Assembly (NCBI RefSeq): GCF_028372415.1 | Contig: NC_092875.1 | Location: 412,991,239 to 413,055,238, forward strand | Direction: 5' to 3' | Length of the DNA stretch: 64,000 bases | From: Notamacropus eugenii | Taxonomy: Eukaryota > Chordata > Mammalia > Diprotodontia > Macropodidae | Shown: piece by piece, positions 1 to 64,000 of the stretch | How the letters are laid out: every line of letters starts with the position of its first letter | Position numbering within the stretch: the first letter of the stretch is position 1 | Notes under the pieces: generated by a model | Seen by the model: only the letters and a program-made list of their open reading frames with translations | What the model was told of the DNA's origin: nothing | The model's database searches: none | Made by a program: the position numbers and the translations under genes

Positions 1-244
1 GACTCTAACAACACCTTCTAATATGTAAAAAGAGTTAGCTTTTCTTCTTTTAAACACCTTTGTTATTGTTGTCGTTGATTCATTTGAAACTCTGCTGGTG
101 ATGCTCCAAGTATGGGATACCCAGCAACACGTGTGGCAGAATGTCTAGTCATTCAAGCAACAGTCTACAGAGCTCTACCACAGTACAAGGTAGCAGTTCT
201 AGTCTAATAACTCGGGCCTGCCCTCGAATCATTGTTGCCTAGAA

Positions 245-536
245 CAGGGCTAGAACAGAATGTGTGACTCCTTTTTCTGCATTTCAGCAGCATTTGTTGG
301 TGTTGCACAGCCTGAGGGAATGCTCAGTGCAAAGTGCGCATGCTTTGTCTTCAACACCAAGGATGTAGTGAAGCTGTACTATGAAACACAGGCAAGTACT
401 GCCAGAAACACCTCAGATTCATTATGTGTTTGATTTTTAATTAATTTTTGGTTGCTATGTGTTCAGAAACTGTTTACTGTTGCCTAATTGTTCATGACCT
501 CTTATGGGGTTGTGACCCACAGTTTAAGAAGCACTG
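245..536. mobile_element. hAT-like non-autonomous DNA transposon (MITE), 292 bp
   Basis: Both flanks carry the same 8-bp word, gcctagaa (237-244 and 537-544), the target duplication length of hAT transposons. The right end read inward starts CAGTGCTTCTTAAACTGTGG, and the left end starts CAGGGCTAGAACAGAATGTG, an imperfect terminal inverted repeat. The interior has no coding potential, so it would have moved with a transposase supplied elsewhere. The end resembles the CAG(T/C)GGTTCTCAA class of amniote hAT elements (for example SPIN-like ends), but I cannot assign a named family. Confidence 0.68.
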
Positions 537-969
537 GCCTAGAACATATGAATTGTTTGACCCAGGAGTTACACATTCTTCAAGAAACTACTTGTACCAC
601 CTTTTACATTGCTTTGATTGAATAGATCCTGTCCAAAGGCATATTTTCTTTGGCAGAAGTTTAGCCAGAGGGAGAAAAAGAGATGGGCCAAAGAACACAG
701 GGTTGCTTTATTTTATGTTGAACAAGTTGAGCAGATGCAGAAGTAGGAGGACTTGAAGAAAACAGCTAGTCACCATTCCTTGCGTTTTCCTCTTCCAGTC
801 TACCTCATTCTCTCTCTCTTGTATACTCTTTCATAAATGGTCATTTCTGCATTCTTTGGCATTGTTTTGTCTTTCACCTTGTTCTTCTTATAGATTCCTT
901 CATTTATTATTTGCTAGGTTTGGTTTACAAAAATGTAGAGGAGTTTACTAGGCATGCTGAGTTTTTATG

Positions 970-1080
970 AGATAAGAATATAAGCTCTTTGAGGGCAGAT
1001 ACTATTTCATTGTTGTCTTTTTATCTCCAGGGCCTAGTAAATAGTAGGTGATTAATAAATGCTTCTTACTTGACTGAGAT
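970..1080 (+). mobile_element. LINE L2 3' end relic
   Basis: The stretch reads ataagctctttgagggcag, then a 'tatctccagggcctagtaaatagtaggtgattaataaatg' type ending. This is the conserved 3' terminus of L2 (shared with MIR). Only the last 100 bases or so are recognisable. It is ancient and non-functional. Confidence 0.6.
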
Positions 1081-1317
1081 AGGGTTCTTATTCTTATTTT
1101 TCTGATGACTTCTTATTTGATATTGAAAGGCTAGTTTTTTAAGTCTTATTCTAAGTGTGAGTTTCTCTGTATTTTTGATGTCAGAATAGTAATACTACTT
1201 TTTCCAATTATATTATTTAGTACTGAAAATGATGCGTCATGTCTTCTCCATCATACTTCTTCCAATGATGACCTTCTATGTCTTTTTTTCTGTCACGTTT
1301 TGATCATTTTGGAAGAT

Positions 1318-1400
1318 AAATCAATCAACATTTATTAAGCACTTAATATATGCCAGGTGCTGGCAGTGCCATGCTAAGTACTAGATATTGGGCTAAACAT
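1318..1400 (-). mobile_element. L2/MIR 3' tail relic, antisense
   Basis: The run 'caacatttattaagcactta' followed by 'tatgccaggtgctggcagtg' and 'ctaagtactagatattggg' is the reverse complement of the L2/MIR 3' consensus ending. It is short and diverged, with no flanking duplication. Confidence 0.5.
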
Positions 1401-3208
1401 TACCATAAATTTCATATATTATTATTATGATTATATTTTATGTTTTCTTAGAAACTTAGGTAGATCTGTGAACTCATAGACATAGATAGTCTTTCCAGTG
1501 AATCAAATTTTAATCCCTTTTACATGTTCATTTTTATGAACACATTTTTATTGATATCTTTCTTTCATATGTTATTATCCAGATGCTGCTCATGTCTTTC
1601 TGTAAGTTGTAATCAGAAGATCTATCTCTTCTGCTAGAGGCTTCCTTCTGATTCTACTTTATTTTTATTTGTGATACTTCAGTGTGTATGTGATTTCATC
1701 AATGTGGACATTCCCTTCAATTATACAGCTAGTTAGCTATCCATGCATGTTCATTCTGTACAATTTTCCATGTCTTCCTAGAAATCTATCACAGGTAAGT
1801 TTGGGGGAGTACCATTGTAATAGTATAAACCTTAGACCAGTATTTCACAAACAATTCATTTGGGGCATGGAATCCTTCTGCTGATCTGTCCAGGAATAGC
1901 ACTTTCATCTTTATATTTCCCAGTTCCTGATACAGTATCTGGTACATAATGGGCATGGAAAAAATTACTGATAAAATTTTTGATTGCTTGATTAATTTTA
2001 GAAGTATACTCAAAATATGATAGGTCCCTATTCTTTATGTCAGATTTCCACAGAATGTGAAACCATTCTAGTTGACAAGATAATAACTTTGACATATTTC
2101 GTTTTCTACTTTGTTTAGTTCATTTTCCAGAGCTATATACTCATTTGCTTTTTCTTAGTAGCTTTCAACTACCTGGAACAGCTGAATCAACATGTTTTAA
2201 TGTATTGGTTTTATTGTATTAAATTAAATATGCCATCCTTGGCCCTATTGGCTTGATTGATTTATTATTCAGGCTTTATGCTAATGCATCCCGGAGCAAT
2301 TAAAATGCATTCATTTTTAAAATACTTCATTAACTCTTATAGCAATCTGCACTTAAGGGCTACGTGCTTGTCCACAGTCTTAACAACTCTTTCTATTGGT
2401 ATCATCTAAAAAAAAAAGCTATCCTTATTATGCTGATGAATAGTTATTTTAAAAGCACGAGCAAAGAAACTTCTCTAAGACAGAGGTGACAAATGTCCAG
2501 AGGGATAACATTAGTCTCTCTCCAACTCTATTGTTTTTCTTTCTTTTTTAAAGCAAAGACATTTAATGAAATAACATAGTAATGAAAGTAACAGCAAACT
2601 ATTGCCCCCGTAACTACTGTTCATTCTTTGACAAATACATAAACCTCCAATCAGAATAGTAAACCTGCACATAGCTTACATTAGACACACATGATGAATA
2701 CAGGAGTTTATGCGTGGGGGGAGACATTGTAGAAAGTTGCTGATATGTTCTGGTGATATGAAAGACACTCTCTACTGTGCTTGCTTCTTTTGAGGCATGG
2801 CTTTCCACTTATCCTCATGAAGTTTGGTTCTCTATGACTTCACTCTAGGTTTCTTGTTTCCACATCATTGGGTCTTCAGTTGTTTGTATCTTATCAGGAT
2901 CACAGAAGGGATGCTGTGGTGAGTAAGCCCCTACCTTGCAAGAGAGAGGGTATAGCTCTAGCAACCAGTTCTTTCAGTCATTGCCACTATCTACTGGCAG
3001 GGGTGGTGGTGGATTAGTGAGGATTCTGTGTTTGAAGAACTCTTTTTTCAGTCACCTCTTTCAATCTCTTCAAGTATCCCATACTCTTCATCAAATTTCC
3101 CATGCAATTATGAAATTCCCTTTTCAGGTCTCTGGGTTAAGTAGCACCAAAAAAACTAAAATAACTCACTGGGTTGGAGCTGGGGTTTCAGAAGAGAATG
3201 CTATTTGT
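1401..3208. other. no recognisable gene or repeat
   Basis: AT-rich sequence with only short open frames that look like chance. I recognised no repeat family. The part around 2240-2480 is repeat-free and complex in composition, so it could be unique or constrained DNA, but nothing in the sequence proves that. Confidence 0.4.
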
Positions 3209-3225
3209 ACCTGCCAGTATTTCTT

Positions 3226-4030
3226 GCATCACTCTCATTTCTCTTCCCAAACTTTGCTCTACTTCTCTTCCTTGACTTTCAAAATCCTTTTTGAGCTCTT
3301 CCATGGCCTGAGACCAATTCATATTTTTCTTGGAGGCTTTGGATGCAGGAGCTTTGGCTTTGTTGTCTTCTGTTTGCATGCTTTGATCTTCCTTGTCACC
3401 AAAGTAAGATTCTAGAGTCTGATTCTTTTTATGGTTTTTGCTCATTTCCCCAGCCATTTACTTGACTTTTGAGCTCTCTGTCAAGGTAGTTGTCTGCTTC
3501 CAGTGGGTGTGGGGAGTATACTGTCAGTTGTTTGATCCTCCCACAATCTCTGGTCCTAGAGCTCCAGAAACAGTGGCTGCAGCTGCCCCTGCTGCTGCTG
3601 TGGCTGTGGTGGGTTATTCTGCCCCCTCTCCCCTCAGCTGCCCAGGGGCTGGGTCCAGAACACTCCACTCTCTTGCACTGGTCCCACAGGCTTTTTCTAC
3701 TGACCTTCCAATTCATCCTCAGTGTTTTGGGGTCCTGAAGTCTGGAAACCACACAGGTGTGAGAGATTCAATCTCCCCAAGGCCTGCTCAGGTCCTGTTT
3801 GTGCCAGCATGGCCCATGCCAGACTGTGCTCTTCTCCCAGTATGATGCAAAAGACACTTCCTGGCAACTTTCCAGGATGTCTTGGGCTGGAGATTTGCTT
3901 CACTCCATCATTCTGTGGGTTCTGCAGTTCCAGAATTTTAGACTTATTTTTTACAGATATTTGGCTGGGTTTGGGGGCAGCACTCTAGAAAGTCCATGCT
4001 GTTATTCTGCCATCTTGGCTCTGCCCCCCC
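3226..4030 (-). mobile_element. HAL1/L1 5' fragment, 3'-truncated, with 17-bp TSD
   Basis: Read on the minus strand, the insert begins at 4030 with a G-run and GCAGAGCCAAGATGGCAGAA, the L1 5' start. It runs through a GC-rich 5'UTR to an ORF1 start codon at 3457, and stops after about 77 codons. The encoded start (MAGEMSKNHKKNQTLESYFG, then MEELKKDFESQGREVEQSLG) matches the N-terminus and coiled-coil entry of the other ORF1 copies here. The word acctgccagtatttctt occurs exactly at 3209-3225 and 4031-4047, so this is a true insertion. No A-tail is present. The truncation falls at an AAGAAA in ORF1 that is also the first word of the target (minus strand), consistent with internal priming. Confidence 0.85.
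4009..4018 (-). promoter_or_regulatory. YY1-type motif at L1/HAL1 5' end
   Basis: CCAAGATGGC on the minus strand lies about 12 bases inside the 5' end of the element. In human L1 a YY1 site at this position fixes the transcription start. The same word or a one-base variant occurs at the equivalent place in the other 5'-complete copies here. Confidence 0.5.
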
Positions 4031-4084
4031 ACCTGCCAGTATTTCTTCAGAACATACTGCTGGTGGAAGGTAATGTGAGAAAGC

Positions 4085-4275
4085 GCAAAGAATGCTGAAA
4101 TTAGTTTTACATGACTTGGGGTAAATCCTAGTTTTACCACTTACTCTGATCACCTGTGCAATCTTGGATGGATCACAAAGCCTCTTTGGGCTGCATTTTC
4201 CACATCTTTCAAATGAAAGGGTTTGACTAGGTGACAGCTAAAATCCCTTCCCTGCTAGATTCTATGTTGTTTTCT
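4085..4275 (+). mobile_element. MIR/THER-type SINE relic
   Basis: The order of words is that of a core-SINE: 'gtaaatcctagttttaccac', 'ttactctgatcacctgtgca', 'cacatctttcaaatgaaagg', then 'tttgactaggtgacagctaa' and 'cccttccctgctagattcta'. The tRNA head is poorly preserved. Confidence 0.55.
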
Positions 4276-4279
4276 AGTG

Positions 4280-6505
4280 ATTCACTCATCATCATCATCA
4301 AAATAGAAAGTATTTACAAAGGAGCTCAATTTTTAAGGTAATCACAACCTAGTGCTGCTTCCTGGGAAATACTGACAAAGCTTACCTAACTATTCTTTTT
4401 TTTCCTGTGGTGCTTAATATCACAACTCATACTATATATAAAATCAGCCCAAATCTTTACAAACATAAAGCTATTTTAAATTATATTGGTTCAGCTAGAA
4501 TTTTAAATAATTTGATCATTTCAAAAAGTTCCAAAGGCTTATTTGAGAGTAATTAATAAGTCTAAGATAAATAATTTGTCCAGCTGTCAGGATAATTACT
4601 TTGAAATTCAAAGGCTCTCTCATTTATACGGAAGCATATTGTTTTCCTTCAGGCAAATAACTTTGATTTTTCTTTTTTTAAGATTAGCATCAGAGTGGTA
4701 GGCAGCATAATTTCTGGAAGGAAAATAAAAGTTCAATGTTAAAAACTGTATTGTGAGTTATTACCCAATATGTAATGGCTTTGTGTTTGCCAATAGTCAT
4801 TATACTACATACACTTAACTTTCCAGAACATTTAGAATATACTGAGTATGAAGTCTTTTCCTTAATCCTGTGAATTATGAGGCTATCTTTCAAAGAGTTA
4901 GAATCTACTCCAAATATGAAGCTTGAAAAATCTGCACTAGCTGATGACAATTTAAAATGAAATGAAAAATATTTGTAATAAAAATGATTTAAATATATGT
5001 ACAAGGTTATTTTACTATTAACTTATACGTATGTGTCATGTATCACCATGTATTATATACATGCAGGTGTAATTAGAGACATACATGCTTACATATACAT
5101 CCATATACACTAATGCAGTACAACATATGTACATATATATATACATATATACACCCACATATAAGACCTTTTTTTTTCCTTTTTGTGTATACTTTCACTT
5201 GGGCTATGAGTTCTGAATTTAGGTAGAACTTAATTTTATTTTAAAAAACAGAATTTTAACAACCAAAAAAGGTATTTTCATATAATTGGATAGTAAATTG
5301 GAAGTAGAGGATTGTGCACAAAACTGTGAATCTCTAATGCTGTATCTTGTTTTACTTTTTAAATATATCAAATATAAATTTGCACAGTCAGTTTTCACAT
5401 TAGTTGAATTTGAAAATATCTCTCTTAATCTGCATCTTGAGTAATTTAGATAGGTGTTCAAAGGACGGTTAATGAATTTAATTTAATATATATTCACAGA
5501 TAACCGGTTGTCCCCTTTCAGAAATTTAAATTTTATCCATTGTCTCACTGGGAACATTATACTTAACTGGGTCATGGTATGTTAGCACAGGTGAACTCTT
5601 TGAACCATAAGCTTTCTAAATTCATCAAGAGAAAATCTTAATTGAAAATAGCCAACCCATCATAAAGTTACGTTGTGAGAAAAATCTTTTTTGCAGAAGG
5701 ATTCAATAAGATGAATGAGACATTCAGAAACATTATTTGAATTAATTATATATCTAGGGTGAAACTTGCAAGATACTTTAATGGATCAATTATTATATTG
5801 TATTGCTATAATTCATAATTTTTAAAATGTCATCTGTAGAGTTGCCAACAGACTGATCCAGACAGTTTTATAGAGAGAAGAAGCCCTTACTGATGATTCA
5901 ATTTATTATCATTCGTCTTGGCAATCCAACTCATACAACCAATTTCACTTGTGCTTTGAGATCCTTTCTCTGAGAAACGCAAAGCCCCAGATTATCTTGT
6001 TATATGCATGTCATTAAACTAATTCTAGGGAAAAAGAGTCAATGATATGGTTGAAAATAGAGGCAAGGTCCTTCACAGCTTCCAAACCATAAATGAAATG
6101 CAAGCAGCACTATTTTCTTGTACATTGAAAGGGATGCCTCTTAAAGATTTTTCTAATCTATAGTCTTCTTTGTATAATACTGTGAGTCATACAATAATAA
6201 CGTGAATCACTCCTGCAATTACTATAAAAGCAAATATTTGTCCCATTAAATCAATTCTATACCCTTGATTAGAACTCTTATTTCATCTTGTCTCCTCAAA
6301 ATCACAACTCTACTTATATTTTAAAAACTGATGTCAAATTTTCATTAGAATAGAACTGGCTCTAGTTAATACCAGAATCAATGAAGAGATATGGAGGCAA
6401 AAATGCAGTCATGACAAGTCAATATATCTTTTAAAAAAAAGAAAAATCTATTTTAAAAATAAAAAATTGCTAGTATAGTTTTGTCATTCTGTTTTGCTTG
6501 TAAGG

Positions 6506-6549
<44 letters not shown>

Positions 6550-7229
6550 GTATAAATTTGTAATTATATTCTCTCAGTTTTGATTGCACCGGATAGGAGA
6601 CTGAAAACTGATGTATAAGATTCCGTTTTTAGACAATTATGCCTTGGTGGGTTTGGCTATGATTCAGCAGTCAGAGTAAAGTGTTATAAAACCTTGTTAT
6701 TATTATTGTTAATGTTACATTCATTTTCTTTTCTCCTACATAATTATTTCAGCTTTTTCAGCTCCACAGATCAAGCACTTGGCACAATATAGCACATTGA
6801 CAGGAGAGTTTAAAGAGAAATGAAGTTGGAGGGAGTCCTAAAACACTAGAGTTGCATTTAGATGTAAAGGCAATTATACTATGGCAACTCTTTTCACTCT
6901 TTGAACATGCTTGTAATATTTAACTGCTCTGAAAAATGACACTATATTAGAGCCTTTAAGTCAATGGAATCAGTGAATCAGGCACGAGAACTGACAAAGC
7001 ATATTCAAAATCATTTGGATGTAGGTGTCTGTGCTTAACAAAAATAATAGATTAAAAGTTAGCAAATTAGCATAAAAATATGGAATTTTTTTAAAGTTGT
7101 AGAAGAAAGAATAAGGATTTTGAATTTTGCTAACTATAAATCTAACTATAAAGAAACAAATGAACTTCTTTGAAAATGATCAATAATTTAAATAATTCAA
7201 TTCAGAATGCATATTTTAAATTCCTTCCT
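4280..7229. other. repeat-poor intergenic stretch with simple repeats
   Basis: I see almost no interspersed repeats over 3 kb. Exceptions are an alternating AT/CA patch (about 5030-5165) and a CA microsatellite (6508-6542). The remainder is complex AT-rich sequence with homeodomain-type TAATTA words (for example near 4548 and 4594) and an E-box-like CAGCTG near 4580. No open frame looks coding. The lack of old repeats could reflect constraint (distal regulatory DNA), but this is inference only. Confidence 0.4.
6507..6556. repeat. (CA)n microsatellite with TATATG edge
   Basis: About 17 uninterrupted CA units followed by an alternating TA segment. Simple tandem repeat, likely length-polymorphic. 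Confidence 0.9.
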
Positions 7230-7242
7230 AAGAAATACTGTA
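7230..7242. repeat. target-site duplication, first of three copies
   Basis: The word aagaaatactgta precedes the 5' G-run of the complete HAL1 element. The identical word is at 10010-10022, and a near copy (aagaaatattgt) is at 12012-12023 after the adjacent L1. The A-rich start fits the L1 endonuclease target. Confidence 0.85.
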
Positions 7243-7253
7243 GGGGGGCGGAG

Positions 7254-7263
7254 CCAAGATGGC
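7254..7263 (+). promoter_or_regulatory. YY1-type motif at HAL1 5' end
   Basis: CCAAGATGGC sits about 11 bases from the element's first base, as in human L1, where YY1 binding directs correct transcription initiation. It supports this being the true 5' end. Confidence 0.5.
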
Positions 7264-7914
7264 AGAGTAGAAAGACACACATACACATAGCTCCAAACCC
7301 ACAACCCATAGAACATCTATAAAAAGAAACTCACGGCGAATTCTGGAGCAGTAGAGGCCACAGAATAGTGGAGCAAAGGAGATTTCTGTTCCAGAGGGAC
7401 CTGCAAACCTCTCACAAAAGGTCTGTCATGCTGCGGACGTGGAGTCCAGCCCAGCCCTGCCATGGCCGCAGCACGGAGCAGAGCAGATGTGAGCGGGCTT
7501 CCCGGACAGGATGTCCAGCGGCAGCGCAGGTCCCTTCACCCACAGGTGACGGGGGTAGGTGAGAGGATCTTTTTGGCAGGTCGAGAGGGGAGTGGGGTGC
7601 CCCCATAACTCAAGCCCCTCGGGAGGCAGCAGTGGAGGCGGGAGCAGTCCGAAGCTCCCCAAGCAGACAGGAGCCTGGATCCATTGTTGAAGGTCTCTGC
7701 ATAAACCCCCTGAGGGAACTGAGCCTGAGAGGCGGCCCTGACCTGACCTGAGCACCTGAACTTAATATCACACTGAATAGTAGCGCCGTCCCTGTGGAAA
7801 CCATGAGGCTGGGAAGCAGCATTTGAATCTCAGACCCCAAGTGTTGGCTAGGAGGATCAAGAGGTGAGGTGGGTGTGAGGAGAATATTCAGAGGTCAAGT
7901 CACTGGCTGGGAAA

Positions 7915-9004
7915 ATGCCCAGAAAAGGGAAAAGAAATAAGACTATAGAAGGTTACTTTCTTGGTGAACAGGCATTTCCTCCCTTCCTTTCTGATGAGGA
8001 AGAACAATGCTTACCATCAGGCAAAGACAAAGAAGTCAAGGCTTCTGTGTCCCAGCCCACCCAATGGGCTCAGGCCAAGGAAAAGCTCAAAAAGAATTTT
8101 GAAAATCAAGTTAGAGAGGTGGAGGAAAAGCTGGGAAGAGAAATGAGAGACATGAAGTCAAAGCATGAACAGCAGGTCAGCACCCTGCTAAAGGAGACCC
8201 AAAAAAAATGCTGAAGAAAATAACACCTTGAAAAATAGGCTAACTCAATTGGCAAAACAGGTTCAAAAAGCCAATGAGGAGAAGAATGCTTTCAAAAGCA
8301 GAATTAGCCAAATGGAAAAGGAGATTCAAAAGCTCACTGAAGAAAATAGTTCTTTCAAAATTAGAATGGAACAGATGGAGGCTAATGACTTCATGAGAAA
8401 TGAAGAAATCACAAAACAAAACCAAAAGAATGAAAAAATGGAAGATAATGTGAAATATCTCATTGGAAAAACAATTGACCTGGAAAATAGATCCAGGAGA
8501 GACAATTTAAAAATTATGGGACTACCTGAAATCCTTGGTCAAAAAAAGAGCCTAGACATCATCTTTCATGAAATTATCAAGGAAAACTGCCCTGAGATTC
8601 TAGAACCAGAGGGCAAAATAAATATTCAAGGAATCCACAGAACACCACCTGAAAGAGATCCAAAAAGAGAAACTCCTAGGAACATTGTGGCCAAATTCCA
8701 GAGTTCCCAGGTCAAGGAGAAAATATTTCAAGCAGCTAGAAAGAAACAATTCAAGTATTGTGGAAATACAATCAGGATAACACAAGATCTAGCACCCTCT
8801 ACATTAAGGGATCGAAGGGCATGGAATAGGATATTCCAGAAATCAAAGGAACTAGGACTAAAACCAAGAATCACCTACCCAGCAAAACTGAGTATAATAC
8901 TTCAGGGGAAAAATTGGTCTTTCAATGAAATAGAGGACTTTCAAGCATTCTTGATGAAAACACCAGAGCTGAAAAGAAAATTTGACTTTCAAACACAAGA
9001 ATGA
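7915..9004 (+). pseudogene. HAL1/L1 ORF1 (RNA-binding chaperone), one frameshift
   Basis: L1 ORF1 protein is a trimeric coiled-coil RNA-binding protein that coats L1 RNA in cytoplasmic particles. Here the N-terminus reads MPRKGKRNKTIEGYFLGEQ. A heptad-rich coiled coil follows (about residues 55-165). Next is an RRM core with LENRSRRDNLKIMGLPE (about 193-210), and a C-terminal domain with QAARKKQFKYCGNTIRITQD and RITYPAKLSIILQGK. About 362 residues in total, similar to human ORF1p (338). The frame breaks near 8201-8208, where this copy has eight A against seven in the 30-32 kb copy, a homopolymer slip. The start is chosen because all copies share GGGAAAATG before MPK/MPR. Otherwise the frame is open to the stop at 9002-9004. 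Confidence 0.85.
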
Positions 9005-9138
9005 AGAGAACCATGAAAAGGTGAACAGCAAAGTGAAGTCATAAGGGACTTACTAAAGTTGAACTGTTTACATTCCTACATGGAAAGACAATATTTGTAA
9101 CTCTTAAAACTTTTCAGTATCTGGGTACTGGGTAGGAT

Positions 9139-9175
9139 TACACACACACACATGCACACACGCACACACACATAG
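9139..9175 (+). repeat. CA-rich microsatellite inside HAL1 3'UTR
   Basis: Interrupted CA repeat about 135 bases past the ORF1 stop. The minus-strand copies have a corresponding GT tract (12309-12340; 30699-30733), so the repeat was part of the source element and was spread with it. Confidence 0.8.
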
Positions 9176-10009
9176 AGACAGAATGCACAGAGTGAATTGA
9201 AGAGGATGGGATCATATCTTAAAAAAATGAAATCAAGCAGTGAGAGAGAAATATATTGGGAGGATAAAGAGAGAAATGGAATGGGGCAAATTATCTCTCA
9301 TAAAAGAGGCAAGCAAAAGACTTATTAGTGGAGGGATAAAGGGGGAGGGGAGAGAAAAACATGAAGTTTACTCTCATCACATTCCACTAAAGGAAAGAAT
9401 AAAATGCACACTCATTTTGGTATGAAAACCTATCTTACAATACAAGAAAGTGGGGGATAAGGGGATAAGCAGGGTGGGGGGGATGATGGAAGGGAGGGCA
9501 TGGGGAGGAGGGAGCAATTTGAGGTTGACACTCATGGGGAGGGACAGGATCAAAAGAGAATAGAAGTAATGGGGGACAGGATAGGATGGAGGGAAATATA
9601 GTTAGTCTTATACAGCACGACTATTATGGAAGTCATTTGCAAAACTACACAGATTTGGTCTATATTGAATTGCTTGCCTTCCAAAGGGAAGGGTTGGGGA
9701 GGGAGGGAGGAAGAGAAGTTGGAACTCAAAGTGTTAGGAACAACTGTCGAGTAATGTTCTTGCCACTAGGAAATAAGAAATACAGGTAAAGGGGTATAGA
9801 AAGTTATCTGGCCCTACAGGACAAAAGAGAAGATGGAGACAAGAGCAGAGAGGGATGATAGAAGAGAGAGCAGATTGGTCATAGGGGCAATTAGAATGCT
9901 TGGTGTTTGGGGGGTGAGGGAATAAAAGCGGAGAAAATTTGGAACCCAAAATTTTGTTAAAATGAATGTCAAATAAATAAATAAATAAATAAATAAACTT
10001 AAAAAAAAA

Positions 10010-10022
10010 AAGAAATACTGTA
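10010..10022. repeat. target-site duplication, second copy, shared by HAL1 and L1
   Basis: aagaaatactgta is the 3' duplication of the HAL1 element and also lies directly before the 5' truncation point of the following L1, so it appears to serve both insertions. Confidence 0.75.
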
Positions 10023-11759
10023 ACAACTTTAGCAAAGTTGCAGGATATAAAATGAATGCACATAAATCATTGGGATTTCTTGATATTACTAAGAAAGTCA
10101 AACACACAAAAGAGAAAGAGAAATTCCATTTAAAGCTACTGTAGATATTACAAAATATTTGGGAGTTTACCTGCCAAAGCAAACCTAGGAACGATATGAA
10201 TACGATTACATAATACTTCTCACACAAATAAAGTCAGATCTACGTAACTGGAAAAACATGAGTTGCTCAGGGGTAGGCCAAGCTAATATAATAAAAATGA
10301 CACTTTTACCCAAATTAATTTGCTTATTCAGTACCACATCGATCAAACTACCAAGAAAATATTTCATAGAGCTAGAAAAAAAAATAATATCAAAATTAAT
10401 CTGGGAGAACAAAAGGTTCAGAATATCAAGAAAATCAATGAAAAGAAATGCTAGGAAATGTGGCCAGATCTTAAATTGTATGATAAAGAAGCAACCATCA
10501 AAGCTACTTGGAACTGGCTAAGGAATAGAGTGGTGGATCAGTGTAATAGAGGAGGCACACAAGACACAGTAGTCAATGACTATATTAATCTACTGTTTGA
10601 TAAACCCAAAGACCCCAGCTTCTGAGATAAGAACTTACTATTTGACAAAAACCTCTAGGAAAACTGGAAAATAGTATGGCAGAAACTGGGCATGGACCAA
10701 CATATTATCCTGTATACCAAAGTAAAGTCCAAATGGGTACGTGATTTAGATATAAAGACTGATATTATAAGCAAATTAGAAGAGCAAGGAGCAGTTTTCC
10801 TTTCAGAGTTATGGAGAATGGAGAAATTTATGCCCAAACAAGACATAGAGAATTTGATTACATTAAATTGAAAAGGGTTTGCATAAAGATGCAACCAAGA
10901 TTAGGAGGGCATCATTAAATTGGAAAAGAATTTTTACAGGCAGTGTCTCTCATAAAAGCTCATTTCTAAAATATATAGAGAACTGAGTCAAATTTATAAG
11001 AATACAAATCATTTCTCCAGTTCATAAATGGTCAAAGGTATGAACAGGCAGCTTTCAGAGGAAGAAATTAAAGCTATCTATAGAAATATAGAAAAAAATG
11101 GTATAAATCACTATTGATTAGAGAGATGCAAATCAAAACAACTCTGAGATACCCCATAATACCTAACAGATTGACTATCACAACAAAACAGGAAATGATA
11201 AATACTGGAGAACATGTGGGAAAATTGGAACACTAATGCTTTTTTGGTGGAGTTATGAACTGATCCAATCATTCTGGAAAGCAATTTGGAACTGTGACCA
11301 AAGGACTATAAAACTGTACATACCCTTTGACTCAGCAATACCGCTTCTAGGGCTGTATCCCAAGGAGATCATTAAAATGGGAAAAAGACCCACATATAAA
11401 AAAATATTTATAGCAGCTCTTTTTGTGGTGGTCAAGAACTGGAATTTGAAGGAATACCAATCAATTGCGGAATGGTTGATCAAGTTGTAGCATATGAATG
11501 TAATGGAATACTATTGTGCTATATGAAATGATGAGAAGGTGGACTTCAGAGAAACCTGGAAAGACTTATATGAACTGATTCTCAGTGAAATGAGCAGAAC
11601 CAGGAGAACATTGTACACAGTAACAACCACACTGTGTGATGACTGGATTGATAGACTTAGCTCTTCCCAGTAATGCAAGGATCTAAAACAACTCCAAAAG
11701 ACCACGATGGAAAATGCCATCCACATGAAGTCTGAATGCAGATGGAAGCATACTATTTG

Positions 11760-11791
<32 letters not shown>

Positions 11792-12011
11792 TGCTTTGCT
11801 TTTGTTTCTTCTTTCTCATGGTTCATCCCATTGATTATAACTATACAACATGACTAATGTGAAAATATGCTTAATATGAATGTAGAGGTAAAGCTTATAT
11901 CATATTGCATGCCATTTTGGGTAGGGGGAGGGGTGAGAGGTGGAGAAAAATTAAAACTCAAAAACTTGTGGAACTGAAAGTTGAAAACTAAAATTAATTT
12001 TTTTCTAAATA
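10023..12011 (+). mobile_element. 5'-truncated L1: ORF2 C-terminal half and 3'UTR
   Basis: Conceptual translation across frames gives the post-FADD part of L1 ORF2: FSKVAGYK near the start, then ANIIKMTLLPKLICLFSTTS and YFIELEKKIISKLIWENKRF (10285-10420), both in L1 order. Next come the zinc-knuckle region, LMLFWWSYELIQSFWKAIWN with IPFDSAIPLLGLYPKEI (11236-11370), and the VMEYYCAI-type C-terminus. A CT-rich tract (11758-11792) and a purine-rich 3'UTR end at AAATAAAG. Many stops and frame changes show it is old. Possible TSD with 12012-12023. Confidence 0.85.
11236..11490 (+). pseudogene. L1 ORF2 C-terminal segment (partial open frame)
   Basis: This 84-codon frame matches the segment after the cysteine cluster of L1 ORF2 (SYELIQSFWKAIWN, then KLYIPFDSAIPLLGLYPKEI, then FVVVKNWNLKEYQSIAEWL). 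It lies in the RNA-binding C-terminal domain required for L1 retrotransposition. It is part of a dead, 5'-truncated L1 rather than a gene on its own. Confidence 0.8.
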
Positions 12012-12039
12012 AAGAAATATTGTGTATGAGATATAGTAC

Positions 12040-12122
12040 AATACCATCAGAATAGAAAGACTATGCCTTCTTTTACCCCAAATAGTTTCTGCCTTCTTAG
12101 AGCTTACATTCAGTTATTTTCC
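12040..12122 (-). mobile_element. possible L2 relic, antisense
   Basis: The words 'ctgccttcttagagcttaca' and 'ttcagtt' resemble the reverse complement of the L2 3' region ('ctgccctcaaggagcttaca'). Short and weak, but a clearer L2 antisense piece lies on the far side of the adjacent HAL1-type copy. Confidence 0.35.
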
Positions 12123-14165
12123 CCTCTCCCCTCTCCCCTTCTCCCTTTACTCCTCCATTGAACAAGATTTTTCCTATCTCCCATTCCTTTTCTCCCTTTC
12201 TCCTCCCAGTATTTTTCTCTCTCACCTTCTGATTTTTATTTTATTTTATGGATATTATCTCTTCTGATTCAACTCAACCTGTATTCTCTGTCTAACTCTC
12301 TGTCTATATGTGTGTGTGTGTTTGTATGTGTGTGTATAATCCCTCCACCTACCCAAATACTGAGAAAAGTCTCAAGAGTTACAAATATTATCTTTCCACA
12401 TAAGAATGTAAACAGTTAAGCTTTAGAAAGTCCTTTATGATTTCTCTTTCCTGCTTAACTTTTCATGCTTCTCTTGATCCTTGTGTTTGAAAGTCAAATT
12501 TTCTCTTCAGTTCTGGTCTTTTCATCAAGAATGCTTGAAAGTCCTTTACATCATTGAATTACCTTCTATTCCCTTGAAGTATTATACTCAGTTTTGCTGG
12601 GTAGGTGATTCTTGGTTTTAATCCCAGTTCCTTTGACTTCTGGAATATCCTATTCCAAGCCCTTCAGTTCCTTAGTGTAGAAGCTGCCAGATCCTGTGTT
12701 ATCCTTATTATACTTCTACTATACTCAAATTGTTTCTTTCTAGCTGTTTGCAATATTTTCTCCGTGAGCTGGAAACTCTGAAATTTGGCCACAATATTCC
12801 TAGGAGTTTCTCTTTTCGAGTCTCTTTCAGGAGCTGATTGGTGGATTCTTTCAATATTTATTTTGCCTTCTGGTTCTAGAATGTCAGGGCAGTTTTCCTT
12901 GATAATTTTGTGAAAGATCATGTCGAGGCTCTTTTTTTTGATCATGGCTTTCAGGTATTCCCATAATTTTTAAATTGTCTCTCCTGGATCTATTTTCCAG
13001 GTCAGTTGTTTTTCCAATGAGATGTTTCACATTATCTTCTATTTTTTCAGTCTTTTGGTTTTGTTTTTTAACTTCTTGGTTTATCTCATAGTCATTAGCT
13101 TCCCTGAACTCCACTCTCTCTTTTAAAGAATTATTTTGTTCAGTGAGCTTTTGAACCTTCTTTTCCATTTGACTAATTCTGCTTTTTAAAGCATCCTTCT
13201 CCTCATTGACTTTTTGGACTTCTTTTTCCAATTGAGTTAGCCTATTTTTAAAGATGTTATTTTCCTCAAAAATTTTTTTTGGTTCTCCTTTAGCAAACTG
13301 CTGACTCACTTTTCACTCTTCTATGACTTGAACCCATTTCATATTCATTTTGGAGGTACTGGAGGCAGAAGCCTTGACTTCCTCTGACATTATGCCTTGT
13401 CCTTCCTCATTGGAAAGGATGGAAAGAGACACCTGTTCACCAAGAAAGTAACCTCCTATGGTCTTATTTTTTCCCCTTTTTGGGGCATTTTCCCAGCCAG
13501 TTACTTGACTTCTGAATCCTTTGTCAAGGGAAGGGTCCTAGTGCTCCTCCTCCCTCCAGTACCATGCTCAAGGCTGAGATTCAGATCAGCTGCTCAATTC
13601 CCTTAGGGGCTTTGAGGTGGGGCAGGGCCATCACTGAGGGCTGAGGTTTAGATCAGCTGCTCAATTCCCCCAGAGACTTTAAGCTGAGCTTCCTGGACAA
13701 TGGACCCAGGCTGCTTCCATGGCCACTGTAGCTGCCTGCTTACCACTGCTGCTGCTGCTGCTGCTGCCACCTCTGCCACTACCTGGCACCAGTGCTGGGG
13801 GACCCCACTCCTCTCTTGCCCAGCTGGGAAAGCCCTCCCACACTGACCTTTGGAGCTTTCTTTTTTTGCTTGTGGGTTGAGGGATCTGGGACCCTCCCTG
13901 CTGGGAATTCTGCCCTGGAGGTCTGTTCAGGTCCTGTTCCTCCCAGTTCTGCAAGGCCAGGGCTGGGCTCTGCTCAGGGTCCTGTGAGATAACCCTTTCC
14001 TGTTGGCCTTCCAGGTTACTTCTGGATGGAAACCTCTTTCACTCTGTTGTTCTATGGCTTCTGCCACAGAATTTGTTGAGAGTCATTTTTTACAAGTATT
14101 TTGTGGGCTGTGGGGGAAGTGCTAGAGTATATGCATATTTCTATTCTGCCATCTTGGCTCCACCC
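12123..14165 (-). mobile_element. older HAL1-type copy, 3'-truncated, no TSD seen
   Basis: Minus strand, starting near 14165 with the L1 5' word GAGCCAAGATGGCAGAATAG. A GC-rich 5'UTR of about 680 bp includes a CTG/CAG-type run near 13747-13770. ORF1 then follows (13488 to about 12480), and part of the same 3'UTR as the 7.2 kb copy (GT tract 12309-12340, then purine-rich sequence), ending near 12123 well short of the normal tail. I found no matching duplication at the two ends. Divergence from the other copies and several frame breaks suggest greater age. Confidence 0.8.
12477..13488 (-). pseudogene. HAL1/L1 ORF1, broken
   Basis: The start codon (13486-13488) follows the conserved GGCTGGGAAA. 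The coiled-coil and RRM part is readable from 13309 downward (ISQMEKKVQKLTEQNNSLKE, HLIGKTTDLENRSRRDNLKI). The frame changes near 12935 at a run of eight A where the 44 kb copy has seven, and continues to 12664 (ILEPEGKINIERIHQSAPER, QTARKKQFEYSRSIIRITQD). An upstream in-frame break around 13310-13320 separates the N-terminus. Same domain order as the intact family members. Confidence 0.8.
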
Positions 14166-14169
14166 TGAG

Positions 14170-14340
14170 GACATTAATTTAATGTCAGGCCAAGGAGTAT
14201 GCATTCCATCCTAGAAGCGATAGGTAAATTTTTTAAAAATGGGCAGAGGAAATGACATCATCTACTGATAGAGGTAAAATGAATAGCATTTTACCATTGA
14301 TTGGATATAGGGAATGAAAGAGGGGAAGCATCAAAAGCTA
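14170..14340 (-). mobile_element. L2 ORF2 relic, antisense
   Basis: The plus strand reads 'aggccaaggagtatgcattc', 'catcctagaagcgataggta', 'gcagaggaaatgacatcatc', 'accattgattggatataggg'. These follow the reverse complement of the L2 reverse-transcriptase 3' half in order. Heavily decayed. Confidence 0.5.
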
Positions 14341-15199
14341 CAAATTTATAAACCCATTTGACTAGAATGCCCTCAATAATGTGTACACTCAACAGAAATA
14401 ATAAAGTTTATAGAAGCCCACTTACTTAAGAGTCTAATGATTGGTGGAGAATGAATATTCATTTCTACATATTGCATGAGCAGCAAAGTTGGCAAGTACT
14501 TGGTAGAAAAGAGATTTCTTATGTTTTACAGTTTAAGAGAGAACATATATGGTTCAGGCTCTCTTCAGGGAGAGATCTCTGGAGGGAGTGAAATTCTCCA
14601 GTGAGAAGCCAATATGTAGAAGATCTGGCACCCTGATCATGTCTCTGTTCCCAGGAAATTTCTGCTTAGGTGAGATCTGTCTATTACTCTGTCCTATGGT
14701 TGAGCTAAGATATTCGTTCCCAGTGGAAGAGCTCATTTACTCTGTAAGTGATCTACAATCTAATAAGTATAATTTCTTTGATTCCGATTTGATATCAGCT
14801 TAGATAAATATATTTATTTGCTATTCCTATGCATTATGGTTTTTGTGTAACTGGCATTTTGTAGGAAGGAAGGAAGTCAAGACTTTAGATATGTAGCTTG
14901 TGGCACTCCTTTTCTGGGATAGTGACCAGGAACTCAACTTGAACTTAAAAATTATTTCCCCAATACTAACAATACTTAGGGGTGGGGGAAAATAAACATA
15001 ATTCTATCTTAGAATTTATCTCTGAGTAAAGTAGAATGTCCTGCCCTGTGGTCCCAATTAAATGCTCCCCTCCTGATAACAATCAAATTCCTTGAAGAAG
15101 AATGAATGAAGTAGACTCTAAAGATATACGTTCATGCCTCCCTGTAAGCCACATCTAGAAAGATACATGTAGACATGTAGATTTCATAAAAACAAATGA
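14341..15199. other. no recognisable gene or repeat
   Basis: AT-rich intergenic sequence. The 84-codon plus-strand frame at 14549-14803 has no recognisable motif and no coding neighbours, and I treat it as chance. Confidence 0.4.
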
Positions 15200-15504
15200 T
15201 TTTATTTGTTCAATATTAAGCACATATGCCCTCAAATATAATGGTATTCAAATTCTTAAAGGAAAAGTTGAATAAGTTAGAGGATGAAATAAACAGTAAG
15301 ACTATACTAATGGAGGACCTCAATTTGACCCTTTCAGATCTAGAAAAATCTAGCCATTAAAATAAGAAAGAGGTTAAAGAAATGAATAGAATTTTAGGAA
15401 AAAAGTTAGATATGATAGACCTCTGGAGTATATTGAATGGGAATAGAAAGATGTATTCTTGTTTCTCAGTTGTGTGTGGCACCTTCACTAAAATTGATCA
15501 TATA

Positions 15505-15599
15505 CCAATATATGTGTATGTATATATATATGTGTGTGTGTGTATGTGTGTGTGTGTAAAACTAATACACACACATATATATGTGTATATATATATATG

Positions 15600-15631
<32 letters not shown>

Positions 15632-15635
15632 GCTA
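15505..15635. repeat. compound (TG)n/(CA)n/(TA)n microsatellite
   Basis: A TG-rich arm (15530-15556) is followed within 10 bases by a CA-rich arm and then long alternating TA. The arms are mutually complementary and could fold back. It sits inside the old L1. Confidence 0.85.
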
Positions 15636-16454
15636 CCATATTATTAACCCAATATATAATGGTATAAAAACCTCACAAATGTAGAAAAGCAGAAATATTA
15701 AATGAATTTTTCTTACCATGATGCAATAAAACTATGTTCAAGAAAAGATGTTTCAGAATAAATTTAAACTAGTTGGAAACTAAATATATAATTCTAAAGA
15801 ATGAATGGGTCAAAGAATATATCACAGAAACAATCAGTAACTTCATTCATGATAAAAGTATCCACAAGGCAACATATCAAAATCTGTGTGATACACCCAA
15901 TGTAGTACTACTTCTACCAGAAAAAGAAAGGACAGAAAAACAAAATTAGGCATACAAAATAACTTAGAAAAAACTATAAATTTAAAAATCTCAATTAGGC
16001 ATGAAAATGGAAATTCTGAAAATCAAAGATGAGTAACAAAATTTAAAGTTAAAAAACTGAACTAAGAAATAAAATTAGAGTTTTTTGGGGGGCAAAATAG
16101 AAAAAAAATTGCATAATTTGATTTTTTAAAAAGAAAACCAAATTACCAGTATCAAAAACAAAAAAGAATGAATTCACAACTAATGAAAATAAAATAAAAG
16201 CAATTAATAGGAGCCATTTTGCCCAACTATATTCCAATAAAACTGACAACCTAAATGAAATCAATGAATATATACAAAAATATAAATTGCCTAGATTAAC
16301 AGAATAGGAAATAAAATACCCAAGTAACCCTATCTTTAAAAAAAAAAGAAATTGAAGAAGTCATAAATAAGCTTTTTAGGAATAAAATCCCAGGATTTAC
16401 AAATGAATTCTATCAAACATTTAAGAAAAATAATTCCAATACTACACAATCTTT

Positions 16455-16510
16455 TAACTATATATACATATATATGTATGCATGTATATGCATATATATA
16501 CATCTATATG
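16455..16510. repeat. alternating TA/TG/CA low-complexity tract
   Basis: Alternating purine-pyrimidine run (tatatacatatatatgtatg and similar) within the old L1. Confidence 0.7.
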
Positions 16511-18905
16511 AATCCTAACAAATTCTTTCTATGACACAAATATGATTTTGATAACTAAACCATGAGAGTCAAAATAGAGAAAGAAACAGAGATCAATTTC
16601 ATTGACGAATATTGATGCAAAAATTTTAACTAACACACTAGCAAGGAGACTACAGCAATATATCACAAAGAGCTTGTTTAATATTAGGAAAACATTAAAA
16701 TTGTCCATATCAATGACAAAATCAACAAGAATTATATGTTTATTTTAACAAATACAGAACGAGCTTTTGACAAAATATAGAACCCATTCCTATTCAAAAC
16801 ATTAGAAAGAAGGGGAATAAATAGAACTTTTATTAAATGATAAATGCTATCTTTCTAAAATCAAGAGCAAGCATTATTTAAGATGAGGATAAGCTCTAAG
16901 CCTTTACAATATGATAAGGGTGAAAGAAGGATATTTGTTAACATTGTTACTTATCAATATTTTACTAGAAATGCTAGGTATAGAAATAAGACTAGAAAAA
17001 ATAGTTGAAATAAATACAGGTAATAAGGAAACAAGATTTTCTCTTTTTTGCAGATAAGATGATTGTTTACCTAGAGAAGCCAATAGAGGCAACTAAAAAT
17101 ATCAAAATAATTTAAAAGTTCATCAAATTTGCAAGATGTAATACAAACCCACAGAAATCATTGGCATTTCTGAGTAGAATTACTGAATATTCTTCATACA
17201 AATATAAACAAATTTTTCATGCAAATAAATTCTTTATACAAAGATCTAAATAACTGGGGAAGTATTAATTGCTAGGACAACCCAACATAATTTAAGTGTA
17301 ATACCACTTAAATTAAGTTACTTATTTAGTGCCATTCCAATGAAACTACAAAAGAATTATGTGATAGAGCTAGAAAAATTAACAACAAATTTCATCTGGA
17401 CAAATGAAAGGTCAGGAACGTCAAGGGAATCAATGATTAAAAAAATTGGAAGGAAAGGAGCCTAGCAGCACCAGATTTCTAACTATACAGCAATTCTGTA
17501 ATCATCAAAGCAATTTAGTACTGGGTAAGAAATATAAGGCATGTAATATACAGAAGCAAATGAGCACAGTTACCTAGTGTTTGATAACGCAAAGATTCCA
17601 ACTATTGGGGCAGGAACTCACTTTCTGACAAAAAAAAAATGCTGAGCAACTGGAAAGCAGTCTAACAGAAACTAGGCAAATACTAACATTTCATACCATA
17701 TGTCAAGATAAGTTCAATATGGATACATGATTTAGACATAAAGTAAGCAAATAAGGGGAACAAGGAAGAAAATATCTGTCAGATCCATGGAGAGGGGAAG
17801 AGTTCATGACCAAATGGAAAATAGAGAAGTTCATGGGAAATAAAATAGATTATATAAAATAGAAAAGAATTTGTATAAACATACCAAAATGCAGCTAAAA
17901 TTAGAAGAAAAACAGGAAACTGGAAAAAAACATCTCTGTAGTAAGTTTTTCTGATAAAAGATCTCATTTATAAAATATTATGGAGTCAAATTTACAAGAA
18001 TCAGAACCATTCCCAATTGATAAATCGTCAAAGGATATGAATATTCTTTTCTCACGATATGAATTATCCTGTTTTCAGAGGAAAAAATTAAAATTATCAC
18101 TAGACATATGAAAAAATGCTCTAAATCATCAGTAATTGGAGAAATGCAGATTATAATGGCTCTGAGATACCACCTCACAACCATCAGAATGGCTAAGATG
18201 AAAAATGGCAAATGCTGGATGGGATGTGGGAAAACATGCACATTATTAATATGTTGGTAGAGTTGTGAACTAGTCAAACCATTCTGCAAAGAAATATAGA
18301 ACTATGCCCCAAAAGCTATTAAACTATGATCTAGCGATATTGCTACTATATTTGCTACTCCATGTGCCAAAATATTTATAGCACCTCTTTTTGCAGTGGT
18401 AAAGACTTCAGAGAGGCCTGTCAATTTAGAAATGTTTGAACAAGATATGTCATATGAATGTGATGACATACTATTGTACTATAAGAAATGATAATGGGAA
18501 TAATTTTAGAAAAACCTAGGAAGACCTAGATGAACTAAAGTAATGTGAAATAAGCAATACCAGAACAAAGTCTATATAGTAACAATATTACTATAAAGAT
18601 AATTAGCAGTGAAAGTCTTAGTAATTCTGATCAACACAATCACTTGTTATAATTCCAGAGGATTTGTGATGAAACATGCTCTAGATAGAGAACTGATAGA
18701 CTCAGAATGTAGAATGACATATACCTTTCTATTTTCTTTTAGCAAGGAGGAAGAAACATGGATAATGAAGATTTTCCCTCCCCATGATCATATATATTTG
18801 TAATAGCTTTTATTTTTCTTACCTTATCACTGGGTAAGAGGGAGGAGGGAAAGTTGTTGGAAGTGAAAAAAAAAAGAATAAAAAAGTCTCTGTTTAAAAA
18901 AATTA

Positions 18906-19644
18906 AAATAAGGGACACAATTTTTCTTACTAAACAAGAAGGGATATGTAATTAGTATACAATTTATAAACTTGGTTTAATATGTATTGCCTAGAATATT
19001 TTATTTTGCTGGGTTTTACTGTGAATTTACATAAGAGGGGGTTTTGCAATTAGAATTAATTTAAATTCTTTCTCTCAAAATTTTCTTATTGGTATTTCCT
19101 ACATTTTAAAAATGCTTTGCTCTAAAAAATGTTTTATGCCTTAAAAAATAAGAGAAAAACTGAGAAGCATTCAAACCATTAGGAGAGCCAAGTGAGAGTA
19201 ATACTACATAGGCTAAGGGATAATACCCAGAAGTGGAGTGGGTGATTTGAGTTAAGGAATGCTGGAAATATAGAATTTCCTTTCAGATGACCTTAATCAT
19301 CTCAGGAAAATAGCAAGTTTATCTGTTGATAGATGGGATAGGCAGAACAGATTTGGTGCTGAAAACTTAAAGAGAGAAAAGAAAGTTAGTAGCCCCTGCT
19401 CTGGAAAATGTGATAACTCAAGAAGTGTAAAAACGTTGCTGTGCACCAGTGAGAGCTCAATTCAGACTTTGTTTTCAGGTAAACCCAGGTGAGACGACAC
19501 ATAATATTCTTCAATTTGGGAATAGGAGCAAAGTAGGAAGATAAAGGGTGTGTTTCTAGGTGGCAGGTAACAGGACGTATATAGCAGAAGATTAAAGAAC
19601 AAAGAATTCTCAAATCAAAAGTGATTTAGAGCATTTCTTCATGT
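18906..19644. other. no recognisable gene or repeat
   Basis: No repeat family or credible coding frame recognised. Confidence 0.4.
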
Positions 19645-20035
19645 GACTATAGCTGGCTTTGATTTCTTTATCTAAAAACTGCCTGTTTACATCCTTTGAC
19701 CATTTATCAATTGAGTAGTGACTTGTATTATTGTAAATTTGACTCAGTTCTCTATATATTTGAGAAACGAGGCCTTTATCAGAGACACTTACTGTAAAGA
19801 TTATTTCCCAGCTTTCTGCTTTCCTTTTAACTTGGTTACATTGGTTTTATTTGTAGAAAAACTTTTTCATTAGATATAATCAAAATTATCTTTTTTTACA
19901 TTTTGCAATGCTCTCTCTCTCCTCTCTCTCTCTCTCTCTTCCTCTTTTTTGTTTGGTCATAAATTCTTCACTTCTGCATAGATCTGACAGGTGCACTATT
20001 TTTTGCAGTCCTAATTTGCTTATGGTATCACTCTT
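19645..20035 (-). mobile_element. L1 ORF2 relic, antisense
   Basis: The plus strand reads 'tttgaccatttatcaattga', 'gactcagttctctatatatt', 'gaggcctttatcagagacac'. This is the reverse complement of the late ORF2 region present in sense at 11000-10900 and 18050-17960 (tgataaatggtcaaagg, gagtcaaatttacaagaat). A CT-rich tract lies at 19912-19942. Confidence 0.7.
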
Positions 20036-20039
20036 TATA

Positions 20040-20666
20040 GGACAAAAGATTCAAGGACAAAGGACAGTACACTCCTGATCTATAGGATTGTCTATGAAAG
20101 AAAGAATGTGAGAAAAAACAAAGACTAAAAGACTTGGTCAAAGTGGGAAGAATGAAGGTACTAGCTATTGGAGTGAGAAGACAAACAAGCTTAGGAAAGA
20201 AGCAGAGTTTGGAAAGTTGGAAGGATAACAGATCGTACTGGGAAAGGGGGATTAAAAAGTTCAAGATCGTTGAGCTGGCACAGTTTCGGATGATGGTCAA
20301 GTTTAAGATGTGAGCAACTCTGTGCTTGGCAGAAGTATTGCAGAAATGTAGGTCGGGGGTTGAAAAGGTTAAAAAAAACTGGGAGGCTAGTATGTCAGAA
20401 TCATCATTGTTAATACTAAGAACAGGTAATGAAGGCCTGGTATTGGGATAGATGGGAAGACTGTGAGACAGAGAATGACCTGGAAGCCAGTAGATACCAG
20501 TGGTAAAGCTCTGGGGAAGGAACTGCAGATAAATGGAGGGATCCTCAAAGATGATGAGCTTGTTAGTTATAATTAGAAAGTATATCTGGAGACACCCGTG
20601 AGGATAAGGGAGTTTTCTGGCTCTTCCTCCTGGTCCTGTGCATTTAGTGCATGAAAGAAAGAACAA
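20040..20666 (-). mobile_element. L2/CR1-clade LINE relic, endonuclease end
   Basis: The minus strand has an unusually long open stretch of 212 codons. Its middle reads LTFSTPDLHFCNTSAKHRVA, HILNLTIIRNCASSTILNF and LIPLSQYDLLSFQLS. This matches the end of the apurinic endonuclease domain of L2/CR1 elements (typical pattern: THxxGHTLDLxxxRNCSxSxxxxxPLSDHxLxSFxLS). The catalytic SDH has become SQY, so it is inactive. I regard it as a chance-preserved open frame in an old LINE, not a host protein. Confidence 0.6.
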
Positions 20667-21074
20667 CTAGATCTAGAGAGGATAGCAAGAGTTAAGGTAT
20701 CTTACAAGAAGTTTAATGGGGCACTGGACAATCCAGCATACTTGGTTGAATTGGTACCCATGTGGAAGACACTGGGAAGCCTGCTTTCAGAAAGATGTGA
20801 CAATGTATAACGAAAGGGTCCTACTCCCTGATTCAGAGACACTCAGGCATTTTGACATTTTTCTAGTCCCTTTACAACAGGAAGAAGAGGAGACTTTCAA
20901 TTGACTGCTGAGGCAGAATTAAGAATGTTTCCGTAAGATCCTAAGACGATGATTTGATTCTCTCTCTCTCTCACTCTGTTTTTTCCTCTGCTGATAAATA
21001 AGGAGCATGATCTGCTATGGACCTCCAAGTGGTTGAGAAACTTTGGTTCATCCATTAGCCAAATCTACTAGGTA
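20667..21074. other. unassigned, possibly more of the L2 relic
   Basis: No clear family. A short CT repeat is at 20961-20980. Confidence 0.3.
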
Positions 21075-21235
21075 CAGGGGTGGGGAACCTCTGGCCTTGA
21101 GGCCACATGTGGCCTTCTCAATCCTTGGGTGTGGCCTTTTGATTGAATTCAAGTTTTACAGAACTTTGTTCTGTGAAGTTTGGATTCAGTCAAAGGGCTG
21201 CATGAGACCTTGAGACCATGGGTTCCCTACTCCTG
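21075..21235. mobile_element. hAT-like MITE, 161 bp, near-palindromic
   Basis: The left end is CAGGGGTGGGGAACCTCTGG. The right end, reverse complemented, is CAGGAGTAGGGAACCCATGG. The two halves are complementary well beyond the termini (tggccttgaggccacatgtg; gactgaatccaaacttc pairing). Flanking 8-mers (actaggta, ttagaaag) share only part of their sequence, so the target duplication has decayed. Non-coding. Confidence 0.65.
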
Positions 21236-22372
21236 TTAGAAAGTTGAGAAATCATGGACCTGTTGTTTCTGAAAATGTCCTCCTTATACTGGTTGGCTAT
21301 TTGCCTACCCAGACTAACATACTGCCTATGAATATTCATCTCCGTTATCTGCCTCTTTGTTTTCTTTACTGTTTTTAGATGAAAGGATATTGGAGTCTGC
21401 TGCAAAACAGTAGGTTTTTAAAGGTCGGGGTAACAAATGTTAGAGCTTCAAGATCTGGAGTCCATGTTGGAATTTGCAGAAAACTGAACTCAGTGAAGAG
21501 GGAAGTCCCAAGTGACCTTCTTGACTGAGCATAGAGGTCATAGAGGTAGACCAACAGCTGTCAAGAGGGAGGTATAGCAACTCAACCATTGGCTATGATT
21601 AATTAAGAAGTGAACCCTGTGGGGTGGAGACTTAATGAAAAGTATGTCAGGGACTGAATTAGTAAAGAGGAGAATGTGAACCTAGTTGTTGAGGAAAACG
21701 TTTTGTGTTTTCTCTTCTTGCTATATATCTTCTCAGTAAATATCCATTTGTATAGCCTAATTGATATTAATTGGCTAAATGATATAGAGGAGATAATAAC
21801 TGTAACTGGTACTTAATATTAGGGGGAACAGAATGGATTGGGAGCTTAAGCTAAGAGTGTTAGGGAAAGACGTTTCTCCATAGTTTAGCTTGGAACCCTA
21901 AGGGATAGATATATCCTTGTTTAGGGACTCAACTTATCTGTGAGAGATAGGAATTATGATAACTTGTAGAGCTTATAAAGGCTACAGGAGAAAGCTGGGT
22001 TTCAGTGATTGATAAGATGAGAAGGGCAGAAATGGAAAAGATCTAGGATGAGTAGGAATTTTAACTGTGGTAATGGTGGAACCAGAGGGCATGATGGAAA
22101 TGGAGAGAAGTGGAGGATAAAGACTGGGGACTAGGAGAGAGGAACTGTATAGAGAGGAAGATGTGGAAAGAGGTAGCAGAAGAGAAAGAGTAGGTGGCAG
22201 GAATGCCTTCTGTTACTTGGGCAATGGCAGACCCTACCTGGAGGCATCATGTAGTAATGAAAGCTTGAGACCCTATAATTTACAAATGTTTACTGAAATC
22301 CATTTAATTTACCCTGAAAATTTTTTTTAAACATTAAACTTTTTAGAAAAAAAAAAATTAATGTATGTAGCG
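21236..22372. other. unassigned intergenic DNA
   Basis: No repeat recognised with confidence. A region near 21700-21830 with an AGTAAATA word after a CT-rich stretch recalls a polyadenylation region of an LTR, but no end or partner repeat is visible. Confidence 0.3.
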
Positions 22373-22655
22373 AGCAGCTGGGTGGCATAATGCTTAGAGT
22401 GCTGGACCTGGAGTCAGAAAGACTCATCTTCCTGAGTTCAAATCTGGTCTCAGACAATTACTAGCTATGTTATCCTTGGTAAGTCACTTAACCTTTGTTT
22501 GACTCAGTTTCCTTATCTGTAATATGGTGATAACAAGAACACCTACCCCTCAGAGTTGCCATAAAGATCAAGTGAGATAATAATTATAAAGCTGTTAGCA
22601 CAGTGATTGGCACATAGTAAACAACCTCTAAAAGTTAGCTATGATGATGATAATG
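22373..22655 (+). mobile_element. MIR/MON1-type tRNA-derived SINE, near full length
   Basis: tRNA-like head: agcagctgggtggcataatg, then gagttcaaatctggtctcag (B-box region). The core follows with 'actagctatgttatccttgg', 'taagtcacttaacctttgtt' and 'gactcagtttccttatctgt'. The tail is L2-type ('agcacagtgattggcacata'), ending in a GATGAT-rich run. It depends on LINE machinery for movement, and divergence is that of an old copy. Confidence 0.75.
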
Positions 22656-22679
22656 ATAATATAGGAAGTATTGTTGATT

Positions 22680-23290
22680 TAAGGAACAGTATAAACCAAT
22701 GGAAATTAATGAATGGATATTACATTGTTATTAACAGCAATAACTAATATGTCAAATAATGAGAAAGCCTGCTGCAAGGCTAAAAGAGTCTTTATGGATT
22801 TTTCAAATAGAGAGCAATAAAGAGAGCCCTTTTAAGATACAGATTAGTCCAGCTCCCTTCTAATATTAGCCTAGGCATTAGGCCAGTAGGCATTTCACTT
22901 AAAATGAGAGATCCGTCTGTAGGACTGCTCAACATAAGCTGTGCATTACCAAGAAAAATACTAAGTAATCATTATCGGCTGGTATAGAAGCCTCCCATCT
23001 GCTCTGCAAGGTTAATTTCATAGCAAACAATGGAAATATTTACAGATTGATTCTGAGAAATAAGAGCCAACTGACAGAAATGGCATGCAAATTTCAGAAA
23101 CAGGGTACATAAACAACATGGGGAATTTAATTGTCCTGCCACATGATCAAATTTTCTGTTGCACAAAATAGCAAATAATGGAAACGTTGCCATATTTATA
23201 TTGCTCAAGTGATTATAATGTACTGTAAAATGTGTTTAGTGTTTAAGGGATTATGAAAAATAATTTCAATCTTGTTAATTTTTGCTAATG
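22680..23290. promoter_or_regulatory. candidate conserved non-coding block
   Basis: The stretch is free of recognisable repeats and dense in words bound by developmental regulators. It has an octamer ATGCAAAT (23085-23092) just after CTGACAG, a forkhead-type TAAACA (23110-23115), and TAAT words. I cannot test conservation here, so this is a hypothesis from composition and motif clustering only. Confidence 0.25.
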
Positions 23291-23869
23291 GGATGTTAAC
23301 TTTAAACTTTTCCATCTAGCCCACTAAATTCGTTTTTTAATGGTAAACTAGCTTAAGTCTCTGATGTGGTAAGATAAGAATTGGACCTGTGATCTCATTC
23401 ATGTATTTGGAGGTACTGGCTCATTTGATTAGGTCTAGGACATATTGAGGAGTTCCTCACCACCATTGGCTGCAGTGAAGGGGAGGCTAACTTCCATCTG
23501 AGGATTTGGTATGCAATTTTACTCCAGTATTTCTGGAGCATTTCCTTCAATGTTCAAAGGCTATTGGTGACTTTTTTCCTTGCCAAATTTGAGATGATGG
23601 GAAGGAGAAAGAGCCAAGCAGCATTCTTCTATCTTCTATGACTGTCTGTCTGTCAATCAGCATCTATATGATTAGAATCATTATTGGTTCTTTCATGTTA
23701 ACACGGTTCAGCCATCCAGTGACATTAACAGCAAGGAGGGCACCACCTCTTCTATTCCTCTCCCTATAATTGTTGGTATTCCATATATTTTGGAGGAATA
23801 CTCTATTGCTACAAAATTCATATATATTGATTTAGAATCTGAAGTGGCTTAGCATATTCAAAGATTCTT

Positions 23870-24560
23870 TTTCCACAGCCTGCTGGAAAATGTAAAGTGG
23901 AAGGATTCTTTGGGATCACATGATGATTCAGAGTTAGATTAACATTTATAGAGCCCATCCATCAGTACATATATCTTGTCTTGATACTGAACTCAGCCCA
24001 GATTAAGCAGCAGGAGGGAAGCAGACAACATTGCCTTTGGGAAACTCTACAATGCTTTTAATGATTACAAGCTGTTCTCGAAACAAAGGACCAATAATCT
24101 TTTCCCAGTGATGCCTTGTGGTTATGAGTCATGGAATACCACAGTCTCTGAAAAGAATTGGGCGTCTGAAGTTGCTGGCCACTCAAAGGGCAATGTGGTG
24201 GATGGTGAGTGTGAATGGATTGCAACATATTACCAAGGAAGTTTTGGTAGAGGAAGGGATCATAGAGGCCTAAAAAAGGGAAAGAGACTCATCATTTAGA
24301 GAGAATATGGGATAACCAATGAACAACCTGTGTGATTTGTTGGTATCTGTAAAAGGTTCAGAGATCCATTGGAACAACTCTAATGCAATACATTGGGTAG
24401 CCCTTCTGTGGAGGATTAATGAGAGAATATGAAAAAGCATAGGACAGAAGGAGAAGAAATGGATGGATTATGATAAACAACATTGAAGGACTATCCACAT
24501 GGACAAAGTCACAGATCCATTCAGTTAAATATGCATCAAGGTTTTGAGATATTGCCTATA
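23870..24560 (+). mobile_element. RTE-clade LINE relic, C-terminal end of ORF2
   Basis: Translation from about 24032 gives AFGKLYNAFNDYKLFSKQR, TNNLFPVMPCGYESWNTTV, SEKN. This is the RTE motif 'AFxKL...LP.L.YGCESW.L', which follows the reverse transcriptase domain. Degenerate matches to the 'RW..HV.R..DNRW' type ending continue to about 24560. Frames are broken throughout. RTE elements supply the 3' tail copied by the gttggacatgac-type SINEs elsewhere in this window. Confidence 0.65.
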
Positions 24561-25254
24561 AATAACGCTTTTCTTTCCAGGGCAACAGGGCAGCAGGGAT
24601 GTGCTGGTTAATGTTTAACAACCATCTCTTCACATCCCCCACCTCCACCCCCAATCTGTGTACATGACACACTTTCAAGTTTATTCTTTTTTTTCTCTAT
24701 TACTTTCTTAAGTCTAGATAGTAAGTAAAACAATAAACCAAGCTTTGATTTGTAGCCCTTGCTGATTTTTAAAGCGTAAGTCCTCACATTGAAAATTTAA
24801 CAATTAACTCTCTGGTCTAGCCTGGGGCAGGGACATAGGAAGTACCTGTTTACCTTGGGCACTTAACTATGTGAACCTATATCTTTCTCATGACTAAAAC
24901 TCTCTGGTCCATCTTTTTCTAACATCATGTTGCCCAGACCATCTTAATTGTTTGTCATTCCTTTAAAAGAAAATTCGTAAGTATAGGGTGAGATTAGAGG
25001 AAGTACAAAAAGCAAGGGAATATGAAACTTATTTCTGTTTTTTTCTTCTCAACTATCACGTCCTTTCTCTCAACATATTCTATTACCAGTTACTCTATTT
25101 CCTTTTCCGAAATTGAGAATTTTTTGTCCCCACAATCAGTCAACTATTTAATTCCTCTTGTCTGTTTAATGGGGGTTTTACCTCCAAGTTCATTTTATAT
25201 ATTTGTATGCTTTTATTGCTATTGTAAAGTAGAACAAAGAGAAGGCAGTATTAA
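24561..25254. other. no recognisable gene or repeat
   Basis: Unassigned AT-rich DNA. The 98-codon frame at 25022-25318 is rich in Ser, Phe and Ile from T-rich DNA and runs into an L2 tail, so I do not call it a gene. Confidence 0.35.
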
Positions 25255-25370
25255 AATACATTCAATTAAACCAGTCTTTATTAACTGTCTATTACATCCC
25301 AGGTACTCTACTAGATAATAGGGCTGTAATGACAAGCAGACAGTCCTTGTCCTTCATTCAAGGTTCTGGA
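25255..25370 (-). mobile_element. L2/MIR 3' tail relic, antisense
   Basis: Words 'ccagtctttattaactgtct', 'attacatcccaggtactcta', 'gacagtccttgtccttcatt' follow the reverse complement of the L2 3' region. Confidence 0.45.
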
Positions 25371-25589
25371 GATAGGAGTGCCATTCTAATGTTTGTCATT
25401 TTTGCTTGATCATGGTATTCTTTCAATGTGGATGTTATGGCACAAAGCAATGAAGACTAAATAACCTGAGAAAAATTAATGAATGATCCAGAGTAACTAA
25501 CTCAGCTATAAAACTGTAATTAACTGTTGGTCAAGTCTCCTTCAGAGTCAGTGGTATATGATGCATTAATTTTTACTTCCTGAATAGCA

Positions 25590-25705
25590 AAGCTGACTCT
25601 TTGATGACAGGGATAATTTAATTTTTGTCTTTTTTGTATATTCATCCTGTAGTACAGTGTCTGTTACATAAGAAGTATTTTATAAGTTCTTGTTGAATGA
25701 ATAAA
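25590..25705 (+). mobile_element. L2 3' end relic
   Basis: 'tttgatgacagggataattt' then 'tagtacagtgtctgttacat', 'aagaagtattttataagttc' and 'ttgttgaatgaataaatt' match the L2 terminus, including the TGAATGAA-like end. Confidence 0.6.
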
Positions 25706-25940
25706 TTAACCAACATAGCATTGTATACAAGGTACAGATGATTGTTCTACAAACATTATATTGTCACAATTTTATTATGTGTTGTTCCCAGTTATACAAT
25801 GGATATTCTCTACTTTTTAATAATATTTACAATTAAGCATAGAAAAAGTTATAAGAAAAAATTTAAGAATTTGATTGCTCCCTCTTTTCCTGCTTTCTCC
25901 CTCCCCCTCCCCAAATCAATCCTAACTTCATCCTCTTGAT

Positions 25941-26166
25941 CAGAGGGGTGAGACAAATCCAGGAAGCTACATATGACTCACAACACTCCTGAGTGCAGAT
26001 CAAATCAGACTAAAATGTAATTGGGAAATATTTCACAAAATAAATAAAAATTTAATAAACCATAAATAATGTTTAATATGTAGTTTTCAAAATTAATTTG
26101 CCTCCCACAGGGATACTTCTGTGTGGTTTAGTGGTGCACATTTTTTATTTGAGTTTGACACCACTG
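25941..26166. mobile_element. hAT-like MITE (family shared with 38.6 kb)
   Basis: The left end is CAGAGGGGTGAGACAAATCC. The right end, reverse complemented, is CAGTGGTGTCAAACTCAAAT. The right-hand interior read in reverse (gtgtcaaactcaaataaaaa) matches the second copy at about 38605 (ggtgtcaaactcaaatagaa). Flanking 8-mers ctcttgat and ctctaagt share five positions, compatible with a decayed 8-bp duplication. Confidence 0.6.
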
Positions 26167-26349
26167 CTCTAAGTTATCACCTCAGGATATAAGCAGAAGC
26201 AGAATATAGCTGATCCGGCGATAGATGGAGTGCACTATGAAAGGGCAAAGGAGAGTGACCAGAAAGGCCAGAAGGGAGCTGGGCATGGATCATTTATTAA
26301 ATATGCTGGCAACAGATAATTAGGTTCTACACATACTTTGGCATACATC

Positions 26350-26880
26350 TGGGCTTGGTGGCTTGACTCATGAGCCTTCAGAGTTGTCTTACATTGTTGT
26401 ATTGCTGGGAAGAGCTAAATCTGTCAAAAGTGGTCATTACACAATGTTGCTGCGGACAATGTTCTCCTGGTTCTGATCACTTCACTCAAGATCAGTTCAT
26501 GTAAGTTTTTCCAGGTTTTTCTGAAATCTGCCTGCTCATCATTTCTTATAGCACAATGTAGTATTCCATTACATTCACATAATACAACTTGTTCAATCAT
26601 TCCCCAATTGATGCATATCCCATTAATTTCCAATTCTCTACCACCACAAAAAGGGCTGCCATAAGTATTTTTGTATATGTGGGTCCTTTCTCCATTTTTG
26701 TGATGTTTTGTGGATACAGCCTTAGAAATGGTATTATTGGATCAAAGGGTATGCACAGTTTTATAGGCCTTTGAGCATAGCTCCAAATTGTTCTCCAGAA
26801 TAGTTGGATCAGTTCACAACTCTACCAACAATGCATTAGTGTTCCAATTTTCCCACATCTTCTACAAGATTTATCATCTT
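26350..26880 (-). mobile_element. L1 ORF2 C-terminal end, antisense
   Basis: The minus strand encodes INWGMIEQVVLCECNGILHC and AIRNDEQADFRKTWKNLHEL (26633 downward), plus a segment matching the post-zinc-knuckle region further up (26770-26880). Usual L1 3'UTR sequence is not obvious at the low-coordinate end, so it may be 3'-truncated or decayed. Confidence 0.75.
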
Positions 26881-26984
26881 TTAAAAAAAAAACAACTTTT
26901 CTGTCTTATGAACAGCAAAAACACTGAGGTTTGATACAATAAAAAGGTAAATGTTAAAACTAATCCAAAGTAAAATAGTATTCT

Positions 26985-27140
26985 GTGAGAAGTTGAGGAT
27001 TCTTGCTCACTGGAGGTCTTGAATCAAAATCTGTATGACCAATCACTGGGTTTCTTGAGGGAGATTCTTGTTCATTTAATTGGACTAGATGGCCTTCTTA
27101 GGAACTTTCAGCTCCTGATATTCTGTAATTCTTTGAAGTC
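26985..27140 (+). mobile_element. CR1/L3-type LINE 3' end relic
   Basis: Words in order: 'ctggaggtcttgaatcaaaa', 'ctgtatgaccaatcactggg', 'gagggagattcttgttcatt', 'ggactagatggccttcttag', 'ctgatattctgtaattcttt'. This is the conserved amniote CR1/L3 3'UTR pattern (GGACTAGATGGCCTCTGAGG ... ATTCTGTGATTCT). Confidence 0.65.
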
Positions 27141-28254
27141 AATTTGATCCTTAGGCAGAGACTGTTTTCTCTGAGATCTCAAGTATGCATCTTCCTAGGT
27201 ACCATTTTCTACCTCGATGACTTTCAGGTCTGGTAGGTATGTGTACAGAAGGTGCAAACTGTGGCTACAGCTGTGCTCTGGTCCTTGTCCAAGAGACCAG
27301 AAGAACTGAAATGATAGATGTCTCCTTACAAAAGGACTTCCCTTTATTCCTCTCAACATGAAGTAAAACATTTTCAATATAAAGAGAATAAAGAGATTTT
27401 TTTGAAAAAAATTATTTGAAAAATGTTCTGTCTGTATGAGTTTCTATAATTATATTCTTATACCTTTTAAATTTGAAGTCTTGTAGGATAAGGACATCTA
27501 TTTTTATGGTCTCTGAAATTCCCAATGCATAACCCTTTGAGAACATTCAAACTCTAAAATGCAATGATGACGATAACATTTAAAAATACTTTAAGTTTGT
27601 TAAAACATTTATTACTATATCCTTGCATATTAATATATACTCTAATTTTGGGTTAATAAACTATATTAACATATAAGGTATATTTTGCTATCATAGCCTC
27701 TGTGGGACTAATACAGAGGCTTCCATTGAGTGGACAAGTGGTTTCAGTTGGATGATCTTACTTTTAAATCTAAGCAGTCTTCCAAGAGCAGCAATACCAT
27801 TTTGCCCACAGGTTCATCTAAGTCTATTAGTGCTCATTAGCTTATTCCTTCCAAGTAAGATGTTAATGACCTTCTGATGACCCTGGATTATTTTCAGCTT
27901 CTTTATTTGGAACTCTTCAGTTCTTCAAATCAGGCAAGAACGCATAGTTACATAGCCATGACTCTGGAAGTTCTGCATTACTGACCCAAAGTAGCAGAAA
28001 GAAAGATGAAAATTGTAAAAACCCTGATTATCTGAAAATTCATAGGAACCTTCAGTTAACTGGATTTTATGCTTTGTTTCTTCAAAGGAAAAAATTCACA
28101 ACAAAACAAGATTATAAGGTAACAGAGATGTATTTGTATCTATTATATGTATTAGATGTATTTGTATCTATTATATTCATGTATAATTAGCTTACATAAA
28201 ACAATACCAGTAAACCACTGCGCGATGTCTTCCAAGATTCATCCATTGAGAACA
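27141..28254. other. repeat-poor intergenic DNA
   Basis: No repeat family recognised over about 1.1 kb except the 28-bp tandem listed separately. Candidate unique sequence. Confidence 0.35.
28126..28176. repeat. tandem duplication, 28-bp period
   Basis: The 23-base word beginning agatgtatttgtatctatta occurs exactly at 28126-28148 and 28154-28176. A recent local duplication or replication slip. Confidence 0.8.
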
Positions 28255-28365
28255 TGTCAGCTTGTTGAAGACAAGGATTTTTCACCTTTGTCTTTGTATC
28301 TCAACCATCTAGCAATGTGGATCCTACTGAGGATAAACATAATAAATACTTGTTAATTAGTTGAT
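28255..28365 (+). mobile_element. L2 3' end relic
   Basis: 'cagcttgttgaagacaagga', 'ctttgtctttgtatctcaac', 'gaggataaacataataaata' and 'cttgttaatta' correspond to the L2 3' terminus. Confidence 0.55.
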
Positions 28366-28914
28366 TATCTCCAGTATATTGTTATAACTAGGGTCATTAA
28401 ATAGGCCAATCTATTTTACAAAGTTTTAAAATGCTTGCTGAAAGAAAAACAGTAGTCTAAATAATCCTCAATCAATCAGAAATCCAATTAATCAGACAAA
28501 GGCATTTTCTGTACATTCTGGTTAATCAAGGTCTTGGCTTAGTAGTGATTTGATTGTTAAAACTGCCTTTCCCTTCTGATTGCTTAGAATTTTACCACAA
28601 TCATAGCATAGAAAAACTAAAGCCACATGCCATTAATATATCAGGATAATGTCACTGAAATCTTTCAATTTTCCTGTACTTACATTTTTTATTTTTTAAT
28701 TCAATTTTATTTTATTTTTATTTTGAAATTCTCTCCCTCCCTCTATCCCCATTCACTCAAAGAGAAGAAAAACAGAACTCACTACAAGTATGTATTATGT
28801 TTATCTTTCTAATGTAAGTTTGGGATTTATCTCTGTGTCTGAGAGCTTAGTCTCAGATTTTCATGTAGCTGATCATAGATTTAGGACTGGTAAAGATGTT
28901 AGAAATCACCTGGT

Positions 28915-29030
28915 CTAAGCACCACATTTTTGGAAACTGAGGCCCAGAGAGGTGAAGTCACATGTGTAGTACCTGGCAGACCTAGGATTTGAATCTCAGT
29001 CTCCAAATCCACTCTACCAGGTGTTTTGTG
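28915..29030 (-). mobile_element. MIR SINE relic, antisense
   Basis: 'aaactgaggcccagagaggt' then 'gaagtcacatgtgtagtacc', 'cctaggatttgaatctcagt' and 'ctccaaatccactctaccag' is the reverse complement of MIR in correct order. A GT microsatellite follows (29030-29053). Confidence 0.7.
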
Positions 29031-29134
29031 CGTGTATGTGTGTGTGTGTGTGTGGAGTTGGGGACGGCATCTTCCTTTTGAAGAGAAAATATATAACATA
29101 ATTAAGGAGCAGAAATAGAAAAGGAAGGAGGAAA

Positions 29135-29640
29135 GTGATAAGCATTTATTAAATATCTACTACGGGCCAGGCTGTGCACAGAGCCTTTTATTTTTATTTA
29201 TTTATTTTTAAAGGTCATTTAGTTCAGTCCTCTCCTTTTTTATTTTTATTTTTGAGGGGGAACTGCAAGGCAATTGGGGTTAAGTGAGTTGCCCAAGGTC
29301 ATACAGCTAGTAAGTGAGTCAAGTATTAGAGGTTGGATTATATTTGAATATTATATATATAGTATTAGAACTCAGGTTCTCCTGACTCCAGGGCTGGTAT
29401 TCTATACATTCACTGCACCATCTAGCTGCCCCCATGCAGAGCATTTTACAAATATGATCTCATTTGATTTTCTCAACAACCCTGATGCATCTATCATTAT
29501 TCTCATTTCATAGTTGATGAAAGAGGCACACAAAGGTTAAGTGACTTGCCCAGCATTACACAGCTAGTAAGTGTCTGAGGCTGGACTTGAACTCAGGTTC
29601 TCCTGACTCCAGGCCTAGTGTTCTATCCACTGAAATATCT
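29135..29640 (-). mobile_element. MIR/THER SINE, antisense, split by a younger SINE
   Basis: The tail side (agcatttattaaatatctac, gggccaggctgtgcacagag) lies at 29135-29190. The rest resumes at 29437 (gcagagcattttacaaatat ... gcattacacagctagtaagt ... gaactcaggttctcctgact) and reaches the head near 29635. The split is caused by the insertion at 29191-29436. Confidence 0.7.
29191..29436 (-). mobile_element. tRNA-headed marsupial SINE nested in a MIR
   Basis: On the minus strand it starts with the gggggcagctagatggtgca head (near 29433) and ends in two A-rich tracts. The flanks cagagcctttta (29179-29190) and cagagcatttta (29437-29448) match at 11 of 12 bases, the target duplication made when it landed in the older SINE. 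The poly-A tail fits L1-driven movement. Confidence 0.8.
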
Positions 29641-29824
29641 AATGTTTAGACACTGTAGCTGGTAAAATGACATAGATATGTAAACATGTTGGCATTTTAA
29701 ATAAAGAACTTGGTGTTAGAATTGTTATTATTGGGCCAATACAGTCAATAAAATAATAAATTCTTGATTCTAATAACTTGGAGATTACCTTTCTAGTGAA
29801 ATATCTAAAACTTCTTTTGCATTG

Positions 29825-29839
29825 TCTAAGAACATCTTT
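29825..29839. repeat. 15-bp TSD of the 30-32 kb HAL1 (low-coordinate copy)
   Basis: tctaagaacatcttt is identical to 32785-32799. Read on the element's strand it starts AAAGA, a normal L1 endonuclease target. Confidence 0.9.
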
Positions 29840-30698
29840 TTTTGTTGTTCAGCAAAATAAATTCTTTTATTTATTTATTCATCCTGTTATTTATTTATTT
29901 TATTTTCCACATTCATTTCCACAAAATTTGAGTTCCATATTTCTTCTCCATCTCTTCCCTCCCCCCACCCCAAATCGCAAAACATTCTAATTACCCCTAT
30001 CACCAATCTGCCCTCCCTTGTAGCATTCCTCCCTTCCCTTATCCCCATCTTCTCTTTTGTCCTGTAGGGCAAGATAAATTTCTATACGCCATTACCTGTA
30101 TATCTCATTTCCTAGTTGTGTGTAAGAACAATACTCAACAGTTGTTTCTAAAACTTTGAGTTCCAACTTCTCTTCATCCCTCCCTCCTCACCAACCCCCA
30201 CTGGGAAGGCAAGTAATTCAATATAGGCCATATCTGTGTAGTTTTGCAAATGACTTCCATAATAGTCATGTTGTGTAAGACTAACTATATTTCCCTACAT
30301 CCTATCCTGCCCCCTATTTCTTCTACTCTCTATTTTGACCCTGTCCCTCCCCAAGAATGTTGACTTCTAATTGCTCCCTTCACTCATTGTCCTCCCTTCC
30401 ATCATACCCCCTACCCTGCTTATCTACTTCTCCCCCACTTCCCTGTATTGTAAGATAGGTTTTCATACCAAAATGAGTGTGCATTTTATTCCTTCCTTTA
30501 GTCGAATGTAATGAGAGTAAGCTTCATTTTCTCTCACCTCCCCCCTTTTTACCTCCACTGAAAAGTCTTTTACTTGCCTCTTTTATGAGATAATTTGCCC
30601 CATTCCATTTCTCCCTTTCTCCTCCCAATATATTTCTCTCACCCTTTAATTTCATTTTTTTAAGATGTGATCCCATCCTATTTGACTTACCCTGTGCT

Positions 30699-30699
30699 A

Positions 30700-30733
<34 letters not shown>

Positions 30734-30735
30734 TA
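30699..30735. repeat. (GT)n microsatellite in HAL1 3'UTR
   Basis: About 17 GT units at the position equivalent to the CA tract of the 7.2-10 kb copy (opposite orientation). Confidence 0.85.
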
Positions 30736-30887
30736 TGTGTAATCTCACCAACTACCCAGATACTGAAAAAAGTTTCAAGAGTTACAAATATTATCTTTCC
30801 ATGTAGGAATGTAAATAGTTCAATTTTAGTAAGTCCCTTATGATTTCTCTTTCCTGTTTACCTTTTCATACTTCCCTTGATTCTTGT

Positions 30888-31978
30888 GTTTGAAAGTCAA
30901 ATTTTCTTTTCAGCTCTATTCTTTTCATCAAGAATGTTTGAAAGTCCTCTATTTTATTGAAAGACTATTTTTTCCCCTGAAGTATTATACTCAGTTTTTC
31001 TGGGAAGGTAATTCTTGATTTTAATACTAGTTCCTTTGACTTCTGGAATATCATATTCCACACCCTTCAATCCATTAATGTAGAAGCTGCTAGATCTTGT
31101 GTTATCCTGATTGTATTTCGACATTACTTGAATTGTTTCTTTCTAGCTGCTTGCAATATTTTCTCCTTGACCTGGGAACTCTAGAATTTGGCTACAATGT
31201 TCCTAGAGGTTTCTTTTTTTGGATCTCTTTCAGGAGGTGATTGGTGGATTCTTTCAATATTTATTTTGCCCTCTGGTTCTAGAATCTCAGGGCAGTTTTC
31301 CTTGATAATTTCATGAAAAATGATATCTAGGCTCTTTTTATGATTATGGCTTTCAAGTAGTCCCTTAATTTTTAAATTGTCTCTCCTGGATCTATTTTCC
31401 AGGTCAGTTGTTTTTCCAGTGACATATTCCCCATTATCTTCCATTTTTTCATTCTTTTGGTTTTGTTTTGTGATTTCTTGATTTCTCATAAAGTCATTAG
31501 CCTCCATCTGTTCCATTCTAATTTTGAAAGAACTATTTTCTTTAGTGAGCTTTTGAACTGCCTTTTCCATCTGGCTAATTCTGCTTTTGAAAGCATTCTT
31601 CTCCTCATTAGCTTTTTGAACTTCTTTTGCCAGTTGAGTTAGACTGTTTTTAAAGGTGTTATTTTCTTCAGCATTTTTTTGGGTCTCCTTTAGCAAGGTG
31701 TTGACCTGCTTTTCGTGCTTTTTTTGCATCTCTCTCATTTCTCTTCCCAATTTTTCCTCCACCTCTCTAACTTGATTTTCAAAATCCTTTTTGAGCTCTT
31801 CCATGCCCTGAGACCATTGAATATTTATTTTCGATGTTTGGGATACAGAAGCCTTGACTTTTATGTCTTTCCCTGAGGGTAAGCATTGTTCTTCCTCATC
31901 CAAAAGGATGGGAGAAGATATCTCTTCACCAAGAAAGTAACCTTCTATAGTTTTATTTTTTTCCCCTTTTTTGGGCAT
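30888..31978 (-). pseudogene. HAL1/L1 ORF1, few stops
   Basis: Open for 265 codons from MPKKGEKNKTIEGYFLGEE through the coiled coil (MEELKKDFENQVREVEEKLG, ISQMEKAVQKLTKENSSFK) and the RRM (GKTTDLENRSRRDNLKIKG) to RDPKKETSRNIVAKF. It stops at 31181-31183, where the 7.2 kb copy has a CAG codon. The C-terminal domain continues in the same frame with at least one more stop soon after (KKQFK-stop). The normal end at QTQE-stop is also lost. Role as for the other ORF1 copies: single-stranded RNA binding and chaperone in the L1 particle. Confidence 0.85.
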
Positions 31979-32784
31979 TCTCCCAACCAGTTACTTGACT
32001 TTTGGGTCTTTTGTCAAGAGCAGGGTATACTCTGGTGATCTGTAAGATCTCAGTTCCTCCCAAGTGGCACAATCAAGCATGTACACTGGTCTGGGAGTAG
32101 GGGGAGATTTTTGTGTCTAGAATCTTAGCAGAGTTTCCTCTTCACAACCACCTCACCTCCAGTGCCACCAAGACAGCATTGGGGGCTGAGATTCAGATAA
32201 GATGTGGGGGCAGGGCTGCCATTTAATGAGCGATAAAGATCTGCCACAGGGCCTTTATACAGAGTTGAGGTAAAAATCAGCTGTTCAGCACCCCCAGGGG
32301 TTTTACAATCCAACAACACATGCGGGCTGCTGTAGGGGCTGCTATGGGAACTGCTACTGCCTGCCCGATGAGGTCTCTGAAGGTTGCAGCCTGAAGTTGG
32401 AGCTATGGGAAGGTCCTTCTCCCTTCTTGGCCAGCTGAAAAAACCCTCTCACTGACCTTTGGCACCTGTGGGTTGAAGGATCTGTGAACCACTGCTACTG
32501 CGACTGGAGATTCCACCCCCAAGCCCTGTTCATGTCCTCCTAGAGTTGTGCCATGCTGAGCCAGCCAAGGCTGGGCTGGGCTCCACTCTGCGTCCAGTGT
32601 GACAGACATTTCCTATTGGCCTTTCAGGTCACCCTGGGCTGGAAATTTCCTCCACTCTGTTGTTCTGTGGCTTCTGTTGCTCTAGAATTTGTTGAGAGTC
32701 TTTTTTTACAGATATTTTATGGCTGTGGAGGGAAAGCCAACATACGTGTGTCTTTCTACTCTGCCATCTTGACTCTACCCCCTC

Positions 32785-32799
32785 TCTAAGAACATCTTT
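32785..32799. repeat. 15-bp TSD of the 30-32 kb HAL1 (high-coordinate copy)
   Basis: tctaagaacatcttt, exact match to 29825-29839. Confidence 0.9.
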
Positions 32800-32820
32800 A
32801 CTAGTTTCAAGTCAAAGCAA

Positions 32821-32822
32821 TT

Positions 32823-32857
<35 letters not shown>

Positions 32858-32900
32858 TATACATATTCATATAGATATAGACATATACTTATACATGTAA
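32821..32900. repeat. (TA)n(CA)n microsatellite
   Basis: About 13 TA units, then CACACACA and degenerate ATAC/ATAG repeats. Confidence 0.85.
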
Positions 32901-33109
32901 ACCTTTTAGTAGGGTGCTAGATTTGGTCAAAATGACTTGATGTCTTTGAATAAGTTAAAAAGAGATCAGACTTTTGGGGGCACAGGGAGCATAAACTTCT
33001 TTTACCCATGGAGATTATCATTGGCTTTACAATTTATAATTTTAGAAATGTAGGAATCTTGTGAGTTACCAATTAAGAGGTTCTTCCACATTTTGAAATT
33101 GCAGCTGCT

Positions 33110-33320
33110 GCTACCGCTGCTGTTTTTGTTGCTGTTATCTTGCTCTGTTTTCAAAGAGGACCGATGACATCATGGAGTGATATCTTGACTCATACTTGAA
33201 CTGGATTTAAGTGAAGGAGAGTTGCTCTTCCTGAGTCATTGAAGTTAAAAGTCAGGATGACTGGTGATGGCCTGTAATGAAGTTAATGACCTTGGAGGGG
33301 CAAGTGTAGTAGTCATGGAG
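33110..33320 (-). mobile_element. marsupial SINE tail family (GGACAAAYAACAAC-type), antisense
   Basis: The plus strand starts with a TTGTTGCTG-type run (the reverse of an AACAAC tail). It then reads 'tttcaaagaggaccgatgac', 'atcttgactcatacttgaac', 'tggatttaagtgaaggagag' and 'aggatgactggtgatggcct'. This matches in order the sequence at 61.09-61.29 kb on the opposite strand and the tails of the composites at 34.5 and 50.5 kb. Confidence 0.65.
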
Positions 33321-33614
33321 AGCTGGAAAAACTAGAGAAACCTCAAACCACAAAAGGGCTTGAGGAGTAAGACAAGGCAAAGTCAGTAAAGGGCATCAGC
33401 AAGACAGATCCTCAGATTTGCTGAGGAAAAAACAGAAGTATGGATCAAACTTCTTTTCAGGAAATGAGTACTTTTCACTTCCTGAATATATGCCAATTGT
33501 ATATACCACTTTTCATGGTATTGTGTTATATTCTCCAAGTCTCTTAGACAAGCAACAATCTCCCCCTCAAAAACCAAACAAAAAAGCACTCTACCCAACC
33601 AGTTTTTAACAATG

Positions 33615-33850
33615 GTCTGATATAATGGAGAATGCTAGATTGGGAATCATGATTCTTGGGCTCAAATATTGTCTACAATACTTCCTAACTCTGGGGCCCT
33701 TGGCATGATACTTTATGTCTCTGAGTCACAGTTTCCTCTTCTCTAAAATGAGGTTAACACTATTATCATTGGTTACCTCACAGGTTTGTTGTAAGGAAAG
33801 TACAGTGCTTTTCACAAAATAGAAATTTGATAAATACATTTTGGATTGAT
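33615..33850 (+). mobile_element. MIR/MON1-type SINE
   Basis: Core words: 'cttgggctcaaatattgtct', 'ccttggcatgatactttatg', 'gagtcacagtttcctcttct', 'ctaaaatgaggttaacacta', then an L2-type tail 'gtacagtgcttttcacaaaa'. Old copy. Confidence 0.6.
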
Positions 33851-34523
33851 CCGAAGTGAGGTATTTGGGACTTCAAATATGTTTTTCCATAGTAAAAAAA
33901 AAAGGGTCATAAGTGATGTAAGTTTCCTAAGCTGGTCCATAAAAACCTATTTCACTCACAACACATGAGATCTATAGTAGCAACAGAATTGTAAACTCTA
34001 AACCAACTCTGTTTCATCATATTGTGTCCACAGAGACAAGTGTTCTAAGTTCTAACTCTGAATTCTGAGAACATCTCTCCTTTTTTTTATAGTCATAATA
34101 GCACGTCTATGCCAGCTTTCTCAGTCATCTTAGAGAGTGAAAAAGGAAGGTATCTGACTTGCAGTGGCAATTATAAGAAAAAAAGCTATATTTACTGATT
34201 TGCAACAAGGAAGGGTCCCTACTTGGTGGAGAGGGACTTGAAGCAAGACTTATGTCATGGTAGCCAATTCCATATATAGACAAGACATTCACAAGTTAAA
34301 CATTTATATCCTGAAGACTTCTTTAATTTTTGGATTATTTCATTTTGCAGGTATGTGATCATTCATAGCCAAGTCTAATTACATGACATGTAATGCAGAA
34401 AAATTTGTAAATATTTTGAAAGTTTCAGGGATTTCAGTCCATAAGTTGAACAGCGTTCATGAGATACAAAGAACCATTTTTGTGGCATTAAAATGGACCG
34501 AATATGTAACCTGAAGCAAATGT
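33851..34523. other. no recognisable gene or repeat
   Basis: Unassigned AT-rich DNA with short chance frames. Confidence 0.35.
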
Positions 34524-34534
34524 ATAGCAGGAGT

Positions 34535-34844
34535 TGTTGTGTTCGTCCTTCGTTGCTGAAGAAGACCATGCCATCAGAGAAATGACATGACTTTCACTTA
34601 ACTTTGTTTTGAGTGAGGTAGAGCTGTGCAGGTCACCAGCCTCACTTCTCCTCCAGAGCCATCTGAATTCAGTGACTAGATATTCATCAGGATGACTGGA
34701 GATGACCCAGGATGAGGCAATTGGGGTTGTGACTTTCCCAAGGTCACACAGCTAGTGAGTGTCAAGTGACTGAGGTGAGATTTGAACTCAGATCCTCCTG
34801 ACTCCTGCACTAGTGCTCTATCCACTGTATCACCTAGCTGCCCC
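34535..34844 (-). mobile_element. composite tRNA-headed SINE with exact TSD
   Basis: The flanks atagcaggagt (34524-34534 and 34845-34855) are identical, so the whole 310 bp moved as one unit. On the minus strand it begins with ggggcagctaggtgatacag (tRNA-derived head, B-box region gagttcaaatctcacctcag). It continues with 'ccccaattgcctcatcctgg' and 'gtcatctccagtcatcctga', and ends with 'gatggcatggtcttcttcag', 'caacgaaggacgaac'. The second half equals the tail family at 33.1 and 61.1 kb. A sister copy with the same composition lies at 50.45-50.76 kb. Confidence 0.85.
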
Positions 34845-35114
34845 ATAGCAGGAGTACTCTAGCACACAAACAGTGTCAGGTACTAGAGATAACTACAAAT
34901 AGTTTTGATAAAAAACCCAAATGAACCCTAGTTGTTTTATGTCAGCAGAATATTTCGTTCCACACAGAGAACTGAACTAGATACCTGTGTGAATTTTCCA
35001 TGGAGCAGGCCTCATTAGTGTATAAGACTTTTGTACAATATTGGGTAATCTTTCAATTACAGTAGATGAGAACTTCTCAAATTACTGAGGTTCAGAACTA
35101 TTTCTGAATTCAAA

Positions 35115-35300
35115 GAATGATAGAGTTGGCAAGGACCTGCAAGATCAGTTAATCCAACCATCTCATCTTACACACAAGGTAGCCAGCTCCTAGAGATGTT
35201 ATAGGACGTATCCAGGATCACATACCTTCTTAAGTGGCACAGCTAAAACTAGAATTCAGACATCCTGACCCCCAGTGCTTTGCATTATTACTCACCATGT
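35115..35300 (-). mobile_element. MIR SINE relic, antisense
   Basis: 'gaatgatagagttggcaagg', 'caagatcagttaatccaacc', 'tcatcttacacacaaggtag', 'aattcagacatcctgacccc' follow MIR reverse-complement order. Confidence 0.6.
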
Positions 35301-35399
35301 CATGCATCAAACAAAGATTTATTTTTTTGTCTCTTCCTTGTAAGAGGGCTACAGACATTGCAGACATAGGTGATTCTGCTTTTTGGATTGCCACATTAG

Positions 35400-35880
35400 G
35401 GATTGGTAGTCAGTCAATCCATCGACAAGCATATATAGGTACTAAGAACCTATTATATTCCACCGTACTAGGCAGTGGAACTAAAAACATAGGGAAGGAA
35501 AAAAAATCGCTATCCTTGACACACACCCCCTACACATGTGGAATAAATGTAAAGAGAATAAGTACAGATTGGGGGTGGTGAAGAAGCACGGTTGTTGGGA
35601 TAATCAGGAAAGGTTTCAAGTGAAAAAAGTGGTGCTTTAGATGCATTTTGATAGAAGAGAGGGATTGTGTGAGGCAGAGATGAGGAAGGAACTGTGTTAT
35701 AGGCATAAGGGACATAAATGTGAAAGCCTAGAGATAGAAGAGGAACTGTTGTGATTGAGGTATATGGAAAAAAGCACTTTAGTGGGATCTAAAGATTGCA
35801 GGAAAAAATAACATATAAGGAATCTGGAAAGATAGCTTGAAATGGGCTTTTAAAAAAGGAAGCTTTCTGATTTGGATGAA
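35400..35880 (-). mobile_element. L2 3' half relic, antisense
   Basis: Plus-strand order: 'atccatcgacaagcatatat', 'ctatccttgacacac', 'aatcaggaaaggtttcaagt', 'tgtgaggcagagatgaggaa', 'ataagggacataaatgtgaa', 'gaaatgggctttt'. This tracks the reverse complement of L2 from its 3' end into the ORF2 C-terminus. Confidence 0.55.
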
Positions 35881-35899
35881 AATTACAAGAAGCAATTAT

Positions 35900-37127
35900 A
35901 TAAGTTACTGACTGCTAGCAAGGAAAGAGACCTGATTTGGTACAGAGAGGCATAAAGTGAAACCTGGGACGTGGTCAACACTATATATAGATTGATTATA
36001 TTAAAATGAAAAGGTTTTGTATAAGCAAAATCAATGCAGTTAAAATTAGAAGAAAAGTAGAAAACTGGGAAAAACTTTTCACAGCAAGTTTCTTTGATAG
36101 AGCACTTGTTACTCAATTATGTAGAGAACTGAGTTAAATTTATAAGGATGCCCATCATTACTCAACTGATAAATGGTCAAAGGATATGAATCGGCAGTTT
36201 TCAGATGAAGTAATTAAAGCTATTTTTAGTTATATGAAAAAATGATTTAAATCACTATTCATTAGAGAAATGTAAATTTATAAAGCTCTAAGGTACCACT
36301 TCATACCTATCAAATTGGCTATATGACAGAAAAAGAAAATGACAAATGTTGGAGGGAAAATTGGAACACTAATGCATTGCTGGGGGAATTGTGAACTGAT
36401 TTAACCATTCTAAAGAGCAATTTGTAACTGTGCCCAAAGGACTAAAACACTTTATATATCCTTTGAACTACCAATATTACTGCTAGGTTTGTATCCCAAA
36501 GAAAGTTTTTTTGAAAAAGGAAAAGGACTTATATGTGCAAAAATATCTATAATAGCTCTTTTTGTGGTGGCAAAGGATTGGATTGGAAATTGAAGGGATC
36601 TCCATCGATTGGGAAGGGGCTGAACAAGTTGTGATAGAATACTATTGTGCTATAATAATGATCAGGATGCTTCAGAAAAAACCTGGAAAGACTTACATGA
36701 CCTAACGAAAAGTGCAGTGAGGCAAATCAGGAGAACACTGTACACAGTAACAGCAATATTGTACAGTGGTCAACTATGATGATCTAAGACAATTCCAAAG
36801 GATTTATGATGAAAAATGCTGCCCACCTCCAGAGAAAGAACTGATAGAGTCTAAAAGCAGATCACAACATATATTTTTTAGACTTTATTTTTGTTGTTTT
36901 TTGGGGGGAGGTTACAGGGGGGGGTCTAAGTTTTCTTTCAAAACATGGCTAGTATGGAAATATATTTTGCATGAGTGCACATGTATAATCTATATCAAAT
37001 TGCTTGCCATCTCAGGGAGGAGGGAGGAGAGGGAAGAAAGGAGAGAATTTGGAACTCAAACTTAACAAAAAAAGAATGTTAAAATTATTTTTCCATGTTG
37101 TTGGAAAAAAATAAAATATTAAAAAGA
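35900..37127 (+). mobile_element. L1 3' end: ORF2 C-terminus and 3'UTR
   Basis: Decayed sequence matching the 10.8-12.0 kb L1 in order: 'gattatattaaaatgaaaag', 'gtcaaaggatatgaatcggc', 'attggaacactaatgcattg', 'atagctctttttgtggtggc'. The 3'UTR follows ('tatcaaattgcttgccatct', purine-rich, 'aatttggaactcaaacttaa') and an A-rich end. It is 5'-truncated at about 35900 and no TSD was identified. Confidence 0.75.
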
Positions 37128-37369
37128 ACACTGTATACAGAACAGTTATAAATTCAGCATTGGTATTTTGAAGACTTCCTTAAATTTTAAATTATTTCAT
37201 GGTACATGTACATAGAGTAAAATTTAATTCTCTGAAATACTGTGTAGAAAATTTTGGAGGAAAAATATTCTTAAAGAATCAGGAATATAAGTCTACAATT
37301 TGAAAGCATTCAGTACTTAAAGCTAAGCAGCTAAAACTAAAGACTAGGGATCACTCCAAGAGAACCCAG

Positions 37370-37500
37370 AATCAATTTAATAGCCATTTATTAAGCAGTA
37401 TATGAAAAAAAATATGCTCAAGGTGCTACAAATACCAAGATAAAACAAAACAAAAAAAAGTCTTGACCTCAAGGAGCTTACATTCTCCTGAGGCTTTTCA
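37370..37500 (-). mobile_element. L2 3' tail relic, antisense
   Basis: 'ttaatagccatttattaagc', 'caaggtgctacaaataccaa', 'cttgacctcaaggagcttac', 'attctcctgagg' match reverse-complement L2. Confidence 0.5.
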
Positions 37501-38189
37501 ACATATAATACTTTAAAGTATTGAGTTTTAAACCCATGGATGCCAAAAGCTGTTGAGGTTTCATAACGTGTTGTGGTGGAACCATCTCAAAGAATTCAGA
37601 GATAGACCACCTCTAATCCAGATATAGGCATTAATTGAGATTGATGCTTCTAATGAAGTGGGCTAATTCTGAAGAGGAATCAGCAACATCAGAGAAAACA
37701 AGATGGATTTTTGTAGGGTTAAGACGAAATTACATAACAGAAATTTTCATAGAATATAGGAATATGATTAATATTAAAAGGCAGGAGGCATTTGTTAAGG
37801 GATTAGGTAATGGAGGAGGGGTCCCATCTATTTGGTGGTTAAATATTCTGGGTATGCTGCCCTCCCATTGGCTAGCTATTGTGGTCCTGTCTGGTCAAGA
37901 TAGATAATTAGGTATTGTGGTCCTGTCTTGGGCTAGATGGATGATGTCATTGTGATTAACTACAAGAATATACCTTTTTCTGTGGGAATAGGTCTGGGGG
38001 GTCAAAGCTGGGTAGAGGCAATGGCTGGGCTCCCACACTTGCTGTTTCTATGAGAACTATAAGTTTCAGGCACACACCTGTTGCTCTAGTGGGCAGTGAG
38101 ACATGTATGAAGAAGTCAGGACATTGCCAGGGGGTGGGTGGGCTGGGTAGGTACCTTGGGCCTACAATGAAATTAGACTGTTGGGGTTG
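37501..38189. other. unassigned intergenic DNA with a direct repeat
   Basis: No family assigned. tattgtggtcctgtct occurs at 37878-37893 and again at 37913-37928 (35-bp spacing). An inverted CCAAT word (attgg) lies near 37866. It may be part of an old LTR-like or unique sequence; I cannot decide. Confidence 0.3.
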
Positions 38190-38460
38190 GGGGCAACTCT
38201 CTTAGGACTCTATCAAAAGTACATATGGGAAAATCTGAAGTGGAGAAGGTCTATTAAAGTAAGGGTGTCAAGAAAAGCTTCATACAGGAGAGGGTGCCCT
38301 AATATTCTAAGAGGTAGAATTGAGAAGGGAATTCATTCTAGATGTGGAAATCAATGCCTATGCAAAAGCAGGAAGACAGAATGTAGGAAGTATTTGTTTC
38401 TTGAAAATGTCACTGTTGATATGAGGGCCCTTTCTAAATAAAGCACAATATTGTGGGCCT
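38190..38460 (-). mobile_element. L2 relic, antisense
   Basis: 'tcaagaaaagcttcatacag', 'gaggtagaattgagaaggga', 'attcattctagatgtggaaa', 'tgcctatgcaaaagcaggaa' follow the same L2 reverse-complement path as the 35.4 kb copy. Confidence 0.5.
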
Positions 38461-38604
38461 GAGTGAATCACCTTATTGATCTTATGGATGTGCAGATAAA
38501 CTTGATGGGTCTCCACTATCCCAGAGATCTGAAATAGAGGATGAGCGTTATAGTAATTCCTGTTTTGTAGTTTTTAATGGCTGCATTTCAGACTAATTCT
38601 CTAA

Positions 38605-38712
38605 GCATGGTGTCAAACTCAAATAGAAACTGATTGTTGGGACTACATATTGACTTAGAAAAATCACAAATTAACATGTTCTATGTTGTAATTATAATTT
38701 TATTTATTTTGT
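38605..38712. mobile_element. hAT-like MITE fragment (same family as 25.9 kb)
   Basis: gcatggtgtcaaactcaaat, then 'tgggactacatattgactta', 'cacaaattaacatgttctat' and 'tttatttattttgttaaaca' correspond to the reverse complement of the right part of the 25.9 kb MITE. The other half is missing where a SINE begins. Confidence 0.55.
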
Positions 38713-38724
38713 TAAACATTTTGT

Positions 38725-38881
38725 TTACCATTTCCTTTTCTAGCTCATTTTACAAACAGGGTTAAATGAATTGCCCAGAGTCACATAACTATTAAGTGTC
38801 TAAGGCAAGATTTGAACTCAGGAAAGCGAGTTTTCCTGACTTCAGGCCCAGCACTCTATCCACTGTACCACCTAGTTGCCC
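38725..38881 (-). mobile_element. tRNA-derived marsupial SINE, antisense
   Basis: 'agctcattttacaaacaggg', 'ttgcccagagtcacataact', 'aagatttgaactcaggaaag', 'ctctatccactgtaccacct' and 'agttgccca' are the reverse of the standard head and body. The tail side is lost at the junction with the MITE fragment. Confidence 0.75.
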
Positions 38882-39239
38882 AATTAGTAGCAACTAATAT
38901 TCTTTCCTCTTTATTAAATTTACTAAATATTCTTTATTCTTCAATTTAACTGCTTATAGTCTGTCATTAAAAAAAATAAGCCCTAAACGTAAGCTTTTTA
39001 TTTCTTTCACTTTCTCTTGATTTATCCAATGCTAATTAGGTGATGGGTATCATCAGTTTCCCTTTCTCTGCGTTTTACATGAAACTATACTACATTAAGA
39101 AAGGATGCTTTCCTGGGTTGGATTCACTTACCAAGATCAAGAAAATTATTACCTTTTCTCCAAAGCCCACCCCTCTTCCTAACTTTCCTATTACTGTTAA
39201 GGGCATCAATATCTTCCCACTCACCTAGATTCAAACTCT

Positions 39240-40070
39240 GTCTACGCATGCTTGTCTCTTCACTCTCTGTCACTTCCCATAGGCAATTTGTTATCAAGTT
39301 CTATTGATTCAACCTTCACAGCATCTCTTGAATATATCCCCTTCTGTCCTCTGATATTGCTATAACTCTGGGATAAGTCCTTGTTCTCTCCTGTCAGGAC
39401 TAGCTGTCATACCTCAAATCTATGCATTCTTTCACTCAGTTCTCATATTGATCTTCCTAATGTGAAGTTCTAACCACACGATTTCCCAACCCCATTCAAC
39501 AAAACCTAATGACTCTATCCATGATCAAACATAAAATCTTCCTTTTAGCATTTTAATTTTTCATAATAAGCCGCTCCCCACCCCCAGCACCTTCCCTTTA
39601 GTCTTACACCTCACTGACCCACTAAACCATAGTGTTGCTATGATCCAGTGACACTGGCATTATTTCTGTTCCTTCCACAAAACAGCCAATCTCTAGATTC
39701 TGGGCATTTTCACTGGATGTCTCCATACCTGGAATGTCTCTCCTACCTCATATCCACCTCCTGATTTCCCTGGCTTCTTTCAAAACCCAGCTAAAATCCC
39801 ACCTTCTGCAAGAAGTCTTTCCCAACCTCCCTATAGTGGTAGTGCCTTCACTCTGCTGATGATCTCCATTTTAAGCTATATAGCTCTTATTTGTATATAA
39901 TTAGTTGCATGCTGTTTCCTCCATTATACCATGAGATCCTGAAAAGCAGAGACTGCTCCTATCTTGCCTTCCCCCACTTTTTCCCCCCTATTTTTTGCAT
40001 CTCCAGCACTTAACACAGTTGTTGGCACATAGTAGGCACCTAAGTCCATGTTAAATGACAGAAGACAATA
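39240..40070 (+). mobile_element. L2, ORF2 end and 3'UTR
   Basis: About 830 bp follows L2 order: 'ctcatattgatcttcctaat', 'cctaatgactctatccatga', 'cactggatgtctccatacct', 'ggaatgtctctcctacctca', 'ttctttcaaaacccagctaa', 'caagaagtctttcccaacct', and the terminus 'gttggcacatagtaggcacc'. It is the longest L2 relic here in sense orientation. No open frame remains. Confidence 0.75.
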
Positions 40071-40524
40071 GGCCTAAGTAATTTTTTGGCCCATAGCTAA
40101 TAGGATTTTATTTTTGAAAGGACCATAATAGGTATGAGACCTCAATAGGGAATTTACAAAGGTCTTTCAGCTAATATGAATGTTTTTTTCTCCTTGTAAA
40201 AGTATAGGATCAGATATGTCCCAGTTAGACTTGTCAATTCTTTAGGATATTTGAGCATTTGACCAGTGCTTTGGAGGTGGGAACAAGGACGAAGTGAGTT
40301 GTGTTATATAAGAATAGCATGATATAGAAGAAAGTTCTGGATTTGAACTCAGAGGTCCTCAATTTACAGGAGTTGTACAGTGATCATCAAAACTTGCTTA
40401 ATCAACAGGTAAAATTGATAGTCATTCACTGGAGAGTCCCACGTGCTCTGTAGCAGCTTGTGAGTGATGGAAGTATTGAGTAAGTGGTATCACTGACTTG
40501 TTGTCAAGAGGTGTGTGGTGTTCT

Positions 40525-40952
40525 GTTTTTTATTTAAGCCCCCTCCCCACAGATTAACCCTAACTTCTTTAAACATTTTCTTCCCTTTGTTTTAATCAAG
40601 TAAAACCTCCTCATCCTCTCTCTTTCCAATCTCCCCACCTGCATTTGGGAGCACAAGAAAAAAAAATCCATGTAATGCTGATCCAAACAATTTTCCACAT
40701 TAGCCATGTCTTTCTGCAATAAATAAATAAATTCTTATTCTGTGTTCTGAGTCCTTCATTTCTCTACCAAAAAGTGAGTACTATATTTCATCACTATTTC
40801 TTCTGGAATCATGGTTATTGGTCCTTCCTCTAATAAGAGGTCAGCATAATAGTATTTCATCACATTTATATACCATAATTATTCATCCATTCCCCAATTT
40901 TGGGCATCCCCTCAGATTTCCATTCTTTGCCACCTCAATACAAGCTTTAAAT
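40525..40952 (-). mobile_element. L1 3' end, antisense
   Basis: Reverse-complement L1 words: 'aatagtatttcatcacattt', 'ccattccccaattttgggca', 'tttccattctttgccacctc'. This is the ORF2 C-terminal region, with CT-rich 3'UTR sequence at 40540-40640. Confidence 0.65.
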
Positions 40953-40969
40953 ATTATCATATATTCTTT

Positions 40970-41800
40970 CTTAATTTCTTTCTTATTTAGTATTTTATTT
41001 TTCCCAAGTTACAGGTAAAAACAATTTTTGACATTCGTTTTTAAAACTTTGAGTTCCAAATTTTCCCCCTTCCTTCCTTCCCAGTCCCCCATCAATGAGA
41101 AAGTAAGCAATTTGATATAGGTTATACATGTGTAGTCATGCAAAACATATTCATAATAGTCATGTCGTGAAAGAAAACACAGACAAAAAAACTCAATAAA
41201 AGCGAAGTAAAAAAAAGTATACTTCAGTCTGTATTCAGACACCATTAGTTCTTTCACTGGGGATGGATGGCTTTTTTTTATCATAAGTCTCTCAGAGTGG
41301 TCTTGCGTAATTGTATTGCTGAGAATAGCTAAGATCATCTTACAATATTGCTGTTACTTTGTACACAGTACATTTGACTTTACATCAACCCATACAAGTC
41401 TTTCCAGGTTTTTCTGAGAGCATCCTGCTCATCATTTCTTGTAGTATAATAGTATTCCCTCATAATCACATACCACAACTTCCTCAGGCATTCCCCAATT
41501 GATGGGCATCCCCTCAATTTCTAATTCTTTGCCCTCAGAAAAGAGCTGCTGTATATTTTTGTATGTATAGGTCCCTTTCCTTTTTTTTTTTTTAATCTCT
41601 TTTAGAATATAGATCTAATAGTGGTACAACTAGGTGAAAGGGTATGCATAGTTTTATAGCCCTTTGGGCATAGTTCCAAATTGCTCTCCATAATGGTTGA
41701 ATCAGTTCACAGCTCCACCAACAATGCATTAATGTCTCATTTTTTCCACATCCCCTCCAACATTTTTCATTTACCTTTTCTGTCCTGTTAGCCATTTTTA
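40970..41800 (-). mobile_element. L1 3' end: ORF2 C-terminus and 3'UTR, antisense
   Basis: The minus strand at 41795-41592 encodes MANRTEKVNEKCWRGCGKNE, TLMHCWWSCELIQPLWRAIW and LCIPFHLVVPLLDLYSKRD. This is the L1 ORF2 cysteine cluster (CWRGCGxxxTLxHCWWxC) and the segment after it. Further down are the C-terminal region and a 3'UTR with the reverse of 'ggaactcaaagttttaaaaa'. It may be separate from, or the 3' end of, the older ORF1 element that starts just above 41815. Confidence 0.8.
41592..41795 (-). pseudogene. L1 ORF2 zinc-knuckle segment
   Basis: The three Cys and the His of the C-terminal motif (CWRGCGKNETLMHCWW) are all present in this 67-codon open piece, unlike the other ORF2 relics. 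The rest of ORF2 is absent. Confidence 0.8.
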
Positions 41801-41814
41801 TATATTCTTAAAGT

Positions 41815-43209
41815 TTGTTTTACCTAAGACTAATCTCTCCCTTTACTCTCTGTCTCTCTCTCTCTTCCTGCCCTTTCTCCTTCTCTATTTTCTGATTGAG
41901 TGAAATGTATGTCTAAACCCAATTGTGTGTATGTATATTATCTCTTTTGACCAATCCTGACGAGAGTTGTGTCAACCATTCCCCTCACTATTTTTTGTTT
42001 TTATAGATGTTTACTTGTGCATGTAAGACAATTTTTCTTGACCTTCCTTCCCCTCCTCCCCCTTTCCTGTTATATTCCTCTTCCCCTCTCCATTATTTTT
42101 TAAAGATCATCAAGACATTATAGAACAACTATAAGACCTTGTCTGCTGATTGGACTCCCTCTATGAACTCTGATGATGTTAGGTTTCAAAAAGGGCACTT
42201 GTACCATTTCTCCATTTATGAATACAAGCAGTTTATCCTCTTTTAGTCCTTTATTATTGTTCATTTATACTTACCTTTTTATTTTTATCTTCACTCCTTT
42301 GTTTGAACTTCAAAGTTTCTATACAGCTCTTGTCTTTTCATCAAGAATTCCTGGAAGTCCTCTATTTCATTAAAAAAAATCTATTTTTTCCCCTATAACA
42401 TTATATACACTTTTGTTGAGAAAGTTATTCTTGGCTGGAATATTGAAATATTGTATTTCAATACTAGATATTGTATTCTTGAATATTGTAATCCAAGTTC
42501 TCCTCTCCTTGAGAAAGGTGTCTGTTAAATCACATATAATCTTTACTATCACTCCTTGGTACTTGAATTTTTTCTAGACGTTTGCAGTATTTTTCCTTAG
42601 ATCCAAAAGATGTGAATTTTGGCTATGATATTACTAGGAGTTTTGTTTTGGGAGTTTCTTTTAGGAAATAACAGGAGAATTCTATTTCTATTTTCCCTTT
42701 GGTTCTAAGAGATCTGGACAACTTTTGGGATTTCTTGAAGTAGGATGCCAGTGCATTTTTTTTATGGTGTTCAAATAGTCCAATGATTTTTAAAGTTTTT
42801 CTTCTGGATCTGTTTTCCAAGTCAGTTGTTTTTTCTATAAGTTATATGTTTTTATGTATTTTCAGTTTTTAAAAAATTGTTTTAATATTTCTTATTGCTT
42901 AATAGAGTCATTGGCTTCCATTGGTCCATTCTAATTTTCAGGCAGTTTGTTGCTTGGGCAATATTTTATACTTTTTATACCAAGGTGTTCATACCCTTTC
43001 AAATTCCTTCTCCCATAGCTCTCATTTATTTTCCATTTTTTTCTTCAAATGCTCTCATTTCATTTATAAAAACTTTTTCAAACTTAAAAAAAAATCAATT
43101 CTTGTTTCATCTCTTCCAGGAATTCTAGCTGAATTTTTCTCAAGATATGTTTCTTTCTGAGGCTTTGCTTTTAGATGTTTTAGAATTATCCTCTTCTCCT
43201 GGGTTTGTT
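41815..43209 (-). mobile_element. older ORF1-bearing L1/HAL1, 3' part
   Basis: Minus strand: coiled-coil remnants (about 43180-42900), then the RRM core MENRSRRKTLKIIGLFEH (42820 downward). The C-terminal domain follows (ctggaagtcctctatttcat on plus near 42350), and then purine-rich 3'UTR-like sequence to about 41815. The element is interrupted at 43210-43225 by the antisense insertion of a younger copy and continues at 45216. Older and more divergent than the other ORF1 loci. Whether the ORF2 tail at 40970-41800 belongs to it is unresolved. Confidence 0.65.
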
Positions 43210-43225
43210 TCTTGAACTGCCATGC
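43210..43225. repeat. 16-bp TSD of the 43-45 kb HAL1 (left)
   Basis: tcttgaactgccatgc, identical to 45200-45215. The target is the ORF1 region of the older element. Confidence 0.88.
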
Positions 43226-43236
43226 TGGGGGCAGAG

Positions 43237-43246
43237 CCAAGATGGT
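43237..43246 (+). promoter_or_regulatory. YY1-type motif, one-base variant
   Basis: CCAAGATGGT at the same offset from the 5' end as CCAAGATGGC in the other copies. Confidence 0.4.
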
Positions 43247-44001
43247 GGACTAGAAAGACACACTTATGCAGGGTCCTCCCCACAGCCCATAAAATACGTG
43301 TAGAGAGGGACTCTCAACGAATTTTGGAGCAGCAGAAGTGGAGAACAACAGAGTGGAGGAGATTTCCAGCCCACGGTGACCTGAAAGGCCCACAGAAACA
43401 TCAGTTGTGCTGGACGTGGAGTGGAGCATAGAGCCTAGCCCAGCCTTGGCCAAATGGCACAATATGACAAGATTCTGGGAGGAGGACACCTCGGGGGCAG
43501 AATCTCCAGTCACAGTAGCACGTCCTCAGATCCCTCAGCCCACAGGTGCCAAAGGTCAGTGATAGGGTTTTATCAGCAGGCCAGGAAGGGAGAAGAGCCT
43601 TCCCATAGCTCCAGCAACAGGCAGCAGCCACAGAGCCTGCACAGCAGCTCATACAGAAGCTCCATTGTTGGAGTGTAAAAACTCCTGGGGGCACTGAAGA
43701 GCTGAGTCTTACCTCAGCCCTGGGTGGAGGCCCTGGGGGAGATGGTCTTTGTCTCACACTGAATGGTGGCCCTGCCCATCCAGCTCATCTGAAAATCAGC
43801 CCCCAGTGCTGACTTGGGAACTGGAGGCAGGTGGCTGTGGAGAGGTACCTGCTAAAATTCTGGGCATAAAAATCCTTCTCTGGGTCCAGACCAGTACACA
43901 CTTGATTGGAAGCCACCTTGGAGGAACTGAGATCTCACAGATTCCCAGAGTATACCCTACTCTTGACAAAGGACCCAAAAGTCAAGTAACTGGTTGGGAA
44001 A

Positions 44002-45102
44002 ATGCCCAAAAGAGGAAAAAAAAATAAGACCACAGAAGGCTACTTTCTTGATGAACAGATATCTCCTCCCATACTTTGTGATGAGGAAGAACAATGCTTA
44101 CCATCAGGGAAAGACATAGAAGTCAAGGCTTCTGTATCCCAAACATCGAAAATAAATATTCAATTGTCTCAGGGCATGGAAGAGCTCAAAAAGGATTTTG
44201 AAAATCAAGTAAGAGCGGTGGAGGAAAAATTAAGAAGAGAAATGAGAGAGATGCAAGAAAAGCATGAAAAGCAGGTCAACACCTTGCTAAAGGAGACCCC
44301 CCAAAATGCTGAAGAAAATAACACCTTGAAAAATAGGCTAACTCAATTAGCAAAAGAGGTTCAAAAAGCCAATGAGGAGAAGAATGCTCTAAAAAGCAGA
44401 ATTAGCCAAATGGAAAAGGAGGTCCAAAAGCTCACTGAAGAAAATAGTTCTTTCAAAATTAGAATGGAACAGATGGAGGCTAATGGCTTTATGAGAAACC
44501 AAAAAATCACAAAACAAAACCAAAAGAATAAAAAAATGGAAGATAATGTGAAACATCTCATTGGAAAAACAACTGACCTGGAAAATAGATCCAGGAGAGA
44601 CAATTTAAAAATTATGGGACTACCTGAAAGCCATGATCAAAAAAAGAGCTTAGACATCATCTTTCATGAAGTTATCAAGGGAAACTGCCCTGATATTCTA
44701 GAACCAGAGGGCAAAATAAATATTTAAAGAATCCACCAATCACCTGCTGAAAGATATCCAAAAAGAGGAACTCCTAGGAACATTGTGGCCAAATTCCAGA
44801 GTTCCCTGGTCAAGGAGAAAATATTGCAAGCAGCTAGAAAGAAACAATTCAAGTACTGTGGAAATACAATCACGATAACACAAGATCTAGCAGCTTCTAC
44901 ATTAAGAGATCGAAGGGTGTGGAATATGATATTCCAGAAGTCAAAGGAACTAGGATTAAAGCCAAGAATCACCTACCCAGCAAAACTGAGTATAATACTT
45001 CAGGGGAAAAAATGGTCTTTCAATGAAATAAAGGACTTTCAAGCATTCTTGATGAAAATACCAGAGCTGAAAAGGAAATTTGACCTTCAAACACAAGAAT
45101 GA
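44002..45102 (+). pseudogene. HAL1/L1 ORF1, one stop
   Basis: Best-preserved ORF1 here. One frame runs from MPKRGKKNKTTEGYFLDEQ to LKRKFDLQTQE-stop (366 codons), broken only by a TAA at 44725-44727, where other copies have GAA (NIERIH). Domains: basic N-terminus; coiled coil about 55-165 (MEELKKDFENQVRAVEEKLR, ISQMEKEVQKLTEENSSFKI); RRM with GKTTDLENRSRRDNLKIMGL (about 190-209); C-terminal domain with QAARKKQFKYCGNTITITQD, RITYPAKLSIILQGKKW. Near-intact state implies recent insertion. The protein would bind L1-type RNA. It lacks enzymatic activity. Confidence 0.88.
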
Positions 45103-45199
45103 AGAGAAGCATGGAAAGGTAAACAGCAAAGAGAAGTCATAAGGGACTTACTAAAGTTGAACTGTTTACATTCCTACATGGCAAGACAATATTTGTAAC

Positions 45200-45215
45200 T
45201 CTTGAACTGCCATGC
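45200..45215. repeat. 16-bp TSD of the 43-45 kb HAL1 (right)
   Basis: tcttgaactgccatgc, exact match to 43210-43225. Confidence 0.88.
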
Positions 45216-46185
45216 CACCATAATAATTTTTGATGGTGGGAGTCTTTTGTGTGTGTATGTGTTCATTCTTCTACCCTACTCTAGCCTTGCTCTGTGGTAC
45301 TTCTAGAGGAAAAGATTGAACTGATATTGCTGTTACATTAGGGGGCTGTTCAGATTATATTACTCCAGGATCTCAAGAACAGCCTGGGGACTCTGCAAGC
45401 TTTTAGTACTTTCAAAGTGTTTTGATCCAGGGTAAAGTGTGCTTGCTGCTCTCCTGGTCTGAGCCCTGCAAATTCCTAACCCAAGTTTGGGTCTGAAGAA
45501 AAGTAGATGTTGCTGGATACATCTATCAGCCATTTGGAAAGCTCTGTTGGTTCAAATAGACAGAATTGTAGGACCCCTTTGGCTGAGAATTATTTATTCT
45601 GAGTGCTACCTTGGTTATTCCTCTGCTGGCTAGACTCAATACTGAAAGTGAAACCCTACTCTATGCTTGAGGTCTAAGCTACACCACTGTTTCTGCTGGA
45701 TTCTGAGCTTCCTTCCTCCTTTCTATTTTTCTTTGTCTCTTTCTTTGCTCAGGGCCTCTCTACCCAAGTGCGCCATACCTGGGCACAGGTCCTCTTCTCA
45801 GTCTACCTTGGACCTGTGACACAGAACTGGGAGATGAGTTACAAAGCCTCCATTTCATATCATATCTATTTCTGTCTTAGTGATCAACAGGTCTGGTGGT
45901 GTGTTGATATGGGTCTGGGAGGTCATTTTGTTCTAGTGCACAGCCACTCCCTGGGAGCTGGATTGTTCACATGTGTCATGCTCCTGGCTAGACAGGGTCC
46001 TCATTGTGCACAAACCTCACTGTCTCTCTTTCTTTATGTTGAACTGTGCTGGAAAAGTAGCCCATTGTGGTTTTTCAGTTTTGTTTTGTTTTCGATTTCC
46101 CACCAGGATTCTGTTCAGTGGATTTTTTAGATCTGTTTGAAGAGGGAGCAAAAGGGAACTTATGGAATTCTGCCATCTTCAGTCC
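45216..46185 (-). mobile_element. older ORF1-bearing L1/HAL1, 5'UTR part
   Basis: Continuation of the element broken at 43209. On the minus strand the 5' end near 46185 reads GACTGAAGATGGCAGAATTC, an L1 5' start of a different subfamily from the younger copies. About 970 bp of 5'UTR follows. The 120-codon plus-strand frame at 45768-46130 lies antisense to this UTR and is treated as chance. Confidence 0.6.
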
Positions 46186-46405
46186 ACTTAATCTTGACTC
46201 TTTTTACAATTTGCTAGATCTCAATTAATGCAAATAATGAATTATTGTGAATGGTCACATGTGTTAATTCCCACTATTTAAAGTTATATTTATTTAAAAT
46301 ATGGTAATAGATTATAGCACAATGGAAATATGCATGGTGAATTTGGATATTTTGACACCTTCATGAGATTAGTTATTTGCAATAATCTGGACCTAGTTCT
46401 ATTTC

Positions 46406-47009
46406 TTTTTTTTAAATTAAATTTATTTTATCCTGAACTTAAGAAATAAAACAAGTATTTCCATAATATACTATTAGAAAAAAAGATGATTATACATAAA
46501 ACTGCAGATCTGTTATGTAAAACTTGCTGTTCCTTTTAAATATGTAATAAAGTTATCATGTAACTTAAAAAATTGTTTTTTAAGCCTCCTCCCCTCCCCT
46601 GCTCTCCACCCTAGAAATGGTTACCAGTAGGTACAAATGTATATGTATATGTATGAGTATGTGTATGTGTGTGTTTGTATGTAAAACCATTCTTTACATA
46701 TATTTAAATGCTTTCTCCGAATGCAGCTATCATCTTCCTTCATATGGTTATGACCAAGCAGGATTTATACCAGGAATGTAAAGATGGTTTAACATAAAGA
46801 AAACGATTAACATAATTGATTATGACAATAATTAAAGTAAAAAAAATTATATCAATAGGTGTAGAAAAAAGCTTTTAATAAAGCAAAACACTCATTTCTA
46901 TTAAAACACCTGAAAGCATTGGTATAAATAGATTTTTCCTTAAACTGATAAAAAGTACTTACCTAAAATCATCAGCAAACATCATTTGCAATAAGAATTA
47001 GCGAGAAGA
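46406..47009 (-). mobile_element. L1 with inverted 5' segment (twin-priming structure)
   Basis: From 46406 to about 46745 is an L1 3'UTR in minus orientation, beginning with the T-run of the tail. From about 46748 to 47009 is plus-orientation ORF2 RT sequence (YDQAGFIPGM near 46749, RT domain 0 to 1). Flanks ctagttctatttc (46393-46405) and ctagctccatttc (47010-47022) match at 11 of 13. One insertion with a reversed 5' half is the known product of twin priming. Confidence 0.72.
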
Positions 47010-47022
47010 CTAGCTCCATTTC

Positions 47023-48679
47023 AAGGAACCCTAGTCATATGACTGTGGCCTAATGATACTAGTTTTGTGCAGAAGTGGACTAGTGTGCTTAGATATTATG
47101 TACAACATTTCCTCTTAGCATATAATCAATAAGTAAATAAATAGTATTTAATAACCGAAAACACAATGTATAATAAAACAATGAAATGGAGGAGACGTAT
47201 ATTGCCATGGAGGTTATATTTATATCCTCATGGGTCTGTTTCAATCTTGCTCATAGGTAAAAGTGAATTGATTTTTCTGGAATTTCACCCACCCTTTACC
47301 AAAGAGACTTTATTTCTGCCTGGAGATGAATAAGAGATTGGGGCCATGAAGCTGGCTGCTCTTCTATTCTCATAGAGTTATATTATATCTACCTGCCTTC
47401 TTAAATATAAAATCAGTAACTGGTCAGGGGTAATCTAGAAAAAAATAATTTTTAGGTTCAAACTGTTTTTTTCTGGTCACTTTCCCTTAATGGAGAAAGG
47501 AGTGTCTCAAGTTGTATTCAAAGGCTTAACTCCCTTCCCCCATGAAATACAGTTAACCAAAGACCATCATAATTTCATATAGTAAATATAGAGGCTTCCA
47601 GATCACATTCAAGGGGAAATTCCCAGAGGTCTCTAAGCTGAAAGTAAGCATACACTGGAGATATCAGCACCTTTATATGTTGGATTTTCCTGGGATCTTT
47701 CTCTCCCTCTCCAGGGATCTCTCCATAAAGAGAACCTAGAATTGCAGGCATTCTCTCCCCCCAATATCTTTGCTCAATAAAACTCTTCTAAGCTTTCACC
47801 ATCTCTGTCCCACCAATCAGGGAATATCAGGTAATCATTCTCTCCATGAACGAAGACAGCATTACACAAATGCCCAGGCTTGAAACTTCAATAACGAAGT
47901 CATTTCATGAGTGACTGTTAGTACATAATTTTCCAAATTCCATGAAGTACCTCTCAGCAAAGAACTGATTTTACACTCAGGAATGCTGGGCAAAATATAT
48001 GTTGAAGCCTCCTTCAATCAATAAAAACAGTCTAAAAACACAGTTTCCACAAGATATTCATACTTCCCATGAACATACTTCTCAGGTAGAAGTGATGAAC
48101 TCAACGTCTTTGTTTCATACTAATGTGTGGAGCTCAGGATCTGGCCCACTCTGGAACTCAAGAGAGTCATGCTTTTCCCCTAGTTTTGAATGTCTGATTG
48201 CTGATAGGGACCTTTGACTGAATCCTGCCTTGGACCAGTCCATCCTGGGATAGGATAAATGCACTCAGTAGCTAGTTTGGCAAGGAACAGTTCTGCTACT
48301 GTTCTGTTGTTCCATTTCTCTCTGATCTGAGTTTAAACTGAGTTGCTTTCTGCCATTTCTGCATCTCTTTCCTCCCTTCCTGTTGCTGTCCTGAGCCAAC
48401 TTCCTGCTATCTCATGCAGCAGAGTAAGAGAGAGGCAGATACAGAGAGATGACACACCCATTCCTTATTGTTAATATTTAGTTCCTACACATGTTGGTTT
48501 TTTTGTCTGCCCTTAAAGTCCTAGATACCTGCGCTTTCATGGAATCACAAATTAAATTTATTCAGAAGAAATGTAATGGGAGGAAATCCAAAAACTATGT
48601 CTTCTATTCCTATGGTTTCTCCCAAGACTACATGTCTTGCATTGAAGCTTCAAAAGGTTTTTTGTGTTCACCTATGTTG
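47023..48679. other. unassigned intergenic DNA
   Basis: No repeat family recognised with confidence. A 'gctcaataaaactcttctaa' word near 47773 recalls a polyadenylation region but has no visible partner. Frames here are short. Confidence 0.3.
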
Positions 48680-49140
48680 ATCCATTTTGTAGCATTTATT
48701 CAGCACCTGTTCTGTGCCAGGCTTGGTTGGTTGGTGGGTTTTTATCTTTTTTCTCAAAATGATATCACGGTGATACAGTCAATTTACAGTGTGTCTGACT
48801 ATGGTTGATCAGACCAATATGAACTCAGAATGCTCTACCACAGATTCGGCACAGATAGTCTATGTGAACATTTGGGGTGGATTCTCTATATTTGTGCATC
48901 TCAGGTTTCTTTGGAGCTACTTCAATTTTGTTTTGCTAAGTGTTCTACCAATATATCATTGAATCCTTCCAACAATCTTGTGAGGTAGGTGCTATTATTA
49001 TGCCCATTTTTCCATTGAGGAAACTGAGTCCGACAGAAGTTATGGCCCTTGCCTGCAGTCACACAACTACTAAGTGTCTGAAGTCAGATGTTCCTGCCTC
49101 CAAGCTCACCATTCTATCTGCTGTGCCACCTAGCTGCTTC
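48680..49140 (-). mobile_element. MIR/THER SINE, antisense, interrupted
   Basis: The tail piece 'agcatttattcagcacctgt', 'tctgtgccaggct' (48690-48722) resumes at about 48935 with 'ctaagtgttctaccaatata', 'gaggtaggtgctattattat', 'gaggaaactgagtccgacag', 'cacacaactactaagtgtct' and 'gtgccacctagctgctt'. About 200 bases of unrelated sequence separate the parts. Confidence 0.65.
48725..48932. mobile_element. unidentified insert within the MIR
   Basis: T-rich start, then 'atgatatcacggtgatacag', 'gtgtgtctgactatggttga', 'tcagaccaatatgaactcag', 'gaacatttggggtggattct'. I have the impression of a recurrent marsupial repeat but cannot name it, and no clean duplication is visible. Confidence 0.4.
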
Positions 49141-49989
49141 TAAGGTAATTGTTCTCACTTTTGCATATACCCCTCTAACTGGAAATAAAACAAAGACCCC
49201 AAAGCAAAAGTGTGCCTATAAGATGTTTCACCAAGCCACTGCCAGTGTATACTAGTTTAAGAAGTAGCAATATTTCCAAACATTTGTATGGAATTTAATT
49301 TTTACAAAGGATTCTATTCTAAATTTTCTTGAGGGACTTTTTATTATTATAGACTCTTACATCCCCCTGAAATATTCATTCATTTTGTGGTAGAAAGACT
49401 TTGTACTCTAGGGGATTTTTTATTTGCCCAGTTGATACCTCCTTGCACTCTTTTTTGGGGGGACAGAGGAAGATGCTTATTTTTACACTTTCTCTGGGAG
49501 GAAGCTGGTATGGTGTTCACTAGGAACAGCCACAATGATATAGAAACTGGAGTGAGGTTACACAGTATTGTCCTTCCTGATAGAGTTAGGGTTAGTTCAA
49601 ATTCCTCACTTTATTTCCCTACATTTCCTCCTCATGCAGATTATGTAGACACGGTAGTGAGGCTAGAGTCCTAGCTGTCTGTCACACCTTTACCCTTCTA
49701 ATTTCCCCCTGAGGCCAAGATATGCTTGACCATCATCCTGCAAGGTTATGCATGTTTGTCTTATCACAAGCTCCCATCAGCCTAGGAGTTTTACTATTTT
49801 TCAAGAACATTTGTGGAAACAAAATAAGAGCAAACACTATGCCCCTCTTACAGTTCCCTCCCTTTCCTTTCAATAAGAGTTTTGCTTCCACACTTTCTCT
49901 CTCATGTGAATTCTTCCCCTCATCCATCTCCCTTTTAAGTAAACATCTCCCTGCACTTTTGAATAGATTATCAGAAATTTCCCCAGCAT

Positions 49990-50180
49990 TCTGCCTATTA
50001 ACAAAATTCTATCCATTTCTCCTATTTCTGCTGTCTGGAGCCAAAAAGAGAAAAAAAATCAATGAATCTTCCAGATGATCGCCTTTCAAATATTTGAAGA
50101 TAGAAATTATGTAATCTCTATGCCTTCTTCTTCAGGCTAAAAATTCCCAGTTCCTTTCAATGACCCTTGTATAGTATGTG
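49990..50180 (-). mobile_element. CR1/L3-type LINE relic, antisense
   Basis: 'ctgctgtctggagccaaaaa', 'gcctttcaaatatttgaaga', 'ccttcttcttcaggctaaaa', 'attcccagttcctttcaatg' match the reverse complement of the amniote CR1/L3 3' region. Confidence 0.6.
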
Positions 50181-50394
50181 GAATAAACAGAGGAAACATA
50201 TATTTCTCTTATAATTATCCCTTAGTTTACCTTTTAACAATCAATAATTACATTTTGTAGATGTGCTTCAAATGGGGACATATGTAAACCTTAATCATGT
50301 TTCTTTAATTCTATAATTATAGGGAGGAATTTCAAGGTTCTTGGGAAAACATCAGTTGAAAAATTCACACAGAGAAGAAAACCTGAGTAGTTGC

Positions 50395-50454
50395 CTATCT
50401 ATCTATCATCTGTCTATCTACCTATCCATCCATCCTTCTATCTATCTTGTATGT
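50395..50454. repeat. (TCTA)n-type microsatellite, left part
   Basis: Degenerate tctatctatc/catccatc units running into a SINE. The repeat resumes after it at 50760. Confidence 0.75.
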
Positions 50455-50758
50455 GTGTTCATCCTTCGTTGCCAAAGACTATGCTATCAGAGAATGACAT
50501 GACTTGCACTTGACTTTGTTTTTTTGAGTGAAGGAGGGCTGTGCAGGTCACCAGACTCACTTTTCCTCCAGAGCCATCTGAATCCAGTGACCAGATATGC
50601 ATCAGGATGACTGGAGATGACCCAAGATGAGGCAATTGGGATTAAGTGATTTGCCCAGCGTCACACAGCTAGTGAATGTCAAGTGTCTGATGTGAAATTT
50701 GAACTCAGGTCCTCCTGACTCCTGCACTGGTGCTCTATCCACTGTACCACCTAGCTGC
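50455..50758 (-). mobile_element. composite tRNA-headed SINE inside a TCTA repeat
   Basis: Same composition and order as the 34.5 kb element: 'catccttcgttgccaaagac' at one end, 'catcaggatgactggagatg', 'gaggcaattgggattaagtg' in the middle, and the head 'gctctatccactgtaccacc', 'tagctgccc' at the other. The two copies align along their whole length. The target duplication cannot be resolved in the tandem repeat. Confidence 0.8.
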
Positions 50759-50815
50759 CCATCTGTCTATATATCTTTCTATCTATATATCTATCTATCA
50801 TCTATCTATCCATAT
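50759..50815. repeat. (TCTA)n-type microsatellite, right part
   Basis: tctatctatatatctatcta-type units continuing the tract at 50395-50454. Confidence 0.75.
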
Positions 50816-50829
50816 AAAACATAGCAGCA

Positions 50830-51350
50830 TGAACCCTCAGAAATGAAAGGAACCTTGGAAGCTTTCTAGACAATTGGTTCTTGAACAAGAATCCCCCCAG
50901 CATACCTGACAAATGATCATCTGACCTTTGTTTAAACACTTCTGTTAGAGGGAAACCCACTTCTTACTGAAGCTATCCATTTTACTTTGGAATAGTGCTA
51001 AGTCCGAGGAAGGTCAATCTCTTTCTTTGGTGCTTCTACAAAAGCCTAATGTTCTACCCTCTGGAGTCAAACAGAAGAAGTGAAATTCCTTTTTCAGGGA
51101 AAGCCCTTCAGCTACTCAAAAATAGCTTTCATGTCTCCCTTTGTCTTCTCCTTACCAGGCTAAAGAACTCTAATACCTTCAGATCTTTATCTCACATGAT
51201 ATTGAGGGCATTCATTGCAGTTGCTGCTTGAATGTTCTCTAACTTATTTCTATCTTTCATGAAATGTGGCTCAGCCTTGAAATCAATGCTCCAGATGTAT
51301 TCTGATCATGTCAGAGGATAGTAGAACTAACTTATCACTGGTTCTTATCC
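50830..51350 (-). mobile_element. CR1/L3-type LINE 3' region, antisense
   Basis: Order: 'cataccctgacaaatgatca'-like word near 50900, 'ctgacctttgtttaaacact', 'gagggaaacccacttcttac', 'taccctctggagtcaaacag', 'cttcagctactcaaaaatag', 'ctttcatgtctccctttgtc', 'atgctccagatgtattctga'. It tracks the reverse complement of CR1/L3 for about 500 bases. Confidence 0.65.
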
Positions 51351-51379
51351 CTCATTGACATTTTCTAGGATTTACATTT

Positions 51380-53885
51380 TTTTAAAATAAATTCTATCCC
51401 AAATGATATAAGTAATCCTCCGCAAACAACAGGGGAAATGTATGTCATTGGGGAAAACTTAATTTTTGTTCTTTTGCAAACCTAGTAGAGAGATTTGAAT
51501 TTACAAAGCCTGGTCCACAGTTTGTCCTTTTAATGATACATTTAATATGAGGAATAAAATTTCAGGTTTAGGTCTCTTAAATATGGGTTGGTCATAATTC
51601 AGCATTTTTTAAATGCTGTTTTTCAAAATATGTTTGGTTATTTGTTTAATGTTCCACTACACAGAAAAAGTCATTGTAGTAAATGAAAGATCCTATATTT
51701 TCTGTCTTCATAGAGTGATTCTGTAGCCAATGTAAATCATGACTTTGTCTTCCCATTTATTCTAGCTTCTAATTATCTATGTTAGTTTCAGTCTTAACAT
51801 ATAAATAAATGGGCAAAGGGAAAAGAAAGAAAACTAGGACTTATTGATTTTTGGAACATTTAAAAGGAAATTAAGTTTAGAGGAAAAATGCAAAGCTTGG
51901 AAGAAACCCATTCTGATGATTATAGTTTATGCATAAAAGTAGGCAAAAATGCTGACTGTGAGATACTATCTAGGTGGTTTTCAATGGACCTTAAAATGGT
52001 AGGTGAGCAAAATTTTCACATTTTTGAGATGTACTTTCCTCTAAGGAAAACATACTGAACATCCTCAAATCTGCTCTCTAATCTGGAAATCGCTTATTAA
52101 TATTCCTAGAGAAAAGGTGTCCCAAAGGAAATTTACATGATACTCTATAGATGGAAAAAAGGATGCCTGAGTGACTGAGCTCATCATACAATGAGGAGGG
52201 AAATAGATGATTGGAGGAGAGACTGCTGAAGTGGTTGTCTCTCTGGATGGGGAACATAACGGAGTGAACAAACAAATCTATGACAAAATTCTGCACCAAA
52301 CCAGACAGAACTTCCTCTGCTCTGGCTTACTTTGTGAGATACAATTTTAGGGGAGCTTCTTTACTTGATTCTGATGGAAATTGTATATATTTAGAATTAT
52401 TTGCCTGTTTCATTTTGAACATCTCATTGTTCTCTAATATATTTCAGTAGATTGTTTTTTTCTTCAAAAAGTCAAAGATCCTTATTTTTAAAATGTGTGG
52501 TAATTGTTGCTCAGATTTCTCAAATGTATCTGCTGACTCTCTGGCAACTTGTCTCTTTCTGCCTATATATTTTTGCACCTCAAAACCTATTTGAACTAAA
52601 TGACTTTTCTACCTTGCTGTCATTTCAGATCTTTCTTTCTTCAAAACCACATTCACAACTGATTTTTCCAGGAAATATTCCTATGGGTTTCTTTTCTTTG
52701 TTTATGACTTTACTTCAGATTGACTTAATATATGATTATTAGGATGGTAGTAAATCATGAGAAAATTGGAGCATGGAAGAGGGAGAAGTAAACAAAATTA
52801 AAAACAAAATTCATGTGAGAAACAAAAGGACAAGGACATTAAGGAAAATAATAGTTTAACAAAGATTAGGCTACTGGAATCATTTGATTCTGGGTTTTAT
52901 TCAACTAGTCTCTTCCATTGAAGAACTTTTCTATTTTTTATTCGGCAGCAAGGAATTTCAATAATTGCTACTTTGGGATGTGACCTGATGCTTTAAAAAA
53001 ATCAATAAAACATTAATTTTTAAAAAATAAGAATAAAGTTATGATTTTAAAGGACTAAAAGGTTGCCCAAATCTCCAATTTTTTCCATGAAGCTGTAGAA
53101 ATCACCCAAAACAATTTTATTTGTGAAATATCCATTCCTTTTTTTCTTTATGAGATATGTGATGAGAGCTGATATCAAGGTGAAAGTGAAAAGTTATTTT
53201 CATTACCTAAAAAACTGGACAAGATGAATGTAAACTTAACAAAGTAAAACTTGAATTTTTGAGAAAATTTAGGAGGGTAGCACCAGCTGGAAAATATTCA
53301 TTTCCAACCACCATGACCTTTCACTTATGCTCCAGTTCTAAGTTTTTTCTTCCCCCAAACAAATAGCAATTTATTTAAAACTAAAAGTTAAGGAAGATGT
53401 AAGAGAAAAACAAACAGGAGAATCATTCTGAACTTTCCATATACAAAGAGGTTTCACCCACCCCTACAGTTTCATTATATTATTTGTATCCCCCAATGGA
53501 TGAGGGATACAATCATCTTTGAGATTGATATAGCATCTCCTTGCTTGAGACTTTACCTGTCATTGTCAGCTCCAGCCCTGGAGATTTTCTAAAGCTTCTT
53601 GGGGAAAGATGCTGAGTATTACTGGCTCTGGGGCTGACATGTTAGCCTTGTTCCAAATTATGTCCACTTCCTTCTCATTTCAGCTTTAGCCCCAGCTAGT
53701 TCTCTTGTCTCTATGGATGCCTACATGGTGGTCCTCTGCTTTTAAATCTTTCTGCCTCTCAGGAAATACTCAACCAATGAAAGTATTCATTTTGTGCTCT
53801 TATGATTCTACATCCCAATGACCTTCTCATCAGTCCTCCATAAATGCTTATTTTCATTTGCATTTGGTTCAATCTTGTTAACACT
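51380..53885. other. largely unassigned AT-rich DNA
   Basis: No repeat or gene recognised over about 2.5 kb. The last 200 bases may be the upstream part of the following L2. Chance frames of 65-96 codons (for example 52452-52742) show no motif. Confidence 0.35.
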
Positions 53886-53889
53886 TTAA

Positions 53890-54370
53890 ATGCAAGCTAT
53901 TCAAAACTGAAGTTATAATTTTGCCTTCAGAAAACCGGATCCTTCTCCAAACTACCCTCTCTTTTTTTCTTACTTATTGTTTTCCATATTTTAATATTTA
54001 TTTATTATTTTTATATTTGTTATTTCCAATATTTGTACCCCATGACACATCATTATTTCATTATCTCAGAATTGAAACCTTGGAGTCATCATTGCCTCTT
54101 CCTTCATTATTATTCCTTCTAGCCAGCTGTCATCATGATCTCTTTCTAATTCAAGAGGCTCATCCTTTCCTCAAAATTCTCACTGACCTACCCTTACCCA
54201 GGCCTCATTACTTATCCCACTTTTAGGGCAGAAGCATTCTAACTCCCTCACAGCCCTTTAGATCATGCTGAAGAGCACTGCTAGATCAATCTTCCTTAAA
54301 TACCGCCTACATCATATAGTTCCCCCTGCTCAAGAAATGGCAATGGTTGTTATTTGTCTTTATAATATGA
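53890..54370 (+). mobile_element. L2 ORF2 C-terminal relic
   Basis: 'caaaactgaagttataattt', 'tgccttcagaaaaccggatc', 'gaaaccttggagtcatcatt', 'gagcactgctagatcaatct', 'ccccctgctcaagaaatggc' follow the L2 ORF2 3' region in order. The 101-codon frame at 53921-54226 is its decayed reading frame or a shadow of it. Confidence 0.65.
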
Positions 54371-54371
54371 G

Positions 54372-54548
54372 GGTGTGGCAAGGTGTGATGGAAAGAGAAC
54401 TCAATTAGGATTAGTCCCAACCTTGCCCCTTAGTAAGTGTGTGTCTATGAGTAAACCATTTTATTTTCAGCCATATTTTTTTATCTGTAAAATAGAGAGG
54501 AGATAACAATAATTGTTCAATTGTTTTTCAGAGTTGTAGTAATAATGT
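54372..54548 (+). mobile_element. MIR SINE relic inside L2
   Basis: 'ggtgtgatggaaagagaact', 'ccttgccccttagtaagtgt', 'tatctgtaaaatagagagga', 'tttttcagagttgtagtaat'. Confidence 0.55.
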
Positions 54549-54551
54549 AGA

Positions 54552-54795
54552 ACAGCCAGGTGGATGCAGGGGATAAGAGTGCTAGGCCTGAAGTCAGGAG
54601 ATCAAATTTGGCCTCAGACACTTAGTAGCTGTGTGACCCTGGGCAAGTCACTTAATCTATTTTACCTCAGTTTCCTCCTCTGTAAAATAAGCTGGAGAAG
54701 GAAATGGAAAAACCATTTCTGTATCTTTGCCAAAAAAATCCCGAATGAGGTCACAGAGTTGGACATGACCGAAATGGCTGAACAACCCAGCAAAA
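54552..54795 (+). mobile_element. MAR1-like SINE: tRNA head with RTE-type tail
   Basis: Head 'cagccaggtggatgcagggg', B-box region 'gagatcaaatttggcctcag', body 'gctgtgtgaccctgggcaag', 'tcctctgtaaaataagctgg', tail 'aatcccgaatgaggtcacag', 'agttggacatgaccgaaatg', 'gctgaacaac'. The tail is that of RTE LINEs, so RTE enzyme presumably mobilised it. It sits within an L2 that resumes at 54.93 kb. Confidence 0.8.
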
Positions 54796-54929
54796 GAATA
54801 ATTATATGAATATCAGGAATACTGTAAATTATAGGAAAGCTTTTTGTACTTCACAAACTGCTATATGCATGAGAAGGACTATTAATGTTATTTTCACCAA
54901 CATATAAAACAATTTCCTCTGTCAGATTT

Positions 54930-55200
54930 TCAGAAATTTCGTCCTCTTACCTATCCAACCCTATTTATCCTTCTACACTCCTTCAGATGTCCTCCAATCC
55001 ACTCAGACTCTTCTAAGAGTCCTCCTCAGAGGCCAGGCTCATTCTGACCTTTATATTTTTGCTCATATTCTTACCTTTGTCTAAAATTATCTCCCCTCTA
55101 CCTACCTAAATGAATCTTTTTTCAAGACTCACTTTAAGCTGTGCCTCCAACCTTGAAAGTGTTTTCTACCATTTATTAATCCAACACATATTCAATGAGA
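54930..55200 (+). mobile_element. L2 3' region relic (continuation of 53.9 kb)
   Basis: 'tttcgtcctcttacctatcc', 'tccttcagatgtcctccaat', 'tctaaaattatctcccctct', 'tttcaagactcactttaagc' follow the L2 path downstream of the 53.9-54.4 kb piece. Confidence 0.45.
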
Positions 55201-56035
55201 GTCTAGAAGACCTTGTGTTAGATGGCTGATCTCCAAAATGGGGTGCTCTTATTCCCAATGGGTGTGCAATCCTTTGGGATTATGGGAAGAAAACATTAGC
55301 ACCTCTTATCCATTTAATTTTATCTAAAAACAAAATAATTAAACTTTACAAATATGTAATAGCTTCATGCTGGCTCCTTCACTCAGTCTATACGACAGAT
55401 GGTCTTATATTTCATATGGATGTGAAAGAGGTATGTTGGAGCCAGCCTGAACCAGTTGATAAGGGCTGGATATTAAATTTTTGGTGTATTTGTGTCCTGG
55501 GAAATCTGTAACTGCTACAAATCAGGGCTTGACTTATTGTTCTGTTGATAGTCTAGATTTAAGAAAGAGATGGAAAAATGTTAATAATTCAAAGTAAATT
55601 TAAAATTTATTGTGTATACATTTTCCCCCTAAAGAGACAGTTGTTAAACATTTACCCAGATACTACTAGGATGATTTCTAGTTTCACTAAGAAGAGTGAA
55701 ACTTCCAAAGCATTTAGAAATTGACAGTGGCACTGCTAATGAATTTGGTCATTTCACCTTACTATGAAGTATTGATTTTCTGTATTCCTGGTTATGTGTA
55801 TTTGTATGCTTCACAAACCAGACAAGTGGCTTAAAAAGATTTCTGCAAGGAAAGAAAGTATTGAACATGATACCAATACATCAAATACAAATGAACAACA
55901 AGAAAATTACAGATTTGACATGACCAGAATAATTTTTTCTTGTGTCACATTATAAGGTATAAACAATGATAAACTAATAAGTTCCAACAAGGTTGGTCAA
56001 ATTTTTTTGAGATTATCAAAACTGTTTGAAATACG
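55201..56035. other. no recognisable gene or repeat
   Basis: Unassigned. Confidence 0.35.
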
Positions 56036-56205
56036 GAGCTATATAGTAGCTAGTAATAATAGCTAATGTTTATATAGCTCTTAATATATGCTAGGCACTA
56101 TTTAAATGCTTTATAATTATCTCATTTGATCCTCACAATAATTCTGAGAGGTAGGTGCTATTTTTAACTCCACTTTATAGATGAGAAAACTGAGGAAACT
56201 TACAT
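56036..56205 (-). mobile_element. MIR/THER SINE relic, antisense
   Basis: 'aatagctaatgtttatatag', 'atatgctaggcactatttaa', 'tctcatttgatcctcacaat', 'gaggtaggtgctatttttaa', 'tagatgagaaaactgaggaa'. Confidence 0.7.
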
Positions 56206-56769
56206 CCGCCATTATTAATTCTGATTCTTATCCTAAGTGTATGTTGTGCCTTGTGATGTAAGCTAATGAAGCTATGAAGTCATCACAATTAACAAGATAT
56301 TTACAAACTCAGCATTCAGAATAAGAAAACAACATTTTATAACTTTTTTCAGTTATGGTTGTAGTCATGTGATACTTGATCTAGCACCTTACAGAATTTT
56401 ATTAAAAGTAAAGATGTTAAGAAGTCATTTTTAGGGCTTCTTACTTAATAGCAAACAAATCAGCGAACAGACCAATCAATCAAATTTACTTATTATATAC
56501 CTACGGGTATAACACATGACTCCTGTCTGGCTGAAAGGTTTGTGAGCTTGGACATTGTGGTATCTAAGGATAGCAGAGAGGGAATTAGAATGAGGGAAAG
56601 CAAACTTCCGAGTGGTGTTACATCAACAAATACTATGGGAAGTAGATATCTTTGCTGAGATCTAAATAAACAAATATTAGAATAATTTTACAAGGTGAAA
56701 GATTTATGAAATGGCTAGATAAGAGTAGAGAAATTTCTGACAGTCCCTAGCTTATTATGTTTACTAGAA

Positions 56770-56940
56770 AGGATGCTGGAGTAGGATGGCTTGGGTTCGA
56801 ATGTTACCTCTTTATCTTACTACTTAGGCAACTTTAATCTCCTTAGGCCTCAGTTTGCTCAACTGTAAAATGAGGAGGTTGGACTAGCTGGCCTCTGAAG
56901 TCCCTTCAATCTATAATCTATGACCCTATGATCCCAAAGC
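56770..56940 (+). mobile_element. MIR/THER SINE relic
   Basis: 'gatggcttgggttcgaatgt', 'gcctcagtttgctcaactgt', 'aaaatgaggaggttggacta', 'gctggcctctgaagtccctt', 'ctatgaccctatgatc'. The tRNA-like B-box GGTTCGAATG is well kept. Confidence 0.72.
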
Positions 56941-58964
56941 CATAAAGAATCTATTTCAATGATGAAATAGTTAAAGAACTACCTTTTTTTGTATATGTAT
57001 GTCTCCAAAGGAAGAATAAATTGGAGGAGAAATATTCTTCTCAGTAATTAACTTTAAAAAATTAAAATCTATTAATATTTCATGGCAAACTATAAATTTA
57101 GACACTGATGAAGTGGTTACTTTGAGTGGAATTTTTTAAAAAAGGAAGGGTTCCAGGAGATAAAGCTAGAGAGTTAGCACTGCAAAAGAGATTCATTCAT
57201 TGATGATTTATGGGCAAGTCATTGTTGCAATAAGTTTGAGTTAGAAACACATACCCTGTCACAGGATGTCATCATGTGATTATTTTTATAAAAGCAAAAC
57301 CTTTAATTAAGAGCATATTTCCAGTTTTTTTGTAATGAGATAGTGAGTGACTAGGAAAATCTCTTGTACCACCATGAGATTTGCTCGTTATATTGTTGCA
57401 AAGCCCTCAAAAGTTTTCTAACCTAAAAATTAATTATGCATTTTTCTTTCATAAAAAGACATGCATTCCAAATTTGCTCTGATGATAGTATTATATTTTG
57501 CAGATAGTTTGGGAAACAATATGGCACTTGATCTGTCCCTTCAAGTAAAGGCAATTTTTAAACAATGAATGAGAGCAATAGTTGCATTTTGGAAGAAATC
57601 TGTACCATCAAGAGAGCATCTTAAAAAACAACATTTGAAAATATTTCCATGGTTTTTTCCTTTGTTGCTGAAAATGATGTTATGTGTAACCCACAAAAAT
57701 ACTTCTATCAGGTAACTTAAACATTTGGACACAGAACTCTGACTTGTTTAAAAATCTTTCCAATCAAGTGTTTCAGTGGGGTTTTGAGCCAATTAAAATG
57801 TAAAAGTGTGATACTTTCTGATTAGTTTAAAAGAACAACTGTTTAGTATCAAATAAGATGCAAATTTACTAGTTGAATTTCAATAAAACCCATTATGTAA
57901 CTGGTGGACAGGTCGAAAAAGATAAGTATGATGATTCAGGTGTATAGTCAATGATATAGTTCTTCCATTTAGATCTTCAAATTTTGTGAAGTATCTATTT
58001 CAGTCAAATATCAAAATAAACTCAACTTAGAAACAAACTTTTGAATTATTTATATCACAGTGTTAGACCAATATTTTAAAAAATGACATTCAATTATATT
58101 GCTCTCCCTAAAATATTTTTAATAAATATTATTTTAAATGTTATTTCATCTTTATATAATTTTATTTCTATTTTGTGCATGTTATACAATGCAAACAAAA
58201 ATAAAATAATAGTACATTTTATGATTTGTTAAAAAAACAACTAAATTTGCATGTAGAATGCATGTTAATAGTATTTTACTGATAATAGTAGACCAAAGAG
58301 TATTTGGAGATCAGTGTTCTTGAACATTTGTGTGAAACAGAATAAGTCACAGTTGTTCTTATATAAGTTTGTTCTTATGTAAGTTTGTGCCAAGTGGGGA
58401 TGACTAAAAAAGCACATCAAAAATATGATAGTTGAGGAAAACAATGTACAGAAGGCTATAACAATATGTTTAAAAATTCTTTGAAAATATTTGAACTCTT
58501 ATTATGCTTATATTCCTACTTGGTTCCAAGTATTCCTAAATGGTTCAGTACTTCATTCTTTTCCATTTGCTTTATGTGTTTTCCAATTATTTACAACTGG
58601 ATCGTCAGTTTCTGGAAGGTAGGGACTATGCCATATACATAAAATAATAAAATAAAACAATTCTTTTCCAGCCCAGCCTAGCACTGAAATTGACAGACAT
58701 ATTTGACTAGATGTTTGTATGGGATTTCATTCACTGAGAAACCAACATAAGCAAATCATGGTCACATTTTCTAGAAGAGGACACTTGAGATTCTCTATAG
58801 AACAGAGTTTTTTCTCAAACATATTCTTAAATCCCCATGCAGGAAATGAAATTATTTAAAAACAACAATAACAACCATTCTGTAAGTAAAGTAAGTTCTG
58901 GGAGGAAAAAAAGCACCTCATTTTAAATTCTCTGTTACCATCCAACATCAGTTGATTGGAAAAT
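56941..58964. other. AT-rich, repeat-poor intergenic DNA
   Basis: About 2 kb with no recognised repeat apart from a weak L2-like patch near 58600-58690. No credible coding frame. Confidence 0.35.
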
Positions 58965-58975
58965 ATTTTACATTT
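58965..58975. repeat. 11-bp TSD of the 59 kb L1 (left)
   Basis: attttacattt, identical to 59827-59837. Confidence 0.6.
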
Positions 58976-59826
58976 TTTCTTTTCATTTTTTTGTTATTTT
59001 ATTTGTTTTCAGTGTTCTACAATCACTTCCATATAACTTTGATTTTTTTCCCCTCCTTTCTCCTTCTTTCCCCCTCCCTCCCCCTCCTTCCCCAAGACAG
59101 CATGCAATTTTATATAGGTTCTACACATACATTCCTATTAAATACATTTTCACCTTAGTCATGTTGCATAGAAGAATTAAAATGAATGGGACAAATCATA
59201 AAACACACCAAAACATAATACAAAAGAAAATAATCTGCTTCATTCTACAATTGAATCTCATAGTTCTTTCTCTGGATGTGGAAGGCATTTTGCCTTAAGA
59301 GACCACTGGAAATTTTTTTTAAGTCCTTGCATTGCAACGAAGTACTAAGTCTACCAGAAAAGTTCATCGTACACTGTGGTTGTTGCTGTGTACAAAGTTT
59401 TCCTGGTTCACGTTCCTTTCACTCAGCATCAGTTCATATAAGTCTTTCCAGGTCTCTTGGAAGTCTTCTTTTTCATCATTTCTTATAGCACAATAGTATT
59501 CCATTAAATTCATATACCACAATTTATCCAGTCATTCTTCAGTTGATGGGCATCCCCTTGATTTCCAGTTTTTGCCCACCACAAAGAGAGCTGCTATAAA
59601 TATTTTTGTAGCCCTTTGGGCATGGTTTTAAATTGCTCTCCAGAATGGTTGGGTCAGCTCACAGCTCCACCAAGAATGAATTAGTGTTCCAACTCTCCCA
59701 CATCTTCTCCAACATTTATCATCTTCCTGTTTTGTCATGTTGGCCAATCTGATAGGTGTGCTGTGGTACCTCAGAATTGTTTTGATTTGCATCTCTCTAA
59801 TCAATAGTAATTTAGGACAGAAACAC
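58976..59826 (-). mobile_element. 5'-truncated L1 with internal deletion, antisense
   Basis: The low end is the 3'UTR (CT-rich, 59045-59095). The ORF2 C-terminus follows (plus-strand words 'cacaatagtattccattaaa', 'gttgatgggcatccccttga'). From 'ctataaatatttttgtagcc' (about 59607) it jumps to the 'cctttgggcatgg' region, skipping roughly 130 bases present at 26640-26770 and 41560-41660. The zinc-knuckle part (ANMTKQEDDKCWRRCGRVGT, LIHSWWSCEL; minus) ends it near 59819. Confidence 0.8.
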
Positions 59827-59837
59827 ATTTTACATTT

Positions 59838-60238
59838 ACTATCTCATAAAAAGAAATAGCAAATTATTCAAGAATTACTTATAACAATGATGTCTTTTAC
59901 ATGCCTTTCACATAAAAAATTACTGAGGGAAACAATGTTAAGAAAATGAAAGATTTTTTTCCAAAAAGCAAAGGACAAAATTATATAGAGTCATAAGCTA
60001 TATATTCACTATATCCTAAGATATTCAGTCATCGAGGAACTTTTTCTTAAGAAATGGTTTTGGAGTCCATTCTCAAAGTGTTCTTTTATTTTTTTTTCTA
60101 AAAGACTATCTAACTAGAATATATTCTGTTAGCAACATTAAAATACAGTAACACATCTTTTTATTTCTCTTCTTTCTATATGACACTGTACAAATTCTGT
60201 GTCTCTCCAATGTCCTATATTTGGTTGGTGTTAATTTA
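59838..60238. other. no recognisable gene or repeat
   Basis: AT-rich unassigned sequence. Confidence 0.35.
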
Positions 60239-60425
60239 ATCATTTATTGGCAATTCGTTGAGCATATGGCTCAGTTTTTTTGAGGGATGCCCAAAGGGTA
60301 TTTTATTCCTTAAAAGGCCAGATGATCGTTTCTTAGGCATGTTGGGGAGAAGTTTCTGGTTCAGGTTCAGATTGGATTAGATGCCCTCTGAAATACCTTC
60401 TAAGTCTGAGATTCTGTAACTGTGT
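60239..60425 (+). mobile_element. CR1/L3-type LINE 3' end relic
   Basis: 'aggccagatgatcgtttctt', 'aggcatgttggggagaagtt', 'ctggttcaggttcagattgg', 'attagatgccctctgaaata', 'ctgagattctgtaactgtg'. Same 3' terminus as at 26.98-27.14 kb. Confidence 0.65.
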
Positions 60426-60639
60426 CACACAGATCCTATAAGATTTTGAAATCTAATTAGAGTAAGTTAAGGCTTCACATTTCAGTGCTGCATTCATTTT
60501 ATATTGACTAAAAAACAAACATATATTCATATCTCACAACCTTTGTCTACTCATCTGATGGTTTCTAGTGATGGCACAGAAAAATATCTTTCATTAAAAT
60601 ATCCTATATTTATATGCTAGATTTTATATTTTACAAAAC

Positions 60640-60805
60640 ACTTTCCTCACAATAACTATGTAAGATAGGTGATACTGCAAAATAATAGTATCCCCATTTT
60701 ATAAATACAGAAAATGAACTTCAGGCAGCTGACTTACTCACCATCTCACTCACAGATAGCTAGTTAGTGGCATAATCAAGACTTGAACTCAGGCCTTCTG
60801 ATGGG
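60640..60805 (-). mobile_element. MIR SINE relic, antisense
   Basis: 'ctatgtaagataggtgatac', 'ttataaatacagaaaatgaa', 'ctagttagtggcataatcaa', 'gacttgaactcaggccttct'. Confidence 0.6.
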
Positions 60806-61089
60806 AGGATATGTGCACCCAGTCAACATTTTTCTTTGCATGTTGACAGACTATCAGTTTGCTTTAAGACTCAGTTTCTATGAATACAGGGGATATAACT
60901 TGCGATATAAAAGCTTTCCTCATCTTTAAAGACTTGTTTTAGATATTCTGGTCAGAAACTCTGAGAGTCTTCTGCTTCCAGATTGATTCCAAGAAGAAGG
61001 CAAGCTAGGCCGTCTTTTGTCTCAATTCTTGCTTAGCCTTTAATCACTGAAGAAGTGTTGTCTCAGAAAAGCTGAGACCTGGGAAAGAC

Positions 61090-61295
61090 CTTAGCTTCAA
61101 AAGGTCAAGATCTCCCACTGCGTCTAGCCTCCATCACCAGTTGTCTGGACCCACGTCATGCCATTTGACTTTGATGACTCTGGAGGAGAGAGTGAGGCTG
61201 ATGACTTTGCACAGCCCTGCCTCACTTAAATCCAATTCACTTGCAAGACCCTCCTAATGTCAGTGGTCCTCTTAGAAAATTAAAGGACAAATAAC
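61090..61295 (+). mobile_element. marsupial SINE tail family, sense
   Basis: 'caccagttgtctggacccac', 'gactctggaggagagagtga', 'ggctgatgactttgcacagc', 'cctgcctcacttaaatccaa', 'gtcagtggtcctcttagaaa', ending 'aaaggacaaataacaagaac'. Reverse complement of the 33.1 kb copy and of the tails of the two composites. Confidence 0.7.
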
Positions 61296-61434
61296 AAGAA
61301 CAACCTCATTGTGGTCTATCAGTCAAATCTCAGAGCCATCCTCAAGCATTCATGGATATTCTTACAAAGGAGACACAGCAGTATTTTTAACAGTGTTTTT
61401 TCCCAATTACATGTAAATTTTTAACATTCATAGA

Positions 61435-61860
61435 AGGTAATCTAAAACACTACCTGAAAGCAGATCCTAGGAAGAAAACTTGCAGGAATACCATAGTGAA
61501 GTTTCACAATTCCCAAGTTAAAGAAAAAAATATTCCAAGCACCAATAAAAAAATACTGTGGAAAAACAATCAGGATTTCACAAGACTTGACACTTTCTTT
61601 ACTAAAAGATTGTAGGCTTTGGAACATTACATTTCAAAGAGCAAAGGAGCTGAGGTTGTATCCTAGAATAACTTATCCAGCAAAATTGCAGATAAGCCTA
61701 AATAAAAAAAAAAATGGACATTTGATGAACTGACTTTTAAGTATTTGTAACAGAAAGACCACAACTCAATGGAAAATTTGATATCAGATATCTAGAAGAA
61801 CCATAATAAATATAAGGAAATCATTAAAGACAAATTATAAAGAAAAAAATACTTTATAAA
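61435..61860 (+). mobile_element. L1/HAL1 ORF1 C-terminal relic
   Basis: Nucleotide order parallels the end of ORF1 in the younger copies: 'aatattccaagcaccaataa', 'aatactgtggaaaaacaatc', 'aggatttcacaagacttgac', 'aataacttatccagcaaaat'. It compares with KIFQAARKKQFKYCGNTIRI and RITYPAKL. Many frame breaks. No ORF2 follows. It is preceded by a short antisense L1 3' end (about 61395-61430). Confidence 0.65.
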
Positions 61861-61934
61861 AATCTGGCGCCATTTCACTAGAGCCTGAACCCTTTTCCCA
61901 GGTCACAGAAAAGATAAGAGCATAAATGGAGACA

Positions 61935-62012
61935 TTAGATGTTGCAGTAGATACAGTGCTGGATCTAGAGACAGGAAGACCTGAGTTCAAATTTAAACCT
62001 AAGTGTATTTAT
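61935..62012 (+). mobile_element. tRNA-type SINE head fragment
   Basis: 'gatgttgcagtagatacagt', 'gctggatctagagacaggaa', 'gacctgagttcaaatttaaa': the first 75 bases or so of the common SINE head, with A and B box regions, then unrelated sequence. Confidence 0.6.
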
Positions 62013-62919
62013 TGGGTATGACAGTTGTTTACTATATTTCCCATCAGAAAATATTTTAGTTTTGACAGTATCAAATACATATTTAAGTCAAGTTAAGGAA
62101 GAGGTTTTAACATTGTTATAGTACATTCTTTTCATTTTAGAATTAAAAAAACAAGTTTGCTTTAAATAAGTAAAACTTGTTATGCTGAATAACCAAGAGA
62201 ATTATATTTTCAAACAGACATATATGTGGTATTTATCAGACAAGAGATGATGCAACATTTATGTAACAAAGGATGAAACATGCGGTTTCTGGATGGGGCC
62301 CTCCAGAGGAAGCTCTTAGAAAGTTCCTCATTATGCTCTTTCCTCATTATGACTGAAAACTTCAAATATTTTTTCACTTCATGAAATGACATCCACAATC
62401 TGGAGCTATAATAAAGTACAACTCTCCACATACCCTGCAGGTGAAATCAGTACAATCAGAGGGATACAGAAATTAAAAAAAAAAATACAGGAGGTCTGAC
62501 TCTTTAAAGCAGTCTAATTTGGCTAGGCTTTGAAGGTTACCATTTTGCACTTGTAGCTATATCTCAAAACACTTTGTAAGATAACATTCACATGATGAAG
62601 GTTCATGTGTTTTCTGCAGTGACCATTTCCTACCTCCTTTTGATATTTTATCACTGTCTTAAATGGCTACCTACATTTCTCTACCCCCTCCCCCAATTTC
62701 ATAAAACATAGTCCTCCATTTTTCAATATTTTCTGCCACTGCAATTCATATTTCTTATTTCTAGTGTTGTTTTAGTCATTTCTGCGCCCAGGAACATAAC
62801 AATGGTAACATCAATCTGGGAGAGTTCATAGACGTTGAATAAATAAATACTTATTGATGAATTAGTTACATGATCTTCAAGTTTCATTCAAACTAAAAAT
62901 CTGTGATCCTGTGATGCTC
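62013..62919. other. no recognisable gene or repeat
   Basis: Unassigned AT-rich DNA. Confidence 0.35.
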
Positions 62920-63095
62920 ACACAATCCAGGGAGGGAGATAATGCATTAATCTCACTATCTCTATTTCATAGATAAAGAAATTGAATTGCAAAGATGTGA
63001 AGTTGCTGGCTAAAGGTCATACAACTACTAAGTGGCCCAGCTGGGACTCAAACCCCAGTTTTCTGCCTCCTAGTGAAGAGCTATTCTAATGAGCT
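62920..63095 (-). mobile_element. MIR SINE relic, antisense
   Basis: 'tctatttcatagataaagaa', 'gctggctaaaggtcatacaa', 'ctactaagtggcccagctgg', 'gactcaaaccccagttttct'. Confidence 0.7.
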
Positions 63096-63099
63096 CTGT

Positions 63100-63245
63100 C
63101 CAGAATTCAGAGCACTTAGCCTTTAGACCTGGCTCTGCCCCTAACTAGCTGTATGACTTCAGGTTTGTTAAATTACTCTCCTGGCTCACTGTTTTCTAAT
63201 TTGTGAAATGAATTAGTTAGAAAATAATCCCTTCTAGAACTTGCA
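63100..63245 (+). mobile_element. MIR SINE relic, head-to-head with the previous one
   Basis: 'gcacttagcctttagacctg', 'gctctgcccctaactagctg', 'tatgacttcaggtttgttaa', 'ctaatttgtgaaatgaatta'. The two MIRs are adjacent and inverted. Confidence 0.6.
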
Positions 63246-63399
63246 TCTTCTAATTTATTTTACTAATTTTTGGCATCTGCTTTCACTGGTTTTTTTTAAT
63301 TTTTATTCTTCTAAAATTGTCTCTTCTTTATTTTTCCTATTTCCTCCATCTTAGGCCATAACTATCAAACATGGTGATTTGAAGGGAGGCTGTAATGTT

Positions 63400-64000
63400 A
63401 ATGAGATTTATGTTAATGAAAGATCTTCCCCCACTCATTAATAGGCCTTAGGTGAAGCCCATTAAGAAAGCTTGATTAAGGGAGGCTTGTTTTCTAGGAA
63501 GGCATCCATCTTTTGTTAATTAATGAAGCACTGTGTCATGAGGCTCTGAAAAGTGTATTTATATCTATATATAGAGATAGAGATAGAGATAGAGATAAAG
63601 ATAGAGATAGAGACAGAGACAGAGACAGAGACAGAGATAGAGATAGAGATAGAGATAGAGATAGAGATAGAGATAGAGATAGAGATAGAGATAGAAATAG
63701 AGATATGTACTCTGAGGTGAGGTTTTGCTTGAGGGCTTACTCTTTGGAAGAAGATTCCCATGCCAGATGAGACTCTGAGCAGTTGTTATGAAGCACCTTC
63801 CCTGTCACCCTGTGGAAAACCCAGAAGTTGGTGCTTCTCTCTCTCTGGTAACTATGTATGTATGTAATGGTCAGACATTTGGATCTGTCTGTTGATCTGC
63901 AATGCCTGTATTGCTTATGGTCAGACCCTTAGAAGCTCTGTCTGTTGGTCTTTATTTATCTACTTGTATTTTCTCTGTTGGTATATGTGATTAAAGAAGA
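63400..64000 (+). mobile_element. possible LTR fossil, cut by the window edge
   Basis: The stretch has the look of an old retroviral LTR: a TA-rich promoter-like zone expanded by a hexamer repeat, a following leader-like segment, and an ATTAAAGAAGA word near the window end that could be a polyadenylation region. No second LTR or internal region is visible, and family and age cannot be set. Weak call from composition and layout alone. Confidence 0.25.
63570..63705. repeat. (AGAGAT)n hexanucleotide microsatellite
   Basis: About 22 units of agagat with an agagac block in the middle. Both strands are open across it (RDRDRD and ISISIS), which produces spurious open frames at 63513-63770. Confidence 0.9.

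Follow-up and report, generated by a model that had tools for sequence, protein, structure and literature searches.

Complete ORF1-only L1 elements with a common ORF2 deletion junction in the genome of Notamacropus eugenii

In a window of 64,000 nt from Notamacropus eugenii (NC_092875.1; relatives were sampled from its own genome), two elements, copy A (7243-10009, + strand) and copy B (32784-29840, - strand), are complete ORF1-only L1 elements. We consider it very probable that they are HAL1-type non-autonomous L1s, from a family born by the loss of ORF2 with the spacer joined to the L1 3'UTR. The family is large and recently active; it fits a known kind of element, with informative local details, and is possibly catalogued already. 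HAL1 (half-L1) elements of mammals were reportedly described by Smit in 1999 and by Bao and Jurka in 2010. The parts of the two copies, and the L1 fragment that adjoins A, are:

7230-7242, + strand: 5' TSD of A (AAGAAATACTGTA; exact, 13 bp)
7243-7914, + strand: 5'UTR of A
7915-9004, + strand: ORF1 of A (PF02994, PF17490)
9005-9593, + strand: 3' region of A, part 1, homologue of the L1 ORF1-ORF2 spacer (aligned part 9189-9593)
9602-9990, + strand: 3' region of A, part 2, L1 3'UTR-like (best match 9602-9713)
10010-10022, + strand: 3' TSD of A, which doubles as 5' TSD for the older, downstream L1 fragment
10023 to ~12011, + strand: older 5'-truncated L1 with the C-terminal half of ORF2 and a 3'UTR, adjoining A on the same strand
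29840-32784, - strand: B, complete HAL1-type element
32785-32799 (5') and 29825-29839 (other), - strand: TSDs of B (15 bp, exact)
32784-31979, - strand: 5'UTR of B
31978-30877, - strand: ORF1 of B, with four in-frame stops
30877 to ~30290, - strand: spacer-derived part of B, followed by an L1-3'UTR-derived part (~30280-29893) and the tail

The first-pass annotation had described two copies with exact TSDs, and both pairs are indeed exact; a word of at least 13 was shared by 2 of 4000 random pairs at the TSD spacing of A, and a word of at least 15 by none of 4000 at that of B. It had also given the plan as 5'UTR, ORF1, purine-rich 3'UTR and tail. This anatomy holds, but the label "3'UTR" does not, as the purine-rich region of A and B is mostly the ~580-bp inter-ORF spacer of full L1s (homology score 105 for A and 128 for B, with maxima of 60 and 74, respectively, in 200 shuffles). 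The spacer of A runs to the ORF2 deletion junction at ~9593/9602, beyond which the likeness to the L1 3'UTR scores 49 (vs 42 in 100 shuffles) and two L1 3'-end-like segments lie in tandem within 9602-9990; for B, the comparison with the L1 3'UTR copy L060 was not significant (score reached by 5 of 100 shuffles). Pfam matched the L1 ORF1 domains PF02994 and PF17490 in the ORF1 pieces of A and of a third locus, D (described below); the pieces submitted for B and for a fourth locus, C, matched neither. Relative to D, the ORF1 of A carries an insertion of 1 nt and a deletion of 12 nt, with no internal stop in the frame of D; the 5'UTR of A is far more diverged from B and D than its ORF1, i.e. A is a mosaic. 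A scan with 19 L1 motifs found no ORF2 motif inside A or B, and two ORF2 endonuclease motifs had no match anywhere in the window. A and B thus lack the ORF2 of an autonomous L1, the spacer passing directly into L1 3'UTR-like sequence, and the absence of ORF2 together with one common junction across independent insertions, as in HAL1, was found in A, B and their relatives.

All seven ORF1 loci listed by the first-pass annotation were recovered in blastn searches that used A and B as queries. The loci other than A and B, and the second L1 fragment, are:

3220-4030 (blastn 4029-3220), - strand: G, 5'-complete and tailless, stops in the coiled coil of ORF1, TSD of 17 bp (exact)
12120-14167 (blastn from 14165, last match 12180), - strand: C, 5'-complete, stops within the spacer-derived region
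40980-41802, - strand: 5'-truncated L1 inserted downstream of E, with an ORF2 C-terminus corresponding to human ORF2p residues 1117-1206
41803-43225, - strand: E, old ORF1 element, with ORF1 (blastn 42938-42211) and a spacer-like part (42290-41803)
43226-45206, + strand: D, 5'-complete, ORF1 at 44002-45102 with one stop and no frameshift
43210-43225 and 45200-45215, + strand: TSD of D (16 bp, exact)
61446-61781, + strand: F, ORF1 fragment (blastn match)

These loci bear on a rival explanation, in which the copies in the window are ordinary L1s that lost ORF2 singly, by deletion, truncation or nesting, and no ORF1-only family exists. C, D, E, F and G do stop within sequence that full L1s share, and L1 fragments adjoin A and E. 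The ORF2 relics are nevertheless separate insertions, as had been claimed, though close to these two loci: the fragment after A has a decayed third copy of A's TSD at 12012-12024 (2 of 13 positions mismatched), and the L1 at 41802 to ~40980 is flanked by a common AT-rich 10-bp word (AAGAATATAT). For A and B, single loss is refuted by their common junction within independent TSDs, and the same junction is common to 27 of 29 relatives fetched from the genome and to all ten 374-aa ORF1s sampled, which leaves this explanation very improbable overall. The idea that the five relics C-G are themselves ORF1-only was not sustained, since they end inside sequence common to L1 and HAL1 (5'UTR, ORF1, spacer) and the window alone cannot class them so.

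The relatives were collected in two ways. Querying the N. eugenii genome with the whole of A gave 18,484 first-look candidates (unverified as copies), 40 of which, A included, were scored; querying with ORF1 only, which picks the closest relatives of A by construction, gave 3627 candidates, with 40 scored and 30 fetched including A itself. Among the 29 fetched relatives, 26 align from position 1-4 of A and 27 extend to position 2739 or beyond, the other two being tailless truncations; two (L013 and L037) are without ~150 bp internally, and one (L016) has a repeated stretch. A flank word of at least 12 bp was seen in 16 of the 29 (one is an A run), vs 6 of 2000 random pairs. None of 36 elements (L002-L038, setting aside copy A, L009) has ORF2 inside it; ORF2 was found in the flanks only, in 10 of the 36. 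In a profile-based sample (20 of 150 rows, picked by frame length), ten of ten 374-aa ORF1s run into the HAL1 junction and ten of ten 404-aa ORF1s run into ORF2, so in the sampled copies two L1 populations coexist in this genome, a 374-aa HAL1 type and a 404-aa ORF2-bearing type. The 374-aa frame is present in 44 of 150 ORF1-domain rows and a 1298-aa frame in 39 of 150 RT-domain rows (one with an internal stop), and all 19 other fetched loci are 96.2-97.7% like L039. The proposal of an ORF1-only, HAL1-like family is thus borne out by one junction common to the sampled genomic copies: in these samples the junction is not unique to the window, and the relatives do not mostly continue into ORF2. 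Recent activity of the lineage, also proposed, is backed by the best pairs (99.4% identical over ~351 bp). An L1 with long open ORF2 frames coexists with the family. Outside this genome, no relatives were found in viral contigs (protein scan and two exact patterns) or in genome contigs (one exact pattern).

Copies that lack a tail but have exact TSDs are a known phenomenon, and D and G are two of them; their TSDs of 16 and 17 bp had escaped the first-pass annotation. Both have a TSD, no A tail and a 3' truncation at a target-complementary site (D ends 104 nt past ORF1), with element-target overlaps of 7 nt in D and 6 nt in G; at a random junction such runs have a chance of 0.0008 and 0.0026, respectively. 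Elsewhere in the genome, L017 and L023 from the HAL1 clade are likewise tailless and 3'-truncated with exact TSDs; with overlaps of just 4 nt (chance 0.023) and 2 nt (chance 0.18), they say little or nothing for complementarity. In their 3' truncation, missing tail and exact TSDs, these four resemble the tailless retropseudogenes in the cited part of PMC5322556; unlike those, they derive from HAL1 or L1 RNA, and L017 and L023 have shorter overlaps. The targets start with AAGAAA in G, CTTGAA in D and TTCCAT in L017, and those of D and L017 do not fit the consensus TT/WAAAAWW given there. The tailless ends seem to be clustered just past ORF1, in a sample that is too small. For C, a TSD was searched for and none was found.

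Since C, D and G stop before HAL1 and L1 diverge, they might be tailless copies internally primed with full-length L1 RNA, not HAL1 RNA, as the template, internal priming being a source of tailless copies described in the cited part of PMC5322556. We regard this as unlikely, while giving it some weight. In ORF1, D has a mean identity of 91.6% to the HAL1 loci and an identity of 63.7% to the sampled L1; for C, the values are 84.1% and 64.4%, and the comparison covers one L1 lineage. The HAL1 clade itself also includes tailless copies of this type (L017 and L023). The ORF1 part of G scores 205 with B and 201 with D, vs 55 with L061, a comparison that is unfair to L1 because L061 as fetched is without its first ~20 codons.

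E was at one stage taken for an old HAL1, on the basis of an alignment of 42290-41803 with the 3' region of A (score reached by 0 of 100 shuffles). We withdrew this assignment because full L1s also carry that spacer (E vs the L061 spacer: score reached by 1 of 200 shuffles). Four of 600 random window segments score equally high against the 3' region of A, all four at a real L1 3'UTR (36.7-37.0 kb), and the 5' region of E has no convincing match among HAL1 5'UTRs (scores reached by 21, 1, 19 and 60 of 100 shuffles). The spacer-like region of E is common to L1 and HAL1 and fits either.

Purifying selection probably maintained ORF1 in the source copies, with neutral decay once a copy has inserted, to judge from the variants among 39 copies. 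The fraction of nonsynonymous plus nonsense changes is 0.751 of 374 singletons, which fits the neutral 0.74-0.81, 0.699 of 93 doubletons, and 0.598 of 87 variants common to at least three copies (Fisher p 0.005; p 0.056 without CpG columns and without B and D). Codon-model tests of omega=1 gave 2dlnL of ~7.5 (GY) and ~6.3 (MGK), vs the best grid value. The first-pass annotation had asked why the near-open ORF1 at 44.0-45.1 kb (that of D) is kept, and one answer would be that a HAL1 ORF1 was domesticated for a host function, as its single stop and lack of frameshifts might suggest. We find this extremely unlikely: a simple product of 28-36 private substitutions and a nonsense share of 0.043-0.056 predicts ~1.2-2 stops per copy, and A has 0, B 4 and D 1, so that D has about the number expected for its age and needs no special reason, and the singletons fit neutrality.

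Building on what was observed directly, namely the anatomy of the elements, a junction that recurs in sampled copies, the coexisting open-ORF2 L1, the TSDs and the tails, we propose that an L1 lost ORF2 by a deletion that fused the L1 3'UTR to an inter-ORF spacer cut off before its end, giving an element of ~2.8 kb made up of 5'UTR, ORF1, spacer, 3' end and tail. The HAL1 RNA would be made from an internal promoter within the 5'UTR (rat HAL1 retains a 5' promoter, according to the cited part of PMC8535693) and would be translated to an ORF1 protein that binds its own RNA in cis; such binding would explain why ORF1 is under selection in source copies. L1 ORF2 protein, acting in trans, would nick the DNA and start reverse transcription at the A-rich tail, and internal priming by short complementarity may give 5'-complete tailless copies like D and G; inserted copies would then decay neutrally. 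Having lost the gene for the copying enzyme, HAL1 has probably spread with that of full-length relatives. Counting against this model, the ORF1 of HAL1 shares just 63.7-65.1% identity with that of the sampled L1 in a global alignment (73.7% in a local one, spacer included), and likeness at the 3' ends is weak (76% over 99 bp); the sampled L1 is no more than a candidate helper.

The A/B family is like mammalian HAL1 in being L1-derived, with ORF1 only, an A-rich tail and TSDs (dependence on L1 is presumed for HAL1 in the cited part of PMC5322556), and unlike it in the retained long L1 inter-ORF spacer, which makes up most of the 3' region. HAL1 arose independently several times in mammals, as stated in the cited part of PMC5753468; in the part of the literature on the topic that was searched, we found no description of a marsupial HAL1. 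The long spacer of bat L1 is described as inhibitory and its persistence as hard to explain in the cited part of PMC4072516. Full L1s here resemble those L1s with a long intergenic region, the inter-ORF spacer being 581 bp in L059, and HAL1 differs in retaining the spacer without ORF2, so that in HAL1 it cannot serve ORF2 translation. Conceivably, a long-lived ORF1-only lineage beside full L1s keeps the spacer under constraint despite having no ORF2, which we rate as doubtful. The ratio of shared to single variants is 0.21 in the spacer, 0.17 in the 3'UTR, 0.21 in ORF1 and 0.32 in the 5'UTR, and the difference between spacer and ORF1 synonymous variants is not significant (p 0.16), which makes spacer constraint just a lead.

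For the annotation of such genomes, ORF1-bearing relics should be classed as half-L1 only where they extend to the deletion junction. The genome of N. eugenii is a clean example of two coexisting L1 populations, separable in the sample by ORF1 frame (374 vs 404 aa) and by the sequence after the spacer. Selection on ORF1 without ORF2 opens the question of what ORF1p contributes to its own RNA, and the retained spacer that of whether long L1 spacers act beyond ORF2 translation. If the spacer were under constraint, it would have a role of its own in the RNA, distinct from ORF2 translation (in stability, ORF1p packaging or priming), and the HAL1 family would serve as a natural experiment on the reasons why L1s retain long, costly spacers.

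Using copies A and B as blastn queries, we found seven loci with L1 ORF1 in the window. Two are complete ORF1-only elements of the half-L1 (HAL1) type with tails and exact target-site duplications (TSDs), as the first-pass annotation had described:

7243-10009, + strand: copy A, both ends present, A-rich tail, exact 13-bp TSD
32784-29840, - strand: copy B, both ends present, A-rich tail, exact 15-bp TSD

By chance, shared words of at least 13 bp were found in 2 of 4000 random pairs at A's spacing, and words of at least 15 bp in 0 of 4000 at B's spacing. A and B share 84-92% identity per segment from ORF1 through the 3' end, and 64-70% in their 5'UTRs. In the 5'UTR, 122 differences are found in A only, versus 46 in B only and 52 in D only (D is another ORF1 locus, 43226-45206, + strand); in ORF1, A, B and D have 50, 47 and 38 single-copy differences, respectively. 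Judged by sequence comparison, A's 5'UTR (7243-7914) is a mosaic with a history unlike that of its ORF1, pointing to 5'UTR exchange between lineages.

HAL1 elements, with ORF1 only and several mammalian origins, have been described (PMC5753468), with nearly 2,100 human copies reported (PMC5322556). We searched the tammar assembly (3.445 Gb, 254 contigs, including the window) with the whole of A and found 39 other places of 2.0-2.8 kb at 91-96% identity (40 scored of 18,484 first-look candidates). So that the 3' region played no part in the selection, the C-terminal half of ORF1 served as a second query (3,627 candidates, 40 scored, 30 retrieved, A among them), and 27 of the 29 relatives, a set biased by construction toward close kin of A, reach A position 2739 or further (including L013 and L037, with ~150 bp missing internally, and L016, with one stretch repeated); the other two, L017 and L023, stop earlier and lack a tail. 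Alignments start at A position 1-4 in 26 of the 29 (later starts: L011 at 44, L026 at 55, L036 at 644). As to whether relatives mostly run on into ORF2, a search with L1 ORF2 found it inside the element in 0 of 36 loci (L002-L038, leaving A, L009, aside); it is confined to the flanks, in 10 of the 36. In an independent sample collected by the Pfam ORF1 domain (80,130 candidates, 150 scored), open frames cluster at two lengths, with 44 rows at 374 aa and 19 at 404 aa. Among the first 10 rows of each class (351 bp each at the spacer end), the spacer leads into the L1 3'UTR in 10/10 of the 374-aa class and into ORF2 in 10/10 of the 404-aa class. One junction is shared by 27 of the 29 retrieved relatives and by these ten 374-aa loci. 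Median pair identity is 96.8% and 97.1% (~351 bp), respectively, and the best pair is 99.4% identical in both classes; both were therefore recently active, in agreement with the proposal of an active lineage.

Full L1s in this genome have the order ORF1, purine-rich spacer, ORF2, 3'UTR (L039 with L059/L060; L042 with L061/L062); L059 has a 581-bp spacer and a frameshifted ORF1. Long spacers are described in marsupial and other L1s (PMC4072516). The purine-rich 3' region annotated after ORF1 is present, but a large part of it (bases 185-589 of this region in A) matches the L059 inter-ORF spacer with a score of 105, which 0/200 shuffles reach (their mean is 42.6, max 60), and B's 3' region matches the L061 spacer (score 128; shuffle max 74, 0/200). 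Bases 598-709 of A's 3' region match the L062 L1 3'UTR (score 49; shuffle max 42, 0/100), and B's 3' region has no significant match to the L060 3'UTR (5/100 shuffles reach the score). Since a spacer match is followed by a 3'UTR match, A carries an ORF2 deletion joining spacer to 3'UTR, with its junction near 9593/9602 of the window. Two L1 3'-end-like segments lie in tandem in the part derived from the 3'UTR (9575-9990).

The other five loci (C-G), annotated as relics of ORF1-only elements, all terminate within 5'UTR-ORF1-spacer, which L1 and HAL1 share, so their ends do not prove that reading. C and D group with HAL1 by ORF1 similarity (84.1% and 91.6% mean identity to HAL1 loci, respectively, each ~64% to the L061 L1). 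For E, F and G, alignment scores with A, B and D exceed those with L061, with older L1 lineages lying outside the sample and the L061 piece lacking the first ~20 codons, which makes the comparison unfair for G (3220-4030, - strand).

D and G have exact TSDs (16 bp; 17 bp, 3209-3225 and 4031-4047) and no tail, as do L017 (17 bp) and L023 (16 bp). Read from the sequences, the stretch common to element and target is 7 nt long in D and 6 nt long in G (random-junction frequencies 0.0008 and 0.0026); in L017 and L023 it is no more than 4 nt and 2 nt (frequencies 0.023 and 0.18), and these two therefore add little. Target-primed reverse transcription begun inside the RNA would account for D and G, resembling the tailless retropseudogenes for which PMC5322556 describes an internal start; that source counts 90 3'-truncated tailless, 708 full-length and 5,593 doubly truncated human L1s with TSDs. 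L023, L017 and D (window 45206) end at A positions 1760, 1834 and 1866, at most ~105 nt from the ORF1 stop. In this small sample of three tailless HAL1-like copies, the zone just past the stop is possibly preferred for internal priming.

An older 5'-truncated L1 fragment (10023-12011) directly abuts A's 3' TSD, and a third copy of this TSD follows at 12012-12024 with 2/13 mismatches, a level of match found at 13 sites in the window on both strands, a count that takes in the TSDs already known for A and G. From this adjoining fragment and third copy, we infer that A most likely inserted at the cut site of the earlier L1, with coinciding 13-bp TSDs (7230-12024). The TSDs of G and A (7230-7242) have the 11-mer AAGAAATACTG in common, with different flanks, probably through chance and endonuclease preference. 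Among the 29 retrieved HAL1 copies, four are nested in another HAL1 in the same orientation (L010, L011, L030, L031), and six are flanked at either end by L1 ORF2, as though they had landed in an L1 (L014, L015, L018, L022, L032, L034); the L1 copy L062 ends within a HAL1 3' region. Insertions may favour L1 coding sequence that is rich in A.

Across 39 ORF1 copies, namely 36 genomic ones plus A, B and D but not C, the nonsynonymous or nonsense fraction is 0.751 of 374 variants seen once, 0.699 of 93 seen twice, and 0.598 of 87 in at least three copies (once versus at least three: Fisher p 0.005), with a neutral expectation of 0.74-0.81. With CpG columns, B and D removed (37 copies), p is 0.056, and nonsense changes make up 0/60 shared variants versus 17/288 singletons. 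Codon models for A, B, C and D reject omega 1 (2dlnL ~7.5 and 6.3 versus the best grid value); simple pairwise omega is 0.44-0.50. ORF1 is thus likely maintained in source copies and free to decay once inserted; the near-open ORF1 of D (44.0-45.1 kb), which had raised the question of why ORF1 is kept, fits a decaying copy.

The sequences show the anatomy, the junction, the sampled copy family, TSDs, tails, coexisting L1s with long open ORF2 and, probably, selection on ORF1. In the proposed mechanism, HAL1 would be transcribed from its 5'UTR, its ORF1p would bind the HAL1 RNA in cis, and L1 ORF2p would reverse-transcribe that RNA in trans.
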